Assembly: GCF_002087335.1 (NCBI RefSeq) | Contig: NZ_MWVJ01000001.1 | Location: forward strand, 124,001 to 188,000 | Direction of reading: 5' to 3' | Length of the DNA: 64,000 bases | Source: Pseudophaeobacter leonis | Lineage (GTDB): Bacteria; Pseudomonadota; Alphaproteobacteria; Rhodobacterales; Rhodobacteraceae | Shown: positions 1-64,000 of the stretch, piece by piece | Layout: each line of letters opens with the position of its first letter | Numbering within the stretch: position 1 is the first letter of the stretch | The notes under the pieces: generated by a model | Told to the model about the DNA's origin: nothing | Databases searched by the model: none | What the model saw: only the letters and a program-made list of their open reading frames with translations | Position numbers and translations under genes: made by a program

Positions 1-1031
1 TTTTCACCCACTTTCAGCTCCACTCTTTCGGTGACCGTGATGCCGGTCTTTTCCATCATGGCGATCTTTTTGGGGTTGTTGGTCAGCAGTCGCACCTGGT
101 CAAAACCCAGCTCTTTCAGGATGGCGGCGCCGAGACGAAAATCACGTTCGTCGTCCTCGAACCCTAGACGGTGATTGGCCTCAACCGTGTCAAAACCCTG
201 ATCCTGCAGGGAATAGGCGCGCATTTTATTGGCCAGCCCAATGCCACGGCCCTCTTGATTGAGGTAGAGCAGCACGCCACTGCCCTCGGCGCCCATCTGC
301 GCCAGCGCGGCGTTCAGTTGCGGGCCACAGTCGCATTTCAGCGAGCCCAGTACGTCGCCGGTGAAACAGGCCGAATGCAGGCGGGCCAAAACGGGCTGGC
401 TGCGGTCAGGGCGACCCACTTCGATGGCATAGTGCTCTTCGGCGCCATCTTCGGGGCGAAACACATGCAGCCGGCCTGCCTCGGCGGCCTGCATCGGCAG
501 GCGGGCGGCGGCAACAGCATGCAGGGGTGAGCTGTGGCTCATCAGCGGTTCTGCCGCGGCTTGCGGCAGCAGGGTGAGGCCATGACTGGCGGCAAACTGT
601 GCACCACCCACCAGTGGAACCAGCAGCGCGGCCGGCAGCAGGCGCGCTGATTTCACCAGCGCTATGGCCAGACGATGCAGGCTGGCAGAGCCGTCCCGCG
701 CACTGATGAGCGGGCCTTTCATCGGATGGCTGAGGTCATCCGCCGGATCCGCAAGGGCCTGAATCCAGCCTAGCGTGGCGGCCTCTGGCAGGCAGATCCG
801 CGCTGTATCGCCGTCATAGGCGCGCGCCTTGAGGGTCTCGGCGCGCCGGGCGGTCAGGGCCAGAGTGACCGGGCCCAGTGCCTGCAGGTCCTGCAACCGG
901 TCCTGCGCCAGGCATTCCGCAGCGATGGCCAGCGCGGCCTGATCGCCATCCAGCAGGACAACAGGCAGACCCATGCGCAGATCGACGCGCGCGCGCGCCA
1001 AAAGTTCGATCATGGTGGGCATCAGGCTCAT
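1..1031 (-). CDS. ribA: GTP cyclohydrolase II (partial, 3' end outside window)
   Basis: Opens riboflavin synthesis by converting GTP to 2,5-diamino-6-ribosylamino-pyrimidinone phosphate, releasing formate and pyrophosphate. Reading the minus strand gives one frame of about 343 residues without a stop. The C-terminal half carries the zinc/catalytic signature [20 protein letters not shown], with cysteines near residues 222, 233 and 235, followed by the [10 protein letters not shown] segment typical of the family. The first ~190 residues are an extra N-terminal region lacking in the ~196-residue E. coli enzyme; longer RibA proteins of this form occur in alphaproteobacteria. The start is an ATG at 1031; in-frame ATGs at 1022 and 1013 are alternatives. 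It is divergent from the regulator at 1205. The stop lies beyond base 1. Confidence 0.9.
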
Positions 1032-1152
1032 GCGGCAGATCCAGCGCTTCGTGACATAAATACCGGCCTTTCCTAGGCTTAATTGCTGCGGAAGTGAAAC
1101 AAATCCTTTGCTGTGGACACGTCGGCGTGAGAGTTTTGCAGCATATCTTGTC

Positions 1153-1190
1153 GTTTCTGTGAGGGAGGCGCATCTGTCTGTCACAGAAAC
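1153..1190 (+). promoter_or_regulatory. Perfect 10-bp inverted repeat just upstream of the cenR-like ribosome site
   Basis: GTTTCTGTGA (1153-1162) and TCACAGAAAC (1181-1190) are exact inverted copies separated by 18 bases. The second arm touches the Shine-Dalgarno stretch AGGAGAG (1191-1197), eight bases before the ATG at 1205. It could be an operator in the ribA/cenR divergent region or an mRNA hairpin presenting the ribosome site. Which of these applies is inference. Confidence 0.55.
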
Positions 1191-1204
1191 AGGAGAGTAG
1201 AGCT

Positions 1205-1891
1205 ATGGCGCAACTGAAGAAAATTCTGCTGGTGGATGGCGATGAGGACCTGCGCGGGGCCCTGAGCGAACAGCTGGTGATGACCGAGGACTTTGATGTC
1301 TTTGAGGCCGACAGCGGGCAAAGCGCCATGGAACGCGTCAAGGAGGCGCTGTACGATCTGGTGATCCTGGACGTAGGCCTGCCCGATACCGATGGCCGAG
1401 AGCTGTGCCGCCTGATGCGCAAGCAGGGCGTCAAGGCGCCGATCCTGATGCTGACGGGCCATGACAGCGATGCGGACACCATCCTGGGGCTTGATGCCGG
1501 GGCTAATGACTATGTCTCCAAACCGTTCAAATTCCCGGTGCTTTTGGCCCGTATTCGCGCCCAGCTGCGTCAGCACGAGCAATCCGAAGACGCGGTTTTT
1601 GTGCTTGGGCCCTATACGTTTAAGCCGGCCATGAAGATGCTTTTGACCGAGGATGACCGCAAGATCCGGCTGACAGAGAAAGAGACCAACATCCTGAAGT
1701 TCCTCTATCGCTCTACCGATGGGGTGGTGGCGCGTGATGTCCTGCTGCACGAGGTCTGGGGCTATAACGCCGGGGTGACCACCCATACGCTTGAGACGCA
1801 TATCTACCGTCTGCGTCAGAAGATCGAGCCTGATCCCTCGAACGCCCGCATTCTGGTGACAGAATCCGGTGGCTATCGTCTGATCAGCTAG
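1205..1891 (+). CDS. cenR: OmpR-family response regulator, CenR-like
   Basis: A 228-residue two-component regulator. The receiver domain (about 1-120) has the acidic pocket near residues 11-15, the phosphoacceptor Asp56 in VILDVGLPDTDG and the switch Lys in YVSKPF. A winged-helix OmpR/PhoB output domain (about 130-228) contains RLTEKET and HTLETHIYRLRQKIE. The wording of both domains closely resembles alphaproteobacterial CenR, an essential cell-envelope regulator in Caulobacter and Rhodobacter; the orthology is from memory of the family. No histidine kinase lies beside it, as is usual for CenR. The start follows AGGAGAG with good spacing. A perfect dyad lies immediately upstream (1153-1190), and a rho-independent terminator follows at 2041. 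Confidence 0.8.
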   Translation: MAQLKKILLVDGDEDLRGALSEQLVMTEDFDVFEADSGQSAMERVKEALYDLVILDVGLPDTDGRELCRLMRKQGVKAPILMLTGHDSDADTILGLDAGANDYVSKPFKFPVLLARIRAQLRQHEQSEDAVFVLGPYTFKPAMKMLLTEDDRKIRLTEKETNILKFLYRSTDGVVARDVLLHEVWGYNAGVTTHTLETHIYRLRQKIEPDPSNARILVTESGGYRLIS

Positions 1892-2004
1892 CGCTCCATT
1901 TCTGGGTGTAGATCTGTTGATGTGGATCAAAGACGTATTTTCCACATACCTTAAAAGTGATCATACCCCGCGCATATCCGGGTCATGATATGCACCTCCC
2001 TGTT

Positions 2005-2034
2005 AAACTGGGGCCTTTTAAACTGGGGCCTGTT
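2005..2034 (+). repeat. 15-bp tandem duplication in the cenR 3' region
   Basis: Two back-to-back 15-bp units beginning AAACTGGGGCCT (2005-2019 and 2020-2034) differ at one base. They sit between cenR and its terminator in a non-coding gap. Similar short tandem duplications recur in other gaps of this window. Confidence 0.6.
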
Positions 2035-2040
2035 GGGCTA

Positions 2041-2069
2041 GGTCGGGCTTTGTGCCCGGCCCTTTTTTT
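2041..2069 (+). terminator. Rho-independent terminator after cenR-like gene
   Basis: The stem GGTCGGGC / GCCCGGCC (one G-T pair) with a five-base loop is followed by seven T residues (2063-2069). It stands 150 bases after the regulator stop and before xth. Confidence 0.75.
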
Positions 2070-2179
2070 CGGCAAAAACAGGTCTGGAGCGCAATCTGGA
2101 AAATCCCCAAGCGGTGGTCTTCTCGGGCCATGCGCGCTGTGATACCGAATGAGGCAACATTGCCAAATGGAGCACTCTC

Positions 2180-2969
2180 ATGGCCTTTACCCTTGCCACC
2201 TGGAACATCAACTCTGTCCGCCTGCGCGAGGAGTTGGTGCAAAAACTCCTGAAGGAAGAGGCGCCAGATGTGCTGTGTCTGCAGGAATGCAAAAGCCCGG
2301 TAGATAAAATTCCAACCGAAGGGTTTGCCGATCTGGGTTATCCTCACATGGTGGCGCGTGGCCAGAAGGGCTATAATGGGGTCGCCATCCTGTCACGTCT
2401 GCCCATCGAGGAAGCAGGCGCAGAGGATTTTGCCAGTCTTGGCCACGCCCGCCATATTGCCGGACGGCTTGGAAAATGGCGTGACCATTCATAACTTTTA
2501 CGTGCCTGCAGGCGGCGACAAACCCGACCGCGAGGTGAATGAGAAGTTTGGCCAAAAGCTGGATTATCTCAGCGAGATGCGGGACTGGTTCAGGGCAGAG
2601 CGTCCCGAGAAGTCTATTCTGGTCGGGGATCTCAATATCGCCCCGCGTGAGGACGATGTCTGGGATCACAAGAAAATGCTGAAGATCGTCAGCCACACGC
2701 CGGTTGAGGTAGAGCTTTTGGCGGCTGTGCAGGAGGCTGGCGATTGGGCGGATGTCACGCGGAGCGATATTCCCGAAGGTCTGCTGTATAGCTGGTGGAG
2801 CTATCGGGCCAAGGACTGGGATGCAGCAGATAAGGGGCGCCGACTGGACCATGTCTGGGCCACCGGAGACATCCGTCACGCGGCGCATTCCAGCCGGGTT
2901 CTGCGCTGCGCGCGGGGCTGGGAAAAGCCCAGCGATCATGCGCCGGTCTTTGCGACGTTTGATCTGTAA
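2180..2969 (+). CDS. xth: Exodeoxyribonuclease III (one-base insertion near 2471)
   Basis: AP endonuclease/3'-5' exonuclease of base excision repair. The N-terminal part begins MAFTLATWNINSVR and has the metal-binding glutamate in VLCLQECK. After HIAGRL the frame must change by one base (an extra G in CTTGGAAAA, about 2470-2474) to continue with ENGVTIHNFYVPAGGD. The repaired protein is 262 residues, the usual XthA length, with LVGDLNIAP, the RRLDHVW segment and the terminal SDHAPV catalytic motif all present. The two halves overlap in different frames. Because every active-site motif is intact, I treat the shift as a sequence error and not a pseudogene. The ATG follows a weak ribosome site. 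Confidence 0.9.
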
Positions 2970-3079
2970 TCACAGGCTGGTTTTTTGTTGGGGGGCGGCC
3001 TTTGCGCAACTCCTCTCTTGGTTTCTTGTCGTCCTGAATCCATATAGGGAACAGGCTTCAAACGGAGAAAATTGAGACA

Positions 3080-4012
3080 ATGGATATTATTGGCGGAGCG
3101 GGCACAGCGGCCCCGGTGGGTGACCTGGTCAAGGACGTCGATGAGGCGACCTTTATGCAGGATGTTGTCGAGGCCTCGATGCAGGCCCCGGTGATTGTGG
3201 ATTTCTGGGCGCCCTGGTGTGGCCCTTGCAAGACGCTTGGCCCCGCTTTGGAAGCGGCCGTGACCAAGGCCAAGGGCGCGGTCACCATGGCCAAGGTCAA
3301 TGTGGACGAGAACCAGCGTCTGGCGCAGGCGCTGGCGCAGCAGGGCTTGCCGTTGCAGTCCATTCCAACAGTTGTTGCCTTTGTCGAAGGCCGTCCCATT
3401 GACATGTTTCAGGGGGCTTTGCCACCCAGTGAGATCGAGGCCTTTATCAAAAAGGCGATTGAGGCTGGTGGTGGCACCGCGGATGGTGGCCTTGCAGAGG
3501 CGCTGGAGGTGGCAGAGCAGATGCTGGTCGATGGCGACTACGCGGATGCAGTCCAGACCTTTGCGGCAATCATTGGTGAGGACGACAAAAGTGCTGCCGC
3601 CTATGGTGGGCTGGCGCGGGCGCATATTGCGCTGGAAGATCTTGATCAGGCCGAGGCCGTTCTGAACGGCGCCCCCGCGTCGATTTCCGAGGCGGCTGAG
3701 ATCGAGGCTGCACGGGCGCAGATCGAATTGGCGCGACAGGCAGAAAACGCCGGCCCCGTGGCCGAGCTGGCCGCCAAGGTGGAGGCCAGTCCCGACGACC
3801 ACGAAGCCCGGTTCGAGCTGGCTCAGGCCCTGCATGCCGCAGGAGACGCCGAGGCGGCCGTTGATGCGCTGTTGGAATTGTTCCGTCGCGACCGGGAGTG
3901 GAACGACGGAGCTGCCAAGACGCAGCTCTTTACCGTTTTTGATGCGTTGCAGCCAAATGATCCGGTGGTTCTGAACGGGCGGCGCAGATTGAGCTCGATG
4001 ATATTTGCTTAA
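3080..4012 (+). CDS. cnoX: CnoX/YbbN-like thioredoxin-fold chaperone
   Basis: A 310-residue protein with an N-terminal thioredoxin domain (about 20-125) and a TPR-rich C-terminal half (about 135-310), the architecture of CnoX (YbbN), a chaperedoxin that protects proteins from oxidative aggregation and hands them to GroEL/ES. The active-site loop is a complete WCGPC with Cys47 and Cys50; the E. coli protein has lost this CXXC, so this one may keep redox activity (inference). It lies 28 bases upstream of the LON-domain gene on the same strand, and the two may be cotranscribed. The start was chosen because the alignment begins MDIIGGAG after an AACGGAG-like ribosome site. Confidence 0.85.
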   Translation: MDIIGGAGTAAPVGDLVKDVDEATFMQDVVEASMQAPVIVDFWAPWCGPCKTLGPALEAAVTKAKGAVTMAKVNVDENQRLAQALAQQGLPLQSIPTVVAFVEGRPIDMFQGALPPSEIEAFIKKAIEAGGGTADGGLAEALEVAEQMLVDGDYADAVQTFAAIIGEDDKSAAAYGGLARAHIALEDLDQAEAVLNGAPASISEAAEIEAARAQIELARQAENAGPVAELAAKVEASPDDHEARFELAQALHAAGDAEAAVDALLELFRRDREWNDGAAKTQLFTVFDALQPNDPVVLNGRRRLSSMIFA

Positions 4013-4040
4013 TCGGGCCGTCGCCCTAGAGTAATATATC

Positions 4041-4679
4041 ATGTTCCCTTCTTCTGATCTGCCGGACACCATTGCAGTCTTTCCATTGCCCGGGGCGGTC
4101 CTGCTGCCCCGGTCGCGCCTGCCGCTGCATATATTCGAGCCACGCTATCTGCAAATGCTTGAAGATGCTTTGAAAACCCCGCAACGCCTGATTGGCATGG
4201 TGCAGCCCGGTCCTGGTCAGAAGGGCGAGGGGTTGCATGCTATTGGCTGCGCCGGACGCGTGACGCAGTTTTCTGAAACCGAAGATGGCCGCTATCTTGT
4301 GACTCTGTCGGGGCTGTCCCGGTTTCGCATTTTGCAAGAGGTGACCGGATTTAGTCCCTACCGGCGCTGTGATGTGAGCTGGGCCGGGTTCGAGCGTGAT
4401 CTTGGCGGCTCTGAAGCGGACCCAACGTTTGATCGGGCGGCGTTTCTGGCTTTGTTGAACAGGTTTCTGATGCTGCGTGGTCTGTCCACGGATTGGGACT
4501 CGTTGCAGGACGCCGAGGATGAGTTGCTGATCAACTCTCTGTCGATGCTTTTGGAGTTTGAGCCGGAGGACAAACAGGCCTTGCTTGAGGCTCCCAGTCT
4601 TGTCACAAGACGGGAAACCCTTGTGACTTTGATCGAATTTGCGCTTCGGGGTGGGGCATATGAGGACATTTTGCAATGA
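4041..4679 (+). CDS. LON peptidase substrate-binding domain protein
   Basis: A 212-residue stand-alone relative of the Lon protease N-terminal (PUA-like) domain, without ATPase or peptidase parts. Characteristic segments are [20 protein letters not shown] near the start, FEPRYLQML, and [19 protein letters not shown]. Its cellular role is not established; it may bind unfolded or peptide substrates. The stop overlaps the Trm112-like gene start by four bases (ATGA), so the two are almost certainly translated together and probably with cnoX. Confidence 0.85.
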
Positions 4680-4867
4680 ATGATACCGCCAAGACAGTGG
4701 CCTTTGATCGTCGCATGCTTGAGGCACTTGTCTGCCCGAGGACGCAGGCGACGCTGGAATATGATGCCGAGGCACAAGAGTTGATCTCGAAGGCGGGCAA
4801 TCTGGCGTTTCCCATTCGCAATGGCATTCCGGGGATGCTGGTGGACGAAGCCCGCGCGCTCGAGTGA
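4676..4867 (+). CDS. Trm112-family small protein
   Basis: A 63-residue protein with the Trm112/YcaR signature: [16 protein letters not shown] and [17 protein letters not shown]. In eukaryotes Trm112 activates methyltransferases; the bacterial small forms have no proven job. It overlaps the upstream LON-domain gene by four bases and is the last gene of this plus-strand run. A minisatellite and a paired-hairpin element lie directly downstream. Confidence 0.85.
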
Positions 4868-4895
4868 CGGAGCAGGTCGTGCGGTGCTTAGGCGC

Positions 4896-4970
4896 GACAG
4901 GCCAAGACTCGACAGGCCAAGACTCGACAGGTCGAGACTCGACGGGCCGGTATTCGATAGGCCAGTATTC
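4896..4970 (+). repeat. 15-bp minisatellite, five units
   Basis: Five head-to-tail 15-bp units at 4896, 4911, 4926, 4941 and 4956, consensus GACAGGCCAAGACTC. The first two are identical and divergence grows towards the 3' end; a partial unit follows to 4981. The array is in the 395-base gap between convergent genes. In one frame it would spell a TGQDS pentapeptide repeat, but no credible gene contains it. Confidence 0.85.
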
Positions 4971-4990
4971 CCTAGGCCGGGAAGGGAGCT

Positions 4991-5062
4991 CTCCCGCGCC
5001 CGCAGATGTCCCAAGGGACACCTTGGCGGCCTTGGGCCCGGCGCTGTGCTCACGCACAGCGG
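4991..5062 (+). repeat. Two-hairpin 3' element, copy A
   Basis: Layout: CTCCCGC (4991-4997), hairpin TGTCCC-AA-GGGACA (5007-5020), conserved TTGGGCC (5032-5038), hairpin GCTGTG-N6-CACAGC (5043-5060). The same order of parts, with different but still paired stems, occurs at 5161-5237 (minus), 27533-27615 (minus) and 51968-52050 (plus). This copy is in the sense direction downstream of the Trm112-like gene. Confidence 0.65.
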
Positions 5063-5160
5063 GGACATACCTCAGACCAAAGAGCACCATATCAACTTTG
5101 CTGATTGTTTGTGATGTGTCTTGGGATCTGTTTTGCCAACCCGGGTGATATCAGCGGTGC

Positions 5161-5237
5161 AGCGCCTTGCCGTGTGGCAAGGCGCTTGGCCCAACGGGAG
5201 CACTGCAATCTTTGATTGCTGCCGCGACGGGCGGGAG
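5161..5237 (-). repeat. Two-hairpin 3' element, copy B
   Basis: On the minus strand: CTCCCGCCCG (5237 downwards), hairpin GCAATC-AAA-GATTGC (5219-5205), CTCCCGTTGGGCC, then hairpin AGCGCCTTGCC / GGCAAGGCGCT with 11 perfect pairs and a four-base loop (5186-5161). It is oriented as the 3' end of the ubiH-like transcript and stands opposite copy A, so the gap between the two convergent genes holds one element for each. Confidence 0.75.
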
Positions 5238-5262
5238 CACTACCTTGCCGAATGCGCCCAGA

Positions 5263-6489
5263 TCAGATGGCTTTGCCTTGCAGCAGGCGGGGCATATCCC
5301 CTGTCAATCCAGCCGCTTCGCGCATGAAGCGACGTCTCAGCCCCGGCAGGCCCGCCACCACGCCCATGCCAATGTCGCGACCAAGGCGCAGGAGCGGGTT
5401 GTCATTTGAGAACAGCTTGTTGACCATATCTGTCGTGGCAGCAAGCGTGGCCGTGTCAAAACGGCGCCATTGCTGATAGCGCTCCAGAACAAGCACAGAG
5501 CCAATGTCTTCCCCGCGCCGCGTGGCCTCTGTCAGCACCTCGGCCAGTGCCCCGACATCGCGCAGGCCTGCGTTCAGTCCCTGCCCGGCGATAGGGTGCA
5601 TGCCATGGGCGGCATCGCCGACCAGGGCCAGCCGCGCGCCGATGAAACTGTTGGCGATGGTCAGACTCAGCGGGTAGGTAAAGCGCTTGCCCGTCAGGGA
5701 TATCTCCCCAAGGAAATCCCCAAACCGGGGCTTCAGCGCGGCAATATAGTCGCTATCGTTCAACCCCTGTATTGCGGCCGCCATGTCACTTTTCTCGCTC
5801 CACACGATGGACGAGCGGTTGCCGGGCAGGGGCAGGATCGCCAGCGGGCCGGCCGCCATAAAGAACTGATGTGCAATGCCATGATGCGGCTTTTCGTGCG
5901 CGATGGCGCAGACCAGCGCGGTCTGGCCGTAGTCCCAACCGCTGCGTTTGATGCTGGCGCGCGCGGCCGTGCCGCTTTTGCGACCGTCACAGCCCACAAG
6001 CATCCGCCCGCGCAGCTCGTCTCCGTTTTCCAGGGTCAGGGTCACGCCGGTCTGATCCACGGCCTGGGCAATGACCCGGCGCTGATTGATCAGGGTGATG
6101 CGCGGCTCTTCATCCATGGCCTGCAGGAAGGCGCGGCGTAAAAACCGGTCCTCAATCATATAGCCCATCGGGCCTTCTTCGATTTCACGGTGATCGAAAT
6201 GCAGGAAAAACGGAGCGGCCCCCTCGCCGGCATGGCCATCGCTGGCCTTGATCTCCAGCATCGGCTGCGCATGATCTGCCACCCTTGACCAGACCCCTAT
6301 CTGGTCCAGCAACCGCTGCGAGGCCAGTGCCAGGGCATAGCTGCGCCCGTCAAAGGCATCCTCTTCAAAATCGCCCCGCGGCAGGGCGTCTACCACGGTC
6401 ACGCCATGGCCGGTTTGCGCCAAAGCCAGAGCCAAAGCAGGGCCGTTGAGGCCGCCGCCGACGATCAGGATATCGGATGTGTTTTTCAT
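5263..6489 (-). CDS. ubiH: UbiH/UbiF/COQ6-family FAD monooxygenase
   Basis: Probable flavin hydroxylase of ubiquinone ring hydroxylation. The protein starts MKNTSDILIVGGGLNGPALA with a Rossmann GxGxxG dinucleotide site, has the central FAD/NADPH motif around LVGCDGRKSGTA, and the C-terminal GDAAHGMHPIAGQGLNAG motif diagnostic of the UbiH/COQ6 family. Length is 408 residues from ATG 6489; an upstream in-frame ATG at 6525 gives 420, but the family begins near the Rossmann strand. Neither start has a clear ribosome site. It is convergent with the Trm112-like gene. Which ring position it hydroxylates cannot be told from sequence alone. Confidence 0.85.
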   Translation of the reverse strand: MKNTSDILIVGGGLNGPALALALAQTGHGVTVVDALPRGDFEEDAFDGRSYALALASQRLLDQIGVWSRVADHAQPMLEIKASDGHAGEGAAPFFLHFDHREIEEGPMGYMIEDRFLRRAFLQAMDEEPRITLINQRRVIAQAVDQTGVTLTLENGDELRGRMLVGCDGRKSGTAARASIKRSGWDYGQTALVCAIAHEKPHHGIAHQFFMAAGPLAILPLPGNRSSIVWSEKSDMAAAIQGLNDSDYIAALKPRFGDFLGEISLTGKRFTYPLSLTIANSFIGARLALVGDAAHGMHPIAGQGLNAGLRDVGALAEVLTEATRRGEDIGSVLVLERYQQWRRFDTATLAATTDMVNKLFSNDNPLLRLGRDIGMGVVAGLPGLRRRFMREAAGLTGDMPRLLQGKAI

Positions 6490-6665
6490 GCTTTGCAATA
6501 TGCGCCGATTGCCGGGATTGTCCATGCGGTTGTCGCTGAAATCCGACCAGAGGCCCTGCGGTCAAAGGGTTTGAAACACAGGCCTGCTGAGATGTTCGAA
6601 ATGCCTCTTCGGGATTGTGCCACCCCAAGCGGAGCGCTACCGTTCGCAAAATTTCCACGGGAGTG

Positions 6666-8023
6666 ATGGCTATGCAGGACGGGCTGAATATGCAGGACTG
6701 GCTGAAAATGAGTGCCGCTGATCTGGGACGCGGGATCGACGCGGGGACGATCGATCCGGTCGCCCTGACGCAGGCCTATCTGGCCGCCATCGATGCGCAT
6801 CCCCATCGCGATCGCATCTTTAGCGCCGTCACCCATGATCGCGCCCTGGCCGAGGCAGAGGCGGCAGCGACACGCGCCAGGATGGGGCTGCGTCGCTCGG
6901 CTCTGGACGGGGTGCCGATCAGCTGGAAGGATCTGTATGATTCTGCGGGCGCCACCACCGAGGCAGGCTCTGATCTGCTGAAAGGCAGGGTGCCGGATCA
7001 GGATGCGCTGGTTCTTGAGGTCGCCACCGCCATGGGCAGTGTGTGTCTGGGCAAAACCCATATGAGCGAGCTGGCCTTTTCAGGCCTCGGCCTGAACCCG
7101 ATCAAGGAAACACCCCCCTGCACCAACGATGAAGCAGCCGTGCCGGGGGGGTCATCTTCCGGCGCTGCCGCCTCGGTGGCCTTTGGACTGGCGGCGGGCG
7201 CAATAGGCTCTGATACAGGCGGATCTGTGCGTATCCCGTCGGCGTGGAACGATCTGGTCGGGCTGAAAACCACCGCCGGACGATCAGCCTTGAGGGCGTG
7301 GTGCCGCTCTGTCTAAAGTTCGACACGGTCGGGCCTCTGGCGCGTACGGTTGAGGATGCGGCGCTGTTTCTGGGCGTTCTTGAGGGCACGCAAGGCCCGG
7401 ACCTGCGCAATGCAGATAGCGTGAAAGGGCGGCGGTTTGCCGATCTGCAGACCATCGCACAGGACGATCTGGACCCGGTTGTGGCCGAAAGCTACGCAGC
7501 CTCGCTGGTCAAGCTGCAAGAGGCCGGTGCCGAGATCGTGCCGCTTGAGGTGCCCGAACTGGCTGAGGCCATGGCGCTCAGCGCGATTCTTTTCACCACC
7601 GAGGCCTATGGGCTGTGGAAGGATGTGATCGAGGCCAGCCCTGATCTGATGTTTGGCGAAATTCTTGCGCGCTTTCGGTCGGGCGCTCAGTTCTCCGGGC
7701 CGGACTATGTGGCCGCCTGGGCCAAGCTCGAACAGGTGCGCATGGCCTGGGATCAGGCAGCAGCCGGGTTCGACGGCGTGCTGTCGCCCAGCTGCCCGAT
7801 CCTGCCACCGAATCTGGCGCGTTTGCAAACAGAGCACGACTACTATGTGCAGGCCAACCTGCTGACCCTGCGCAATACCCGCATTGGCAATCTCATGGGC
7901 CTTTGCGCGCTGAGCCTGCCGACCGGAACCCCCAGTTGCGGTTTGCAGATCCTTGGCCAGCCGGATTGTGAAGAGGCATTGCTGCGTGTTGGTGCGGCGG
8001 TTGAGGCCGCTCTGGCGGGGTAA
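6666..8023 (+). CDS. Amidase, amidase-signature family (one-base deletion near 7281)
   Basis: Ser-cisSer-Lys amidohydrolase of about 452 residues after repair. Seen: the catalytic Lys in ISWKDLYD, the glycine/serine loop PGGSSSGAAA, and the nucleophile region GSDTGGSVRIP. After KTTAGR the frame breaks; adding one G in CCGGACGATC restores RISLEGVVPLCLKFDTVGPLA and the frame runs to 8023. Substrate unknown: the family includes GatA-like, allophanate and mandelamide hydrolases. It is not GatA itself by context, as no gatB/C is near. The start is ATG 6666 (6672 is possible). Downstream, 8024-8265 holds no gene; it has a CCCCAGAC / GTCTGGGG hairpin at 8087-8110 without a T run. Confidence 0.85.
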
Positions 8024-8265
8024 GGGCTGCGGCCCGCCTGTTCATTTCAAAGGTCAAACGGGTGGTGCTGCCGAGGGGCGGCGCGGCCCCAGACCGGGCT
8101 GCGTCTGGGGCGAGACTGGCCCGGGTCTGGCCCGAGGCAGGGCCGAATCTGGCCGGAATGCCACAAAAATGGTTCAGGCGGTATGCTGCGGCTGGACGCA
8201 TCGGCTCTTGCTCTGTAATTTATCTTTAAACGGGGCGTGAATGATCCCGGATTTGAGGCCTAGAT

Positions 8266-9462
8266 ATGACTTTCCCTGAGCGGTTTGCGAACCTCCCAGC
8301 CTATGCGTTTCCGCGCCTGCGGGCTCTATTGGACCATCACGCGCCCGGCGGCGACGTGGTGCATATGACCATTGGCGAGCCAAAACATCAGTTTCCCCAG
8401 TGGGTCACAGATGTCATTGTGGAAAATGCTGCTGGGTTTAACAGCTATCCGCCCAATGACGGATCGGATGAGCTGCGCGCTGCGATGGCAGACTGGATCT
8501 TGCGCCGCTACGGCGTGAACATGGACGCGGCCACCCAGATCATGGCGCTGAATGGCACCCGCGAGGGGCTGTATAACGCCGCCATGGCGCTGTGCCCGGA
8601 GCAAAAGGGCGGCAAAAAGCCCACGATCCTGATCCCGAACCCGTTTTATCAGGTCTATATGGTGGCCAGTCTTTCTGTCGCCGCTGAGCCGGTCTTCGTT
8701 TCGGCAACCCGTGCAACGGGGCACCTGCCGGACTATGAAAACCTGCCAGAGGATGTGCTGCAACGCACGGCCATCGCCTATATCTGCTCGCCTGCTAATC
8801 CGCAGGGCGCTGTGGCGAGCCGGGACTACTGGCAGCGCCTGATCCGGCTGGCAGAACAGTATGATTTCAAAATATTTTCTGATGAATGCTACAGCGAGAT
8901 CTACCGGGATGACGCCCCCGTTGGAGCACTCACCGTGGCGCAGGAAATGGGCGCTGACCCTGAACGGGTGGTGCTGTTCAACTCGCTTTCCAAACGCTCG
9001 AACCTGCCGGGATTGCGCGCCGGGCTGATTGCAAGCGGGCCGGAAAATATCAAACGGATCAAGCAGCTGCGCGCCTATTCCGGAGCACCTGTTCCGAGCC
9101 CACTGCAGGCCGCGGCGGCACGGGTCTGGGCGGATGAGGCGCATGTGGATGAGAACCGTGCGCTGTATCAGGAAAAGTTCAAAATTGCCGATGAAGTGTT
9201 CCAGGGCCTGGAGGGCTATATGCCGATTGAGGCTGGCTTTTTCCTGTGGTTGCCGGTGGCTGATGGTGAGGCTGCCGCGCTGAAGCTGTGGCGTGAGACC
9301 GGGGTGCGGGTACTGCCGGGCGCTTATTTGGCGCAGGGCGCACTTGGTCAGAACCCCAGTCAGAATCCCGGTGAAGGTTATATCCGGGTAGCGCTTGTGG
9401 GTTCGGCCGAGGTGACGCGGCAGGCGCTGACTGCGCTGCGAAAGTGCCTGTACGACGACTAG
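8266..9462 (+). CDS. dapC: Class I aminotransferase, DapC-like
   Basis: PLP-dependent aminotransferase of 398 residues. Motifs: NGTREGLYN (cofactor phosphate site), ICSPANPQGAVAS, the DECYSEIY aspartate/tyrosine pair, and the Schiff-base lysine in SLSKRSNLPGLR near residue 243. These wordings match alphaproteobacterial proteins annotated as N-succinyldiaminopimelate aminotransferase (lysine/peptidoglycan precursor route); a general aspartate aminotransferase is the alternative. It is a single gene preceding ftsK by 116 bases. Confidence 0.8.
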   Translation: MTFPERFANLPAYAFPRLRALLDHHAPGGDVVHMTIGEPKHQFPQWVTDVIVENAAGFNSYPPNDGSDELRAAMADWILRRYGVNMDAATQIMALNGTREGLYNAAMALCPEQKGGKKPTILIPNPFYQVYMVASLSVAAEPVFVSATRATGHLPDYENLPEDVLQRTAIAYICSPANPQGAVASRDYWQRLIRLAEQYDFKIFSDECYSEIYRDDAPVGALTVAQEMGADPERVVLFNSLSKRSNLPGLRAGLIASGPENIKRIKQLRAYSGAPVPSPLQAAAARVWADEAHVDENRALYQEKFKIADEVFQGLEGYMPIEAGFFLWLPVADGEAAALKLWRETGVRVLPGAYLAQGALGQNPSQNPGEGYIRVALVGSAEVTRQALTALRKCLYDD

Positions 9463-9578
9463 ACTGACTGCATCGGTGCGCCCTTTTTGGGGGAGTATCG
9501 GTGCCAAGATAAATACGGCCGGTGATCAGAACCTGCGGCAACAGCAGGGCACATCGGCAACAATGAACTGAGGTAGAC

Positions 9579-12500
9579 ATGGCATTTCAAACCCGCAGCA
9601 GAGACCCCCTGCTTGACAGCTCGATGCAGGCGGCGATCGAAAAGCGCGGCAAAGAGTTGATTGGGATCTTCCTGATCGCTTTGGGTCTGATCGTGGCTGC
9701 GATGGTTGGCTCTTATACACCGGATGACCCCAATTGGATGGTCTCGACGGATGCGCCGGTGCAAAACTGGCTGGGCCGCCCCGGGGCCTCGATTGCGGCG
9801 CCTTTGTTTATGATCGTGGGCTGGGCCGCCTGGAGCCTGGCTCTGATGCCGCTGGCCTGGGGGCTGCGGTTTGTGTGTCACATTGGTGAAGAGCGGGTGC
9901 TCAGCCGGATGATCTTTGCGCCGGTCCTGCTGGCGGTGGCTGCGATCTATGCTGCGACTTTGGTGCCGGGTGCGGCGTGGAAAGTGACCCATAGCTTTGG
10001 CCTGGGTGGCCTGTTTGGCGACACCGTCATGGGTGCTATGCTGACGCTGTTGCCCGTGAGTTCGCATTTCGCGGTCAAGCTGATGTCGCTGCTGATGGCG
10101 GCAGGCATGCTGACCCTTGGGATCTTTGTTGCCGGCTTCAGTCGCGCCGAGATGACGCGGGCTGGTGGCTATCTGATGCTGGGATTTGTGCTGATCTATG
10201 GGGCGATTGCCAGCCTGTTGGGGCGGGGCGCAACCAGCGGCTTTCAGGCTGCGATGAGCTATCGCAACGAGCGCCGTGCAGCCGCTGAATTGAAGGCCGA
10301 ACAAGAGGCATGGGCGGCGGACAATGAAGACTCTCAGATGTTTGAAAGCTATGCGCCCGACCCTGCATTGGATGGGGCAGGGGATGCGGATGCGGTGACT
10401 GCTGCGGACAAGCCTGAGAAAACCGGGTTGTTTGCACGGGTGCCCGGCCTGATGCGCCGCGCAGATGCAGAGCCCTTGTCTGAGGCCATGCCTGCAACGA
10501 TGCCCGAGCCCGAATTGGTTGAGACCGACGCCAGTGGCGAAGCCTTGCTGACTGGGGATGCGCGGATCTCAGAGAAAATCGCCAGTGCGGGCGCATTCGT
10601 CGTGCCGCGACCAAGGCGCCCGGACCGGATCCGGATCTGCCCCTGACAAAGGGACGCGGACGCCGGGCGGAACCTTTGCTCTTTAACCCAGAGGCGGCCC
10701 CTGCAGGTCTGCCGCCGGAGCCACCCCTGACGGCATCGCAAACTGTGCCCTTTGCCCCGTCTGTTGGCGCAGCAGCGACCTCTTTTGTACCAAGCGCCCC
10801 CGCCCCCGCCCCTGCGCTGCGCCTGTGTCAGACCCCTTTGAGCCTCAGGATGCTGTGGCGCGGGTTGCGACAGAACAGGCTGCAACAGCTGACCTCTCAG
10901 AGGCACAGCGGGACACCACACCAGAGAGTGCGCCAGTGGCACCAGATCAGGACCTTTCTGATGGGCTGCCGACTGGACAGCCGACTGAGCTGCCAAGCGG
11001 GATTCAGACTGGGCGGGTGCTTCAGCGCGAGGCACCCGGCGCGCAGTCAGGCGCGCAGCCAGACGGACAGCCTGTGGCCCAGCCTCAGCAACCACGAGCC
11101 TCGGATCCTGTGAGCTACGATTTGCCCGTGGCCGAGCCGCGCAAGCCGGTAGTGGAACAGCCGCAGCGCAAAGCCGTGGTGCCCTCCACACGGGCCAAGG
11201 CCGAATCCCAGCCTGCTCTGGCCTTTGAAGAAAGCGACGCGGGGTTTGAATTGCCACCGCTGTCATTGCTGAGCCATCCAAACGGGGTTGAGCGTCACCA
11301 TCTGAGCGATGAGGCGCTGGAAGAAAACGCCCGGATGCTGGAAGTGGTTCTGGACGACTATGGCGTCAAGGGTGAGATCGTCTCGGTGCGTCCCGGCCCC
11401 GTTGTCACCATGTATGAGCTGGAGCCTGCGCCGGGTCTTAAGGCGTCACGCGTTATTGGCCTGTCGGATGATATTGCCCGCTCGATGTCGGCGCTGTCTG
11501 CGCGGGTCTCGACGGTGCCGGGCCGTACCGTCATCGGCATCGAGCTGCCAAATGAAAAGCGCGAGATGGTCAGCTTTCGCGAAATCCTGTCGTCGCGCGA
11601 CTATGGCGATGGCACCCAGCACCTGCCGCTGGCTCTGGGCAAGGACATTGGCGGGTCAGCCATGGTGGGCGACCCTGGCCAAGATGCCGCATTTGCTGAT
11701 CGCCGGGACCACGGGCTCGGGTAAATCGGTGGCGATCAACACCATGATCCTGTCGCTGCTTTATAAACTGTCGCCGCAGGAATGCCGCCTGATCATGATC
11801 GACCCCAAGATGCTTGAGCTGTCTGTCTATGATGGCATCCCGCACCTGCTGTCGCCGGTTGTGACCGATCCCAAAAAGGCGGTTGTCGCCTTGAAATGGG
11901 TCGTGGGCGAGATGGAAGACCGCTATCGCAAGATGTCCAAGATGGGCGTGCGCAACATTGCCGGCTACAATGGCCGCGTCAAAGAGGCCCTGGACAAGGG
12001 CGAGATGTTCAGCCGCACGGTGCAGACCGGTTTTGACGATGATACCGGCGAGCCGGTGTTTGAGAGCGATGAGTTCGCCCCCGAGGCGCTGCCCTATATC
12101 GTTGTCATCGTCGACGAGATGGCAGATCTGATGATGGTTGCCGGCAAAGAGATCGAGGCCTGCATCCAGCGTCTGGCGCAGATGGCGCGGGCCTCTGGGA
12201 TTCATTTGATTATGGCGACACAGCGCCCCTCGGTTGACGTGATCACTGGCACCATCAAGGCTAACTTCCCCACCCGGATTTCGTTTCAGGTGACCTCAAA
12301 AATCGACAGCCGGACAATTCTGGGCGAAATGGGGGCCGAGCAGCTTTTGGGCATGGGCGACATGCTCTATATGGCGGGCGGCGCCAAGATCACCCGCTGT
12401 CACGGACCGTTTGTATCGGATGAAGAAGTCGAAGAGGTGGTCAATCACCTGAAACTGTTTGGCCCGCCTGAATATGTTGGCACCGTTCTGGATGGTCCCG

Positions 12501-12757
12501 AAGGCGAAAAGGCCGAGGACATCGACGCGGTTCTGGGGCTGTCTACCGGCGGCAATACCACCGGCGAAGATGCGCTTTATGATTCTGCGGTACAGATCGT
12601 GATCAAGGATCGCAAATGCTCAACCTCCTATATTCAGCGCAAGCTGGCCATTGGCTACAACAAGGCCGCGCGCCTGGTTGAGCAGATGGAAGACGAGGGG
12701 CTGGTCTCGCCGGCCAACCATGTGGGCAAGCGGGAAATCCTTGTTCCCGAACAATAA
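9579..12757 (+). CDS. ftsK: DNA translocase FtsK (three one-base indels)
   Basis: Septal DNA pump that segregates chromosome termini and activates XerCD. The repaired protein is 1059 residues: four N-terminal membrane segments (about residues 25-200), a low-complexity Pro/Gln/Ala linker, then the RecA-like motor with Walker [11 protein letters not shown], Walker [15 protein letters not shown], the [12 protein letters not shown] segment and a C-terminal gamma winged helix ([25 protein letters not shown]). Frame changes: a missing G near 10586, a missing C near 10822 (CTGCGCCTG) and an extra C near 11682 (GGCGACCCTGG). After these three the length is an exact multiple of three. The gene is essential in relatives, so the breaks argue for sequence error. 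Confidence 0.93.
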
Positions 12758-12779
12758 CCGCTCATGCGCAATAAACCGC

Positions 12780-12816
12780 GAGGCCGACCCATAAATGGAT
12801 CGGCCTCTTTTCTTTT
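12780..12816 (+). terminator. Rho-independent terminator after ftsK
   Basis: GAGGCCGA (12780-12787) pairs with TCGGCCTC (12800-12807) and is followed by TTTTCTTTT. It lies 23 bases past the ftsK stop and before lolA, which may therefore have its own promoter. Confidence 0.85.
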
Positions 12817-12841
12817 GCGCCCCAAGGCTTATCTAAACCTC

Positions 12842-13481
12842 ATGAAAAAAATTCTTCGTGTTCTGGCGCTGAGCCTCCGGGCGCCCTTGTATGCCGCCCT
12901 CTGTGCCGCCCTGTTCGCCCCTCTGTTTGTTTCTGCGGCCTGGGCTGGTGAAAAGCTGAGCCTGGCTGAGATTTCCGGCTATCTGAACGGTATGAAAACC
13001 GCGACGAGCAGCTTTACCCAGATCAATGATGACGGCAGCCTGTCGACCGGCAAGCTATACCTGCACCGGCCCGGACGGATGCGGTTTGAATATGACGGCG
13101 ATGGCGGCAGCACAGTTGTTGCGGGCGCGGGGGCTGTGCGGGTGCATGATCCCAAATCAAACCAGCCGCCCGAGACCTTTCCGCTGCGGCCGCACGCCGC
13201 TGTCGATCATCCTGGCGAAACAGGTCAACCTTGGTCAGGCAAATATGGTTGTGGGGCACGGCTTTGACGGCACCTCAACCGTGGTGCAGGCGCAGGATCC
13301 GGAGCATCCGGATTATGGCAGTCTTGAGCTGATGTTCACCGGTGCGCCTGTCGAGCTGCGCAAATGGGTGGTGCATGACGGGGCAGGGGGCAAAACCACT
13401 GTGATTCTGGGCGCTCTGGAAACCGGCATGCGCCTGCCCTCGACCCTGTTCAGCTCTGGCGGTGGCAACAGCTCACCTTAG
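12842..13481 (+). CDS. lolA: LolA-like outer-membrane lipoprotein carrier (one-base insertion near 13188)
   Basis: Periplasmic carrier that takes lipoproteins from the inner to the outer membrane. The N-terminus is a Sec signal peptide (KKILRVL, hydrophobic stretch, cut near AWA/GEKL). The mature part has the fold's ISGYLNGMKTATSSFTQIN and GKLYLHRPGRMRFEYD. After ETFPLR the frame shifts (extra C in CTGCGGCCGC) and continues RTPLSIILAKQVNLGQANMV to LPSTLF. The repaired length is 212 residues, normal for LolA. The ATG at 12842 was chosen over an upstream frame extension because it starts the signal peptide. FtsK-LolA adjacency is common in alphaproteobacteria. Confidence 0.85.
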
Positions 13482-13584
13482 GGTGCCTCATTTTGAGGGC
13501 GGGATGCGCCAGAGCGTGGGAAATGCCAGTCTGCGGGAAAGGCCAGTCCTAAGGCCTCTCCCGGTGTTTCAGTTTGGCGTTGGC

Positions 13585-16035
13585 TCAGACCTTCACCCGC
13601 TCCGACTTTGGATCATACATCGGTTTCAATGAGACCTCGGCGCGCACCCTGGTGCCCATGACGTCGATCTCATATTGCGATGCCAGCACCTGCGCCGCTG
13701 TTTCGCCGTCGCAAGGCACATAGCCCAGCCCCACCGCCGCGCCCAGCGTGTGGCCATAGCTGCCCGAACTGATGTAGCCGACGATCTCCCCATCGCGCAG
13801 GATTGGCTCGTTATGATACAGCAGTGGCTCGGGGTCGGTCAGTTTGAACTGCAACATCCGTGCCCTGGGACCGGATGCCTTGCGCGCAAGCACCGCGTCA
13901 CGGCCAATGAAGGCGGGTTTGTCCGTCTTCACCGCAAAGCCAAGCCCCGCATCAATCACATGGTCCTCGCAGGTGATGTCATGGCCAAAGTGGCGAAAGC
14001 CCTTTTCAATGCGGCAGCTGTCCATCATGTGCATGCCGCAGAGTTTTAGCCCCATGTCCTGCCCGGCCGCATGCAGGGTTTCAAAGGCATGCCCCGCCAT
14101 ATCCGCGCTGACATATATCTCCCAGCCGAGCTCTCCGACATAGGTCACCCGGTGCACCCGTGCCAGCCCCATGCCCAGCTCAATCTCTTGTGCGGTGCCA
14201 AAGGGGTTCACCGCGTTTGAAAAATCATTCGGCGAGACCTTTTCGAGCAGTTTGCGCGCATTTGGACCCATCACCGCCAGCACGCCTTCGCCCGGCGTGA
14301 CATCGGTGAATCACCACGCGGTGGTCTTTTACATGTCGCCGCATCCAGCTCTCATCCGCCAGTCGCGTTGCCGCCGGGGTCACCACCAGATAGGCGGTCT
14401 CGCTCAGCCGGGTCACGGTCACATCCGCCTCGACGCCGCCACGGGGGTTGAGGAACTGGGTATAGACGATCTTGCCCGCAGGCACAGACAGGTTGGCGCC
14501 ACAGACATGGTTCAGGAAGGCCTCGGCCTCGGGGCCTTCAACGCGGATTTTGCCAAAGGAGGACATGTCATACATGCCGACATTTTCACGCACGGCACGG
14601 TGCTCGGCGGCGGAGTTTTCAAACCAGTTCTGTCGTTTCCAGCTGTAGTGATACTCGGCCTGCTGGCCCGGATTGGCAAACCAGTTGGCCCGGTCCCAGC
14701 CGGCCAGCTCGCCCATCACCGCGCCCTGTTCAATGAGATGCTGATGAAACGGCGTGCGGCGCACACCTCGCGCGGTGGCTTTTTGCCGATAGGGAAAATG
14801 GTCGGCATAGAGCAGCCCCAATGTTTCCCTGGAGCGCTCATAGAGGTAGTGTTTGTTGCCCTGAAAGGGCTGCATCCGGCTGATGTCGACATCGCCCAGA
14901 TCAAAGGGTTTCTGCCCCTCGTCCATCCACTGCGCCAGCGCCATGCCCGCGCCCCCTGCCGACTGAATCCCGATCGAGTTGAACCCGGCAGCGACCCAGA
15001 AATTGTCCATCTCGGGCGCAAGCCCCAGATGGTAGGCATCATCGGGGGTAAAGCTTTCGGGGCGGTGGAAGAGGGTGTGAATCCCCGCCTCTCCCAGCAT
15101 CGGCATCCGGTTGCAGGCGTTTTCCAGAATGGGCTCGAAGTGGTCGAAATCCTCGGGCAGCTGGTCAAATTCAAAACTGTCGGCAATGCCCTGCATGCCC
15201 CAGGGTTTGGCGATGGGCACAAAGGCGCCCAGCAACATCTTGCCTGCGTCTTCTTTGTAATAGGCGCATTCATCCGGCACCCGCAGCACTGGCATCTGGG
15301 TCAGACCCTTGATGGCCTCGGTGACGATGTAGAAATGTTCGCAGGCGTGCAGTGGCACGTTGACGCCTGCCATGCGACCCACCTCGTGCCCCCACATGCC
15401 GGCACAATTCACCACCATATCGGCCTTGATGTGGCCCTGCGTACTGCCGTCGTCGCTGATCCAGTCCACACCGCTGACACGACGGCCCTCTTTGCTGAGG
15501 CCGGTGACCTTGATGCGTTCCCTGACCAGCGCGCCGCGCTGACGCGCACCTTTGGCAAGGGCCAGCGCGATATTGGCCGGATCTCCCTGACCGTCGAGCG
15601 GCAACCAGACGCCAGCCGTAACATCGCCGATGTTCAGGTGTTCATATTTAGCCTTCACCTCTGCCGGTGAGATCTCTTCAACCTCAACCCCAAAGGCGCG
15701 GGCCATGGCCGCCTGGCGAAAGATCTCTTCGCGGCGTTCGTCGGTCAGCGCCACAGTGATCGAGCCACAGCGTTTAAAGCCGGTCGCCACGCCGGTCTCA
15801 TCCTCCAGCGCGCCATAAAGCTCCTGACTGTATTTCGCCAGCTTGGTCATATTGGCGGTGGCCCGCAGCTGTGCGATCAGACCGGCGGCATGCCAGGTGG
15901 TGCCCGAGGTGAGCTGCTTGCGCTCCAACAGCACCACATTTTCCAGCCGAGTTTGGGCAGATGGTAGGCAACTGAGCAGCCAATGACGCCACCCCCGATG
16001 ATGACCACGCGGGCCTGTGTTGGAAGATCGCTCAT
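13585..16035 (-). CDS. FAD/GcvT-domain demethylating dehydrogenase, sarcosine-dehydrogenase-like (two one-base indels)
   Basis: An 816-residue (repaired) flavoprotein: N-terminal DAO domain with ARVVIIGGGVIGCSVAYHL, the flavinylation-site motif TSGTTWHAAG (His linked to FAD in dimethylglycine and sarcosine dehydrogenases), and a C-terminal GcvT-like tetrahydrofolate-binding half ending MYDPKSERVKV. Frame breaks: one A missing near 15942 (run of A before ATGTGG) and one base inserted near 14310. The region after the FAD site (AEVKAKYEHLNIGDVTAGVW) looks more like sarcosine dehydrogenase than dimethylglycine dehydrogenase. It would oxidise an N-methyl group to formaldehyde or methylene-THF. It is the last gene of the betaine-demethylation run and lies 85 bases after the GbdR-like gene. 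It is exactly as long as its paralogue at 18194. Confidence 0.8.
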
Positions 16036-16120
16036 AACATCACTCCGAAAGATCACGACTACATCCCGATTATCACCGTCAGGCGTCACGGAATGTATGA
16101 AAAACGCCAAAATCGCTGGG

Positions 16121-17143
16121 CTATTCTCCGTCCGATGTAAAATCCTGCAGTGCAAAAGCCTGCGGTGCAGTCTGACCCGGGCGGCGACTTTTGCGCAGCA
16201 CCAAGGGCGTGATGCCAAAGGTCGCTTTGTACAGCGAGGAAAAGCCGTTCTGAAACCCGCAGGCCAGGCCGATCTCACGCACGCTCAGAGAGGTGTTCAG
16301 CAACAGGTTATTGGCCTTGTTCAGCCGCATTTCGCGGTAAAACCCGGTTGGTGTCGTCGCCAGATAGGTCCTGAATTTGCGCTCTAGTGAGCGGGTCGAG
16401 ATGCCCAGCTCGGCGACAATATCGCCAATCGGCATTGGCTCTTCTATATTGGCCTGCATCAGGCGGATGGCGTGATCAAGATCGGCGTCGCCGGTGATGG
16501 TTGGCTTGGCCCCGGCAAAGGGCTGCAGGGAGGAATAGTCGCGCACCTGCTCATGCAGCATAATATTGGCGACGCTCATCTGCGCCGCTGCCGAGGTGAG
16601 CCGCCCAATCAGCGCCAGGACGATATCCGTCGTCGCTCCCATGCCGGCACAGGTGACAACCGGACCGTTCTCGCTGGCTAAGGCGTGACTGGCCTCAAAC
16701 AGGCCCAGACGTTCCCGCAACAGAGCCGCGTTCTCCCAATGGGTAGAGCCAGCCTCGCCCTGATCCTTGAGATAGCGCGCTGCCGCCTCGGCCAGCAGAT
16801 AGACCCGCGCACCTCTGTTGGTGTAGCTTTTGATCACCCGTCCCAGCGACAGGTCGGGATGGTCAGGGTCACTATTGCCCAGCACAAAGGCAAAATCCGC
16901 CTCGGGACGATCAACAAAGCCCAAGGTCTCAACCAAAAGCCCGGCCCGGCAGGACAATGCCCCCCCGCGCGCTGAGCGCATGCAGAGGCGAAAGGGCGGC
17001 TGCGCCAGAACCCGGTTTGCAATGCGCAGAGCGTCGGCCACAGCGGCCATCTCTGTCAGCACAAACCCCTCGGCCGCCAGAATATCGACGGTCCAGACCC
17101 GAGGGGCGCTGGCGTGCTGCTGACGTCCCGTTTCCTTGCCCAT
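16121..17143 (-). CDS. GlxA/GbdR-like AraC-family regulator
   Basis: A 340-residue activator with an N-terminal DJ-1/PfpI (GATase-1-like) ligand domain (about 10-210, including VVTCAGMGATTDIVLALI) and a C-terminal AraC helix-turn-helix pair (about 230-330, with ISTRSLERKFRTYL and IGLACGFQNGFSSLYKATFG). This architecture is that of GbdR, which in Pseudomonas senses glycine betaine and dimethylglycine; the location between the methyltransferase and a dehydrogenase fits that role (inference). The start is ATG 17143 after AAAGGCG; a TTG at 17161 is less likely. The gap to the methyltransferase is 27 bases. Confidence 0.82.
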   Translation of the reverse strand: MGKETGRQQHASAPRVWTVDILAAEGFVLTEMAAVADALRIANRVLAQPPFRLCMRSARGGALSCRAGLLVETLGFVDRPEADFAFVLGNSDPDHPDLSLGRVIKSYTNRGARVYLLAEAAARYLKDQGEAGSTHWENAALLRERLGLFEASHALASENGPVVTCAGMGATTDIVLALIGRLTSAAAQMSVANIMLHEQVRDYSSLQPFAGAKPTITGDADLDHAIRLMQANIEEPMPIGDIVAELGISTRSLERKFRTYLATTPTGFYREMRLNKANNLLLNTSLSVREIGLACGFQNGFSSLYKATFGITPLVLRKSRRPGQTAPQAFALQDFTSDGE

Positions 17144-17170
17144 GATCGTCGCCTTTCTCAATTCAGGGGA

Positions 17171-18064
17171 TCAGACGATCTGATGCCCCGCTGCGCGCAG
17201 CTGCTGCGCCAGTTCTGCAATATGAGCCGGCCCAACTTCGCAGCAACCGCCAACAATCGTGGCCCCCTGCGCCACCCAGCCCATGGCAAAGGCGGCATAT
17301 TCAACGGGGCCCAGATCATGGCGCTGCTGCAGCGCCTCAACCGTGGGGGCCTCTTGCAAAAACCCTTCGGTAATTCTGGTAAAGCCATTGGCAAAGGCGC
17401 CAAAGGGCTTGCCAAAGGTTTTGATGATCTCCAGCCCTGCAGCAACCACCTCGGGGCGTGAACAGTTGATCAGCACCGCTGCGGGCTGGAAGGTCTCAAC
17501 CAGATCCGCCAGCTCCTGCAGCGGCTCCCCAGAGCGCAGTCGGGTGCCATCCTCATCCATGACCGAGACGGCCAGCCAGATGGGTTTATCCGTTGCGCGG
17601 CATCCCATCAGGGCACCACGGGCGTGGTCCAGGGAGACCACAGTTTCCAGTATAAACAGATCCGCCTTAGCCTGCAGCAGGCGCACCTGTTCGGCAAAGA
17701 GCTTTTGCACCTCAGCCAGAGGCGGCAGCAGATCGGGGCGGTAGGACGCGCCAAGCGGGCCTAAAGCCGCAGCAATACGCCCAGAGCCATGGGCGGCGCG
17801 GGCCTGTTCGGCCTGTCTCATGGCGGTGTCCAGCAGGGCCTCAAAGTGATCTTCAAGCCCGGCGCGCCGCAGGCGGTCACGGGGCACGGTATAGGTATTG
17901 GCGGTGGCGACAGTGGCGCCAGCTGCAAAATAGTCGGCATGGACCGCCCCCACCACGTCAGGCTTTTCCAGCATCACCGATGTGGACCATAGCGGCGTTG
18001 GACGATCGCCAGAGCGTTTGACAATCTCCTGACCAATTGAGCCGTCCAGCAGTGTTATGTCCAT
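17171..18064 (-). CDS. Homocysteine S-methyltransferase family, probable betaine-homocysteine methyltransferase
   Basis: A 297-residue zinc methyltransferase. It begins MDITLLDGSIGQEI (the DGxxG start of the family) and has zinc-ligand cysteines in VLINCSRP and in the C-terminal GGCCEVGP. The protein is the short form without cobalamin domains, as in betaine- or S-methylmethionine-dependent enzymes. Placed between a dimethylglycine dehydrogenase and a GbdR-like regulator, the natural reaction is glycine betaine + homocysteine to dimethylglycine + methionine. The start is ATG 18064 after AAAAGGAT; an upstream in-frame codon (18088) only adds a basic tail. The gap to the upstream gene is 129 bases. 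Confidence 0.78.
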   Translation of the reverse strand: MDITLLDGSIGQEIVKRSGDRPTPLWSTSVMLEKPDVVGAVHADYFAAGATVATANTYTVPRDRLRRAGLEDHFEALLDTAMRQAEQARAAHGSGRIAAALGPLGASYRPDLLPPLAEVQKLFAEQVRLLQAKADLFILETVVSLDHARGALMGCRATDKPIWLAVSVMDEDGTRLRSGEPLQELADLVETFQPAAVLINCSRPEVVAAGLEIIKTFGKPFGAFANGFTRITEGFLQEAPTVEALQQRHDLGPVEYAAFAMGWVAQGATIVGGCCEVGPAHIAELAQQLRAAGHQIV

Positions 18065-18193
18065 GCGTCTTATCCTTTTGCGAGGCACCGTCTGGCGAGC
18101 CCCGTCGCGCGCCAGTATCCCCCCTGCGAAGCCCAGAGTTTCCAGGTCTCAGGTCTCACAGGGGCGGGATGCTGGCGTGCTATCAAACCACGG

Positions 18194-20643
18194 TCAGGCG
18201 CGCAAACGCGCGTTTTCAGGATCCCACAGCGGCCTGTCTTCCTGCACAACGGCGCGACACATTTTGCCGTAGATCTCGACCTCCACCTCGCTGCCCGGAG
18301 CCGCAACATCCGCCCGCACCGTCCCCAGCGCGATAGAGGCATTGACGCGGTAGCCCCAGTCGCCAGAGGTGGTTTCACCCACAATCTCGCCATCCTTCCA
18401 GATGCAGGACATATAGGGCGCATCGGCTTCTCCGGCCTCAACCACCAGGGTGACAAAGGCTTTCTTTGGCCCCTGTTGCAGCTCGCTCTGAATGGCGGCC
18501 TTGCCGGGGAAATCCTGCGGCTTGTCGAGTTTGACAAACCGGCCCAGCCCGGCCTCCAACAGGCTGTAGTCGGTGGAAAGATCGCCCTTCCAGGTGCGAT
18601 AGCCTTTCTCGATCCGCAGAGAGTTCAGCGCATACATGCCAAAGGGTTTGGCGCCCGCCGCAAGGATCGCGCTGTAAATGGCAGGCTGGTCCGCATTGGC
18701 GCAATGCACCTCCCAGCCCAACTCACCCGCAAAGGAGACCCGCGCCAGAAAGGCTGGTTTACCTGCGACTGTGGCCTGCTGATGCGTCAGCCAGCCCAGA
18801 GTGAGATCCGCATCCGACAGCGCGGCAAACAGATCGCGGGCCTTGGGGCCAGTGACGATCATGGCGCCAAATTCGGTGGAGTGATCCGTCAGGCTGAGCC
18901 CCGCTGGCAGCGCCTTGCGCAGGATCTCAAAATCGTGCCACTGGGCCGAGGCGGCTGTGATCATGGTAAAGTGGTCTTCGCCCTGGCGAATACAGGACAT
19001 CTCGGTCAGGATGCGGCCGTGATCAGTTGAGAAATAGACCAGATTCATCCGGCCCACCTTGGGCAGGCCACCGGTCACCATGCCGCGCAGGAAGTCGGCT
19101 GCACCTTCGCCGGTCAGGCTGAACCGCGAGAACCCCGGCAGATCAAGCACGCCAACATGGTCACGCACGGCCTCGCATCTTCCCTGATGCGCTGCTGCCA
19201 GGGGCCGGAACGATCCCAGGTATGGGTTGCCGCTTCGGAGGTGTCATCGCCCTCTTTGGCAAACCAGTTGGCACGTTCCCAGCCGTTATAGGCCCCCATG
19301 ACGCCGCCCTGTTGCTGCACCTCGGCATGCACCGGGCTGAGCTTTTTGTCACGCGCCGCAGGCCATTCGTGATGTGGGAAGTGCATGGCATATTCATTGC
19401 CATAGACCTCTTTGCCCTTTTGCACGCAGTAGTCGTGATCGGTGTAGTCGGTGTAGCGGCGCGGATCGACCGCCCACATGTCCCATTCGGTCTGACCATC
19501 AATGCTCCATTCCGCCAGACATTTGCCCGCCCCACCGCCCTGAGCGATGCCAAAGGTAAAGACGCAGGCCTCAAAGGCATTGTCGACACCGGGCATCGGG
19601 CCAAGCAACGGCAGCCCGTCCGGGGCATAGGGGATGGGGCCGTTGATGACGCGGGCCACGCCAGAGGTCGCCATCAGCGGCACCCGTTCCATCGCGTCCG
19701 TTACAATATCCTCAATGCGGTCAAGATCGTCATTCCACAGCTGGAACGAGAAATCCTCGGGCATCGGGTCCACATCTGTGTCCCAATGGGCGCGGCAGTT
19801 GGGCTCGTAGGGGCCCAGGTTAAAGCCGTGTTTTTCCTGGCGCAGATAATAAGACACATCAACATCCCGCAGCAGCGGCAGCTTCTGGCCGCCATTGGCC
19901 TTGGACCAGGCCTCTACCTCGGGGACCTCTTCGGACAAAAGATATTGGTGGCTCATCACCATCATCGGCACCGTGCGGCCCCCGAAGGGTTTGAACCATT
20001 CGCCAACCCGCTGGGCGTAGTAGCCCGCCGCATTGACCACATAGTCACAGGCGATATCGCCATTTTCCGTGTGTACCACCCAGGTTTTGTCTGCCTGTTG
20101 CGTCACACCTGTGGCAGGGCAGAAGCGGATGATCCGGGCGCCCATGTCGCGCGCGCCCTTGGCCAGCGCCTGGGTCAGCTGCGCCGGGGCGATGTCACCA
20201 TCTGAGGGGTCATACAGCACGCCTTCGAGATCATGGGTCTCCAGAAACGGATAGCGCTCTTTGGCCTGTTCAGGAGTCCAGATCTCCATCTTGATGCCCT
20301 GATAACGCCCCATAGAGCGGGCGCGTTCAAACTCTTGCATCCGCTCCGGGGTATGGGCCAGCCGGATTGATCCGGACTGGTGATAGTTCATCGGATAGTC
20401 AACTTCTTCGCCAAGACGCGCATATAGCTCGGTTGAATAGCGCTGCATGTTCATGATCGACCAGGAGGTGGAAAAGGTCGGCACATTGCCCGCGGCGTGC
20501 CAGGTGGAGCCCGCTGTCAGCTCGTTCTTTTCCAGCAGAACACAATCGGTCCAGCCCTTCTTGGCCAGATGATACAGCGACGAGGCACCGACAACACCGC
20601 CGCCGATAATGACAACACGGGCCTTGGTTGGAAAATCAGACAT
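18194..20643 (-). CDS. Dimethylglycine dehydrogenase-like FAD/GcvT protein (one-base deletion near 19180)
   Basis: An 816-residue (repaired) paralogue of the 13585 gene. N-terminal DAO domain: KARVVIIGGGVVGASSLYHL, LTAGSTWHAAG with the FAD-linking histidine, and HQSGSIRLAHTPERMQEFE, very like animal dimethylglycine dehydrogenase. C-terminal GcvT folate-binding half from LDLPGFSRFSLTGEGAADFL to the end, including the conserved NSLRIEKGYRTWKGDLSTD. One base is missing at about 19180 (GAAGATGCGAGG on the minus strand), after which EAVRDHVGVLDLP follows. The product of the methyltransferase next door is its expected substrate, yielding sarcosine and formaldehyde or methylene-THF. The start is ATG 20643, 16 bases after the GFA gene. 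Confidence 0.85.
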
Positions 20644-20659
20644 GGTAGCTCCCTTGTTC

Positions 20660-21031
20660 TTAGTCCTTTTGCGGCACGCTATCGGCGATCTGGTAGTAGT
20701 CGCCCTTGTCGCGCACAAAGATATGTTTCTCGAGCGTAAGCCCCGTTGGCCCATCCACGGCCCCCAAGGCAAAACTGGTGGTGTCTTCGTCATGGGCCTT
20801 CCAGAACAGGAAGGCACCGCAGCGCGCCCAACTGCCGCGCCTGGCCTGCGGGCTGGCGGCATACCAGTTCACCGGGCCCGTGATTTTAAGATCCGCATCC
20901 GCCACATAGGCCGAGGACCAGATACCGCCGGATTGTTTGCGGCACTGGCTGCAATGGCACATCGACGCCCCTCTGGGCTGGGCTGCGGTCTCGAAATGGA
21001 TATCGCCACAAAGACAGGATCCGGAAATCAT
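20660..21031 (-). CDS. GFA-family (glutathione-dependent formaldehyde-activating/CENP-V) zinc protein
   Basis: A 123-residue Mss4-like fold protein beginning MISGSCLCGDIHFE, with zinc cysteines CLCG and CHCSQCRKQSG, and a later Cys in WARCGAFLFW. The family name comes from Gfa, proposed to couple formaldehyde and glutathione. Its start overlaps the LysE stop by four bases and it ends 16 bases before the dimethylglycine dehydrogenase. Since both demethylating dehydrogenases can release formaldehyde, a detoxifying role in this run is a reasonable inference, but many GFA-family proteins have no known activity. Confidence 0.82.
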   Translation of the reverse strand: MISGSCLCGDIHFETAAQPRGASMCHCSQCRKQSGGIWSSAYVADADLKITGPVNWYAASPQARRGSWARCGAFLFWKAHDEDTTSFALGAVDGPTGLTLEKHIFVRDKGDYYQIADSVPQKD

Positions 21032-21657
21032 TGCAAATTCTCCAGTTGCGGCGTGCTGCTGGCGCCCAAAAGCACGCCGTAAACAATGAAGCAAATGGCC
21101 AGAACGCGGCGGATCCATGTGCTGAACACCGCCTTGAGCGCCGCCTTGCCCATCAGGGCACCCAGCAGAGTAAAGCCGGTGTAGCTCAGCGCTGTGAGCA
21201 CCAGCGCGGTTGGCATGATGACCCCCATCTGCTGCCAGATCGGCACCCCGGGCTGCACGAATTGCGAAAAGGCCGCGAGATAGCCGGCCACGCTTTTGGG
21301 GTTGATTGTCGCCACTGCCAGCGCATGCAGATAGACATGCCGCGCTGGGCGCTCTGCCTTTGGCGCTGGCTTGCTGGCATTGCGCCAGCCGCGCAGGCCG
21401 AGAAAGATCAAAAACCCGGCACCAATGATTTTGGCGACAAAGAACCCGGTGGGCGAGGTGGCAATTAGTGCGGTGACCCCCAGCGCCGAGAGCAGCAAGA
21501 ACAGCGTTGCCTGCGTCAGGATTGCCAACACCCCCAGCATTGCCTTGGGAAAGCTGAGCGACATGCCATTGCTGATGCAGTTCACCGCATTGGGCCCGGG
21601 CGTGGTTACAAAGACCGCCCAGAACAGCGCAAACAGGCTCCAGGCCTCGAAACTCAT
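21028..21657 (-). CDS. LysE/RhtB-family exporter
   Basis: A 209-residue inner-membrane protein with about six hydrophobic segments and the family start PGPNAVNCISNGMSLSFPKAMLG. LysE/RhtB members export amino acids or related small molecules. It follows the XRE-cupin regulator by 37 bases and overlaps the GFA gene by four, so it is co-expressed with the demethylation genes; export of glycine, sarcosine or another amino acid product is possible but not shown. Confidence 0.85.
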   Translation of the reverse strand: MSFEAWSLFALFWAVFVTTPGPNAVNCISNGMSLSFPKAMLGVLAILTQATLFLLLSALGVTALIATSPTGFFVAKIIGAGFLIFLGLRGWRNASKPAPKAERPARHVYLHALAVATINPKSVAGYLAAFSQFVQPGVPIWQQMGVIMPTALVLTALSYTGFTLLGALMGKAALKAVFSTWIRRVLAICFIVYGVLLGASSTPQLENLQ

Positions 21658-21694
21658 GTGACAGCCCTCATGATCTTAATATACCTCATGGTCA

Positions 21695-22264
21695 TCAATA
21701 CACCGGCGGCGCGATGACCCAGACGGCCATGGCGGGTTCATCATAGGGGTTGGCCCATTGATAGGGCTGGTGCTTGATGCGGAAACTGTCGCCGGGCCCC
21801 ACGGTAAAGGCCTGACCGTCGATCAGCAGATCCAGTTTGCCGGAAATCATATATCCAACCTCCTGCGTTGGGCGGTCTGCGGGCTGTTGCATGCTGGAGT
21901 GCGGCTGGAAGGTGGAATGCACCATTTCAAAATCGTCGGTCAGATCCGGCGAGAGCAGCTCTTCGATCAGGCCTTCTTCGCCCGAGCCCATGGGTCGACG
22001 CGCGCCAGCCCGCACCACATAGCCCTGCTCCTCGGCTGGGGCCGCAGAATGGGAAAACAGCATCGACATCGGCACACCAAGACAGGTGGCAATCTGGCGC
22101 AGATCTGAGATCGACGGCTCTGACAGATCCCGCTCGACCTGGCTGAACCAGCCTACCGAGCGCTGCATCTCGCCGGCGATATCTGCCAGGGTCATGCCGC
22201 GTGCCTTGCGCAATGCGCGAATGTCGGCGCCAAGAGTGGCAGTCTGGGGGGCTTGGCTGGTCAC
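21695..22264 (-). CDS. XRE-cupin transcriptional regulator
   Basis: A 189-residue regulator: N-terminal XRE helix-turn-helix (about 10-65; LGADIRALRKARGMTLADIAG) and C-terminal cupin (about 110-185; STFQPHSSMQQPADRPTQE, FTVGPGDSFRIKHQPYQW). I set the start at GTG 22264, preceded by AGGAGAG eight bases away; the open frame runs 51 codons further up, but that stretch overlaps the twin operator-like dyads and reads like non-coding DNA. It is first in the minus-strand run and divergent from the DUF1294 gene. It probably senses a small metabolite via the cupin and controls the run (inference). Confidence 0.85.
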   Translation of the reverse strand: MTSQAPQTATLGADIRALRKARGMTLADIAGEMQRSVGWFSQVERDLSEPSISDLRQIATCLGVPMSMLFSHSAAPAEEQGYVVRAGARRPMGSGEEGLIEELLSPDLTDDFEMVHSTFQPHSSMQQPADRPTQEVGYMISGKLDLLIDGQAFTVGPGDSFRIKHQPYQWANPYDEPAMAVWVIAPPVY

Positions 22265-22350
22265 GCCGTGTCTCTCCTGTTGGTAAGCGAAGCTATTGGC
22301 CTGTTTGAAGATGAACCTGTTGGAAGGTGAACCTGTTGGAAAAGGCGTGC

Positions 22351-22416
22351 GTGAAATTTTTGCGCCGTTTTTCACGATGGCGCGAATCGGTGAAATTTCC
22401 AAGCGTTTTTTCACCA
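22351..22416 (-). promoter_or_regulatory. Twin operator-like dyads before the XRE-cupin gene
   Basis: Two inverted repeats of the same design: CGTGAAA-N13-TTTCACG (22351-22377) and GGTGAAA-N13-TTTCACC (22390-22416). Arms are perfect, the 13-base spacers are equal and centres are 39 bases apart. Both spacers also share T-rich 5' and GC-centred wording, so the unit is about 27 bp long and repeated. They stand 87-152 bases upstream of the GTG start, between divergent genes: a likely site for the adjacent XRE regulator (inference). Confidence 0.65.
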
Positions 22417-22480
22417 TAGTTTTCCGTTGCAGTCAGACCCCCTCTGCGTCAGTCTCAAACCTAGCCTTGAGAGACCGCAA

Positions 22481-22765
22481 ATGCCGACAGAGATATGGAC
22501 CTGGGCGCAGCCCTATTTGCTGGCCGTCAATGGGCTGAGCTTTCTGGCGTTTTCTGCGGATAAGTTCTGCGCCATACACGGCTTTTGGCGCACCCCCGAG
22601 GTGCGGCTTTTGCTGCTGGCCGCTCTTGGCGGCACCCCGGCTGCCTATGCCGCGCGCCGTCTTTTTCGACACAAGACACACAAACAGCCCTTTAGCAGGC
22701 GGTTGCATATAGTCGCCTGGAGCCAGTTGGGGGCCGCCCTTATTTGGCTGCTTGGCTTTACCTAG
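22481..22765 (+). CDS. DUF1294 membrane protein
   Basis: A 94-residue protein with three hydrophobic segments and the DUF1294 signature: FLAFSADKFCA near the start, RTPEVRLLLLAALGGTPAAYAAR in the middle and FRHKTHKQPF. Function of the family is unknown. The ATG at 22481 matches family starts; an 18-codon upstream extension is possible. Its stop overlaps the stop of the convergent reductase gene by four bases. Confidence 0.85.
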   Translation: MPTEIWTWAQPYLLAVNGLSFLAFSADKFCAIHGFWRTPEVRLLLLAALGGTPAAYAARRLFRHKTHKQPFSRRLHIVAWSQLGAALIWLLGFT

Positions 22766-23214
22766 GCGGCAAAGACCTGGGCCAGGATCGCCGTCAATTG
22801 CGTGGCATCCTCGCGGGTAAAGGCATCGGGCTGGTCGCTGTCGATATCCAGCACCGCAATCACTTCACCGTCCTTGTTCCAGACCGGCAGCACCACCTCA
22901 GAGCGGGTGGAAGAGGCGCAGGCGATATGGCCGGGGAAGGCCTCAACATCGGCCACCAGCTGCACCTCGCCGCTACGCGCCGCTGCGCCGCAGACACCGC
23001 GCGAAAAGGGGATTTGCAGACAGCCATGACCGCCCTGATAGGGGCCGATCTTCAACATCTCAGGCGCCACAACGCGGTAAAACCCGGTCCAGTCAAACCG
23101 GCTGTCGCTGTGGTGCAGCTCACAGGCGACGGTCGCCATCAGCGCCACCAGATCATCCTCGCCCTCGGTCAGGGCTGCAATTGTCTTGGCCAAAAGGGGA
23201 TAGTCAGCGCGCAT
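22762..23214 (-). CDS. msrC: GAF-domain free methionine-(R)-sulfoxide reductase
   Basis: A 150-residue single GAF domain that matches fRMsr (YebR): FDWTGFYRV, GCLQIPFSRGVCGAAA, and FPGHIACASSTRSEVVLPV. The three cysteines in GC, GVCG and HIAC correspond to the redox cysteines of the E. coli enzyme, which reduces free Met-R-sulfoxide. It is convergent with DUF1294 (four-base overlap) and downstream of the thiolase on the same strand, separated by a hairpin. Confidence 0.85.
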   Translation of the reverse strand: MRADYPLLAKTIAALTEGEDDLVALMATVACELHHSDSRFDWTGFYRVVAPEMLKIGPYQGGHGCLQIPFSRGVCGAAARSGEVQLVADVEAFPGHIACASSTRSEVVLPVWNKDGEVIAVLDIDSDQPDAFTREDATQLTAILAQVFAA

Positions 23215-23257
23215 GAGGGCTCTCAGGGTGGCATTGCTATGGGTCGAAATAGAATTG

Positions 23258-23277
23258 TGGGGGCACTTGTGCCCCCA
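23258..23277 (-). terminator. Strong hairpin between thiolase and fRMsr genes
   Basis: TGGGGGCAC and GTGCCCCCA form nine perfect pairs around a two-base loop, 63 bases past the thiolase stop. There is no clean T run after it, so this is a weak intrinsic terminator or an mRNA-end stabiliser. Confidence 0.5.
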
Positions 23278-23339
23278 GTTGTTGCTTTGGTCAATTCCTG
23301 CCGAGCCATCTAGGGCCAGCAGGTTTTTTCAGTTGTGGA

Positions 23340-24511
23340 TCAGACCAACTCGATCGCGATGGCAGTGCCTTCGCCGCCACCAATGCAAATCGCCGCCACG
23401 CCGCGTTTGAGGCCGCGCGTCTCCAGCGCGTTCAGCAGCGTCACCATGATGCGTGCACCAGAGGCGCCAATGGGATGGCCCAGGGCGCAGGCGCCGCCAT
23501 TCACATTCACCTTGTCGCGCGCAATGCCCATCTCATGCATAAAGGCCATCGGCACCACGGCAAAGGCCTCGTTCACCTCCCAGAGATCCACATCTTCGAC
23601 GCTCCAGCCGATCTGATCCAGCAGCTTTTTTGCCGCCGGAACCGGTGCAGTGGTGAACCAGCCCGGCGCCTGCGCGTGGCTGGCATGGCCCAGAATGCGC
23701 GCCCGCATGGTCAGGCCCTGCGCTTTCGCCGCCTCTTCTGAGGCCAGAACCAGGGCGGCAGCCCCATCCGAAATCGACGAGGAATTGGCTGCCGTCACCG
23801 TGCCATCCTTGCGAAAGGCGGGCTTTAGCGTCGGGATCTTTTCGGGGCGGGCATTGCCGGGCTGCTCATCCGCCGCGCTGGTGGTTTCGCCTTTGCGGGT
23901 CTTGATAGTCACAGAGGCGATTTCGCGATCAAAGGCACCGCTGTCCTGTGCGGCCAGCGCATTGGACAGCGATTTCAGCGCATATTCATCCTGGGCTTCG
24001 CGGGTGAACTGAAAATGTTCGGCGCAGTCCTCGGCAAAGGTGCCCATCAGGCGGCCCTTGTCATAGGCGTCTTCCAACCCATCGAGGAACATGTGGTCGA
24101 TCACCTGTCCGTGGCCAATCCGGGCACCGCTGCGCTGGTTGGGCAAAAGGTAGGGCGCATTGTCATGCTTTCCATCCCGCCGGCCACAACCGTATCCGTC
24201 TGGCCCAGGGCAATCTGGTCATAGGCGATCATCGCCGCTTTCATGCCGGAGCCACACATTTTGTTCAACGTCGTCGCGGTAACCTCTTCACCCAACCCGG
24301 CGGCAAACCCTGCCTGCCGCGCCGGAGCCTGGCCCTGGCCTGCGGGCAACACGCAGCCCATCAGAACCTCATCAACCGTCTTGGCGCCAGCCCCCTCAAG
24401 CGCGGCCTTGATGGCAACGCCGCCCAGCTCAGCGGCGGGCAGGCTGTCAAATACGCCCTGAAATCCGCCCATTGGGGTCCGTGCTGCCCCAGCAATCACA
24501 ACATTTTTCAT
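23340..24511 (-). CDS. Acetyl-CoA acetyltransferase (thiolase; one-base deletion near 24162)
   Basis: A 390-residue (repaired) biosynthetic-type thiolase. It starts MKNVVIAGAARTPMGGFQG. Catalytic residues are present: Cys in NKMCGSGMKAAM, His in ACALGHPIGASGAR and the second Cys in AAICIGGGEGTA. One base is missing after GGMESM, where family members continue NAPYLLPNQRSGARIGHG; adding a base before AATGCG restores this. It condenses or splits acetoacetyl-CoA. No phaB/phaC is adjacent, so its pathway (PHB, ketone or amino acid breakdown) is not fixed by context. Confidence 0.9.
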
Positions 24512-24610
24512 CAGATCATCCTCCAATCGTCGTCAACATGCATACCGAATGCTAAGGTTTGAGGTCTAGACTAGTATAAATACGTTGAGATAACTCCCGG
24601 GGAGAACACT

Positions 24611-24949
24611 ATGAGCCTGACAAGTACCAAGGCCGATGGTGCACAGATTGTGACTGTAAATGCTGAACGCATCGATGCAGCTATGGCCATTCAATTCAAA
24701 GAAGACATGCGATCCGAGACCGAGAGCGGTCCTGACCGAGTGATTCTCGACCTGTCATCTGTGCAATTCATCGATTCGAGCGGCCTTGGCGCCATCGTGG
24801 CCGCCATGAAGCAACTGGGGCGTGATCGTCGCCTGGACCTGGCTGGACCGACGCCAATGGTCGAGAAAGTGTTCCGACTGACCCGGATGGATACCATCTT
24901 CAACCTTTATGGCTCGCTGAATGAAGCCATATCCGCAAACAAGTCCTGA
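24611..24949 (+). CDS. STAS-domain anti-sigma factor antagonist
   Basis: A 112-residue SpoIIAA-like protein. The phosphorylatable serine lies in VQFIDSSGLGAIVAA, the classic motif, and the C-terminal half has TPMVEKVFRLTRMDTIF. Unphosphorylated antagonists bind and remove the anti-sigma kinase. Its partner kinase follows 44 bases downstream. No sigma factor or PP2C phosphatase gene is nearby, so the controlled sigma factor is unknown. Confidence 0.88.
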   Translation: MSLTSTKADGAQIVTVNAERIDAAMAIQFKEDMRSETESGPDRVILDLSSVQFIDSSGLGAIVAAMKQLGRDRRLDLAGPTPMVEKVFRLTRMDTIFNLYGSLNEAISANKS

Positions 24950-24993
24950 TCCTTGCCCAACCAACAGCAATTTGGCGGTAAGTGAGAAATTGA

Positions 24994-25431
24994 ATGGCTG
25001 AAACATTTGCATGTTCGTTCACGGCAACCGAGCTGAATGCACGCTCTGGCATCTCACAGGTGATGACGCAGCTGCGAGATTTTGATCTGCCGGAAGAGAG
25101 CGCTGGAGATGTTCAGATCGCTCTGGCCGAGGCCGTGAACAATGTTGTTGAGCACGCCTATTCGGGCCGGGTATCGGGTGATATCTACATCAAATGCAAT
25201 CTTTCTGCGCAGGAGTTGTGGATCGAAATCAGCGATTTTGGACATCCGCTCCCCTAGGAACATCTGCCTGAGGGCTTGCCCGCCGATGTGACCTGTTCCT
25301 TTGACAGCCTGCCTGAGGGAGGCTTTGGCTGGTTTTTGATTCGCGAATTGACCAGTGATCTCAGATACCAGCGACAAAACGACAGCAATCTGCTCTCGCT
25401 TTGTTTTACCATTCCCTCCCCTCTCGGCTGA
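24994..25431 (+). CDS. RsbW/SpoIIAB-like ATP-binding protein with in-frame amber codon at 25255
   Basis: A GHKL-ATPase anti-sigma/serine kinase of about 145 residues. The N box is VQIALAEAVNNVVEHAY and the G1 box is ISDFGHP. At codon 88 (25255-25257, CCC TAG GAA) there is a TAG, yet the same frame continues with EHLPEGLPADV and the essential G2 box EGGFGWFLIRELTSDLRY to a TGA at 25429. No indel is needed, so this is a base substitution (CAG to TAG is simplest) or a real nonsense mutation. As it stands the product would be 87 residues and lack part of the ATP lid. It is paired with the STAS gene upstream. Confidence 0.75.
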
Positions 25432-25545
25432 TGCAGAACTGGATGCAGGCGGGCTGCCCCCTCGCTGCCTGTGGATGGGCTGCCCCCTGGGGGTCTGTGG
25501 ACGGGCTGGCAGGTCAGGCTGCTGGCTAAGTGGGCAAACAAAACC

Positions 25546-25604
25546 CCCGCCTCGCAACTCCCGCCTCGCAACCCCCGCCACACAGCCCTCGCCACACAGC
25601 CCTG
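25546..25604 (+). repeat. Two adjacent 14-bp tandem duplications in a 440-bp gap
   Basis: CCCGCCTCGCAAC(T/C) occurs twice (25546-25559, 25560-25573) and GCCACACAGCCCT(C/G) twice (25577-25590, 25591-25604). The gap 25432-25870 has no other gene that I can support; it also holds several GC-rich stretches such as CCCCCTGGGGG. Confidence 0.6.
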
Positions 25605-25870
25605 TCACATAACCGCCGCAATTCCGGCCCACTCTCGCCGCAGCCTTGAGTGTATAATTAACGCGTAGCTGAACAAAGCTTCCCCTGGCGCCGGACATCC
25701 AAGCCCCCGCCGATCGTGCGACGCCTGGGATACTTCGGCTTTCCTCCTCAGACATCTTGAGCCGCCCTGCGGGTGCCAGCCTGTTTATGACCCAGGTTAT
25801 GACCCAAGGTTTTGCATTGTCATTGCGACCGTAGCCACTAACCTGTCGGGCAAATCAGCTAGGGTGGATC

Positions 25871-27447
25871 ATGCGCGACTTTCAATCTCCCGGACGCTCT
25901 GCCGTCTATGCTCAGAACGGCCTCTGCGCCACGTCACATCCGCTGGCAGCAGGGGCTGCAATAGATGTGTTAAAGCGCGGCGGAAACGCTATGGATGCCG
26001 CCATTGCCGGCGCTGTCTTGCTGGGCATTTGCGAGCCACAGATGACAGGCATCGGTGGCGACTGCTTTGTGCTCTTCTCCCGGGGCGGCAGCGATGAAAT
26101 CCATGCGGTGAACGGCTCGGGGCGGGCACCTGCTGCTGCCACTGCGGCCGATCTCCGGGCCAGGGTTTGGATGCGGTTCCCCTGCGCAGCGCCCATGCTG
26201 TCACCATTCCAGGCGCCATAGAGACCTTTTGCCACCTCGCTGAAACCGAGGGAAAACTGGGTCTGGATGCGCTGCTTGCCCCGGCCATTCACTATGCGGA
26301 AACGGGCGTTCCGGTGGCGCCACGTGTGGCCTTTGACTGGGGCAATGATGCGGAGGCCCTGCAGGGTGCTGCCCGCAACGCCTTCTTATTCGATGGCAAA
26401 GCCCCCTCTGTTGGTCAGATCTTTCGCGCCCCCGGTCAGGCCGAGGTGCTGCGCCGCGTCGCCCGCGACGGGCGTGATGCCTTTTACAGCGGTGAAATTG
26501 CCGAAGATATGATCGCCACGCTGCAGGCCGCCGGAGGGCTTCACACCGCCGAGGATTTTGCCAGTGCAGCCTGTGATCGGGTGACACCGGTTTCCGCGTC
26601 CTACAAGGGGGTTGATCTGGCCGAGCATCCACCCAACGGCCAGGGTGCAACTGCATTGCTTTTGCTCAATATTCTGGCGCATTTTGATATTGCCGCGATG
26701 GATCCCTTTGGTGCCCAGCGGGCCCATATCGAGGCCGAAGCCTCCAAGCTGGCCTATGATGCCCGCAACCGATTTCTGGCCGACCCAGATCACACGTCGC
26801 GGCTTGAGCATATGCTGTCTTTGGAAACAGCGGCCAAATTGGCGGCTCTGATTGACCCCAAACGCGCCATGGCCGCCGCCGCACCCCTGAGTGAAGCGGT
26901 CCATAAAGACACCATCTACATCACTGTGGTGGACAAGGACCGCATGGCGGTGTCGCTCATCTATTCGATCTTTCACGGCTTTGGCGCGGGCCTCGCCTCC
27001 GATAAATTTGGCATCCTGCTGCAAAACCGTGGTGCCGGCTTTACCCTGCAAGAGGGCCACGCAAACGAGCTGGCAGGCGGCAAGCGGCCGATGCACACTA
27101 TCATTCCGGGCATGCTGCGCAAAGAGGGAGGAGTTGTGATGCCCTTTGGTGTCATGGGTGGCGCATACCAACCCACAGGTCATGCCCGCTTTGTCTCTAA
27201 CCTGCAGGATTTTGGCATGGATCCCCAGTCTGCCATTGATGCGCCCCGCTGTTTCACCGATGCCGGCGTGCTGAAGGTCGAGCGCGGCTATAGTGATCAG
27301 ACCCGACAAGAGCTGAGCGATCTGGGGCATAGCGTCGAAATCCCCGGGACCGCCCTTGGCGGCGCCCAGGCAATCAATATACGTCCCGATGGCATTCTAG
27401 AAGGGGCAAGTGATCCCCGCAAAGATGGCTGCGCTCTGGGCTACTAA
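25871..27447 (+). CDS. ggt: Gamma-glutamyltransferase-family Ntn hydrolase (one-base deletion near 26162)
   Basis: A 525-residue (repaired) proenzyme of the gamma-glutamyltranspeptidase family. The large-subunit start has [25 protein letters not shown]. The self-cleavage/nucleophile threonine is expected in [17 protein letters not shown], and the small subunit has [15 protein letters not shown]. One C is missing near 26162 (CGGGCCAGGG); the repaired text is [20 protein letters not shown]. No export signal is evident, so this may be one of the cytoplasmic acylase-like members and not a glutathione-degrading periplasmic enzyme. Confidence 0.85.
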
Positions 27448-27532
27448 GCTGCGTTCGGGCGACTTACCTGTCCTCTTTGAGCGATAAATGGGGGCAAGAC
27501 CCACAGGTGCTGCATCACAATCCTGCGCGACC

Positions 27533-27615
27533 GCGCCGGGCCTTTGGCCCGGCGCCATGCCCAACGCATGGGGCAAGCTGGCTGGTACAGCCGGCTCTGT
27601 CACAGGGGGCGGGAG
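27533..27615 (-). repeat. Two-hairpin 3' element, copy C
   Basis: On the minus strand: CTCCCGCCC (27615-27607), hairpin with 9-bp arms AGCCGGCTG / CAGCCAGCT around TAC (27596-27576), a GTTGGGC core, then hairpin GCGCCGGGCC-AAA-GGCCCGGCGC with ten perfect pairs (27555-27533). It lies downstream of and in sense with hspQ, opposite the end of the gamma-glutamyltransferase gene. The gap 27448-27694 has nothing else that I recognise. Confidence 0.7.
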
Positions 27616-27694
27616 CCCCGCGCCAGACGTGCTGGATCACAGCGGCGAGACCCGCAGCACATGGAGAGCAACGCAATAGAATAAAGAGTGGGGG

Positions 27695-28021
27695 TTAGTT
27701 CAGCTGATACTGCAGCGAATAGGCTGCACCATCGAACTGGTCAAACATCTCCGGCAGGTCCGGATGGCTGATTGGTTCGCCGGAATAGTCCGCAACCAGG
27801 TTCTGCTCCGAGACATAGGCCACGTAGTAGGTCTGGTCGTTTTCCGCCAGCAAATGATAAAAGGGCTGGTTCTTCACTGGTCGGCTGTCTTCAGGAATCG
27901 CCTCGTACCACTCATCCGAATTTGCGAACTTGGGATCAACATCAAAGACCACACCCCGAAAGGGGTGTTTGCGGTGGCGGACCACCTGTCCCAGATTATA
28001 TTTTGCGCGCGTTCTTAACAT
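27695..28021 (-). CDS. hspQ: Heat shock protein HspQ
   Basis: A 108-residue hemimethylated-DNA-binding/YccV-like protein. Signature parts: KYNLGQVVRHRKHPFRGVVFDVDP, EWYEAIP, QPFYHLLAENDQTYYVAYVSEQNL. In enterobacteria HspQ promotes degradation of mutant DnaA and acts as a Lon specificity factor. It is divergent from the AEC carrier gene and followed by element C. Confidence 0.9.
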   Translation of the reverse strand: MLRTRAKYNLGQVVRHRKHPFRGVVFDVDPKFANSDEWYEAIPEDSRPVKNQPFYHLLAENDQTYYVAYVSEQNLVADYSGEPISHPDLPEMFDQFDGAAYSLQYQLN

Positions 28022-28106
28022 TTTCAGACAGTCTCCGTGACTTGTTACTACCGCAGAACGCTGTCAAATGTCCAACTGTTGACACAAATTTTCGAGGAAA
28101 CAGTCT

Positions 28107-28994
28107 GTGAACCTGGCCGTAACAGTACTTGAGATCACTGCCCCCGTTTTCCTCCTCGCCGGTGTAGGGTTCACCTGGGTGAAACTTGGTTTTGAATATC
28201 GCATCCAGTTCGTCACGCGGCTGGCGATGACCCTGGCGGTTCCCGCTCTGATCTTCACAGCCCTGATGAAAACCGAGCTGGACAAGGGCACCCTGGGAGT
28301 CTTTGTTATTGCCGCCCTGCTGGGCCATGCGCTGCTGACCCTGATTGGCGCCCTGCTGATACGGGCCGGTCGCTTGAGCCGTCAAACCTATCTGGCGCCC
28401 TTCATTTTTGGCAATACCGGTAATCTTGGCATCCCTCTGGCCCTGTTTGCCTTTGGAGAGGCCGGGCTGGGATATGCCGTGGTTATGCTGGCGGTCTCTG
28501 CGGTGTTGTCCTTTACCCTTGGCCTTGCGCTGGTGCGGGCAAGGGGGGCGGCGCAAAGGCGCTGCGTGAGCCGAGGGTTTGGGCCACCCTGCTGGGCGCG
28601 CTGTTTTTGTGGCAGGACCTGGCAGACGCCACGGTTTCTGACCAACGCCCTCGATCTCATTGGCCAAATGGCCATCCCCATGATGCTGATAACCCTTGGC
28701 GTGGCCATTGCCCGGCTGACCCCCGGAAAGACCGGCCTGGCCGTAGTCTTTCCTTCGCCAAGCTCTGCGTCAGTGTCGCTATCGGCTGGGGGCTGGGGGC
28801 TGGCCTTTGGTCTTGATAAGACCGCCTTTGGGGTTCTGGTGCTGCAACTTGCCACGCCGGTTGCTGTCACCTCCTATCTTCTGGCCGAGAAATTCGGCGC
28901 CGACGCCGAGGCCGTGGCGGGCTTTGTGGTGGTGTCCACCCTGATGTCTATCGCGGCGCTGCCACTGCTGCTGTCGGTCTTGATCGATTTGTGA
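28107..28994 (+). CDS. AEC-family auxin-efflux-type carrier (two pairs of compensating indels)
   Basis: A 295-residue inner-membrane carrier with about eight to ten hydrophobic segments and the central FGNTGNLGIPLALFAFGE motif. Two internal stretches read in the wrong frame: from about 28543 (a G run one base short) to 28620 (extra G in CCTGGCAG), where the neighbouring frame spells ALREPRVWATLLGALFLWQD; and from about 28753 to 28800, where it spells FAKLCVSVAIGWGLGAG. Each pair cancels, so the open frame survives but about 25 and 16 residues are scrambled as written. Substrates of bacterial AEC carriers are mostly unknown. Confidence 0.8.
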   Translation: MNLAVTVLEITAPVFLLAGVGFTWVKLGFEYRIQFVTRLAMTLAVPALIFTALMKTELDKGTLGVFVIAALLGHALLTLIGALLIRAGRLSRQTYLAPFIFGNTGNLGIPLALFAFGEAGLGYAVVMLAVSAVLSFTLGLALVRARGAAQRRCVSRGFGPPCWARCFCGRTWQTPRFLTNALDLIGQMAIPMMLITLGVAIARLTPGKTGLAVVFPSPSSASVSLSAGGWGLAFGLDKTAFGVLVLQLATPVAVTSYLLAEKFGADAEAVAGFVVVSTLMSIAALPLLLSVLIDL

Positions 28995-29058
28995 TTTTCT
29001 CTTTTGCCGAAATTCGCTAGAATGCCAAAAAAAAAGATAACAAACTTAGGCAGAGGCA

Positions 29059-29646
29059 ATGAGCAGAATCATCGTCGCACTGACCCTCCTTCTGGTCGTT
29101 GCGTCCTGCGGTGGGGGCCCCAATACGCCACCGCGCAGTCTGGACAACGCGTGCAGTATCATCAAGGAGCGGCCCAAATACCTGAAGGCCTTTCGCGCCA
29201 CCGAGCGGCGCTGGGGCGTGCCCATGCATGTGCAGATGGCCACGATCCATCAGGAAAGCAAATTCCGCGGCAACGCCCGCACGCCGCATAAATACCTGTT
29301 GGGCGTGATCCCCATGGGGCGGCAATCCAGCGCCTATGGCTATGGTCAGGCTCTGGACGGAACCTGGGAAGACTACAAGCGCGAGACCGGTCGCCGCCGC
29401 GCCAAACGGGACCGTATCGAGGACGCCACGGATTTCATGGGCTGGTATATGAACACCAGTCTCGAAAAGAACGGCATTCCGCTCTATGACGCCCGCAACC
29501 AGTATCTGGCCTATCACGATGGGCATTCCGGATATGCCCGTGGCACTTACAAGTCAAAAACCTGGCTATTGCGGGTGGCCAGCAAGGTCGAGGCGCGCTC
29601 GCAAACATATCAGGCCCAGCTGGCAACCTGTCGTCGTGCACGCTGA
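29059..29646 (+). CDS. SLT-domain lipoprotein (lytic transglycosylase-like)
   Basis: A 195-residue protein with a lipoprotein signal peptide, LTLLLVVASC, where the Cys at about residue 17 would be lipidated. A transglycosylase SLT-like domain follows, with the catalytic glutamate in TIHQESKFRG and the aromatic AYGYGQALDGTW and HDGHSGYARG segments. It would cleave peptidoglycan glycan strands from an outer-membrane anchor. It is a single gene. Confidence 0.8.
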   Translation: MSRIIVALTLLLVVASCGGGPNTPPRSLDNACSIIKERPKYLKAFRATERRWGVPMHVQMATIHQESKFRGNARTPHKYLLGVIPMGRQSSAYGYGQALDGTWEDYKRETGRRRAKRDRIEDATDFMGWYMNTSLEKNGIPLYDARNQYLAYHDGHSGYARGTYKSKTWLLRVASKVEARSQTYQAQLATCRRAR

Positions 29647-29652
29647 CCGAGT

Positions 29653-29769
29653 GTTGACTGGGCGTTGACTGGGCGTTGACTGGGCGCACAGGTGCACAGA
29701 CAGGCGTGCAAATCGGCTGGTAAATCACACCTGGCGCCAGAGCTGGGCCAGAGCTGGGTCAGAGCTGCG
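29653..29769 (+). repeat. Two 11-bp tandem arrays of three units each
   Basis: GTTGACTGGGC is repeated three times at 29653-29685. CCAGAGCTGGG is repeated three times (the last unit diverged) at 29737-29769. Both units are 11 bp. They lie directly after the SLT lipoprotein stop in the 29647-29982 gap, which otherwise contains no gene I can support. Confidence 0.7.
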
Positions 29770-29982
29770 CCTGAAATTCACCCGAGATTGCCTGCCGCGC
29801 AGCAGTGCTCTTGGGCTATGTGATGCGCGTTTCCGGCTGGCCTGTGGTGCGCCAGGCCAGCAGGTGAGAGCGCCGGTTTTGCGAAGTTACATAGTATTCT
29901 AACTATTTTGTCGCAGAGATTTAAGCCGCAGACTTGCAGCGGATTCAGGATTTGTAAGGCTTTAAGCTGCAAGCCTTTTCGA

Positions 29983-30291
29983 ATGAAATTTTTAAGCCCA
30001 GATACCGCGTTCATTATGGCTTCGATCATGATGGTCATTTGTTCTCCTATTTTGTCGCTGCTCGTATTGCCGCGGCCGCAGGCAGGGGAGATCGCATTGG
30101 TTATCGCTGCTCCCTGGGGAGATGCTGCCGGTATTGCAGACAGGGCTAATGTTAGTGAAGTCGCCCCCGAGAGTGCCCCTCTGGGTGTTTTGGTGGCTCT
30201 GGATAGCCCGCAAAGTGTTGCCCGCCTCTATTCTCAGGGCGCCTGGTTGGTGATTGATGGAAAGGGAGTTTTAGAATTATGCGCAACATAA
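29983..30291 (+). CDS. Small membrane-anchored protein of unknown function
   Basis: About 102 residues: one N-terminal hydrophobic segment (about residues 8-28, including [17 protein letters not shown]), then a soluble part, [23 protein letters not shown], ending [15 protein letters not shown] do not recognise a named domain. The start is uncertain: in-frame ATGs at 29908, 29983, 30016 and 30028, none with a good ribosome site. Its stop overlaps the chemoreceptor start (TAATG at 30289-30293 if the receptor begins at 30291), which suggests translational coupling and a shared job. Confidence 0.5.
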
Positions 30292-31864
30292 TGTCGAAGG
30301 CAGGAAAGCTGGGCAACGCCAATTCGGTGTTCTCGAATGAACGCAGTATTCAGCAAATTACCAGTTGGCTGCTGGTGCCGGGTCCTGGTCTGGCCGCCTA
30401 CTATCTGACGGGCAATGCAAACTGGTATGTCTTTGCCGGCCTTAGCGTTGTTCTGGGGGTTCTGGCGTATTTTTCCAAAGCGATGCCGCCATCGACCAGA
30501 GATTACCTGCTGAGCTTTTGCTTTGTCGCGCATTGTATCCTGCTAACGTCTTCGTTGAGCGGCCACGCCTGGCAGCTTGATGCGCATATGCTGTTCTTTG
30601 CCGTTCTTGCGATCGTGTCGACCCTGTCGAACCCAAAGGCGCTGATCTTTGCGACTGTTCTGGTTGCCTTGCATCACGTGTCCTTTAGCATTTTGTTGCC
30701 AAAACTGGTGTACCCAGGCGGCGATCTGGTCGCAAACCTGCAGCGGACCGTGATGCACGCGGTGATTGTCTTGCTGGAAGCGGGCGTTCTGCTGCTCAGC
30801 CTGCTCAAAAGCCTTGCCGCAGACACTGAACTCAAACGGCAGCAAACAGCGGCAAGTGCGCAGACCGCAGTTGCCGAAGCGGCACAGGCTGAGGCGACAC
30901 AGAGCCAGCGTGATGCCGACTTTGTGGTTACGACAGTTGGGACACATCTGACTGAAATGGCGCGTGGTCAACTCGACTGTGCAATCCATGAAGATTTCCC
31001 CGAGGCCTATGACGAGCTGCGCACGACGTTCAACACCACAGTAACCACGCTCAAAGAGACCATGGAGCAGGTTGTGGAGGCCAGCGAGAGTATCGCCAAT
31101 GGTGCCACAGAGATCAGTCAGGCCTCTGATGATCTTTCGCACCGGACAGAAAGCCAGGCGGCGACGCTGGAAGAGACAGCTGCGGCTCTGGAAGAAATGA
31201 CCGTCTCTGTGAAATCCGCAGCTGACGGGGCGCGCAATGTGGAAAGCACAATGGATGAGGCCCGTCTCGAAGCCGAAAACAGCGGCAAAATTGTCAGCAA
31301 CGCCGTGGCTGCGATGACGACGATTGAGGCGTCTTCAGACAAAATTGCCCAGATCATTGGGGTGATCGACGACATCGCCTTCCAGACAAACCTGCTGGCG
31401 TTGAATGCAGGCGTGGAAGCGGCGCGGGCCGGCGAGTCCGGCAAAGGCTTTGCGGTTGTGGCTTCCGAGGTCCGCGGGCTGGCGCAGCGATCGGCGGATG
31501 CGGCAACTGAGATCAAGACCTTGATCACAGAAAGCTCCCGGCAGGGGATCAGGGGGTCACCCTGGTTGGAGACGCCGGCAAATCCATCGACAGCATCGTC
31601 TTGCGGGTCAACCAGATCTCAAAGCTGATTTCGGACATTGCCAACGGCGCCAATGAGCAGTCGACCGGTCTGGGTGAAATTAACTCAGGGGTCAGCCAGT
31701 TGGATAGTGTGACGCAGCAGAATGCGGCCATGGTCGAACAGGCAACGGCGGCGGGTCATCTGCTGCATGCGGATGCCACCAAACTGTCGGCTCTGATGGC
31801 GCGCTTCGAGCTTGCGAAGCAGGCCGGGCAAGCCGGACAAGACAGTCTGACTGCAGCCGCCTGA
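30279..31864 (+). CDS. Methyl-accepting chemotaxis protein (one-base deletion near 31543)
   Basis: A 528-residue (repaired) receptor. The N-terminal ~190 residues are a bundle of about six hydrophobic segments without a periplasmic sensor loop. A HAMP domain follows (about 210-265; [24 protein letters not shown]) and then a signalling domain with the hairpin tip [24 protein letters not shown]. Near 31543 one base is missing in CAGGGGATC; the repaired frame gives [18 protein letters not shown] to the end. The start at 30279 follows GGAAAGGGAG; 30291 is an alternative coupled to the upstream stop. It sits directly upstream of coxC on the same strand, but a terminator separates them. Confidence 0.88.
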
Positions 31865-31890
31865 CATACAAAGGCGCAAAACAAACCTTA

Positions 31891-31924
31891 TGGGCACCCG
31901 GCATTTCAGCCTGGTGCCCATTTT
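31891..31924 (+). terminator. Rho-independent terminator after the chemoreceptor
   Basis: TGGGCACC (31891-31898) pairs perfectly with GGTGCCCA (31913-31920), followed by TTTT. It separates the chemoreceptor unit from the CO dehydrogenase cluster. Confidence 0.8.
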
Positions 31925-31925
31925 G

Positions 31926-32138
31926 CTATCTGCTGCCGGGCTGTTGTAGGGCGTTGCCCTTGTGCGGCTGATGTTCAGGCCTGACGCCAAAGTCAGGCAG
32001 AAACCTGTCAGGCAGGATCATGCTGTGCAAATCACAGTATTCCTGGTGGCCCGATTCCATTAGCTGCCCCTCTAACCACGAGTTTTGACGCGAGAAATCT
32101 CGCAACGCTTGCGCCAAATTCCACAAGTGAGTAGTCAT
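31926..32138 (-). CDS. Doubtful 70-residue open frame divergent from coxC
   Basis: A minus-strand frame MTTHLWNLAQALRDFSRQN... of 70 residues with mixed, protein-like composition, starting six bases from the coxC ATG. No ribosome site or family is recognised and it overlaps the region expected to hold the coxC promoter. I list it only because the 31925-32143 gap is otherwise unassigned; it may be non-coding. Confidence 0.2.
   Translation of the reverse strand: MTTHLWNLAQALRDFSRQNSWLEGQLMESGHQEYCDLHSMILPDRFLPDFGVRPEHQPHKGNALQQPGSR
32090..32103 (+). promoter_or_regulatory. 14-bp palindrome upstream of coxC
   Basis: GCGAGA-AA-TCTCGC is a perfect 6-bp-arm dyad ending 40 bases before the coxC start codon. 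It is a candidate operator in the region that should drive the cox cluster; the binding protein is unknown. Confidence 0.4.
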
Positions 32139-32143
32139 CGTGC

Positions 32144-33271
32144 ATGGAGATACTGGACTACTCTCATAACACATTGCTGGTTGTTGCCTCGCTTCTGGTT
32201 GCAACAATGGCTGGGTTTACCGGCTTCTCTTTGACCAAAGGTCTGTCAGAGCGCAGCGTTGCCCATCGCAAGATCCTGATCGCTCTGGCGGCAATTGCGC
32301 TGGGCGGCGGTATCTGGTCGATGCATTTTGTCGCCATGCTGGGCCTGCAGCTGCCTATCCTGTTTTACTATGATGCGGCCATCACCCTGGCCTCGGCTCT
32401 GATTGCCATTCTGGTGGTCGGAAGCGCCCTGCTGATTCTGCATTTTCGGCAACGATCCCGCGCGACGCTGGCGCTTGCGGGGATGATTGTTGGGCTGGGT
32501 GTGCTGGCCATGCACTATCTGGGCATGTCGGCAATGGAGCTGTGTCAGCCGCTCTATTCGCCAACGGGCGTTGCTCTGGCCGCGGTGTCGTCCTGTGTGC
32601 TGAACATCGCCGCGTTTTCCATCGCCTATGGCCAGCGCACGCAGCGCAATATTATTGTTGGAACCCTGTTTTTCGGCTGCGCTGTCTTTGCGGTTCATTT
32701 CATCGCCATCAGCGGAGCCGATTTTGTCGCCGTAGATGTTTTGAGCGAGGTTGGCCCTCTCATCAGCAATGAGGTCATGGCGATTGGCGTGGTCCTCAGC
32801 AGCTTTGTTCTGTGCGGCGCATTTTTGTTGACGGCGGTGACCTTTCTGGTGCCAACACAGCCACAGGCTGCTCAAGAAGCCGTGCCCGAGCCGGAGCCGC
32901 AGGCGCCGCGCCCTGCAGTAGAGCCGGTGGTCGCTGTTGCCTCAAAACAAATTCCCTACGAGCTTGAGGGGCGGACGTTTTTTCTCGATCCACAGGATGT
33001 GGCCGCGATCCGGGCAGAGGGGCACTATACGCATCTCTATACGGCCACGGACAAGCTGTTCTGCGCCTGGTCTATCACCGAGGCGGAAAAACGGCTGAGC
33101 GCGGGGGTCTTTATCAAAGCACACCGCAGCTATTTGATTAACCCGGCCTTTGTGACCGGATTCGAACGCCTCAAGGACAACGGGGTTTGCCACTTTGAGG
33201 TGGCCAGCCTGACCAAGGTTCCGGTCAGCCGATCCCGACTGCCTCTGATCCGTGAGGCACTGGGCGTCTGA
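32144..33271 (+). CDS. coxC: CoxC-like MHYT-LytTR membrane regulator
   Basis: A 375-residue protein: seven hydrophobic segments (about 8-250) carrying three MHYT-type motifs (MHFVAML, MHYLGMS, VHFIAIS), a Pro-rich linker (about 240-262), and a C-terminal LytTR DNA-binding domain (about 265-375; AIRAEGHYTHLYT, FIKAHRSYLINPAFV). MHYT domains are proposed to sense O2, CO or NO through copper. In Oligotropha carboxidovorans CoxC has this architecture and precedes coxMSL, exactly as here. It probably controls the downstream cluster; a direct repeat suited to LytTR starts seven bases after its stop (33278). Confidence 0.85.
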   Translation: MEILDYSHNTLLVVASLLVATMAGFTGFSLTKGLSERSVAHRKILIALAAIALGGGIWSMHFVAMLGLQLPILFYYDAAITLASALIAILVVGSALLILHFRQRSRATLALAGMIVGLGVLAMHYLGMSAMELCQPLYSPTGVALAAVSSCVLNIAAFSIAYGQRTQRNIIVGTLFFGCAVFAVHFIAISGADFVAVDVLSEVGPLISNEVMAIGVVLSSFVLCGAFLLTAVTFLVPTQPQAAQEAVPEPEPQAPRPAVEPVVAVASKQIPYELEGRTFFLDPQDVAAIRAEGHYTHLYTATDKLFCAWSITEAEKRLSAGVFIKAHRSYLINPAFVTGFERLKDNGVCHFEVASLTKVPVSRSRLPLIREALGV

Positions 33272-33277
33272 ACAAGG

Positions 33278-33310
33278 CGCATTCCGTGCAGCCTGTTTCG
33301 CATTTCGTGC
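33278..33310 (+). promoter_or_regulatory. CGCATTYCGTGC direct repeat with 21-bp period upstream of coxM
   Basis: CGCATTCCGTGC (33278-33289) and CGCATTTCGTGC (33299-33310) repeat at exactly 21 bp, two helical turns. LytTR domains are known to bind paired direct repeats with this spacing. The repeat lies between a LytTR-domain gene and coxM, 100 bases before the coxM start, and is followed by a TCAAT-N5-ATTGA dyad (33326-33340). Confidence 0.6.
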
Positions 33311-33409
33311 GCAAAGCTTCCATTTTCAATCAATAATTGATGCAACACTGCGCGGTCGCGACGCAGGCTCTTGCAAGCCAGAGGATTTGCACGTCAGGGA
33401 GGACCAGCA

Positions 33410-34264
33410 ATGATACCAGCGGCGTTCGATTATTATCGACCCAAAACCATGACCGAGGTCATTGCCATATTGCAGGAGCATGGAGATGATGCCCGTGTGA
33501 TGGCAGGCGGCCACAGTCTGATCCCCATGATGAAGCTTCGGATGGCCGAAGTTCCCCATCTCATTGACCTTCAGGATATCGCCGATTTGGCGGATATCGC
33601 GATCGAAGGGCAAAAGATTACGCTGGGCGCCATGGTGACACAGCACGCGCTGATCGACCACACAGGCCTCAGCTCTGCCGCACCAATCCTGCGTGAGGCG
33701 TCTTTGCAGATTGCTGATCCGCAGGTGCGCTACATGGGGACGATTGGCGGCAATGTCGCCAATGGCGATCCCGGCAACGATATGCCGGGCGTGATGCAAT
33801 GCCTGGATGCCCAGATCAATCTGGTTGGTCCCGATGGCAGTCGCAGTGTTGCGGCGCGCGACTACTATGAAGCGGCCTATATGACGGATCGCGAGGATGA
33901 CGAAGTTCTGACCTCGATCAGTTTCCAGGCCCCGACCGGCGGCTATGCCTATGAAAAGCAAAAGCGCAAAATTGGTGACTACGCTACGGCGGCCGCCGCT
34001 GTGCTGATTTCAAAATCAGACGGCAAAGTCGCCTCCGCCTCGATTGCCATGACCAACCTGAGCGACGTGCCAGTCTGGTCCGAAGAGGCAGGTGCTGCCC
34101 TGGTTGGGACAGCCTGTGATGCGGCGGCGCTCGAGGCTGCCGTAGCGGCAATGCTGGGCGATATTGACCCTGCAGAGGACAACCGCGGCCCGGTGGCGTT
34201 TAAGCGCCACGTGGCTGGCGTCATCCTGAAGCGCGCGATTTCACGCGCCTGGGACCGGGCATAG
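33410..34264 (+). CDS. coxM: CO dehydrogenase medium subunit (FAD)
   Basis: 284-residue flavoprotein subunit of aerobic carbon monoxide dehydrogenase. FAD-binding motifs are present: [15 protein letters not shown] and [16 protein letters not shown]. It passes electrons from the iron-sulfur subunit to the quinone pool. The start is ATG 33410 after AGGGAGG with good spacing; an upstream frame extension of 13 codons is not needed. It is 13 bases from coxS, in the classical M-S-L order. Confidence 0.93.
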
Positions 34265-34277
34265 GGGAGCGAGAAAC

Positions 34278-34772
34278 ATGTCAGACAAAATGCATATCAA
34301 ACTGAAGGTCAACGGCGAAGACAAAGAGTTTCTGGCCGAACCCCGCGAGCTGCTGATCTTTGCGCTGCGCGAAAAACTGGACATCACCGGCCCGCATGTG
34401 GGCTGTGAGACCTCGCATTGCGGTGCCTGCACCGTGATCATCGACGGCAAATCGGTGAAATCCTGCACCATGTTTGTCGGTCAGGCCAACGGCTCCGAGA
34501 TCACCACGATTGAGGGCATTGGCGAGCCTGATGCACTGCACGTGCTGCAAGAGAGCTTTCGCGAGCACCACGGGCTGCAGTGCGGTTTCTGTACGCCGGG
34601 GATGATCACCCGCGCCACCAAGCTGCTGGAAGAAAACCCGACTCCGACCGAGGAAGAGGTACGCTTTGGCATGGCAGGCAATATCTGCCGCTGCACCGGC
34701 TATCAGAACATCGTGAAATCCATCCTCGCTGCAGCAAGTGAGTTGAATGCAGCCAAGGAGGCGGCACAATGA
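34278..34772 (+). CDS. coxS: CO dehydrogenase small subunit (2 x [2Fe-2S])
   Basis: 164-residue iron-sulfur subunit. A plant-ferredoxin-type cluster is bound by Cys43, 48, 51 and 63 ([21 protein letters not shown] region) and a second by Cys102, 105, 137 and 139 (CGFC and CRC). The length matches the Oligotropha subunit. Its stop overlaps the coxL ATG by four bases. Confidence 0.93.
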
Positions 34773-37188
34773 ACGACCTATCTCCAGATCGCGAAGAACG
34801 CTCCGCCAATCTCAAGGGCCTGGGCTGTTCGCGCAAACGTGTCGAAGACGCGCGCTTTACCCAGGGCAAGGGCAACTATGTCGATGACATCAAGCTGCCC
34901 GACATGCTGCACGGCGATTTTGTGCGCTCTCCCTACGCCCACGCACGAGTTGTCTCGATCAACAAAGAGGCCGCGCTGGCGCTGCCCGGTGTTGTTGCCG
35001 TTCTGACCGCAGAAGACCTTGCGCCGCTGAACCTGCACTGGATGCCCACTCTGGCGGGCGACAAACAGATGGTTCTGGCCGATGGCAAGGTGTTGTTTCA
35101 GGGCCAGGAAGTGGCCTTTGTGGTGGCCTCTGACCGCTATGTTGCGGCTGACGCGGTTGAGCTGATCGAGGTGGAATACGAAGAGCTGCCAGTGATCACC
35201 GATCCCTTTGAGGCGCTGAAATCCGATGTGGTCCTGCGCGAAGACCTGGAAGGTCAGACCGAGGGCGCCCACGGGCCGCGCAAGCACCACAATCATATTT
35301 TCACCTGGGAGCAGGGCGACGAGGAAGGCACCAACCAGGTGGTTGATAACGCCGATGTGGTTGCAACCGAGTCGATGTATTACCACCGCACCCACCCTTG
35401 CCCGCTGGAGACCTGCGGCTCTGTCGCCTCGATGGACAAGGTGAATGGCAAGCTGACGCTCTGGGGCACCTTTCAGGCGCCGCATGTGGTGCGCACCGTG
35501 GCCTCGCTGCTGTCGGGGATCGCAAGAGCACAACATCCGTGTGGTCTCGCCCGATATCGGCGGCGGCTTTGGCAATAAGGTTGGGGTTTATCCCGGCTAT
35601 GTCTGCTCGATCGTGGCCTCCATCGTGACCGGAAAGCCGGTCAAATGGGTCGAGGACCGGATGGAAAACCTGATGTCGACGGCCTTTGCCCGCGATTATC
35701 ACATGACCGGCAAGATCGCGGCCACCAAAGAGGGTAAAATCACTGGTCTGCATTGTCATGTGACGGCGGACCACGGTGGCTTTGACGCCTGTGCCGACCC
35801 GACCCAAATTTCCCGCTGGTTTCATGAACATCTGTACCGGATCCTATGACATCCCGGTGGCCTATCTGGCCGTCGATGGCGTCTATACCAACAAGGCTCC
35901 GGGGGGCGTGTCCTATCGCTGTTCCTTCCGCGTCACCGAGGCGGTGTATTTCATTGAGCGCATGATTGAGGTGCTGGCGATAGAGCTGAACATGGACGCA
36001 GCCGAGCTGCGCCGGATTAACTTTATCAAGAAAGAGCAGTTCCCCTACACAGCCGCGCTGGGCTGGGAATATGACAGCGGCGACTATCACACCGCCTGGG
36101 ACAAGGCGCTGAAGACAGTCGACTACGAAGGTTTGCGCGCTGAGCAGGCCGAACGGGTCGAGGCCTTTAAGCGCGGTGAAACCCGCAGCCTGATGGGGAT
36201 TGGTCTTAGCTTTTTCACCGAAATCGTCGGTGCCGGTCCGGTCAAGAACTGCGATATCCTTGGTATGGGTATGTTTGACAGCTGCGAGATCCGCATCCAC
36301 CCGACCGGGTCTGCGATTGCGCGTCTGGGCACCATCAGCCAGGGGCAGGGCCACGCGACAACCTTTGCGCAGATCCTCGCCAGTGAGATCGGCATCTCTG
36401 CTGACAGCATCACCATCGAGGAAGGCGACACCGATACGGCGCCTTACGGTCTTGGCACCTATGGCTCGCGCTCAACGCCGGTTGCAGGCGCTGCTACCGC
36501 GATGGCAGGGCGCAAGATCCGCGCCAAGGCACAGATGATCGCGGCCTATCTGCTTGAGGTGCACGACAACGACGTGGAGTTCGACATCGACCGCTTTGTG
36601 GTCAAGGGTGCGCCAGAGCGGTTCAAGACGATGAAAGAGATCGCCTATGCCGCCTATAATCAGGCCATTCCCGGGCTTGAGCCAGGTCTGGAGGCGGTCA
36701 GCTATTATGACCCGCCCAATATGACCTATCCCTTTGGCGCCTATGTCTGTGTGATGGATATCGACGTTGATACCGGGGTTCCGGAAATCCGCCGCTTTTA
36801 TGCGCTGGACGACTGCGGCACCCGCATCAACCCGATGATCATCGAAGGCCAGGTGCATGGCGGCCTGACCGAGGCGCTCGCCGTCGCGCTGGGCCAGGAG
36901 ATTGCCTATGATGATATGGGCAACGTCAAGACCGGCACGCTGATGGACTTCTTCCTGCCTACCGCCTGGGAGGTGCCAAACTACGAGACAGACTACACTG
37001 TCACCCCCAGCCCGCACCATCCAATTGGTGCCAAGGGGGTTGGCGAAAGCCCGCATGTGGGCGGTGTGCCGTGCTTCTCTAACGCTGTACAGGATGCCTT
37101 CCGCGCCTTTGGCCTGCGCCATACCAACATGCCCCATGACCATTGGCGCATCTGGCAAACCGCCAATAGCCTTGGCCTGCACGACTAA
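34769..37188 (+). CDS. coxL: CO dehydrogenase large subunit, form I (two one-base insertions)
   Basis: 805-residue (repaired) molybdenum-copper subunit. The diagnostic active-site loop reads [10 protein letters not shown], with the copper-ligand cysteine at about residue 384; CSFR marks form I, the true CO-oxidising type, as opposed to the GAGR of form II. Other molybdopterin motifs: [23 protein letters not shown], and [10 protein letters not shown] with the catalytic glutamate. Extra bases near 35523 (ATCGCAAGAG) and 35803 (GACCCAAAT) break the frame; removal gives ARDYHMTGK... [20 protein letters not shown]. The canonical form I loop starts AYxCSFR; here the Ala is Ser. The overlap with coxS supports coupled translation. 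Confidence 0.93.
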
Positions 37189-37195
37189 AGCGACC

Positions 37196-37228
37196 GGGGC
37201 GGCCCTCCTGCTTCAGGGGCGCCCCTTT
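37196..37228 (+). terminator. GC-rich hairpin between coxL and coxD
   Basis: GGGGCG (37196-37201) can pair with CGCCCC (37220-37225), followed by TTT, in the 57-base coxL-coxD gap. It may reduce read-through, giving less of the maturation proteins than of the structural subunits. It is weak as a full terminator. Confidence 0.4.
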
Positions 37229-37245
37229 ACCGCGCGAGGAAAATC

Positions 37246-38121
37246 ATGACTTGGAGAGCACTTCAAACCGCCATGGCGGAGCAGGGCTATATTGCCGATG
37301 ACGATCTGGCGATGGCCGTGCATCTGGCACTGGCTCTTGGACGGCCCCTGCTGCTTGAGGGGGCTGCCGGTGTGGGAAAGACCGAGGTGGCCCGCGTGCT
37401 AAGCCAGCTGCGCGAAACGGAACTGATCCGCTTGCAGTGCTACGAGGGGCTGGATGCGGCGCAGGCCATTTATGAATGGAACTATCAGCGCCAGTTGTTG
37501 TCGATCCGGGCGGCTTCTGAGGATGGCGAAACCGGCCGCAGCGTCGAAGCGCGCATTTTCTCCGAGGAATTCCTGCTGGAACGTCCCTTGCTGAAATCAA
37601 TTCGGCAAGACACCCCGCCGGTCCTGCTGATCGACGAGATCGACCGTGCCGATGAGGAATTTGAAGCCTATCTGCTGGAAATCCTGTCGGATTTTCAGAT
37701 CACAATTCCCGAGCTGGGCACCATCACCGCCACCACACGGCCCATCGTTATCCTGACAGCCAACGGCACTCGCGATCTGAGCGACGCACTGCGGCGGCGT
37801 TGTTTGTACGCCCATGTGGCCTATCCTGAGCGCGCCACTGAACTGGCAATCCTAAAAGCCCGCTGCACCGAGATCGAAGACAAACTGGCCGGACAGATCA
37901 TCGGATTTGTGCAGTCCTTGCGCAAAGAGGATCTGGAGAAAAAACCAGGGATCGCCGAGATGCTGGACTTTGCAGCCGCCCTGATGGGGCTCGGCATTGC
38001 CGATTTGACGCAGGATCCTGCAGTGCTGCAGGCCAGCCTTGCCACCCTGCTGAAAACTGAGAGCGATCGCTTCAATATCACCACAGAGGTGGCGCAGCGT
38101 CTTGCAGGCAAGGCGGCATGA
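37246..38121 (+). CDS. coxD: CoxD, MoxR-type AAA+ ATPase
   Basis: 291-residue AAA+ ATPase with Walker A GAAGVGKTE, Walker B LLIDEIDRAD and sensor segment VILTANGTRDLSDALRRR. In Oligotropha CoxD is needed for building the [CuSMoO2] centre, adding sulfur and copper to CoxL. It overlaps coxE by four bases, and MoxR ATPases work with VWA partners such as CoxE. Confidence 0.9.
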   Translation: MTWRALQTAMAEQGYIADDDLAMAVHLALALGRPLLLEGAAGVGKTEVARVLSQLRETELIRLQCYEGLDAAQAIYEWNYQRQLLSIRAASEDGETGRSVEARIFSEEFLLERPLLKSIRQDTPPVLLIDEIDRADEEFEAYLLEILSDFQITIPELGTITATTRPIVILTANGTRDLSDALRRRCLYAHVAYPERATELAILKARCTEIEDKLAGQIIGFVQSLRKEDLEKKPGIAEMLDFAAALMGLGIADLTQDPAVLQASLATLLKTESDRFNITTEVAQRLAGKAA

Positions 38122-39302
38122 GCCGCGTCACCAAATTCGCCGCCCGTGATCCGGGCCCAACCGCGCGATTGGTGGGGTTCATGGCGCATCTGCGCGACAA
38201 CGGCATGCGGCTGGGGGTTGGCGAGGCCGAGCTTGGCCTTGAGGCTCTGACCCATGTGGAAGCCATAGACCCCAAAGATGTCCGCCACGCCCTGCGTGCG
38301 GTCTGCACCGGCTGCGTCGAGGACGTGGAACGGTTTGATGATCTGTTTGACGCCTTCTGGATGAATGGCGGCCGGGTGGCGACTAAGACCATTCCCACCC
38401 AGACATCCGCTTCGGATCATGTACATAGCTCGCGAAATGCGGCAGGCGCGGACATGAGCATGGGGGCTGGGGCACCCAGCACCCCTGACGGCGATGGCGA
38501 GGAGCCGGCCGAGGCTGATGGCGAGGGCAAGCTTGTCGCGAGTTTGGCGCAGGCGACGATGAAGAAAGACCTGCGCGATCTGGTTCGGCCTGAAGAGATC
38601 GCCGAGGCGCAGATCGTGGCCCAGCGACTGGGGGCCGCCCTGCGAGACCGCCGGTCCCGGCGACGCAAACAAAGTCGCAAAGGCGACCGGATCCATTTCA
38701 GAAAGGTGATCCGCCAAAGTCTCGCTACCGGCGGCGAGCCCTTGCATCTGGCAAAGATGCGACGTCCCGAGCGGCCGCTCAAAATCGTGACGCTCTGCGA
38801 TGTGTCGGGATCGATGACGACCTATGCGCAGGTATTTCTGGCCTTTGTCGCCGGGATGATGCGCACCGACCCTACCGCCGATGCCTATTTGTTTCATACC
38901 CGTCTGGTGCGGATTGCCGAAGCCCTGCGGGACAAGGATGCTTTGCGCGCGCTGGGGCGTCTTTCGGTTCTGGCGGATGGGTTTGGCGGAGGGTCAAAAA
39001 TTGGCGTCTCGCTGACGCAGTTCGCCCAAACCTATGCCCGCCGGTTTGTTGATGGCCGCACAGTGGTGCTGATCCTGTCCGATGGTTACGACACCAACGA
39101 TCCGGAACTGTTGGGCGCGGCGCTGCAAAAACTGAAAAAACGTGGCTGCAAGATCATCTGGCTCAACCCGCTCAAAGGCTGGGACGGCTATGAGCCGGTG
39201 GCGCGCGGCATGGCCGCCGCCCTGCCACATCTTGATCTGTTCAACCCGGCAAATACTCTGGCCGATCTGGCTGCACTGGAACCGGAGCTGACCCGCCTAT
39301 GA
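38118..39302 (+). CDS. coxE: CoxE, VWA-domain protein
   Basis: 394-residue protein with a C-terminal von Willebrand A domain: the metal-ion site CDVSGSMTTYAQVFLAF begins near residue 230, followed by FHTRLVRI and LILSDGYDTNDPELL. The middle is acidic and low complexity. It is the partner of the CoxD ATPase in maturation of CO dehydrogenase. It overlaps coxD and coxF by four bases each, so the three are tightly coupled. Confidence 0.9.
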   Translation: MSRVTKFAARDPGPTARLVGFMAHLRDNGMRLGVGEAELGLEALTHVEAIDPKDVRHALRAVCTGCVEDVERFDDLFDAFWMNGGRVATKTIPTQTSASDHVHSSRNAAGADMSMGAGAPSTPDGDGEEPAEADGEGKLVASLAQATMKKDLRDLVRPEEIAEAQIVAQRLGAALRDRRSRRRKQSRKGDRIHFRKVIRQSLATGGEPLHLAKMRRPERPLKIVTLCDVSGSMTTYAQVFLAFVAGMMRTDPTADAYLFHTRLVRIAEALRDKDALRALGRLSVLADGFGGGSKIGVSLTQFAQTYARRFVDGRTVVLILSDGYDTNDPELLGAALQKLKKRGCKIIWLNPLKGWDGYEPVARGMAAALPHLDLFNPANTLADLAALEPELTRL

Positions 39303-40102
39303 CCCCAGCCGAACTCACAGATTCAGAAATTGCCACGCTGGCGCAGGACATGCGCGCCCGCGGTGAGCCCTTTGCCATTGCCACAGTGGTGCGCACTCTG
39401 GGCGCAACTGCGGCCAAGCCGGGCGCCAAGGCGCTGCTGGATGCCGAAGGCGCTATTTTGCAGGGCTGGATTGGCGGCGGCTGTGTGCGTGGTGCGCTGA
39501 CAAAAGCGGTGAGGCGGGCCCTGTCGGAGGGTGCGCCGCAACTGATCTCGCTGCACCCGCAGGACCTGCTGGATGAAAAGGGCGTCAGTGCCGGCGACGA
39601 TGTCGAGGGGGTGCGCTTTGCCCGCAACGGCTGCCCCTCCAAGGGCTCGATGGATATATTTGTTGAGCTGATTGTGCCGCTGCCAGAGCTGGTTATTTAT
39701 GGCGATTCGCCTGTGGCCCAGTCTCTGGCAAAGCTGGCGGCGCAGTTCCAGTGGTCGGTGACCCAGGGCACGGCTGAGGCAGCGGCTCCGTCATCTGCTG
39801 GAGGGGAAAGCCGCATGATCGTGGTGGCCACGCAGGGCAAAAACGACCTGGCCTGCCTGAAACAGGCCCTGCAGACATCCGCACGGTTTGTCGCCTTTGT
39901 CGGCAGCCGCCGCAAATTCGCAGCCTTGTCGGAAAAGCTGGTCGCACAGGGCGTAGCAGAGGCCGATCTGGCAGCGGTACAGGCGCCGGCCGGGTTGGCG
40001 ATCGGGGCTGTGACCCCGGATGAAATTGCCCTGTCCATTCTGGCGCAGCTGACCGAGATCCGCCGCCGCCATCAGCGCAATGAAGACGACAGCCATGCGT
40101 GA
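39299..40102 (+). CDS. coxF: CoxF, XdhC/CoxI-family maturation factor
   Basis: 267-residue XdhC-type protein: an N-terminal XdhC/CoxI domain with PFAIATVVRTLGATAAKPGAK and WIGGGCVRG, and a C-terminal Rossmann part (about 125-260; VIYGDSPVAQSLAKLA, VAFVGSRRKF, GLAIGAVTPDEIALSILA). XdhC proteins insert or protect the molybdenum cofactor of xanthine dehydrogenase-type enzymes. It is in the standard place after coxE and overlaps it by four bases. Confidence 0.9.
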   Translation: MTPAELTDSEIATLAQDMRARGEPFAIATVVRTLGATAAKPGAKALLDAEGAILQGWIGGGCVRGALTKAVRRALSEGAPQLISLHPQDLLDEKGVSAGDDVEGVRFARNGCPSKGSMDIFVELIVPLPELVIYGDSPVAQSLAKLAAQFQWSVTQGTAEAAAPSSAGGESRMIVVATQGKNDLACLKQALQTSARFVAFVGSRRKFAALSEKLVAQGVAEADLAAVQAPAGLAIGAVTPDEIALSILAQLTEIRRRHQRNEDDSHA

Positions 40103-40150
40103 GCGCGGCGCTGAAATATTCGCGCGGGCCCTCAGATCGGAGGATTTTTG

Positions 40151-40252
40151 ATGCACCGTATCCTTGCCTCTCTCTTGAGGCATTTCTCACCTGCTCCCCT
40201 GAGCAAAGAACAGGCCGATGTACTGGCCACGATAAAACACCCCTGTTGTTGA
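40151..40252 (+). CDS. Small ORF of 33 residues between coxF and coxG
   Basis: ATG at 40151 is preceded by GGAGG with a seven-base spacer, the best ribosome site in the cluster. The peptide is MHRILASLLRHFSPAPLSKE followed by QADVLATIKHPCC: amphipathic N-terminus and a C-terminal Cys-Cys. It ends 13 bases before the coxG start. I do not know a family for it. The strong ribosome site, tight fit and vicinal cysteines make a real peptide plausible, perhaps metal- or maturation-related (inference only). Confidence 0.5.
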   Translation: MHRILASLLRHFSPAPLSKEQADVLATIKHPCC

Positions 40253-40265
40253 AAAGGACACTCAA

Positions 40266-40715
40266 GTGGAACTGAAAGACGAAATCACCATCAATGCCCC
40301 CATGACGCAGGTCTACGCCGCGCTGAACGATCCCGAAGTGCTGCGCCAGTGCATTCCCGGCTGCGAAGAGTTGATAAAACACTCGGAGACCGAGCTGGAA
40401 GCCAAGGTTGTTCTCAAGATCGGCCCGGTAAAAGCGCGCTTTGGTGGCAATGTGGAGCTGGATACATCCGGCGCGCCAGATGCGTTTTCCCTGACAGGTC
40501 AGGGCAGCGGCGGCGCTGCCGGCTATGCCAAGGGCGGCGCGGATGTCACGCTGGTTGAGGTCGATGGTGTGACCACCCTCAGCTATACCGCAAAGGTCGA
40601 TATTGGTGGCAAACTGGCGCAGCTCGGCTCGCGCCTGATCCAGAGCACCGCCAAAAAACTGGCCGGGAAGTTCTTTAAGACCTTCGCCGAGGTTGTGGAC
40701 GCAGTAGAGGCCTGA
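40266..40715 (+). CDS. coxG: CoxG, SRPBCC-fold protein
   Basis: 149-residue START/SRPBCC protein typical of CoxG: VYAALNDPEVLRQCIPGCEEL near the start, KIGPVKARFGG and GQGSGGAAGYAKGGADV in the middle. CoxG is linked to CO dehydrogenase; recent work on related proteins points to quinone binding and delivery for membrane coupling, and older work to membrane anchoring. It is the last gene of the cluster and convergent with the GMC oxidoreductase. Confidence 0.9.
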   Translation: MELKDEITINAPMTQVYAALNDPEVLRQCIPGCEELIKHSETELEAKVVLKIGPVKARFGGNVELDTSGAPDAFSLTGQGSGGAAGYAKGGADVTLVEVDGVTTLSYTAKVDIGGKLAQLGSRLIQSTAKKLAGKFFKTFAEVVDAVEA

Positions 40716-40725
40716 TGCCGGGCGC

Positions 40726-40747
40726 AGGGGGCGGTACGCTGCCCCCT
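40726..40747. terminator. Bidirectional hairpin between coxG and the GMC oxidoreductase
   Basis: AGGGGGC (40726-40732) and GCCCCCT (40741-40747) form seven perfect pairs in the 34-base gap between two converging genes. No T run is present. Confidence 0.5.
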
Positions 40748-40749
40748 CA

Positions 40750-42356
40750 CTAATGGCCTGAAAGATGGCTCTGCGCGATCAGATCGCTGGCCTTTTCTCC
40801 AATCATGATCGCGGGCGCATTGGTGTTGCCGCTGACAATTTCGGGCATGATGGAACAATCGGCTACCCGCAGCCCTGCGATGCCATGCACACAAAGATCC
40901 GGGCCAACAACTGCATCCGCCGACAGCCCCATCTTGCAGGTGCCTGTCGGGTGATAGATCGACGCCGTATTGTTGCGGGCCCAGTCCAGGGTGGCGTCGT
41001 AGTCGTCCATGTCGAGGCTGGCATGCGGGCGGAACTCTTGCGAGATTTTTGAACTCAACGGCGCGTGGCGGGCGATGGTGCGGGCAATATTGACCCCTGC
41101 GACGATGGTTCTGCAGTCGGTTTCGGTCGCAAGGTAATTCGGGATGATCTTTGGATAATCCTTTGGGTCACTGGAGTTCAGCCGGATCTCGCCGCGCGAT
41201 TCCGGGCGCAGCTGACAGACTGACATGGTGAAGGCGGAAAACCTGTCGGCGCCCGTGCCGGGGTTTTCCGCTGACAGGGGCTGCACGTGAAACTGAATGT
41301 CAGGGGTTTCCAGATCCGGGCGGGTCTTCATAAATCCCGTGGCAAGGCTGGCCGCCATGGTCATAGGGCCGGCCCGGAACATCAGATATTTCAACCCGAT
41401 TCTGGCCTGGCCAAACAGCGAGCTGACCTCGTCGTTCAGCGTGGGCTCGTTGCATTTATAGACCAGGCGGGCCTGCAGATGGTCCTGCATATTCTTGCCA
41501 ACACCCGGCAGATCCGCCACCACCTCTATGCCATGCTCTGTCAGCTGCCCGGCCTCGCCATTGCCCGAAAGCATCAGGATCTGCGGTGAGTTGATAGCGC
41601 CGCCCGAGAGGATGACTTCGCGATTTGCCGTGATGATATGCTCTTGTCCGCTGCGATCCCTATAGCAGACGCCGGTGGCGCGACGGCCCTCGATGACAAC
41701 ACGTTGCACATGGGCATGGGTGATGATCTGCAGGTTTTCACGCGATTTCACCGGGTTCAGAAAAGCCACCGCCGCAGAGCAGCGACGCCCGTTGCGCGCG
41801 GTGAGCTGAAAGAAACCCACGCCCTCTTGATCGGCACCATTGTAGTCCGGGTTGAACCGGTAGCCAGCGGCCTGTGCTGCCGAGACCCAGGCATCGGTTA
41901 TAGGGCGCTGAATGCGCATGTTAGAGACCGAAAGTGAGCCCTGATCGCCGTGAAAATCATCGCCGCCGCGTTCGTTGTTTTCTGAGCGTTTGAACAGGGG
42001 CAGCACATCGTCCCAGCCCCAGCCCTCGTTGCCCATCTGCCGCCAGCGGTCATAGTCCTGCGACTGGCCCCGCACATAGAGCAGGCCATTGAGAGAGGAG
42101 GAGCCACCCAGCACCTTGCCGCGGGGCCAGTCGATAGAGCGGCCGTTCAATCCGGGGTCGGGCTCGGTCTTGTAGCACCAGTCCACCTTTGGGTTGTGAA
42201 TGGTTTTGAAGTAGCCGACAGGGATGTGGATCCAGGGGTTGGTATCTTTGCCGCCGGCCTCCAGCAGAACAACCTTTTTGCTGGGGTCCGCGCTAAGCCG
42301 GTTGGCGATGACGCAGCCCGCCGAACCCGCTCCGACGATGATGTATCTGCCTCCAA
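40750..42356 (-). CDS. GMC-family FAD oxidoreductase, choline-dehydrogenase-like (one-base deletion near 42344)
   Basis: A 535-residue (repaired) flavoprotein: YIIVGAGSAGCVIANRLSAD (Rossmann), GKVLGGSSSLNGLLYVRG (GMC signature 1), GAINSPQILMLSG (signature 2) and the C-terminal active-site YHPTGTCKMG and NTNAPAIMIGEKASD. I place the start at TTG 42356, which has GGAGGG seven bases upstream; one base is missing after GAGGCAGAT, so MEAD joins YIIVGAG. The longer open frame upstream lacks family likeness. Substrate is unknown (an alcohol such as choline is only one option). Divergent from a TRAP transporter, so it may oxidise what that system imports. Confidence 0.85.
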
Positions 42357-42422
42357 AACCCGTCCCTCCGGTTAACCATGAAAAAAAGTCTATGCAGATT
42401 GCATGATATAGGCTAGCTTTTT

Positions 42423-42441
42423 TTGAGATAAAACGTCTCAA
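42423..42441 (+). promoter_or_regulatory. TTGAGA-N7-TCTCAA dyad in the GMC/TRAP divergent promoter
   Basis: Perfect 6-bp arms, 19 bp overall, 26 bases before the TRAP binding-protein start. Its size fits the palindromic operators of IclR-family regulators, and an IclR gene ends this operon (45853). Assignment is inference. Confidence 0.5.
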
Positions 42442-42466
42442 TAATGACCATCTAGGGAGGAATACG

Positions 42467-43696
42467 ATGGGACTCAAGGAGAATCTGAACCACATCTCAC
42501 GGCGTGACCTGTTTCGGGTCGCCGGGCGCTACGGCATGAGCTCGACACTTTTGGCGGCGGGGGGCTTTGGAGGGGCCATGAGTCTGGCCAATCTCGCGTC
42601 AGCCGCAGAAAGCACCTATGACAAGCGCTACGCCAAGCCGGCCAAGCACACGCTAAAGTTCGGCGCCTCGGGGTTTAATGCGCAGAACCTGTTGATCGAA
42701 CGGGCCGGGGCACTGGAATTTGCCCGCGATCTTGAAAGCCGGACGGATGGGGAGATCCGTATTGAGTTCATCGGCAATAACCAGATTTGCGGCCAGACAT
42801 CCTGCGTTGAGAAAACCCAGCAGGGCATTGTTGATATCTATGCGGCCTCGACCCAGAACTCGGCCGGGGGTGCGCCCTATCTGAACGTGCTTGATTACGC
42901 CTATATGTTCCCGGGCCGCGCCTCGCAGTATCATTTTCTCTACAGTCCCGAATCACAGCGTATCCTGCGCGAGCCGCTTGAAAAGCGTCATGGTCTGAAG
43001 TTCCTGTTCAGCCATTGCGAGCTGCGCGGCATCCAGCTGGGTCTTGGCTGGCAGGACAAGCCAACAGTGACCAAGCTTGAGCAGCTTTTTGGCACCAAAA
43101 ACCGCGTAACGGGCACGCAGCTGGGCCGGATTGCCATGCAGGCGCTGAATCTGAACCCGGTGCCAGTGGCCTGGGAAGAGACATTGGATGGTCTGAAGCA
43201 GGGCCTGAATGGCGCCGAAACCTTGGCTTCGGCTGTGGCCTACGCCAATATGGCGCCGGTGGTCAGCCAGTCGGTGGATCTGAAATTCTTCTGCGGCACA
43301 GAACATACCTCGATGAGCGCCTCTGTCTTTGACGGGCTTGAGGGCTATCTGCAGGACGCGGTGATGGAGAGTTCCTATTGGGCGCAGACCCATGTGCAGG
43401 CCGCCAATGAGGCCGCACTGGTCAAGACGGTTGGTCATTCTGATCCACAGATGCCGGGGACGATCTTTGCCGAGAACAACGTGCGCAATGCTTTCCTCGC
43501 GGATGATCAGATCAAAATGGCCGAGGAAATGTGCTCGCCCGAATTCCAGCCGCAGCTGTGGGAGCAGTGGCGCGAACGCCTGAATGGCTGGGCTGGTGGC
43601 ATCGACACCTATCAGGAAATCTATGACAGCGGCCGGCAAGTGCCCGCAGACATGAAGCCTGAAAATGTCGAACCCCGCCGGTGGTGGAAGTCCTAA
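42467..43696 (+). CDS. dctP: TRAP transporter substrate-binding protein (DctP-type)
   Basis: A 409-residue periplasmic receptor. The N-terminus has a twin-arginine-like signal (ISRRDLFRVAGRYGMSS, then a hydrophobic Ala/Gly stretch ending near SAAES), so Tat export is likely. The DctP body includes TLKFGASGFNAQNL, IGNNQICGQTSC, and the conserved arginine region of TQLGRIAMQALNLNPVPVAWEE. It begins a P-Q-M operon with AGGGAGG before the ATG. Ligand unknown; probably the substrate or a relative of the substrate of the divergent GMC oxidoreductase. Confidence 0.88.
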   Translation: MGLKENLNHISRRDLFRVAGRYGMSSTLLAAGGFGGAMSLANLASAAESTYDKRYAKPAKHTLKFGASGFNAQNLLIERAGALEFARDLESRTDGEIRIEFIGNNQICGQTSCVEKTQQGIVDIYAASTQNSAGGAPYLNVLDYAYMFPGRASQYHFLYSPESQRILREPLEKRHGLKFLFSHCELRGIQLGLGWQDKPTVTKLEQLFGTKNRVTGTQLGRIAMQALNLNPVPVAWEETLDGLKQGLNGAETLASAVAYANMAPVVSQSVDLKFFCGTEHTSMSASVFDGLEGYLQDAVMESSYWAQTHVQAANEAALVKTVGHSDPQMPGTIFAENNVRNAFLADDQIKMAEEMCSPEFQPQLWEQWRERLNGWAGGIDTYQEIYDSGRQVPADMKPENVEPRRWWKS

Positions 43697-43816
43697 AGTC
43701 AGACAGTGAGACCACAGGTCGGCGTGCTTTTGTGCGCCGATCAAACTTGTCCAAACGCACTGGGGCATCTCGGCGAACATCACCGGGACACCTCGGCGGA
43801 CATCAGGGAGGAAGAG

Positions 43817-44485
43817 ATGGCACTCTGGTCTGAGATCAGCGACATTATTCGTGCATTTGCGTCGCAAGACAGCTGGGAAATCCGCAACGCGCTCAAATCA
43901 AACGGGGCCTGGGTCTTTGGCACCATCGCGACCGCGCTGGGGGGGCTCATCATGCTGTGGGTTTACAAGGCGTTGCCCTGGCTTGACCGCCACCTTGAGC
44001 GCACGATCATGGTCTATAGCTACCTGGCGATTGCGCTGATTATTTTCTGGGGCGTGATTGACCGGTTTATCTTTTCCAATCAGCAGCCCTGGTCCACGAC
44101 CATCCCGCCCTTGCTGTTTATGATCATGGCCTGGTTTGGTGCTGCCTTTAATGTGCGCTTGCGCACGCATCTCAGCTTTGCTGAATTTCGCACCGCGATG
44201 CCGCGCAGAGGTCAGATGGCCTGCCTGATACTGGATGCGGTGCTGTGGTTTGTCTTTGCGGTGATTGTGCTGGTGACCACCTCCCGGATGACGGCGCTGT
44301 CGGCGTCAAACTTTCAGATCGTGCTGGGCACCGACAATGTCATGCAGTGGTGGTTCCTGATCACTGCACCTTTGTCCTTTGTGCTGATGGTGGCGCGGGT
44401 TTTTGAAAACCTTTTTGAGGATTTCGACAATTGGCGCAGAGGCGCGCCGCTGATCAAACAGGCTGTGATTGGAGGAGATATCTGA
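43817..44485 (+). CDS. dctQ: TRAP transporter small permease (DctQ-type)
   Basis: 222-residue inner-membrane protein with four hydrophobic segments (about residues 35-55, 70-90, 95-115, 140-185). The start is ATG 43817 after GGGAGGAAG; an open frame 37 codons longer is not needed. It couples with the large permease in Na+-driven uptake. Its stop shares one base with the dctM start (TGATG). Confidence 0.85.
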   Translation: MALWSEISDIIRAFASQDSWEIRNALKSNGAWVFGTIATALGGLIMLWVYKALPWLDRHLERTIMVYSYLAIALIIFWGVIDRFIFSNQQPWSTTIPPLLFMIMAWFGAAFNVRLRTHLSFAEFRTAMPRRGQMACLILDAVLWFVFAVIVLVTTSRMTALSASNFQIVLGTDNVMQWWFLITAPLSFVLMVARVFENLFEDFDNWRRGAPLIKQAVIGGDI

Positions 44486-45842
44486 TGACGGATGGGTCTT
44501 GGGTCACGCTGATCTCGCTTGGGGTCACATTTTTATTCATGCTTGGAGTGCCTGTGCTGCTGGTGATTGCCTATTGGGTGATTGGCTGCTCCTTTTTGCT
44601 GGGTCTGACGCTCGACAATATGGGCGCAGAGCTGCTGAACGTCTTTAACAAGGGCTTTGCCCTGCTGGCGATGCCGCTGTTCATCCTGACGGGGGATCTG
44701 ATCAACCAGTCCGGCATTGCCCGGCGATTGTCGGATTTTGCCTATGCCTGTCTCGGCTGGCTGCGCGGCGGGCTGGCCATGGCGGCGCTGGGCGCCTGTG
44801 GCCTGTTCGCAGCCATCTCTGGCTCAAACTCGGCGACCACAGCCACGATTGGCTCGATGCTGCACCCTGAAATGGTCAAAGGCGGCTACGACGAGCGCTT
44901 TTCGGCGGCCACGGCGGCGGCGGGCGGCACAGTCGGGATCATCATCCCGCCGTCGATCATCTTTATCGTCATGTCTTCTTACTGAACCTGCCGATCTCAG
45001 AGCTGTTTGTGGCCGGAATTCTGCCCGGAGCCCTGATGGTGATTGGCATGCAGCTGGCCTGCTGGATCATCTGCCGCATCAATGGCTGGGGCCATCTGAT
45101 CCCTTTGCAGCTGACCCGCGTGCTGAAAACCGCCTTTGGTGCCTGGCTTGGCTTTTTTGCTATCGGTCTGGTGCTTTGGGGGATTTACACTGGTAAATTC
45201 TCACCGACCGAGGCTGCCGGTGTCACCGTTGGCTTCTGTGTGATTGCCGGGCTGGTCAGCTATCCGCTGAACCGCATTCTGGGCACAGGCCGGGACAAAC
45301 CGCTGAGCGAAAAATCCTACGCCGAGATGCTGGTGGTTGAGGGCTTCACCATTCCGCAGATTCCTTCGGTGGTGATCCGATCGGCGCAGATCACCGGCAT
45401 TTTGGCGCCGCTGATTGCGATTTCGGTGGTGATGCAGCAGATCCTGTCCCTGCTGGGGGCACAGCAGGCGATTGGTGATTTTGTGACCTCGATGGGCGGC
45501 TACTATGCGGTGCTCTTTACCTCGATGGTGATCGTGTTCTTCTCGGGAATGGTATTAGAGAGCCTGCCTGTCACCATCATTCTGGCACCGATTCTTGCGC
45601 CGATTGCGGCCTCCGTGGGGATTGATCCGATCCACTTTTCGGTGATTTTCCTGGTCGGGGCCTCCATCGGGTTCATCACGCCGCCTTATGGGCTTAACCT
45701 CTATGTTGCATCTGGTGTTACCGGCGTTCCCTACTTCCGTCTGCTGCGCTATACGGTGCCCTACCTTATAGCTTTGATTAGTGTCTGGATACTGGTGGCA
45801 CTGGTTCCTGATCTGGCTCTGATCCTGCTGCCCAACAGATAG
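44485..45842 (+). CDS. dctM: TRAP transporter large permease (DctM-type; one-base deletion near 44974)
   Basis: 452-residue (repaired) transport subunit with about twelve membrane segments. Motifs: AMPLFILTGDLINQSGIARRL, AISGSNSATTATIGSM, TVGIIIPPSIIFIVM, and near the end GASIGFITPPYGLNLYVASG. One base is missing around 44974 (ATGTCTTCTTACTGA); with it the frame runs FLLNLPISELFVAGILPGAL. It overlaps dctQ and precedes the IclR gene by ten bases. Confidence 0.88.
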
Positions 45843-45852
45843 ACCTGACGCC

Positions 45853-46647
45853 ATGCCAACTGAGACGACCTCTTCCAAAGAGACACAAATCCCAACCAAT
45901 CTGCGATTGTTGTTGATCCTGGAGGAGGTCGCCCGACGCGGCGTCGCCGTCAAACCTGCGCAACTGGTCGAGACCCTGGGCCTGCCCAAGCCAACCCTGC
46001 ACAGGCTGTTGCAAACGGCTGAAGAAGAGGGCTTTTTGCAGCGTGATATTGATGGGCGCTCTTTTGGGCCGGGCCCGCGGCTGCGCGCCCTTGCGGTCAA
46101 TACGATCTCATCCGAGCACCTGCGCACGGCGCGTCTTGCCATTCTAAAGGCTGTTGCCGAGGACATCGGGGAGACCTGTAACCTTGCCACGCCAGACCGC
46201 GAAGGCATGACCTATCTGGACCGGGTCGAGACCAAATGGCCGCTGCGTATTCAATTGCCGATTGGCACGCAGGTGCCGTTCCATTGCACCGCCAGCGGCA
46301 AGATGTACCTGTCAACGCTGCGCCCGGCGACTTTGAACAGTGTCCTGTCTGCCCGTGCGCTGGAGCCGCAGACAGAAAAAACCATCACCGCCCCGGATGC
46401 CCTGCGCGAAGAGCTGCAAAAGACACGAGACCGGGGCTACGCCACCGACGATGAAGAGTTCATGACGGGAATGGCTGCGATAGCGGTGCCCATCCTTGAT
46501 CCGCAAAGCCGCCTTATGGCGACACTCTCGGTTCATGCTCCGGTGCAACGTCGTTCGCTGGCCCAAATCCTGGAGTTTTTGGAGCCGTTGCAGCGCGCGG
46601 CACAAAGGCTGACCGATCTGAATGAAAACCAAACGGACGGGTCCTGA
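45853..46647 (+). CDS. IclR-family transcriptional regulator
   Basis: 264 residues: N-terminal winged helix (about 15-75; LLLILEEVARRGVAVKPAQLVETLG) and C-terminal GAF-like effector domain (about 90-255; TCNLATPDREGMTYLDRVE, LPIGTQVPFHCTASGKMYLS, GYATDDEEFMTGMAAIAVPI). It is last in the TRAP operon and probably controls it and the GMC gene through the dyad at 42423 (inference). Confidence 0.88.
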   Translation: MPTETTSSKETQIPTNLRLLLILEEVARRGVAVKPAQLVETLGLPKPTLHRLLQTAEEEGFLQRDIDGRSFGPGPRLRALAVNTISSEHLRTARLAILKAVAEDIGETCNLATPDREGMTYLDRVETKWPLRIQLPIGTQVPFHCTASGKMYLSTLRPATLNSVLSARALEPQTEKTITAPDALREELQKTRDRGYATDDEEFMTGMAAIAVPILDPQSRLMATLSVHAPVQRRSLAQILEFLEPLQRAAQRLTDLNENQTDGS

Positions 46648-46764
46648 CAGTTTGGTCCTGACAGTTTGGTTTTGGCCAGCTGAAATCCAAGACGTCCCCG
46701 CCTGGCAGAGGCCTAGCGGTCCTGGGCCTTCTGGCGGTCCTGGGCCTTCTAGCGATCCTGGGGA
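46640..46764 (+). repeat. 14-bp and 18-bp tandem duplications at the IclR/DUF1272 junction
   Basis: GGTCCTGACAGTTT is duplicated at 46640-46653 and 46654-46667; the first copy includes the IclR stop. CTAGCGGTCCTGGGCCTT is present 2.9 times at 46713-46764 and runs into the end of the DUF1272 gene. The gap contains no other gene. Confidence 0.65.
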
Positions 46765-47063
46765 GGTATATCTTTGATTCGCGCAACGTGGTTGGCAATG
46801 TCCTCAGCGGTGAACCTAGAATAGCGCCGCTTCTTTTTGGCAGGGTGATATTCCAGGCCAAGCTGCAGCTCTGGGCGAAAGGAGGTTTGGGGTCGGAATG
46901 GCCGAGGCATAAAGCCGCCACCGCATGTGGGGCAGACATTTTGCAGTCGTTTCTCGACGCAGGTCGCACAATAGGTGCACTCATACGAGCAGATCCGGGC
47001 CTCCGGTGAATTGGGCGGCAGGTCTTTATCGCAGTGCTCGCAATTGGGTCTGAGTTCCAGCAT
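46749..47063 (-). CDS. DUF1272 cysteine-rich protein
   Basis: 104 residues, beginning MLELRPNCEHCDKDLPPNS and with eight cysteines in CxxC-type pairs (CEHC, CSYECTYCATC, CPTCGG), the DUF1272 zinc-ribbon-like pattern. Function of the family is not known. The basic C-terminal tail (PAKKKRRYSRFTAEDIANHV) is longer than the core domain. Convergent with the IclR gene. Confidence 0.88.
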   Translation of the reverse strand: MLELRPNCEHCDKDLPPNSPEARICSYECTYCATCVEKRLQNVCPTCGGGFMPRPFRPQTSFRPELQLGLEYHPAKKKRRYSRFTAEDIANHVARIKDIPPQDR

Positions 47064-47315
47064 TTAGCATTCCTTTTTTGCCGTATTTTTTTAGCCACAT
47101 CCGCCCAAGGACAGGGCCCAAAAACACCAAACGTCCTTCTTCAGGCTGGTGCCACTGTGGCAGAAAAATCTGACCTAAGGGTTACTTTTCCAGCGCCCTG
47201 CGCTCTGGTGGGCGCTTTGCTTGCTTTGCATCACAATCCGCGATGTAAGAATAACATAAACGGCGCTTCTCCTTTGCCAGCGACCTGCGATAAAGGCACA
47301 TCAAAGGAGCCCACG

Positions 47316-48220
47316 ATGATCGAAGCCGCGCGCGAAAATACCGATACCCCGCAGGGATTGGCTTTTGCCATTTCCGCCTATGTTCTGTGGGGGTTCCTGC
47401 CGCTCTATATGAAGCTGCTGGCGCATATTCCGGCGGCAGAGGTGGTGGCGCACCGGGTGCTCTGGTCGGTGCCGGTTGCCGGTCTTTTGCTGGTGGTGCT
47501 GGGACGCACCAGCGATCTGCGCGCCGCTCTCACCAGCCCGCGCACCCTGGTGATGGCCTGTGTCACGGCGGCGCTGATCTCGGTGAACTGGGGCATCTAT
47601 GTCTGGTCCATTGCAAGCGGGCATGCACTGGACGCGGCGCTTGGCTATTACATCAATCCGCTGTTCAGCATCGCGCTGGGCGCCCTATTGCTGCGCGAGC
47701 GGCTGACACGAACGCAGCTGGCCGCCATTGTCCTGGCGGCAGCGGCGGTGGTGGTTCTGACACCCGAGGCCGGGCGGCTGCCCCGGGCCGCCGGGGGGCT
47801 GACACTCAGCTGGGGGGTTTACGCCTTTTTCAAAAAGATGCTGCCGGTAGGGCCGATTCAGGGCTTTATGCTCGAAGTCCTGATCCTGACGCCGCCCGCG
47901 CTTGGCTATCTGGCCTATATGTCGGCAACGGGTGGCACTCATTTTGCTGGCTTTGACATGTTGTTGCTGATGGGCTGCGGCCTGGTGACGGCGGTGCCGC
48001 TGATTGTCTATGCCAATGGCGCCAAACTGTTGCGGCTCTCAACCATCGGCATTTTGCAGTATATCGCCCCACGATGATCTTTCTGGTCGCCGTTTTTGCC
48101 TTTGGCGAAGAGTTCGGCCGCGCCCGCATGATTGCTTTCCCGATGATTTGGGCCGCTTTGGTGATTTATTCGATCCCCTTGATCCGTCAATTGCGCAGCC
48201 CGGCAAAACCCGCGCCCTAG
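47316..48220 (+). CDS. rarD: RarD/EamA-family permease (one-base deletion near 48072)
   Basis: 301-residue (repaired) drug/metabolite-type transporter with ten hydrophobic segments. RarD-type wording: GLAFAISAYVLWGFLPLYMK, HRVLWSVP, NWGIYVWSIASGHALDAALG, YYINPLFSIALGA. After LQYIAP one base is missing (CCCCACGATG); the repaired tail is TMIFLVAVFAFGEEF to the TAG at 48218. The start is ATG 47316 after AAAGGAG. The substrate is unknown. Its stop overlaps that of the convergent SGNH hydrolase by four bases. Confidence 0.85.
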
Positions 48221-48987
48221 GGCGGCGGTGCCTGTTCGCTCTGCGAGGCGGCGAGGTGATCAAGGATCTTCTCGCCCAGTCCCAGTGCCCAAAGCCGATA
48301 GGCCTGCGCACTGGGGTGATAGCCATCTGCCGCAGCCAGGGCAGGGTCCTGCGGCAGCTGAAACGGCATATGCGCAACAGCGGGATGCTCTGACGCCAGC
48401 GCTGCCAGCACGTTGTCCAGCCGGGCGGACTGTCGCCCCAGAACCCAGGCCAGCGGCTGTGGCAGAGCCGGAAAATGCTGCATCTGTGGCACGCCACAGG
48501 CGAGGATCAGCCTGGGCTCAAAACGGTCCAGCAAAAGCTGCATCAGCTGCGATTGTTGCCTGTAAAAGCGCGTGCGCGTGGTGCCATGGGTCACATCATT
48601 GACGCCAAGGGCCAGAATTATCACGTCAAACTGCTGTTTCGGCAGGGCCTGCAGTCGCGTGATAGTATCGCGGGTCTGGTGTCCTGTGGTGGCTTCAAGG
48701 CGCCAGTGAACCTCAAACTGCGCCGACAGCTGCGCGGCCAGCTGACCGCTCAACCCCTGGCTTTGCGCGCTCACGCCAACGCCGGCAGCAGAACTGTCTC
48801 CTGCAATCAGCACCCGCAGCTGGCGCTCCTGTTCCAGTTCGCCCTGTTGTAGTCTCTCCTGCGCCATCTGCCCCTGACGCGGACCCCTGGGTTCGGGCAG
48901 AATAAGGGCCCGCCGCCGCACAGTGATTGCCTGCAGCGCCAGCAGGGGCAGCAGCGGTAGCCGCAGGATTTGATCAAGGGCGAGCAT
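48217..48987 (-). CDS. SGNH/GDSL-type hydrolase
   Basis: 256 residues. SGNH blocks: VLIAGDSSAAGVG (Ser), the Gly block around TTGHQTRDT, ILALGVNDVTHG (Asn) and DGYHPSAQAY (Asp/His). A hydrophobic N-terminus (LPLLPLLALQAITV) could be a membrane anchor or signal. Lipase/esterase-type activity is likely, with substrate unknown. It is convergent with rarD. Confidence 0.82.
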   Translation of the reverse strand: MLALDQILRLPLLPLLALQAITVRRRALILPEPRGPRQGQMAQERLQQGELEQERQLRVLIAGDSSAAGVGVSAQSQGLSGQLAAQLSAQFEVHWRLEATTGHQTRDTITRLQALPKQQFDVIILALGVNDVTHGTTRTRFYRQQSQLMQLLLDRFEPRLILACGVPQMQHFPALPQPLAWVLGRQSARLDNVLAALASEHPAVAHMPFQLPQDPALAAADGYHPSAQAYRLWALGLGEKILDHLAASQSEQAPPP

Positions 48988-49060
48988 GAGGTGGCGCCTG
49001 TCCCGTTTTTAGAGTGGCCGAGCTGTCAGCTCAGGTTAGGTCAGCCCAGCTCTGGTCAGA

Positions 49061-49471
49061 TCATGTGAGGGCGTGGCGGAATTCCAGAAACCGCGCATCA
49101 GTCTGCACCCGGGCATTGATCGCTTCGCGCAGCGCGCCAATGGTTTTATAGGGGCGCATGACCACCTCGAAATTTTGGATAAGGCCTTCGTCATTCAGCG
49201 TCAGCAGGTCGACGCCGACCGTGTCGAGATCACCAACCTTGCACTGAAACTCCAGCGCCCAGTCCTTGCCTTCGCCCATGATGCGACGATAGCGGAATTC
49301 GGAAAAGACCTGTCCCACATGGCCCAGCACCGCAGCCACTGGCGCACGTCCGGTCCAGGTCTTCCAATAGGTGGGCGGCAGGAAGGTCACGTCTTCGGCC
49401 AGTAGCTCGGCAATGTCCGCTTCGTTTCCCTTGGCGACAACGTCCTGAATGCGACTGATGGTTGGATGCAT
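49061..49471 (-). CDS. NTF2-like/SnoaL-type protein
   Basis: 136 residues of a cone-shaped NTF2-like fold: HPTISRIQDVVAKGNEADIAELLAEDVTFLPP, TGRAPVAAVLGHVGQVFSEF, DTVGVDLLTLNDEGLIQNFEVVMRP. Members are small-molecule isomerases, cyclases or binding proteins; the job of this one cannot be told. It is divergent from the RluA gene. Confidence 0.75.
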   Translation of the reverse strand: MHPTISRIQDVVAKGNEADIAELLAEDVTFLPPTYWKTWTGRAPVAAVLGHVGQVFSEFRYRRIMGEGKDWALEFQCKVGDLDTVGVDLLTLNDEGLIQNFEVVMRPYKTIGALREAINARVQTDARFLEFRHALT

Positions 49472-49582
49472 GGTCTCTCTCCCTGGTTTGTTGTGCCAGA
49501 TCCTGCGTTTCAGGGTGCCTCACGGCAAGCACGACGTCACGGGAACTTGCTCTGGGCAGGCAGGCGCAGTAGGCAGGCCCCT

Positions 49583-50235
49583 ATGGCAGTTTCAAGCGAA
49601 TATACCCCGCCGCAGGACCCGTTGAGATCCTGCATCATGACGCCCAGATTCTGGTGGCGAACAAGCCCGCCGGCCTGCTCTCTGTGCCCGGGCGTGGCGC
49701 GCATCTGGCGGATTGCCTGCTGAGCCGCGTGCAGGCGGCCTTTCCCGAAGCGCTGCTGGTGCACCGGCTGGATCGCGATACCTCGGGCATACTGATCTTT
49801 GCGGTGACGCCACATGCGCAGCGACATCTGTCAAAGCAGTTCGAACAGCGCAGTGCCAAAAAGGTCTATGTTGCGCGTCTTGAGGGGCACCTTGAGCCAC
49901 GGGCCGGTGAGGTTGATCTGCCGCTGATCGTGGACTGGCCCAACCGCCCCCGGCAGATGGTGTGTCATGAGACCGGAAAGCCCTCGGTAACCGACTACCG
50001 GGTGGTGAAATACGGCGAGGGAGAAACCCGCGTGCGTCTGACCCCCAAAACCGGTCGCACCCATCAGCTGCGGGTGCATATGCAGGCTCTGGGTCATCCG
50101 ATTCTTGGAGATCCGCTTTATGCCAGCGGTGCTACGCGCGAGTTTGATCGCATGATGCTGCATTCCGAAGAGCTGCGGATCAAGCATCCTGACAGTGGCG
50201 AATCAATGAAGTTCCGCGCCAAAGCGACGTTCTGA
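49583..50235 (+). CDS. RluA-family pseudouridine synthase (one-base deletion near 49622)
   Basis: 217-residue (repaired) RNA pseudouridine synthase without an S4 domain. The catalytic Asp is in LVHRLDRDTSGILIFA; other blocks are VANKPAGLLSVPGRG, GRTHQLRVHMQALGHPILGD and LHSEELRIKHP. Near 49622 one base is missing so that the start MAVSSEYTPPQDP joins EILHHDAQILVANKPAG. RluA-type enzymes act on 23S rRNA U746 and tRNA U32; the exact target is not assigned. Confidence 0.88.
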
Positions 50236-50319
50236 CTGCCTGCGACCCTGTCTACCTGCGGGAGCATGCATCTGGGCTGAAGCTCAGTTGCGCTGAGGGC
50301 TGGCCGGTTCAGGCTGGAT

Positions 50320-51189
50320 TCAGGGCGTGATCCGCAGCCAGTCGGCTGGCAGAATATCGGGGTTGTGCAATTTGGGATCACCAAACCAATTGGCCGGGCC
50401 TGCGACGCGTTTATGCGCATTGGTATTGAGCCAGGCGGCCCACCAGGAAAACGAGCTGTTGCCGATGATATTATGCGCGCACAGGCTCATCAGGCGCATG
50501 TCTTCAAAATCGGTGTCCGGCCCGTTGAAATCCACCACTACCTTGTTGCAGGGCAGCGGCAGGTTGGCCTTGGCCCAGTCGGGGTCATCGGAAAAAACAT
50601 AGACGGTGGGCGGTCCTGTCAAAGTGTCTGACACATCCTCTAGCACACGGGCCAGAGCCGCCTCGTAATAGGCCTGATCACAGAGCACATGGGCCGACAG
50701 AGCGATATAGTCGCCGCGCCGCACATGCAGCGAGATGGCATTGCCCTCGGCAATGCGCGCGGCCATCTCGGCGTTCTGGCTGTTGCTGAACTCGGGAAAG
50801 GTGAACTCGGTGCGGATCAGCGCCTGGATTTGGTCAAAGTACTTCTCGCTTTGCCAATAGCCGTGCAGGTAGCTGTCATCGCCCCAGGTGGCAAAGTCAG
50901 GGTTGTAGCCAAGACCCCGCTCGCGGCGGAACCTGGGTGTCAGCCCCATGCTGCCCCGCAGGCCGCGCCACAGCGCATAGCGTAGCGGCGCCTGCTGTTT
51001 TAGCGGTGGCAGGGAGTTTGGCGGGCAAAGATCCAGGTCAAAAACCCGGGTCAGCACACCCTCGCCCCGCAGCTCTGCACCGCGACTGTCCAGCGCAACA
51101 GAGGTTTTTAGGCGATGCGCTAATGCGCGGGCGGCAGCATATTGAAACATCTGGTTGCCGAGGCGGCCGTGCAGGCGGGCAGTGATCAT
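50320..51189 (-). CDS. GT11 alpha-1,2-fucosyltransferase-like protein
   Basis: 289 residues with the GT11 peptide blocks: ITARLHGRLGNQMFQYAAARAL (donor-site start), SLHVRRGDYI (HxRRGDY) and IIGNSSFSWWAAWLN. It transfers fucose or a related sugar to a surface glycan. The ATG at 51189 was chosen; nine extra codons upstream are doubtful. It is an isolated gene without other polysaccharide genes next to it, which suggests a late tailoring role. Confidence 0.87.
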   Translation of the reverse strand: MITARLHGRLGNQMFQYAAARALAHRLKTSVALDSRGAELRGEGVLTRVFDLDLCPPNSLPPLKQQAPLRYALWRGLRGSMGLTPRFRRERGLGYNPDFATWGDDSYLHGYWQSEKYFDQIQALIRTEFTFPEFSNSQNAEMAARIAEGNAISLHVRRGDYIALSAHVLCDQAYYEAALARVLEDVSDTLTGPPTVYVFSDDPDWAKANLPLPCNKVVVDFNGPDTDFEDMRLMSLCAHNIIGNSSFSWWAAWLNTNAHKRVAGPANWFGDPKLHNPDILPADWLRITP

Positions 51190-51473
51190 GACAGGGTCCT
51201 CAACCAGGGTCCTCAACAGAGGCGTGTCGCCCTGAATAAAGCGCTTTGACGGGTTGGACCAGTTGTGAGGCGCGCGTCTGTAGGCTTGACGGCGGGGGCG
51301 GGACTAAAGTATGCGAGGCCCAGGTTTGGGTCTCCTGCCTGCCGCAGCTCTTGTGAGAGCAATGGTGAAACCCTGATAAGATCAAACATCTATCGCTCAG
51401 TTATTTTGGCGCGCTGGATGGCAATGCGGACCCCATCATGACTTGCGTGCCATTATAGTGGGACGAACAACAG

Positions 51474-51917
51474 ATGACTGATTTATCAAATGTGCCTTCA
51501 ACGGATGCGTTGAAGCAGCAGGCAAAGCGTCTGCGACAACAGTTAAACAACAGCGGTGTTGCGGTTGGCCATTCAGCGGCTCTGGAACTGGTGGCGCAGC
51601 AATATGGCGCGCGGGACTGGAATACCCTGCAGGCGCTGGCGGGCAACAAGTTGCAGCTGCGGGTGGGCGACCATGTTCGCGGCCGCTATCTGGGGCAGGC
51701 CTTTACCGGCGAGGTGCGGGGGCTTTCCGTGCTGGGAGACGGCGAGAGCCGCCAGATCACGCTGCATTTTGACGTGCCGGTGGATGTGGTGCGTTTTGAA
51801 AGCTTTTCGTCGCTGCGGCAGCGGGTTCAGGGAGTGATCGGCTGGGACGGCTGTTCCGCGCGCAAAACCTCTGACGGGGTGCCACAGCTGATTGTTGAGG
51901 GGCTGGTGCAGACCTAA
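51474..51917 (+). CDS. Glyoxalase-superfamily-labelled protein of unknown function
   Basis: 147 residues. The N-terminal helix region LKQQAKRLRQQLNNSGVAVG and HSAALELVAQQYGARDWNTLQAL match proteins often labelled glyoxalase superfamily; the C-terminal half (LRVGDHVRGRYLGQAFTGEV to VPVDVVRFESFSS) looks like a small beta-barrel. No catalytic residue can be assigned. It is followed in sense by element D. Confidence 0.6.
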   Translation: MTDLSNVPSTDALKQQAKRLRQQLNNSGVAVGHSAALELVAQQYGARDWNTLQALAGNKLQLRVGDHVRGRYLGQAFTGEVRGLSVLGDGESRQITLHFDVPVDVVRFESFSSLRQRVQGVIGWDGCSARKTSDGVPQLIVEGLVQT

Positions 51918-51967
51918 CGCAGACACATCAGCCTGCAGGTACTGCCGGAGTTGCAGGTAAGGGGGGG

Positions 51968-52050
51968 CTCCCGCCCGTCGTTGATCTGCACAGGTGCAGC
52001 CCGGCCTCCCGTTGGGCCCAGCGCCGCGCGAAGCGCGGCGCTGGGCCCAA
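51968..52050 (+). repeat. Two-hairpin 3' element, copy D
   Basis: CTCCCGCCCG (51968), hairpin CTGCA-CAGG-TGCAG (51986-51999), CTCCCG (52006), then an 18-bp perfect stem TTGGGCCCAGCGCCGCGC / its complement around GAA (52012-52050). It has the longest stem of the four copies. It is in the sense direction after the 51474 gene; the rest of the 51918-52204 gap has no gene. Confidence 0.75.
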
Positions 52051-52204
52051 GTCGTCGCAAAGGCTCTGGCTTTTGGCCAGGGCATTTGCAGGGCGCGGGA
52101 GAGCTACCTTTGCGGAGATGGCAGAGCTAGGAGGCTCATAAAACGACAAAAAAGGGCCGCCGGATGGCGACCCTTTGTTTGCTCATCTCACACGAGTGTG
52201 TGGA

Positions 52205-53644
52205 TTATTCTGCAGCCCAGCCGCCAACGGCTTTGACTTCGAGGAAATCCTCGATGCCCCAGCTGCCGCCTTCGCGGCCATTACCGGACTGTTTCATGCC
52301 GCCAAAAGGAGAGCCGGCACTGCGGGATTTGCCGTTCATTTCAACCATGCCAGAGCGCAGCACGCGTGCCATGCGGTTGGCGCGGGCGCCGTCCTGGGTC
52401 TGAACGTAGTTGGTCAGACCGTAGGGGGTGTCATTGGCGATCTCGATGGCTTCCTCTTCGGTCTCGAAGGGAATAATCGACAGCACCGGGCCAAAAATCT
52501 CTTCGCGCGCGACAACCATCTGGTTGTTCACATCGGCAAAGACAGTCGGCTTGACGTAAAACCCTTTGTTCAACCCATCGGGGCGACCGGTGCCGCCTGC
52601 AACCAGTTTGGCGCCCTCATCGATGCCTTGTTGGATCAGATCCTGGATCTTGTTCCACTGCAGCTCGTTGACCACAGGGCCAATATGACGACCCTCAGCG
52701 GATGCGGGGCCAACCGTGACCTTGCTGGCAACTTCGGCAGCGGTGGCAACGGCCTGATCGTAGATGCCTTTTTGCACCAACATACGGCTGGGAGCATTGC
52801 AGCTCTGGCCGGTGTTGTTCATCATGCTGAGCACGCCGCGGTTCACCGCTTTTTCGTCGGCATCGTCAAAGATCACGTTGGCACCTTTGCCACCCAGCTC
52901 CAAATGCACCTTCTTTAGGGTTTCAGCAGCCGATTTTGAGATCGCGATGCCGGCGCGGGTTGAGCCGGTAAAGGAGACCATATCCACATCCGGGTGCGCC
53001 GTCAGCTGCGAGCCAACGCCAGTGCCGTCGCCATTGACCAGGTTGAAGACGCCTTTGGGGAAACCGGCCTCATCCATCATTTCGGCAAAGAGCATCGCGT
53101 TCAGCGGGCTTTGTTCCGAGGGCTTCAGCACCATGGTGCAGCCAGCCACGGCAGCGGCGCCAACTTTCAGCGTCACCTGGTTCATCGGCCAGTTCCAGGG
53201 GGTGATCAGAGCCGCAACGCCGACCGCCTCATGGATGATACGGTCGTTTGGGGCATGATCGCCAAGCGGCGCGTCAAACTGATAGGCCTTGGCGGCGCGG
53301 ATGAAGTTTTGCAGATGGTAGCTGCCTGCGCCAACTTGCTGGCTCCGGGCCATATCGATGGGAGCCCCCATCTCGACCGACATGGCCTGTGCCATCTCTT
53401 CGCCGCGCTTGGTGTAGATTTCCAGCAGTTTCTCAACCAGGGCAATCCGATCTTGCACCGGAGTCGCCATCCAGCCCGGCAAGGCGGCTTTGGCGGCGGC
53501 AACGGCAGCGTCTGTATCGGCCTGATCGCCCAGCGAAATGACGGCGCAGGCCTCTTCTGTCGAGGGATCAATAACCTCGAAATCATGGGCCTGCGCGGGG
53601 GCCACCCACGCGCCGTTGATGTAAAAGTCACGTTTCTCAATCAT
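52205..53644 (-). CDS. Aldehyde dehydrogenase family protein
   Basis: 479 residues. NAD(P)-binding and catalytic blocks: ALITPWNWPMNQVTLKVGAA, SFTGSTRAGIAISKSAAETL, the general base in LELGGKGANVI, and the nucleophile Cys in NNTGQSCNAPSRM. The start is ATG 53644 (MIEKRDFYINGAW), with an upstream extension rejected. Substrate unknown. It is single and divergent from the peroxiredoxin. Confidence 0.9.
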   Translation of the reverse strand: MIEKRDFYINGAWVAPAQAHDFEVIDPSTEEACAVISLGDQADTDAAVAAAKAALPGWMATPVQDRIALVEKLLEIYTKRGEEMAQAMSVEMGAPIDMARSQQVGAGSYHLQNFIRAAKAYQFDAPLGDHAPNDRIIHEAVGVAALITPWNWPMNQVTLKVGAAAVAGCTMVLKPSEQSPLNAMLFAEMMDEAGFPKGVFNLVNGDGTGVGSQLTAHPDVDMVSFTGSTRAGIAISKSAAETLKKVHLELGGKGANVIFDDADEKAVNRGVLSMMNNTGQSCNAPSRMLVQKGIYDQAVATAAEVASKVTVGPASAEGRHIGPVVNELQWNKIQDLIQQGIDEGAKLVAGGTGRPDGLNKGFYVKPTVFADVNNQMVVAREEIFGPVLSIIPFETEEEAIEIANDTPYGLTNYVQTQDGARANRMARVLRSGMVEMNGKSRSAGSPFGGMKQSGNGREGGSWGIEDFLEVKAVGGWAAE

Positions 53645-53747
53645 GTCCGGGTCTCCCAGTTCTGAAGGCAGGATCCGGCGCACACACCGGATGTCAGGCG
53701 ACAGTCTGTCACCCCGCTTCCCGAGGGGCAAGTGATCTTGCACCATG

Positions 53748-53759
53748 ATTTGATCAAAT
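53748..53759. promoter_or_regulatory. 12-bp palindrome upstream of the aldehyde dehydrogenase gene
   Basis: ATTTGATCAAAT is a perfect palindrome 104 bases before the aldehyde dehydrogenase start, in the divergent region shared with the peroxiredoxin gene. It is AT-rich against the local background. The spacing does not fit an FNR box. Operator role is inference. Confidence 0.35.
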
Positions 53760-53923
53760 TATTGAGGCGCTGGCCCAGGGCAAACAGCCGGCCGCGACCT
53801 ACTGTCCAATCAGGTAGCGGGATTGTCTTTTAGGCTGCCCATTCCTAAGTGGGACTGTAACGTTGCGGCATAGCAATGAGGCCCGGATTATGGGCGCGCA
53901 TTTTGACAGAAAAGGAGACCGTC

Positions 53924-54577
53924 ATGGGTTTGCGTATTAATGATGTTGTTCCAAATTTCACCGCCGAGACTGATCAGGGAGAGATCAGCTTTCACGACTG
54001 GATTGGCGACAGCTGGGCGATTTTGTTCTCCCACCCAAAAGATTTCACGCCGGTCTGCACCACCGAGTTTTCGGCCGTGGCACAGCTGAGCGACGAATGG
54101 GCCAAGCGCGGCACCAAGGTGATTGGTGTCTCCGTTGACGGTGTTGAGGACCACAAAAAGTGGAAGGGCGACATCGAGACCTATGGCAAAGCCGCTGCAG
54201 GTTTCCCGATCATCGCGGATGAAGGCCTCGCGGTCTCCAAAGCCTTTGATATGCTGCCCGCCGAGGCCTATATGCCCGATGGCCGCACCCCGGCCCACAG
54301 CGCCACCGTGCGCTCGGTCTTTATCATCGGCCCTGACAAGCAGTTGAAGCTGTCGATGACCTATCCAATGTCGGTTGGCCGTAACTTTGCCGAGATCCTG
54401 CGGGCGCTGGACGGGTTGCAAATGTCCACCAGCAATGGCGTGGCCACGCCTGCCAACTGGGTGCCGGGTGAGGATGTGATCATCCCGCCAACCGTCTCAA
54501 ACGAGGACGCTAAAGCCAAGTTTGGTGAGTTTGAGACCATCTTCCCCTACCTGCGCAAAACCAAGGCGCCGTCGTAG
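53924..54577 (+). CDS. Peroxiredoxin, 1-Cys (Prx6) type
   Basis: 217 residues. Peroxidatic cysteine in LFSHPKDFTPVCTTEFSAV (about residue 47), then VSVDGVEDHKKW and the C-terminal arm VGRNFAEILRALDGLQ of the Prx6 subfamily. It reduces peroxides with an external thiol. The start is ATG 53924 after AAAGGAG; the frame opens 16 codons earlier without a ribosome site. A terminator follows. Confidence 0.9.
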   Translation: MGLRINDVVPNFTAETDQGEISFHDWIGDSWAILFSHPKDFTPVCTTEFSAVAQLSDEWAKRGTKVIGVSVDGVEDHKKWKGDIETYGKAAAGFPIIADEGLAVSKAFDMLPAEAYMPDGRTPAHSATVRSVFIIGPDKQLKLSMTYPMSVGRNFAEILRALDGLQMSTSNGVATPANWVPGEDVIIPPTVSNEDAKAKFGEFETIFPYLRKTKAPS

Positions 54578-54607
54578 GCCAAGGGTTCTCCCAGTATGAT
54601 GCATTCA

Positions 54608-54632
54608 AAGGGGCCTTCTGGCCCCTTTTTTT
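54608..54632 (+). terminator. Rho-independent terminator after peroxiredoxin
   Basis: AAGGGGCC-TTCT-GGCCCCTT, eight perfect pairs with a tetraloop, then five further T residues. Confidence 0.9.
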
Positions 54633-54681
54633 GACTGGTCCCTGTTATGATCCGGGGGCCGGGGGGCAGGAAAAGAAGGCT

Positions 54682-55395
54682 TTAGGTCTTTTGGGGGCGC
54701 GACGAGATTTGCGACCGGTAGAGCGCCCGTTTGAATTCGCGCGAAATCTTGCTGCCGCTCTTGCGGTTTTGAATGGTAGAGCCGCCAAGCGCCTCTGTCT
54801 GCTCTGAGACGCCATTGGGCAGGATGGTCTGAATGCGCTGGCCGTGGATCCAGTGCATCTGCAAAAAACTATCCACGGGGCGGTCCAGGATTGCTGTCGC
54901 AGCCAGCAGCCGTGTGGCTGCTGCACGCCCGACCACCTGCGCCACGGTCTGCAGGCCGATCACCTTTGGCAAAAACAGTTTGCTGTCCCCCTGCTGGGCG
55001 ATCTGCACAGCGGCGACTTCGCGGCGTTTCGTGGGCAGGCGGATAAAGCTCTCAGCATCCGCATGGCTCTCGATCAGCGCCAGTGCGTCAGCCCATAGCG
55101 AGGGGTCCAGCGCCAGATCGTCCTCGACAATCAGCGCATAGGCCCAGTCAGAGTCCACAATGCGCTGCCAGCAGCGCCTGTGCGACAAAAAACAGCCGAC
55201 TTCTCCCGGTGACAGGCGAAAGGGATAGGAGGGGGCGTGCAGATCACCGGGCCGCAGAGATATGGCATTGCGGGCGACCACATCCCGGCCATTCACCGCC
55301 TCGACCACCTGGGCCTCGGGCAGGGAAAACAGCAGGTGTTCCACATTGGCGGCGCGGTTGGTGCTGCCCGGCATATGAATGATCAGCGAATGCAT
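54682..55395 (-). CDS. Glycosyltransferase family 25 protein
   Basis: 237 residues beginning MHSLIIHMPGSTNRAANVEHL, with the GT25 blocks RLSPGEVGCFLSHRRCWQRI and ALIVEDDLAL (the DxD-like metal site). GT25 enzymes add galactose or glucose to lipooligosaccharide. It is a single gene, with no LPS genes adjacent. Confidence 0.85.
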   Translation of the reverse strand: MHSLIIHMPGSTNRAANVEHLLFSLPEAQVVEAVNGRDVVARNAISLRPGDLHAPSYPFRLSPGEVGCFLSHRRCWQRIVDSDWAYALIVEDDLALDPSLWADALALIESHADAESFIRLPTKRREVAAVQIAQQGDSKLFLPKVIGLQTVAQVVGRAAATRLLAATAILDRPVDSFLQMHWIHGQRIQTILPNGVSEQTEALGGSTIQNRKSGSKISREFKRALYRSQISSRPQKT

Positions 55396-55475
55396 GCGCT
55401 CACGACTAGCCGGGAACGCGCGCTGGGGGAAGCCTGCAGTTGTCGCGTTGGCCAGATCTGCAGGGAGAGAGACGC

Positions 55476-55504
55476 AAAAGGCCCCGGCGCATGCGTCAGG
55501 GCCT
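55476..55504 (-). terminator. Rho-independent terminator after pnp
   Basis: On the minus strand AGGCCC and GGGCCT form a stem around a loop of about 14 bases, followed by TTTT, 25 bases past the pnp stop. Confidence 0.7.
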
Positions 55505-55528
55505 CTCGGTAGTTTCTTGAAGACCGAA

Positions 55529-57664
55529 TTAGTCTTCTTTTTTCTCAGGAGCCATTTCTTCGCCGGTTTCCTGATCGATCATTTTCATCGACAGACGCAC
55601 CTTGCCGCGATCGTCAAAGCCCAGAAGCTTCACTTTCACTTCCTGGCCTTCCTTCAGAACATCCGAAGGGTGGTTCAGGCGGCGGTTTTCGATCTGAGAC
55701 ACGTGGACCAGGCCATCGCGCTTGCCAAAGAAGTTCACGAAGGCACCAAAGTCGACGATTTTCACAACTTTACCGGTGTAGACTTTGCCTTCTTCGGGCT
55801 CGGCCACGATGGAATAGATCATGTCGTAGGCTTTTTTGATCGAATCACCGTTTGGCGAGGCAATCTTGATGATGCCTTCGTCGTTGATGTCGACCTTGGC
55901 GCCGGAGACTTCGACGATCTCGCGGATGACTTTACCGCCGGACCCGATAACTTCACGGATCTTGTCGGTTGGGATCTGCATGGTCTCGATGCGCGGCGCG
56001 TGGATCGAGAAGTCAGCAGCGCCGGACAGGGCTTTGTTCATCTCACCCAGGATGTGGATACGGCCGGCTTTGGCCTGCTCCAGGGCTTTTTCCATGATCT
56101 CGGGCGTGATGCCTGCGATCTTGATGTCCATCTGCAAGGAGGTGATACCTGCTTCGGTACCGGCCACTTTAAAGTCCATGTCGCCCAGGTGATCTTCGTC
56201 ACCCAGAATGTCGGACAGGATCGCATAAGAGCCGTCGTCTTCCAGGATCAGACCCATGGCAACACCGGCAACCGGTGCTTTCAGCGGAACACCCGCATCC
56301 ATCATCGACAGCGAGCCACCACAAACAGAGGCCATCGAGGAGGAGCCGTTTGATTCGGTGATCTCAGACACCACGCGGATGGTGTAAGGGAAGTCGGTTG
56401 CCGCAGGCAGAACTGCCTGAAGCGCGCGCCATGCCAGCTTACCGTGACCGATTTCGCGACGGCCAGGGCCGCTCACACGACCAACTTCACCAACCGAATA
56501 GGGAGGGAAGTAGTTATAGTGCAGCAGGAAGTTGGATTTGAAGTTGCCGTGCAGCGCGTCGATGAACTGCTCGTCGTCTCCGGTGCCCAGCGTGGTCACA
56601 ACCAGACCCTGCGTTTCACCGCGGGTGAACAGGGCAGAGCCGTGGGTCCGGGGCAGCAGGCCGGTTTCGGAAACAATGTCACGGATCTCATCGGTGGCAC
56701 GGCCATCGATACGCTTGCCGGTTTTGACAACGTCGCCACGCAGAATGCCAGCTTCGAGCTTTTTCATCGCCGAGCCAAGGTTTACGTCGTCCAGCTGCTC
56801 TTCGCTCAGGGCTGCTTTGATGGTGTCGCGGGCGGCGGCAACAGCACTGGTGCGCTCTTGCTTGTCGCTGATCGCAAAGGCAGCGCGCATTTCGGTCTCG
56901 CCTGCGGCCTTAACAGCAGCATAGAGATCGGCATAGTCGGGCGCTTCAAAGTCGAACGGCTCTTTGGCGGCGTCTTCGGCCAGCGAGACGATCAGATCAA
57001 TAACCGGCTGGAAGGCGTCGTGGGCGAATTTAACCGCACCCAGCATTTCAGCTTCCGACAGCTCATAGGCCTCGGATTCAACCATCATCACGGCGTCTTT
57101 GGTGCCGGCAACAACCAGATCAAGGCGCTGTTCAGGGTTCAGGCGCAGGTCCTGCATGTCGTCAACGGTTGGGTTCAGAACGTATTCGCCACCCTCATAG
57201 CCAACGCGGGCACAGGCGATTGGGCCCATGAACGGCGCGCCAGACAGTGTCAGCGCGGCAGAGGCGGCGATCATTGCAACCATGTCCGGGTCATTGACCA
57301 GATCGTGGCTCAGCACGGTGCACATCACCAGAACTTCGTTTTTGAAGCCAGGCACAAACAGCGGGCGGATCGGACGGTCGATCAGGCGCGCAGTCAGTGT
57401 TTCTTTTTCGGTGGGGCGCGCTTCGCGCTTGAAGAAACCGCCGGGCACTTTACCCGCGGCATAGTATTTTTCCTGGTAGTGGACGGTCAGGGGAAAGAAG
57501 TCCTGGCCAGGCTTTTGCTTGCGGGCAAAAGTCACGTTGGCCATGACAGAAGTTTCACCCAAGGTGGCGATGACCGAGCCATCAGCCTGACGGGCAACTT
57601 TGCCCGTTTCCAGTGTCAGCGTCTCTTCGCCCCACTGCATAGATTTTTTCGTAACGTTGAACAT
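55529..57664 (-). CDS. pnp: Polyribonucleotide nucleotidyltransferase
   Basis: 711-residue PNPase, full length: two RNase PH domains (about 10-230 and 320-545), a helical linker, a KH domain ([18 protein letters not shown], GxxG loop) and a C-terminal S1 domain ([20 protein letters not shown]). It degrades RNA 3' to 5' with phosphate. Unlike the common rpsO-pnp pair, about 3 kb of other genes stand between rpsO (60654) and pnp here. The 57665-57972 gap must hold its promoter; I see no clear -35/-10. Confidence 0.97.
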
Positions 57665-57972
57665 GTCAGCATCCTATATGGGAGCACTCCCAGGCGGATC
57701 CCGGGTCTCCCGTTGCATGTAGCGGCCGCATTGCCGCCGGCTTCTTCCATCTTTATTTCGCGTGTCGAAGCCAGGCACGTGTCTCAGATAGGCCGCCCAT
57801 ACAGGAGATTGGCCCGAAATGAAAGCAAAAGAGCCGGGTGCGGTCTCTTGTGGTTACACGCACTGGCGATATAGTGCCAACGTGAGGACGACCTCCCCTG
57901 CAGGATGCGGGCCAGCACGCGGGACGGCCCGGTTCAGGGCCAGACGCTACGGCCAGAAGTCAGAGGCAGCTC

Positions 57973-58401
57973 ATGCGCAGCACAGCAGACCGGATCCGCC
58001 ACGCGGTCAGTTTTGAACTCATCGGGCTGTTGGCCGTGACACCTCTGGGGTCCTGGGCCTTTGATCTTGAGATGCATGCAATCGGCGTGGTGGCTCTGGT
58101 GGGGGCTACGCTTGCGACCCTGTGGAACTATGTGTTCAACCTCGGCTTTGATCGCGCCATGATGCGCTGGCTGGGTCACACGCGGAAATGGCCCGTCTTG
58201 CGGATTTTGCACGCGCTGCTGTTCGAGATCGGATTGCTGGCCGTGTTGCTGCCGTTTATCGCATGGTTCCTGCAGATCGGGCTTTGGACCGCTCTGATGA
58301 TGGATCTTGGCTTTGCCGGATTTTACCTCGTCTATGCCTTTGTCTACAACTGGGCCTATGACGTGATCTTCCCCATACCAGAGCAGAGCTGCGCCGACTA
58401 A
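57973..58401 (+). CDS. PACE-family efflux transporter
   Basis: 142-residue protein with four membrane segments arranged as two bacterial transmembrane pairs: IRHAVSFELIGLLAVTPLGSWA ... WNYVFNLGFD and ILHALLFEIGLLAVLLPFIAWF ... YAFVYNWAYDVIFP. The repeated FELxG and W/FNYxxN blocks define proteobacterial antimicrobial compound efflux (PACE) proteins, such as AceI, which export biocides or polyamines. Its stop overlaps the convergent ArsR gene by four bases. Confidence 0.88.
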   Translation: MRSTADRIRHAVSFELIGLLAVTPLGSWAFDLEMHAIGVVALVGATLATLWNYVFNLGFDRAMMRWLGHTRKWPVLRILHALLFEIGLLAVLLPFIAWFLQIGLWTALMMDLGFAGFYLVYAFVYNWAYDVIFPIPEQSCAD

Positions 58402-58724
58402 TGCGGTTGGCTGGCCGTGCTAAAGGTGCTGGCGATCTGCTCCAGAGCGCGCTGATCTGCCTTGTAAAACACCCAGTTCTTGATCTTTTTTGAGCTGACA
58501 AGCCCGGCCTGTTCCAGGGTCTTCATATGGCTGGTGACGGTGGGCTGGCTCAGCCCCACCTTGTCGGTGATAAAGCCGACGCAGACGCCATCTTCCACCA
58601 GGTCGCCATCGCGTTGCGGCGGGAAATGGCGCTCGGGGTCGAGCAGCCAATCCATGATCTGCACCCGATGTGGGTTGGCCAGGGCACGCAGGGCCGGCAA
58701 TGTGCTGAGGAGGGGGCTTTTCAT
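58398..58724 (-). CDS. ArsR-family winged-helix regulator
   Basis: 108 residues: LRALANPHRVQIMDWLLDPERHF, ITDKVGLSQPTVTSHMKTLEQAGLV (recognition helix) and KNWVFYKAD (wing). An insert VEDGVCVGF carries the only cysteine, so metal sensing by Cys clusters is unlikely. It is divergent from the PLP enzyme gene, 59 bases apart, with two overlapping dyads that begin at its own start codon; autoregulation and control of the PLP gene are likely (inference). Confidence 0.85.
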   Translation of the reverse strand: MKSPLLSTLPALRALANPHRVQIMDWLLDPERHFPPQRDGDLVEDGVCVGFITDKVGLSQPTVTSHMKTLEQAGLVSSKKIKNWVFYKADQRALEQIASTFSTASQPH

Positions 58725-58758
58725 ATAGGGAATTTTCTATATAGATTGTTTTCGATAT
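58723..58758. promoter_or_regulatory. Two overlapping ATATAG-N8 dyads between arsR-type gene and PLP enzyme gene
   Basis: ATATAG-N8-CTATAT (58723-58742, perfect arms) and ATATAG-N8-CGATAT (58739-58758, one mismatch) share four bases; centres are 16 bases apart. The first covers the start codon of the ArsR-type gene. The form and size suit ArsR/SmtB-family operators. Confidence 0.6.
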
Positions 58759-58783
58759 GGAATCACATCTTGGAGAGACTGCC

Positions 58784-60141
58784 ATGAATGAGATTGAGTT
58801 GCTACAGGAAGCCGATCGACGGGCGCGTGATTATGTGGCGGGCGCGGATGCGCGCGGGGTTTTCCGGCGGATGCGGAAATCACCGCCCTATCCGGTTTTG
58901 ACGAGCCCCTGCCCGCGCAGGGTCATGCCGCCGCCGAGACAATCGCCCTTATGGATGATCTTGGCTCTCCTGCCACGGTGGCCTCGAATGGGCCAAACTA
59001 TTTTGGCTTTGTCATTGGCGCCAGCCTGCCGGTGGCCGCCGCAGCCGAGCGTCTGGCGCTGGCCTGGGATCAATGTGCCTCGACCGAGGACGGCAGCCCA
59101 GCAGCCTATGCCCTTGAACGGCAGGCCAGCACCTGGCTGCTCGACATCCTCGATTTGCCAGGGCAGAGCGCGGTGGCCTTTGGCACCTCTGCCACCGCCT
59201 GTGGATTGAGCTGTCTGGCGGCCGCGCGGGCTGAGCTTTTGGCGCGCCAGGGCTGGGATGTGGTCAATGATGGTCTGGCCGGTGCCCCCGAGGTGCGGGT
59301 GATCGTCGCCGCCAGCACCCATGTCACGATACGCAAGGCGCTGCAGGTTCTGGGCTTTGGCTGGAACTGGGTGATCAAGGCGCCGGTGGATGACAAGGGG
59401 CGCATTCTCCTGGATGAGCTGCCCGAGATGGATGCAAATACGCTGTTGGTGCTGCAGGCGGGCGAAGTGAACACTGGTGAGTTCGACCATTTTTTTTCGA
59501 TCATCCCCCGCGCCCGGGCGGCGGGCGCCTGGGTGCATGTGGATGGTGCCTTTGGTCTCTGGGCGCGGGCTGCCCCTGTGTTGCAGCACCTCACGACGGG
59601 CATTGAGGGCGCCGACAGCTGGACCACCGACGGGCATAAATGGCTCAACACGCCTTATGACGGCGCCATGGCGATCTGTCGCGACCCAGAGGCGCTGGCG
59701 CGGGTGATGAACAGTGATGCGGCCTATTCCAGTGCCTCGGCAGACGCACAAAAGAACCTGACGCTGGAGTTCTCCCGCCGGGCCCGTGGCATCCCGATCT
59801 GGGCCGCCTTGCGCAGCCTTGGCCGCGAGGGTGTCGCTGATCTGGTCACGCGTCATCATCATCAGGCACAGCGCGTGGCGGTTGAGCTGCAGGCGGCGGG
59901 GTTTGAGGTCTTGAACCGGGTGGTGCTCAATCAGGTGCTGGTACGCGGCACGGATGACGCTGCCACGCAGGCGATCCTGACCCAGGCGCAACACAGCGGC
60001 ACCTCATGGTTTGGCGGCACGGTCTGGCAGGGGCGTCCGGCCTTTCGCATCAGCCTGTCGTCGTTTCGTACCGAGGACAGGCATGTGGATGAGCTGATCG
60101 CTTTGCTACGCCGGATTGGTCCCAGCGGCGAGGGCGCTTGA
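58784..60141 (+). CDS. PLP-dependent group II decarboxylase-like enzyme (one-base deletion near 58862)
   Basis: 452-residue (repaired) member of the glutamate/aromatic amino acid decarboxylase family. Seen: FGFVIGASLPVAAAAERLA, GTSATACGLSCLAAARAELL, WVHVDGAFGLWARAAP and the PLP lysine in SWTTDGHKWLNTPYDGA (about residue 286). Near 58862 one T is missing from a T run (GGGGTTTTCCGG); the repaired text is RGVFPADAEITALSGFDEPL. Substrate not known. Divergent from the ArsR-type regulator. Confidence 0.85.
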
Positions 60142-60173
60142 GGCAGGGCGCGCGTCGCAATCTGGCGCAGGCC

Positions 60174-60485
60174 TCAGCCGGGTGTTGAGCTTCGCGCCAG
60201 TTTTGTGCTGCGCGCCAGTTTTGCGGTCCGCGCCAGTGTCGCGGCCTCGGCACGGTCCAGGCTGGCCAGTGTCTGTTCCAGACTGTCACCTCTGGCCTTT
60301 GTTTTGCGCCAAACGGCGCGGCAGGAGGCCGGGGACCAGGGTAGTTTTGCCTCTTGCATCCAGAGGCGTAGCGCCTTTGGCAATTGGTCATATGCCGCCA
60401 TAGGGTCCTGGCTGCGCTTGCGTCGCTTTAAGCCGGTCGCCCCCAGATTGCTGTGGCGTTTGAGTTGGGATCGGTTGCGTGGCAT
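60174..60485 (-). CDS. DUF6525-like basic protein with a C-terminal 6-residue repeat
   Basis: 103 residues, basic N-terminus (RNRSQLKRHSNLGATGLKRR), core DPMAAYDQLPKALRLWMQEAKLPWSPASC, then LDRAEAATLARTAK. The tail is a 6-residue repeat, LARTAK LARSTK LARSST, made by three 18-bp tandem units (60193-60246). I match the core to DUF6525 by memory; no function is known. Convergent with the PLP enzyme gene. Confidence 0.7.
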   Translation of the reverse strand: MPRNRSQLKRHSNLGATGLKRRKRSQDPMAAYDQLPKALRLWMQEAKLPWSPASCRAVWRKTKARGDSLEQTLASLDRAEAATLARTAKLARSTKLARSSTPG

Positions 60486-60597
60486 CTGTATTCATTATGT
60501 TATATCGTATCACAGCATGAGTAGCGCTACAGGGTGCAGGATGCAAGGGCCAGGAGCGGGATGAGAGCACGGGATATGGATAAGAGGAGTGGCGCAA

Positions 60598-60628
60598 CAA
60601 AAAACGCCCGCTCAAATAGAGCGGGCGT
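60598..60628 (-). terminator. Rho-independent terminator after rpsO
   Basis: On the minus strand ACGCCCGCTC-TATTT-GAGCGGGCGT, ten perfect pairs, followed by a T run. It ends the rpsO transcript 26 bases after the stop, so rpsO is not read through into pnp by default. Confidence 0.9.
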
Positions 60629-60653
60629 CTCTGATCACAATGGATCGGTATTC

Positions 60654-60923
60654 TTAGCGACGGATGCCAAGGCGTTTGATCAGGTCCTGGTAACGGGCCA
60701 CATCTTTTGACTTGGTGTAGTCCAGCAGCTTACGACGCAGAGCAACCATTTTCAAAAGACCACGACGACCGTGGTTGTCTTTTTTGTGGGTTTTGAAGTG
60801 CTCGGTCAGGGTGTTGATACGCGATGTCAGCACGGCAACCTGTACTTCGGGCGAACCGGTGTCGCCTTCTTTGGTTGCGAATTCTTTCATCAGGCGTGTT
60901 TTTTCTTCGGCAGTAATCGACAT
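60654..60923 (-). CDS. rpsO: 30S ribosomal protein S15
   Basis: 89 residues, the standard length. It starts [28 protein letters not shown] and has [22 protein letters not shown], which binds 16S rRNA, and the [13 protein letters not shown] end. The ribosome site is AAAGGAG. The upstream region to 61190 contains no gene I can support and should carry its promoter and leader. Confidence 0.97.
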
Positions 60924-61190
60924 CGGGGTCTCCTTTAAAAGGTTAGAGTGATGGCACAGGCCGGGATGTCGTCCAGCGCAGGCCCATGGAGTAAGACTGG
61001 CCCGAATCTATAAAAGATGCGGTCCAGATGCGGGCGTATAGGCGGTATGGCGCGAAAAGGCAAAGGAGATCTTCGTATCTGGAAGGCTGCGGCGTTCACG
61101 GACCTGAACGGCCAAAGCGCAGGCTGTCGTAGTCACCGGGATATTGTCAGTCAGGGATTTGGCCGCCAGGATTTGGCCACTCGGATTTGA

Positions 61191-62327
61191 TCAGTCAGAT
61201 GTAGTGCTGACATTGCCCAAAAGAGCCGCAGACTGGGTATCGACAAGGGCAATGTCCGAAACGCTCAACCCTTCAGCGCCGGTGAGGCGCAGAACCTCGG
61301 CGCCATTGACCCGGATGACCTGCTGGTCCGCATCTTCTGGATCAGTTTCAACCGAGATTTCGGGCTCTGCCTCTCCGTCCGGGTTCCAGAAACCACCAGC
61401 TGGTCCTCGGCGCTGTCAAAATCCATCAGCTGAATGGCCTCGCCGCTGCCGCTCAGATCTTCGGCCCATATCTGGTCAGCCCCGTCGCCACCGGTCACGA
61501 TATCGCCAGCCCCGGCCACCAGAGTGTCATCGCCCACGCCGCCATTCAGGTAGTCTGCCTCGGTGCCATCATCAGCGCCCCAGACAAGATCATCACCAGT
61601 GCCCCCAAACAGGCTGTCCTGGCCTTCGCCACCCTGCAGGCTGTCGTTACCGTCATTTCCGTGCAGCGCGTCATCTCCGGCGCCACCATCCAGGGAATCA
61701 TCATCCTGACCGCCATGCGCCAGATCCGCTCCGGCGCCGCCCAAAAGGGTATCTGCGCCAAAATGGCCAAACAGCCTGTCGTCGCCCTCACCGCCATCGA
61801 GCGCATCGTCACCATATTGACCGTGCAGCAGATCGTCGCCTGTGCCGCCCGCTAAGGTGTCGTCACCATCCGCGCCATGCAGCGTGTCATCGCCCTCACC
61901 ACCCTCCAGCGCGTCGTCACCGTCATAGCCGTTCATCTGGTCATCGCCGCCCAGCCCGTCGATTTGATCACCGTCCTGAGAGCCGCTGATGATATCGGCC
62001 TCCTCAGAGCCCGTCAGGTGATCTCCGGGTCAGGACCGGCTGGCCACCGACATCTGATGTGTCGGTGTCGCCAGTGCTCACCTCATCTATGCCCTGGCCG
62101 ACGCCGGGGTCGATGAAGTCACAGAGGGCGAGATGCTGCTAGACGCCACTGTCCGAACCATCCTCGCCTGTCCCGTCCAGAAACTCGTCCGCAGGGATCA
62201 CCGGAGTGTCTGTGTCGTCGATGGGCTGCGTGTCGTCTGCCTCATCCGCAGAGCTGTCATCACTGAAATCAAGCAGTGCAGCGCCACCAACGCCCAAGAG
62301 GCCCAAAAGACCCGCCAACCACAACAT
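61191..62327 (-). CDS. RTX-type calcium-binding repeat protein (two indels and an in-frame amber)
   Basis: 378 residues after repair. It begins MLWLAGLLGLLGVGGAALLD (hydrophobic anchor), then an acidic linker (DDSSADEADDTQPIDDTD), then about twelve GGxGDDxL nonapeptides (LEGGEGDDTLHGADGDDTL and onward) forming a calcium beta-roll, and a C-terminal segment ending in NVSTTSD. Breaks: TAG at 62141-62139 with the frame continuing QHLALCDFIDPGVG; an extra base near 62030; a missing base near 61388. RTX proteins usually leave by type I secretion; no such genes are here. The ATG follows GGAG. Confidence 0.75.
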
Positions 62328-62506
62328 AGTATTACTCCAAAACAGACGCGGATCAGGGGGGCAGTACACGCGCTGATCCGTGGTCAGTGTGCCATATCCG
62401 CGTTAATTGTTTCCAAACAAATCGGGAACATCGACTGGCGGCAGATTGCTGGGCCAGTTCAGAGGGTTAGGCGGTGCTGCCCCTGTGGTGTGCCGTTATG
62501 CCAGCG

Positions 62507-63013
62507 TTAACTCCAAATATCCGGGCTCTGGCTATAGGCGATATAGAGGGGATGTTTGGGGTGGCCGTGCTTGCTGAGACCAAGGTGATGCAGCGGCTTT
62601 GCGCGGGCGCGCAGCAGGGTTTCGATTTTGCGCCCCTGGTCGCGATGCGCCCCATGGGTGCCCCAGGCGCAGATCACCATATCGGCCCAGTCCAGCCCGG
62701 CAAGAATCGCGGTGGTATTGTCCGGGCCTTCGGGATCAGAGGCGGCGCGCATCACCTTTGGGTCGGTGGCACGGATGGCAAAAATATTGGTGGCCTGAAA
62801 GCCGCCAAACCCCAGCGCGCGGGCCCGCCGCTCGCAGCGCTCGATGGTGGGGTCGTTCTGCACCTCGGTTGCCTTGGAGGGATTGAGCATCACAAACATC
62901 ACGCGAGGGGAAGCAGGCTCCCAGACGCGGGTGAGGCTGTAGCGATAGGTCTCGCAGTCGGAATAGACAGCGGTGGAGGGCGCATCTCCCTTGGTGTGAC
63001 TGCGGGTGATCAT
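62507..63013 (-). CDS. DUF1643 protein
   Basis: 168 residues with the DUF1643 core: YRYSLTRVWEPASPRVMFVMLNPSKATEVQNDPTIERCERRA, GGFQATNIFAIRATDP, MVICAWGTHG and LGLSKHGHPKHPLYI. The function is unknown. The start is ATG 63013; a longer frame overlaps truB. It is 22 bases downstream of truB on the same strand, so it is likely cotranscribed. Confidence 0.88.
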   Translation of the reverse strand: MITRSHTKGDAPSTAVYSDCETYRYSLTRVWEPASPRVMFVMLNPSKATEVQNDPTIERCERRARALGFGGFQATNIFAIRATDPKVMRAASDPEGPDNTTAILAGLDWADMVICAWGTHGAHRDQGRKIETLLRARAKPLHHLGLSKHGHPKHPLYIAYSQSPDIWS

Positions 63014-63035
63014 GCGCCTGCTCCTTGCTCTGGTT

Positions 63036-63945
63036 TTACTGCACAAAGACCCGGCTGGGGTGCAGCTCACCGGCCTTGTAGATGCCGACGGCAACCGCCT
63101 TGCCGTCATAAGAGGCCCAGGCCTCGTCGCCGTATTCCACCGTCGCAGCCAGCACCATGCCGGGGTTGCCATTGCGCAGACGCACAGCCCCTTCGGCGGT
63201 GCATTTCAGCTCGGGCAGGTCCGCCAGCCCCTCTTCCAGGGGGCGCAGATGGGTGTCGAGCTCTGGGGTGCGTTCCATCCGCAGGACCTCGTCCAGCGTC
63301 AACCCATCTGCGGCATCAAAGGGGCCGGACCAGATGCGGCGCAGCTCTTTGACATGGGCAAAACAGCCAAGGGCGGCGCCCAGGTCGCGGGCGATCGAGC
63401 GGGACATAGCCGCCTTTGCCGCAGGTCATCTCAAGCACCACGTGATCTGCGTCAGGACGGTCGACCAAAAGCAGCTCTTCGACCCAGAGCGGCCGGGCTG
63501 CGATCTCAAAATCCTCGTTGCCGTCGCGTGCCAGTTTATAGGCGCGCTCTCCGTCGATCTTTACGGCTGAGAACTTTGGCGGCACCTGCTGGATTTCGCC
63601 GATAAAGGGCAGCAGCGCCTCTTTGATCTCGGCATCCGAGGGGCGCAGATCGCTTTGGGCAATGACTTCACCCTCGGCATCGTCGGTATTGGTGGCCTGA
63701 CCCAGCCGCACCGTAAAGGTATAGGCCTTCAGCGCGTCTGTTATGTAGGGAACCGTCTTGGTGGCCTCGCCCAGAGCAATGGCCAGCACGCCGGTCGCTT
63801 CGGGGTCGAGGGTGCCCGCGTGCCCGGCCTTTTGCGCCTCAAGCGCCCAGCGGACCTTGTTGACGACAGCGGTCGAGGTCAGCCCGGCGGGGTTATCCAC
63901 CACCAGCCAGCCAGAAATATCACGCCCTTTGCGTTTGCGTCCCAT
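63036..63945 (-). CDS. truB: tRNA pseudouridine-55 synthase (one-base insertion near 63405)
   Basis: 302-residue (repaired) TruB. Catalytic Asp in [27 protein letters not shown]-binding segments [21 protein letters not shown], and a C-terminal PUA-like part. After CGKGGYV an extra C (TGTCCCGCTC) must be dropped to continue [20 protein letters not shown]. The start is ATG 63945 with GGGGA upstream; a TTG at 63957 is possible. It modifies U55 of tRNA. 63946-64000 holds no recognisable gene. Confidence 0.92.
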
Positions 63946-64000
63946 GTCGTTCCCCAAATTGAAGTGAGGCGCGCGGCCTAGCCCACAGGGCCTGCCCTGT

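Follow-up and report, generated by a model that had tools for sequence, protein, structure and literature searches.

An apparently resident family of two-hairpin repeats concentrated between converging genes in Rhodobacteraceae, with a putative role at transcript ends

The window, a 64-kb stretch of the Pseudophaeobacter leonis genome, carries five copies of a two-hairpin intergenic element according to a covariance model (Table 1). A preliminary description had listed four of them, and all four are present where it placed them. The addition, copy 5, has a strong hairpin in common with copy 4, and TTGGGCC and GGCCCAA lie inside the arms of this central hairpin. A sixth, weak match at 27519-27586 (+; E 0.14) is merely the reverse of the copy 3 palindrome. 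The word plan described for the four initial copies holds, except that the copy at 27.5 kb has TTGGGCA instead of TTGGGCC. Taken alone, neither word is more frequent in the window than chance predicts (CTCCCG, 20 found for 46.8 expected; TTGGGCC, 17 for 18.5). Individual copies have modest folding z-scores, between -2.3 and -3.7.

Table 1. Copies of the element in the 64-kb window and their neighbouring genes.
Feature	Position	Strand	Description	Neighbouring genes
Copy 1	4982..5074	+	G17-C66 type; purine tract, CTCCCGC at 4991, hairpin 1, TTGGGCC at 5032-5038, hairpin 2	small ORF 4676-4867 (+), 5' of the copy
Copy 2	5150..5246	-	class A, CTCCCGCCCGTC; opposes copy 1	FAD-binding monooxygenase-like gene 5263-6525 (-), PF01494, 5' of the copy
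Copy 3	27521..27624	-	single; second word TTGGGCA	YccV-like gene 27695-28021 (-), PF08755; gamma-glutamyltranspeptidase gene 26167-27447 (+), PF01019
Copy 4	51959..52053	+	class A; plus half of composite	glyoxalase-like gene 51474-51917 (+), PF20066, 5' of the copy
Copy 5	52009..52110	-	minus half of composite; overlaps copy 4; E 2.9e-10	aldehyde dehydrogenase gene 52205-53746 (-), PF00171, opposite the copy
Central hairpin	52012..52050		hairpin 2 common to copies 4 and 5; 18 pairs, predicted fold	

Each unit is composed of a purine-rich tract, the word CTCCCGC, a first hairpin, the word TTGGGCC and a second, GC-rich hairpin. Hairpin 1 is variable and imperfect, with CCC-GC/TT-GGG at its base. 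Its arms have a median of 6 Watson-Crick pairs as measured with a hairpin finder, those of hairpin 2 mostly 9-10. A mismatched step of hairpin 1 (G.T, C/T) is retained in all 60 aligned copies. The second word reads GTTGGGC in 261 of 367 copies and CTTGGGC in 87, with other letters in 19. The tract before CTCCCGC is almost devoid of T in this genome and rich in A at positions -9 (0.61) and -8 (0.49); in named relatives, the A-richness of these positions is weak (0.27-0.29). The absence of a T run, pointed out initially, is borne out: T accounts for only 6-31% at the first six positions after hairpin 2. The GC-rich hairpin of a canonical intrinsic terminator is present, as hairpin 2, and the U-tract is absent. 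Units occur as singles or as facing pairs. In some pairs the units are fused; the resulting composite measures about 130-150 bp, ends in inverted repeats and has one central hairpin for both units.

A covariance-model search, as had been suggested, found further copies in the genome and in relatives. This genome contains at least 97, a floor obtained with 150 of 3922 candidates scored, and 12 genomes of the same genus contain 36-96 each. Unlike the single words, the spaced word pair is found above chance, with 66 matches in the whole genome versus 13 with the pattern read backwards. Copies were found in 26 of the 149 genera sampled in the family, 123 being without; among 190 genomes across the class, matches were obtained in two only, both belonging to the same bacterial family. 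Absences in these two surveys are soft because 22-28 candidates were scored per genome, with stricter filters. Within this sampling, the repeat occurs only in a single alphaproteobacterial family, which is Rhodobacteraceae according to the named matches. The named loci (at least 118 stretches) were retrieved with the class A pattern and are therefore biased toward class A. The copies have no Rfam match at the gathering score. In a relaxed search of 51900-52204, the best match was a plant microRNA model on the perfect central hairpin (26.9 bits for a gathering score of 81, E 0.00076), taken as chance. The 161-bp composite matched no plasmid or phage, in a search that would miss divergent copies. 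No description of the repeat family was found in the part of the literature covered, and the portions consulted of PMC7866481 and PMC4809877 hold nothing bearing on it.

The REP-like layout with facing copies, proposed from the window, extends to the whole genome: all 24 close pairs face each other. Nine facing pairs overlap by 44-47 bp, and 49 of the 97 copies are single. At unlinked loci, composites show 74-84% likeness across 133-153 bp; for two loci the value is 93% across 95 bp. In our best reading, the family is a REP/BIME-like repeat of Rhodobacteraceae that spread long ago. The suggestion of a mobile repeat fared less well. Two relatives that are ~97% identical have 39 of 40 sites in common, which gives no indication of ongoing movement; the family appears to be resident. 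The associated transposase that was to be looked for, of the Y1 type (RAYT-type, PF01797), is absent from this genome, and across the 149 genera it shows no association with the element (4 of 26 element-bearing genera versus 11 of 123 others, p 0.30). Close relatives keep their sites, and turnover within the genus is slow; at one site, the element is cleanly absent in three species.

Could the copies be a non-functional REP/MITE-like relic, non-autonomous and dispersed by a transposase that is lost or unidentified, with the convergent bias described below marking harmless insertion places? The likeness of unlinked composites, the facing dimers with inverted-repeat ends, the patchy distribution across genera, the clean absences at one site and the avoidance of promoter gaps all fit this idea, and the REPs described in PMC3733652 share the same geography. 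We nevertheless find it doubtful. Present movement is not seen and the Y1 transposase is missing; the evolution of the copies also argues against it, as follows.

Compensatory change, as claimed from the window, is observed over 60 copies and also at orthologous sites. Two-sided changes occupy 236 cells, versus 104.8 ± 8.3 over 500 shuffles and a range of 81-125 for six slid versions, with a list of pairs drawn by the analyst from the same alignment. The pattern had given 67 cores, two of which were dropped (a chance match without hairpin 2 and an overlapping duplicate). Five of the resulting 65, with an odd or distant hairpin 2, were excluded by eye, so good copies are favoured in the main alignment and in the covariation count. 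Among the compensatory changes at orthologous sites is a switch of the closing pair from C-G to G-C. One of the orthologue alignments has 7 distinct of 8 composites, another 8 of 9 recognisable copies, the pattern having missed one.

Rates of change lead to a similar picture. Between G157 and G158, two genomes ~97% identical, hairpin-2 stems have 4/861 substitutions (0.46%) and conserved words 7/691 (1.0%), versus 328/9596 (3.4%) in other intergenic DNA (p 2e-8 and p 1.4e-4, respectively). Loops, with 15/330 (4.6%), do not differ from intergenic DNA (p 0.28). Stems and words are therefore under purifying selection on structure while loops are free, in agreement with the selected shape claimed at the outset. 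In a relic, neither stems and words changing several-fold more slowly than neighbouring intergenic DNA nor compensatory changes at orthologous sites would be expected, and palindrome repair would erase the mismatched step of hairpin 1. Judged from these sequence comparisons, the preserved folding suggests a working signal at gene ends.

The copies had been said to follow genes always in the sense direction. This rule is not upheld. Among 105 classifiable single copies, 72 are located in convergent gaps, in which a copy follows a gene whatever its strand, so that the rule is largely a by-product; in tandem gaps, 18 are sense and 11 antisense (p 0.26). This tally was used because the alternative one, 30:24, counts orthologous copies more than once. 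The classification leaves out 16 of 221 copies at locus edges and uses gene calls from our own codon-usage script, and small genes that were missed may account for some "antisense" copies. Among the outcomes that the preliminary description named as counting against it, a lack of further copies and a lack of covariation are excluded; placement at random relative to gene strand is near true in tandem gaps. The bias toward convergent gaps itself is strong: in this genome, 38 of 47 single copies lie in such gaps, versus 7 of 37 window gaps of at least 90 bp (p 1.4e-8). Divergent, promoter-containing gaps are avoided (4 of 105 single copies). The median distance from stop codon to single convergent copy is 20.5 nt in named relatives and 62 in this genome.

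We tentatively favour a reading, quite possible in our view, in which the copies descend from old composites and are kept at gene ends as a putative hairpin-cluster signal for the 3' boundary. Composites would have spread long ago, and copies would then have been retained at gene ends, chiefly between converging genes. Once transcribed, the hairpin cluster would set the 3' boundary of the transcript by stalling or stopping the polymerase, with or without the help of a factor such as Rho, by blocking 3' exonucleases, or by both. Read-through into the opposing gene would thereby be limited and, the pair being nearly symmetrical, a single site would act for both strands. Covariation, the constraint on stems and words, the concentration between convergent genes, the avoidance of promoter gaps, the facing pairs and the short distance to the stop codon are consistent with this reading, and clusters of hairpins lacking a U-tract have been put forward as terminators (PMC8355165). 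On the other side, hairpin 2 has no U-tract, the two orientations are almost balanced in tandem gaps (18:11), and the aldehyde dehydrogenase gene already possesses a canonical terminator, which precedes copy 5. From the clean loss at one site and the absence from 123 of 149 genera, the function would be dispensable or replaceable. A role as general terminator is disfavoured because elements are less common at the ends of tandem units than at convergent ends. Replacement of canonical terminators is unsupported, since they are not distinctly rarer at element-bearing ends: at convergent ends, they occur in 3/62 cases with a sense element versus 5/58 without any element in the named loci, and in 12/65 versus 3/12 in this genome. 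A more elaborate version, which we regard as unlikely, is a Rhodobacteraceae-specific end signal dedicated to converging transcripts and read by a factor. The words and the mismatched step of hairpin 1 would form a putative protein recognition site, hairpin 2 a barrier and the composite a two-way stop preventing antisense read-through without a U-tract.

An asymmetry of mismatches also speaks against the 3'-boundary reading, as it hints that the opposite strand is the folded RNA. The selected RNA would be the complement of the drawn strand, with hairpin 2, hairpin 1, GCGGGAG and a pyrimidine tail in this order. It would be the 3'-terminal part of the transcript from the opposing gene, just before entry into its neighbour's antisense. 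Because A.C on the drawn strand is G.U on the complement, an excess of A.C favours this possibility. Interior hairpin-1 mismatches are A.C:G.T = 41:9 in 256 hairpins (orthologues included; 17 of 287 copies without findable words), 29:4 in 199 (shuffled 412:363, p 3e-5) and, under a stricter rule, 33:9 in 363 (shuffled 45:29, p 0.018; orthologues included, with only identical cores dropped). The almost T-free tract ahead of CTCCCGC, A-rich at -9/-8 in this genome, is also in line with it, but the A-richness is weak in named relatives. Moreover, hairpin 2 gives 8:8, and 9:4 under the stricter rule; in aligned columns, G.T drops most and A.C barely rises; at the base of hairpin 1, the invariant G.T is a pair on the drawn strand but not on its complement; and in named relatives the copies lie a short way behind the gene on the drawn strand. 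Between G157 and G158 there are too few changes to discriminate (hairpin 1, three A.C and two G.T; hairpin 2, none and two). Overall, we consider selection on the complement improbable.

For BIMEs, a DNA-level role as a gyrase or nucleoid-protein site has been proposed. DNA supercoiling is likewise among the roles suggested for REPs (PMC3733652). Such a site, or a cruciform, could here handle supercoils between converging polymerases, in keeping with the strong convergent bias, the small orientation bias in tandem gaps and the symmetry of the composites. However, variable covarying stems point to folded single strands rather than to a site read in the duplex, a cruciform should be perfected, yet fixed mismatches are kept, and the A.C versus G.T asymmetry is unexpected for a strand-symmetric DNA function. 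This explanation appears very unlikely.

Canonical U-tract terminators occur at few of the gene ends examined. If true, a conserved and countable hairpin signal at converging ends would offer a handle on transcript ends in a large, mostly marine bacterial family. For REP-like repeats, the case helps to separate two questions that are mixed: the copies look resident and constrained, not mobile, and domestication is therefore testable by simple deletions.

Known systems resemble the family in part. Integron attC sites by definition have a GTTRRRY core in all copies; here GTTGGGC is found in 261/367 copies only and the placement between convergent genes is unlike that of cassettes, so this identity was rejected. 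The CGTC-tagged REPs of Alphaproteobacteria (Di Nocera et al. 2013, PMC3733652) consist of one hairpin each, with 8-9 bp, an unpaired CGTC (or TGTC/CCTC) tag at one end, A-T at the first two stem positions and a short, CCA-like tail. Like the present family, and as far as the consulted portions of that paper describe them, they are palindromic, scattered in dozens of copies and mostly intergenic; they lie mainly in convergent and unidirectional gaps close to 3' ends, often form facing dimers and have no known dedicated transposase. In contrast, our units have two hairpins and long invariant words. The single hairpin with a stem of 8-9 bp and a loop of 4-5 is not found, and CGTC occurs within about the first 15 nt in just 185/367 copies, a share inflated by the class A search. 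The main text of PMC3733652, as consulted, does not name Rhodobacter, Ruegeria, Roseobacter or Silicibacter. GTAG REPs and BIMEs, which RAYT transposases mobilise (PMC3733652, PMC2817692), also have facing units that build larger structures at gene ends. Unlike them, the present family is without a Y1 transposase in the genome and without sign of present movement, and GTAG is found in the ten bases before CTCCCGC in just 14/367 copies. Finally, hairpin-cluster intrinsic terminators may be U-, V- or X-shaped, the X shape being coded by opposite strands (PMC8355165). Those described there appear to be a shape class, whereas the present copies are homologous to one another, with words that do not vary and stems that covary. 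The likeness is one of anatomy and placement: at least two adjacent hairpins behind the stop codon, without a U-tract.

The repeat unit is composed of two hairpins and two conserved words. On the drawn strand, the one used in the preliminary description, a purine-rich tract is followed by CTCCCGC, a variable and imperfect hairpin 1, TTGGGCC and a GC-rich hairpin 2. In 83 copies of the Pseudophaeobacter leonis genome, the purine tract shows A at -9 (0.61), G at -7 (0.70) and A+G at -4 (0.95) and -3 (0.90). Hairpin 1 starts at its base with CCC opposite GGG, followed by a G.T, a C/T mismatch and a covarying closing pair. The G.T is invariant (60/60 aligned copies), and among 367 copies the closing pair is C-G in 258, G-C in 77 and A-T in 11. 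The position after it is unpaired in 47 of 60 copies. Hairpin 2 most commonly has 9-10 pairs and a loop of 3-4 nt; as already noted from the sequence, no U-tract follows it.

The four copies first described in the window are all in place and were also recovered by R1, a covariance model built from 60 of 65 copies of the P. leonis genome. R1 revealed a fifth copy, fused to a facing unit in a composite with a common central hairpin. The single words CTCCCG and TTGGGCC are not enriched in the window; the spaced word pair is enriched genome-wide (66 matches vs 13 with the pattern read backwards). By eye, no GACAGGCCAAGACTC-like direct repeats were seen in the relatives' gaps at the 5-kb site.

Features in the window (positions in nt)
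Feature	Position	Strand	Remark
SorX (RF02784), singlet-oxygen resistance sRNA	1965-2068	+	Rfam match, 53.8 bits (gathering 46.6)
Degenerate direct repeats of about 15 bp (GACAGGCCAAGACTC-like)	4893-4985		between small ORF and copy 1
Fifth element copy	52009-52110	-	R1 match; overlaps 51959-52053 (+), hairpin 2 common to both
Canonical terminator (GC stem + T-run)	52148-52173	-	directly behind aldehyde dehydrogenase gene

The preliminary description had proposed a covariance-model search of the genome and its relatives, which returned many further copies. The P. leonis genome holds at least 97 matches at E <= 0.01, a floor, as 150 of 3922 candidates were scored. The 12 same-genus genomes, P. 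leonis included, hold 36-96 copies each. Within the family, 26 of 149 sampled genera carry the element, including that of P. leonis. A class-wide sample of 190 genomes, which doubles as a false-positive control, gave matches only in P. leonis and one other genome of the same family. With the class A pattern, used to gather named loci from database records, the matches listed (80 of at least 118) bear the titles Phaeobacter, Leisingera, Ruegeria and Tritonibacter, and further Tropicibacter, Tropicimonas, Epibacterium and others. Class A elements, elsewhere encountered under Rhodobacteraceae titles, also occur in two loci (L183, L184) of records titled Nocardioides marinus strain DP1N28-1, possibly a mislabelled or mixed assembly.

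Close pairs, 24 in number, account for 48 of the 97 P. leonis copies. All 24 are facing, and nine overlap by 44-47 bp. In the predicted consensus fold of seven orthologous composites, the inverted-repeat ends would pair with each other and a long central hairpin would carry TTGGGCC and GGCCCAA in its arms; both-side changes affect 10 of the 49 predicted pairs. Among the P. leonis composites C64, C55 and C84, C64 has TTGGGCG as its second word and a compensating change in the other arm, so this word tolerates change as long as the central hairpin stays paired. Composites from unlinked loci show 74-84% likeness to each other across 133-153 bp. In four alignments the likeness ends at, or at most about a dozen bases from, the element ends. 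Such likeness, ending near the element edges, makes common descent of these sequences likely.

At the 5-kb site, elements are found in 9 of 12 same-genus species including P. leonis, fused to a composite in one; both are absent from the other three. The 52-kb site, recovered in 11 species, has the composite in 8, half of it in two and none in one. At the 27.5-kb site, the copy is recognisable in 9 of 12 species, degraded in two and reduced to a hairpin-2-like stem in one. This last genome, G150 (L272, L280), has the stem at the orthologous place, hairpin 1 and both words being gone. As only the stem is kept there, hairpin 1 with the words and hairpin 2 may be lost separately.

Constraint was measured between two relatives, G157 and G158, by comparing 40 better-scoring G157 sites with 55 fetched G158 regions. 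Thirty-nine sites are common to both (mean identity 97.4%); the one without a match may fall into sequence missing from an assembly that is 93% complete. Substitutions were counted in 51 pattern-defined elements of matched pairs; since a site needed a model match in each of the two genomes, conserved copies may be somewhat over-represented. Substitutions number 4/861 in hairpin-2 stems (vs intergenic, p = 2e-8), 7/691 in the words (p = 1.4e-4), 12/656 in hairpin-1 stems (p = 0.024), 15/330 in loops (p = 0.28) and 18/832 at other element positions, for reference rates of 328/9596 (intergenic) and 588/32510 (coding). The purine tract (17/424) shows no constraint by this measure.

The compensatory change proposed from the first copies is borne out. 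Over the whole structure, 236 cells carry both-side changes; 500 shuffles gave 104.8 +/- 8.3 without once reaching that number, and six slid versions gave 81-125. Kinship among copies inflates such counts, and the pair list comes from the same alignment. At the 27.5-kb site, 8 of 9 orthologues give six pairs with changes in both partners (2.1 +/- 1.1 under shuffling, 0-3 in slid versions), among them the closing pair, which switches from C-G to G-C. Between G157 and G158, both-side change affected just two stem pairs, of which one stayed paired and the other did not; the evidence for compensation therefore rests on the wider comparisons. Evidence for structural selection on the element family is clear.

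An A.C mismatch reads as G.U on the complementary strand, and its excess in hairpin 1 means that the drawn strand's complement may be the RNA that folds. Interior mismatches of hairpin 1 on the drawn strand are mostly A.C: 41 vs 9 G.T in 256 hairpins including orthologues, 29 vs 4 in 199 P. leonis and named hairpins (shuffled, 412 vs 363), and 33 vs 9 in 363 hairpins under a stricter rule (shuffled, 45 vs 29; p = 0.018). However, the A.C:G.T ratio in hairpin 2 is 8:8 (9:4 under the stricter rule), in the aligned columns G.T is depleted and A.C scarcely favoured, and the invariant G.T points to the drawn strand. Both strands may be transcribed in convergent gaps.

Using our codon-usage gene caller, 205 of 221 P. 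leonis and named copies could be classified. Single copies are mostly convergent, with 38 convergent, 8 tandem and 1 divergent in P. leonis (7/37 convergent among window gaps of at least 90 bp; p = 1.4e-8) and 34, 21 and 3 in named loci (25/194 among element-free gaps of at least 90 bp; p = 1.3e-11). Paired copies are less one-sided (classified copies convergent: 28/46 P. leonis, 28/54 named). The elements had been said always to follow genes in the sense direction. This does not hold as a rule: it is automatic in convergent gaps, because either strand there is downstream of a gene, and single copies in tandem gaps are 18 sense vs 11 antisense (p = 0.26). For single convergent copies in named loci, the median from stop codon to CTCCCGC is 20.5, the far side being looser (59); in P. 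leonis both medians are 62. Placement and distances together tie the element to gene ends, converging ones above all, more than to sense direction.

A constrained hairpin pair without U-tract is thus found at gene ends. It could serve as a 3'-boundary signal via termination, polymerase stalling or exonuclease block. The distribution of canonical terminators speaks against the element simply replacing them. At convergent ends of named loci they are rare with elements (3/62) and without (5/58), in P. leonis they are not clearly rarer with elements (12/65 vs 3/12), and in the window one lies between the aldehyde dehydrogenase gene and copy 5. In relatives, this gap contains a similar stem with an adjoining A-run, including where only half of the composite or none of it is present.

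The element family is REP-like in layout. Dimers and 3'-end and convergent placement are common to it and to REPs, including alphaproteobacterial CGTC families, which also have no dedicated transposase known; the present element does not fit the REP tag and single-hairpin definitions (PMC3733652). For a 3'-boundary signal, the closest functional idea is that of hairpin-cluster terminators without U-tract, as proposed in PMC8355165.
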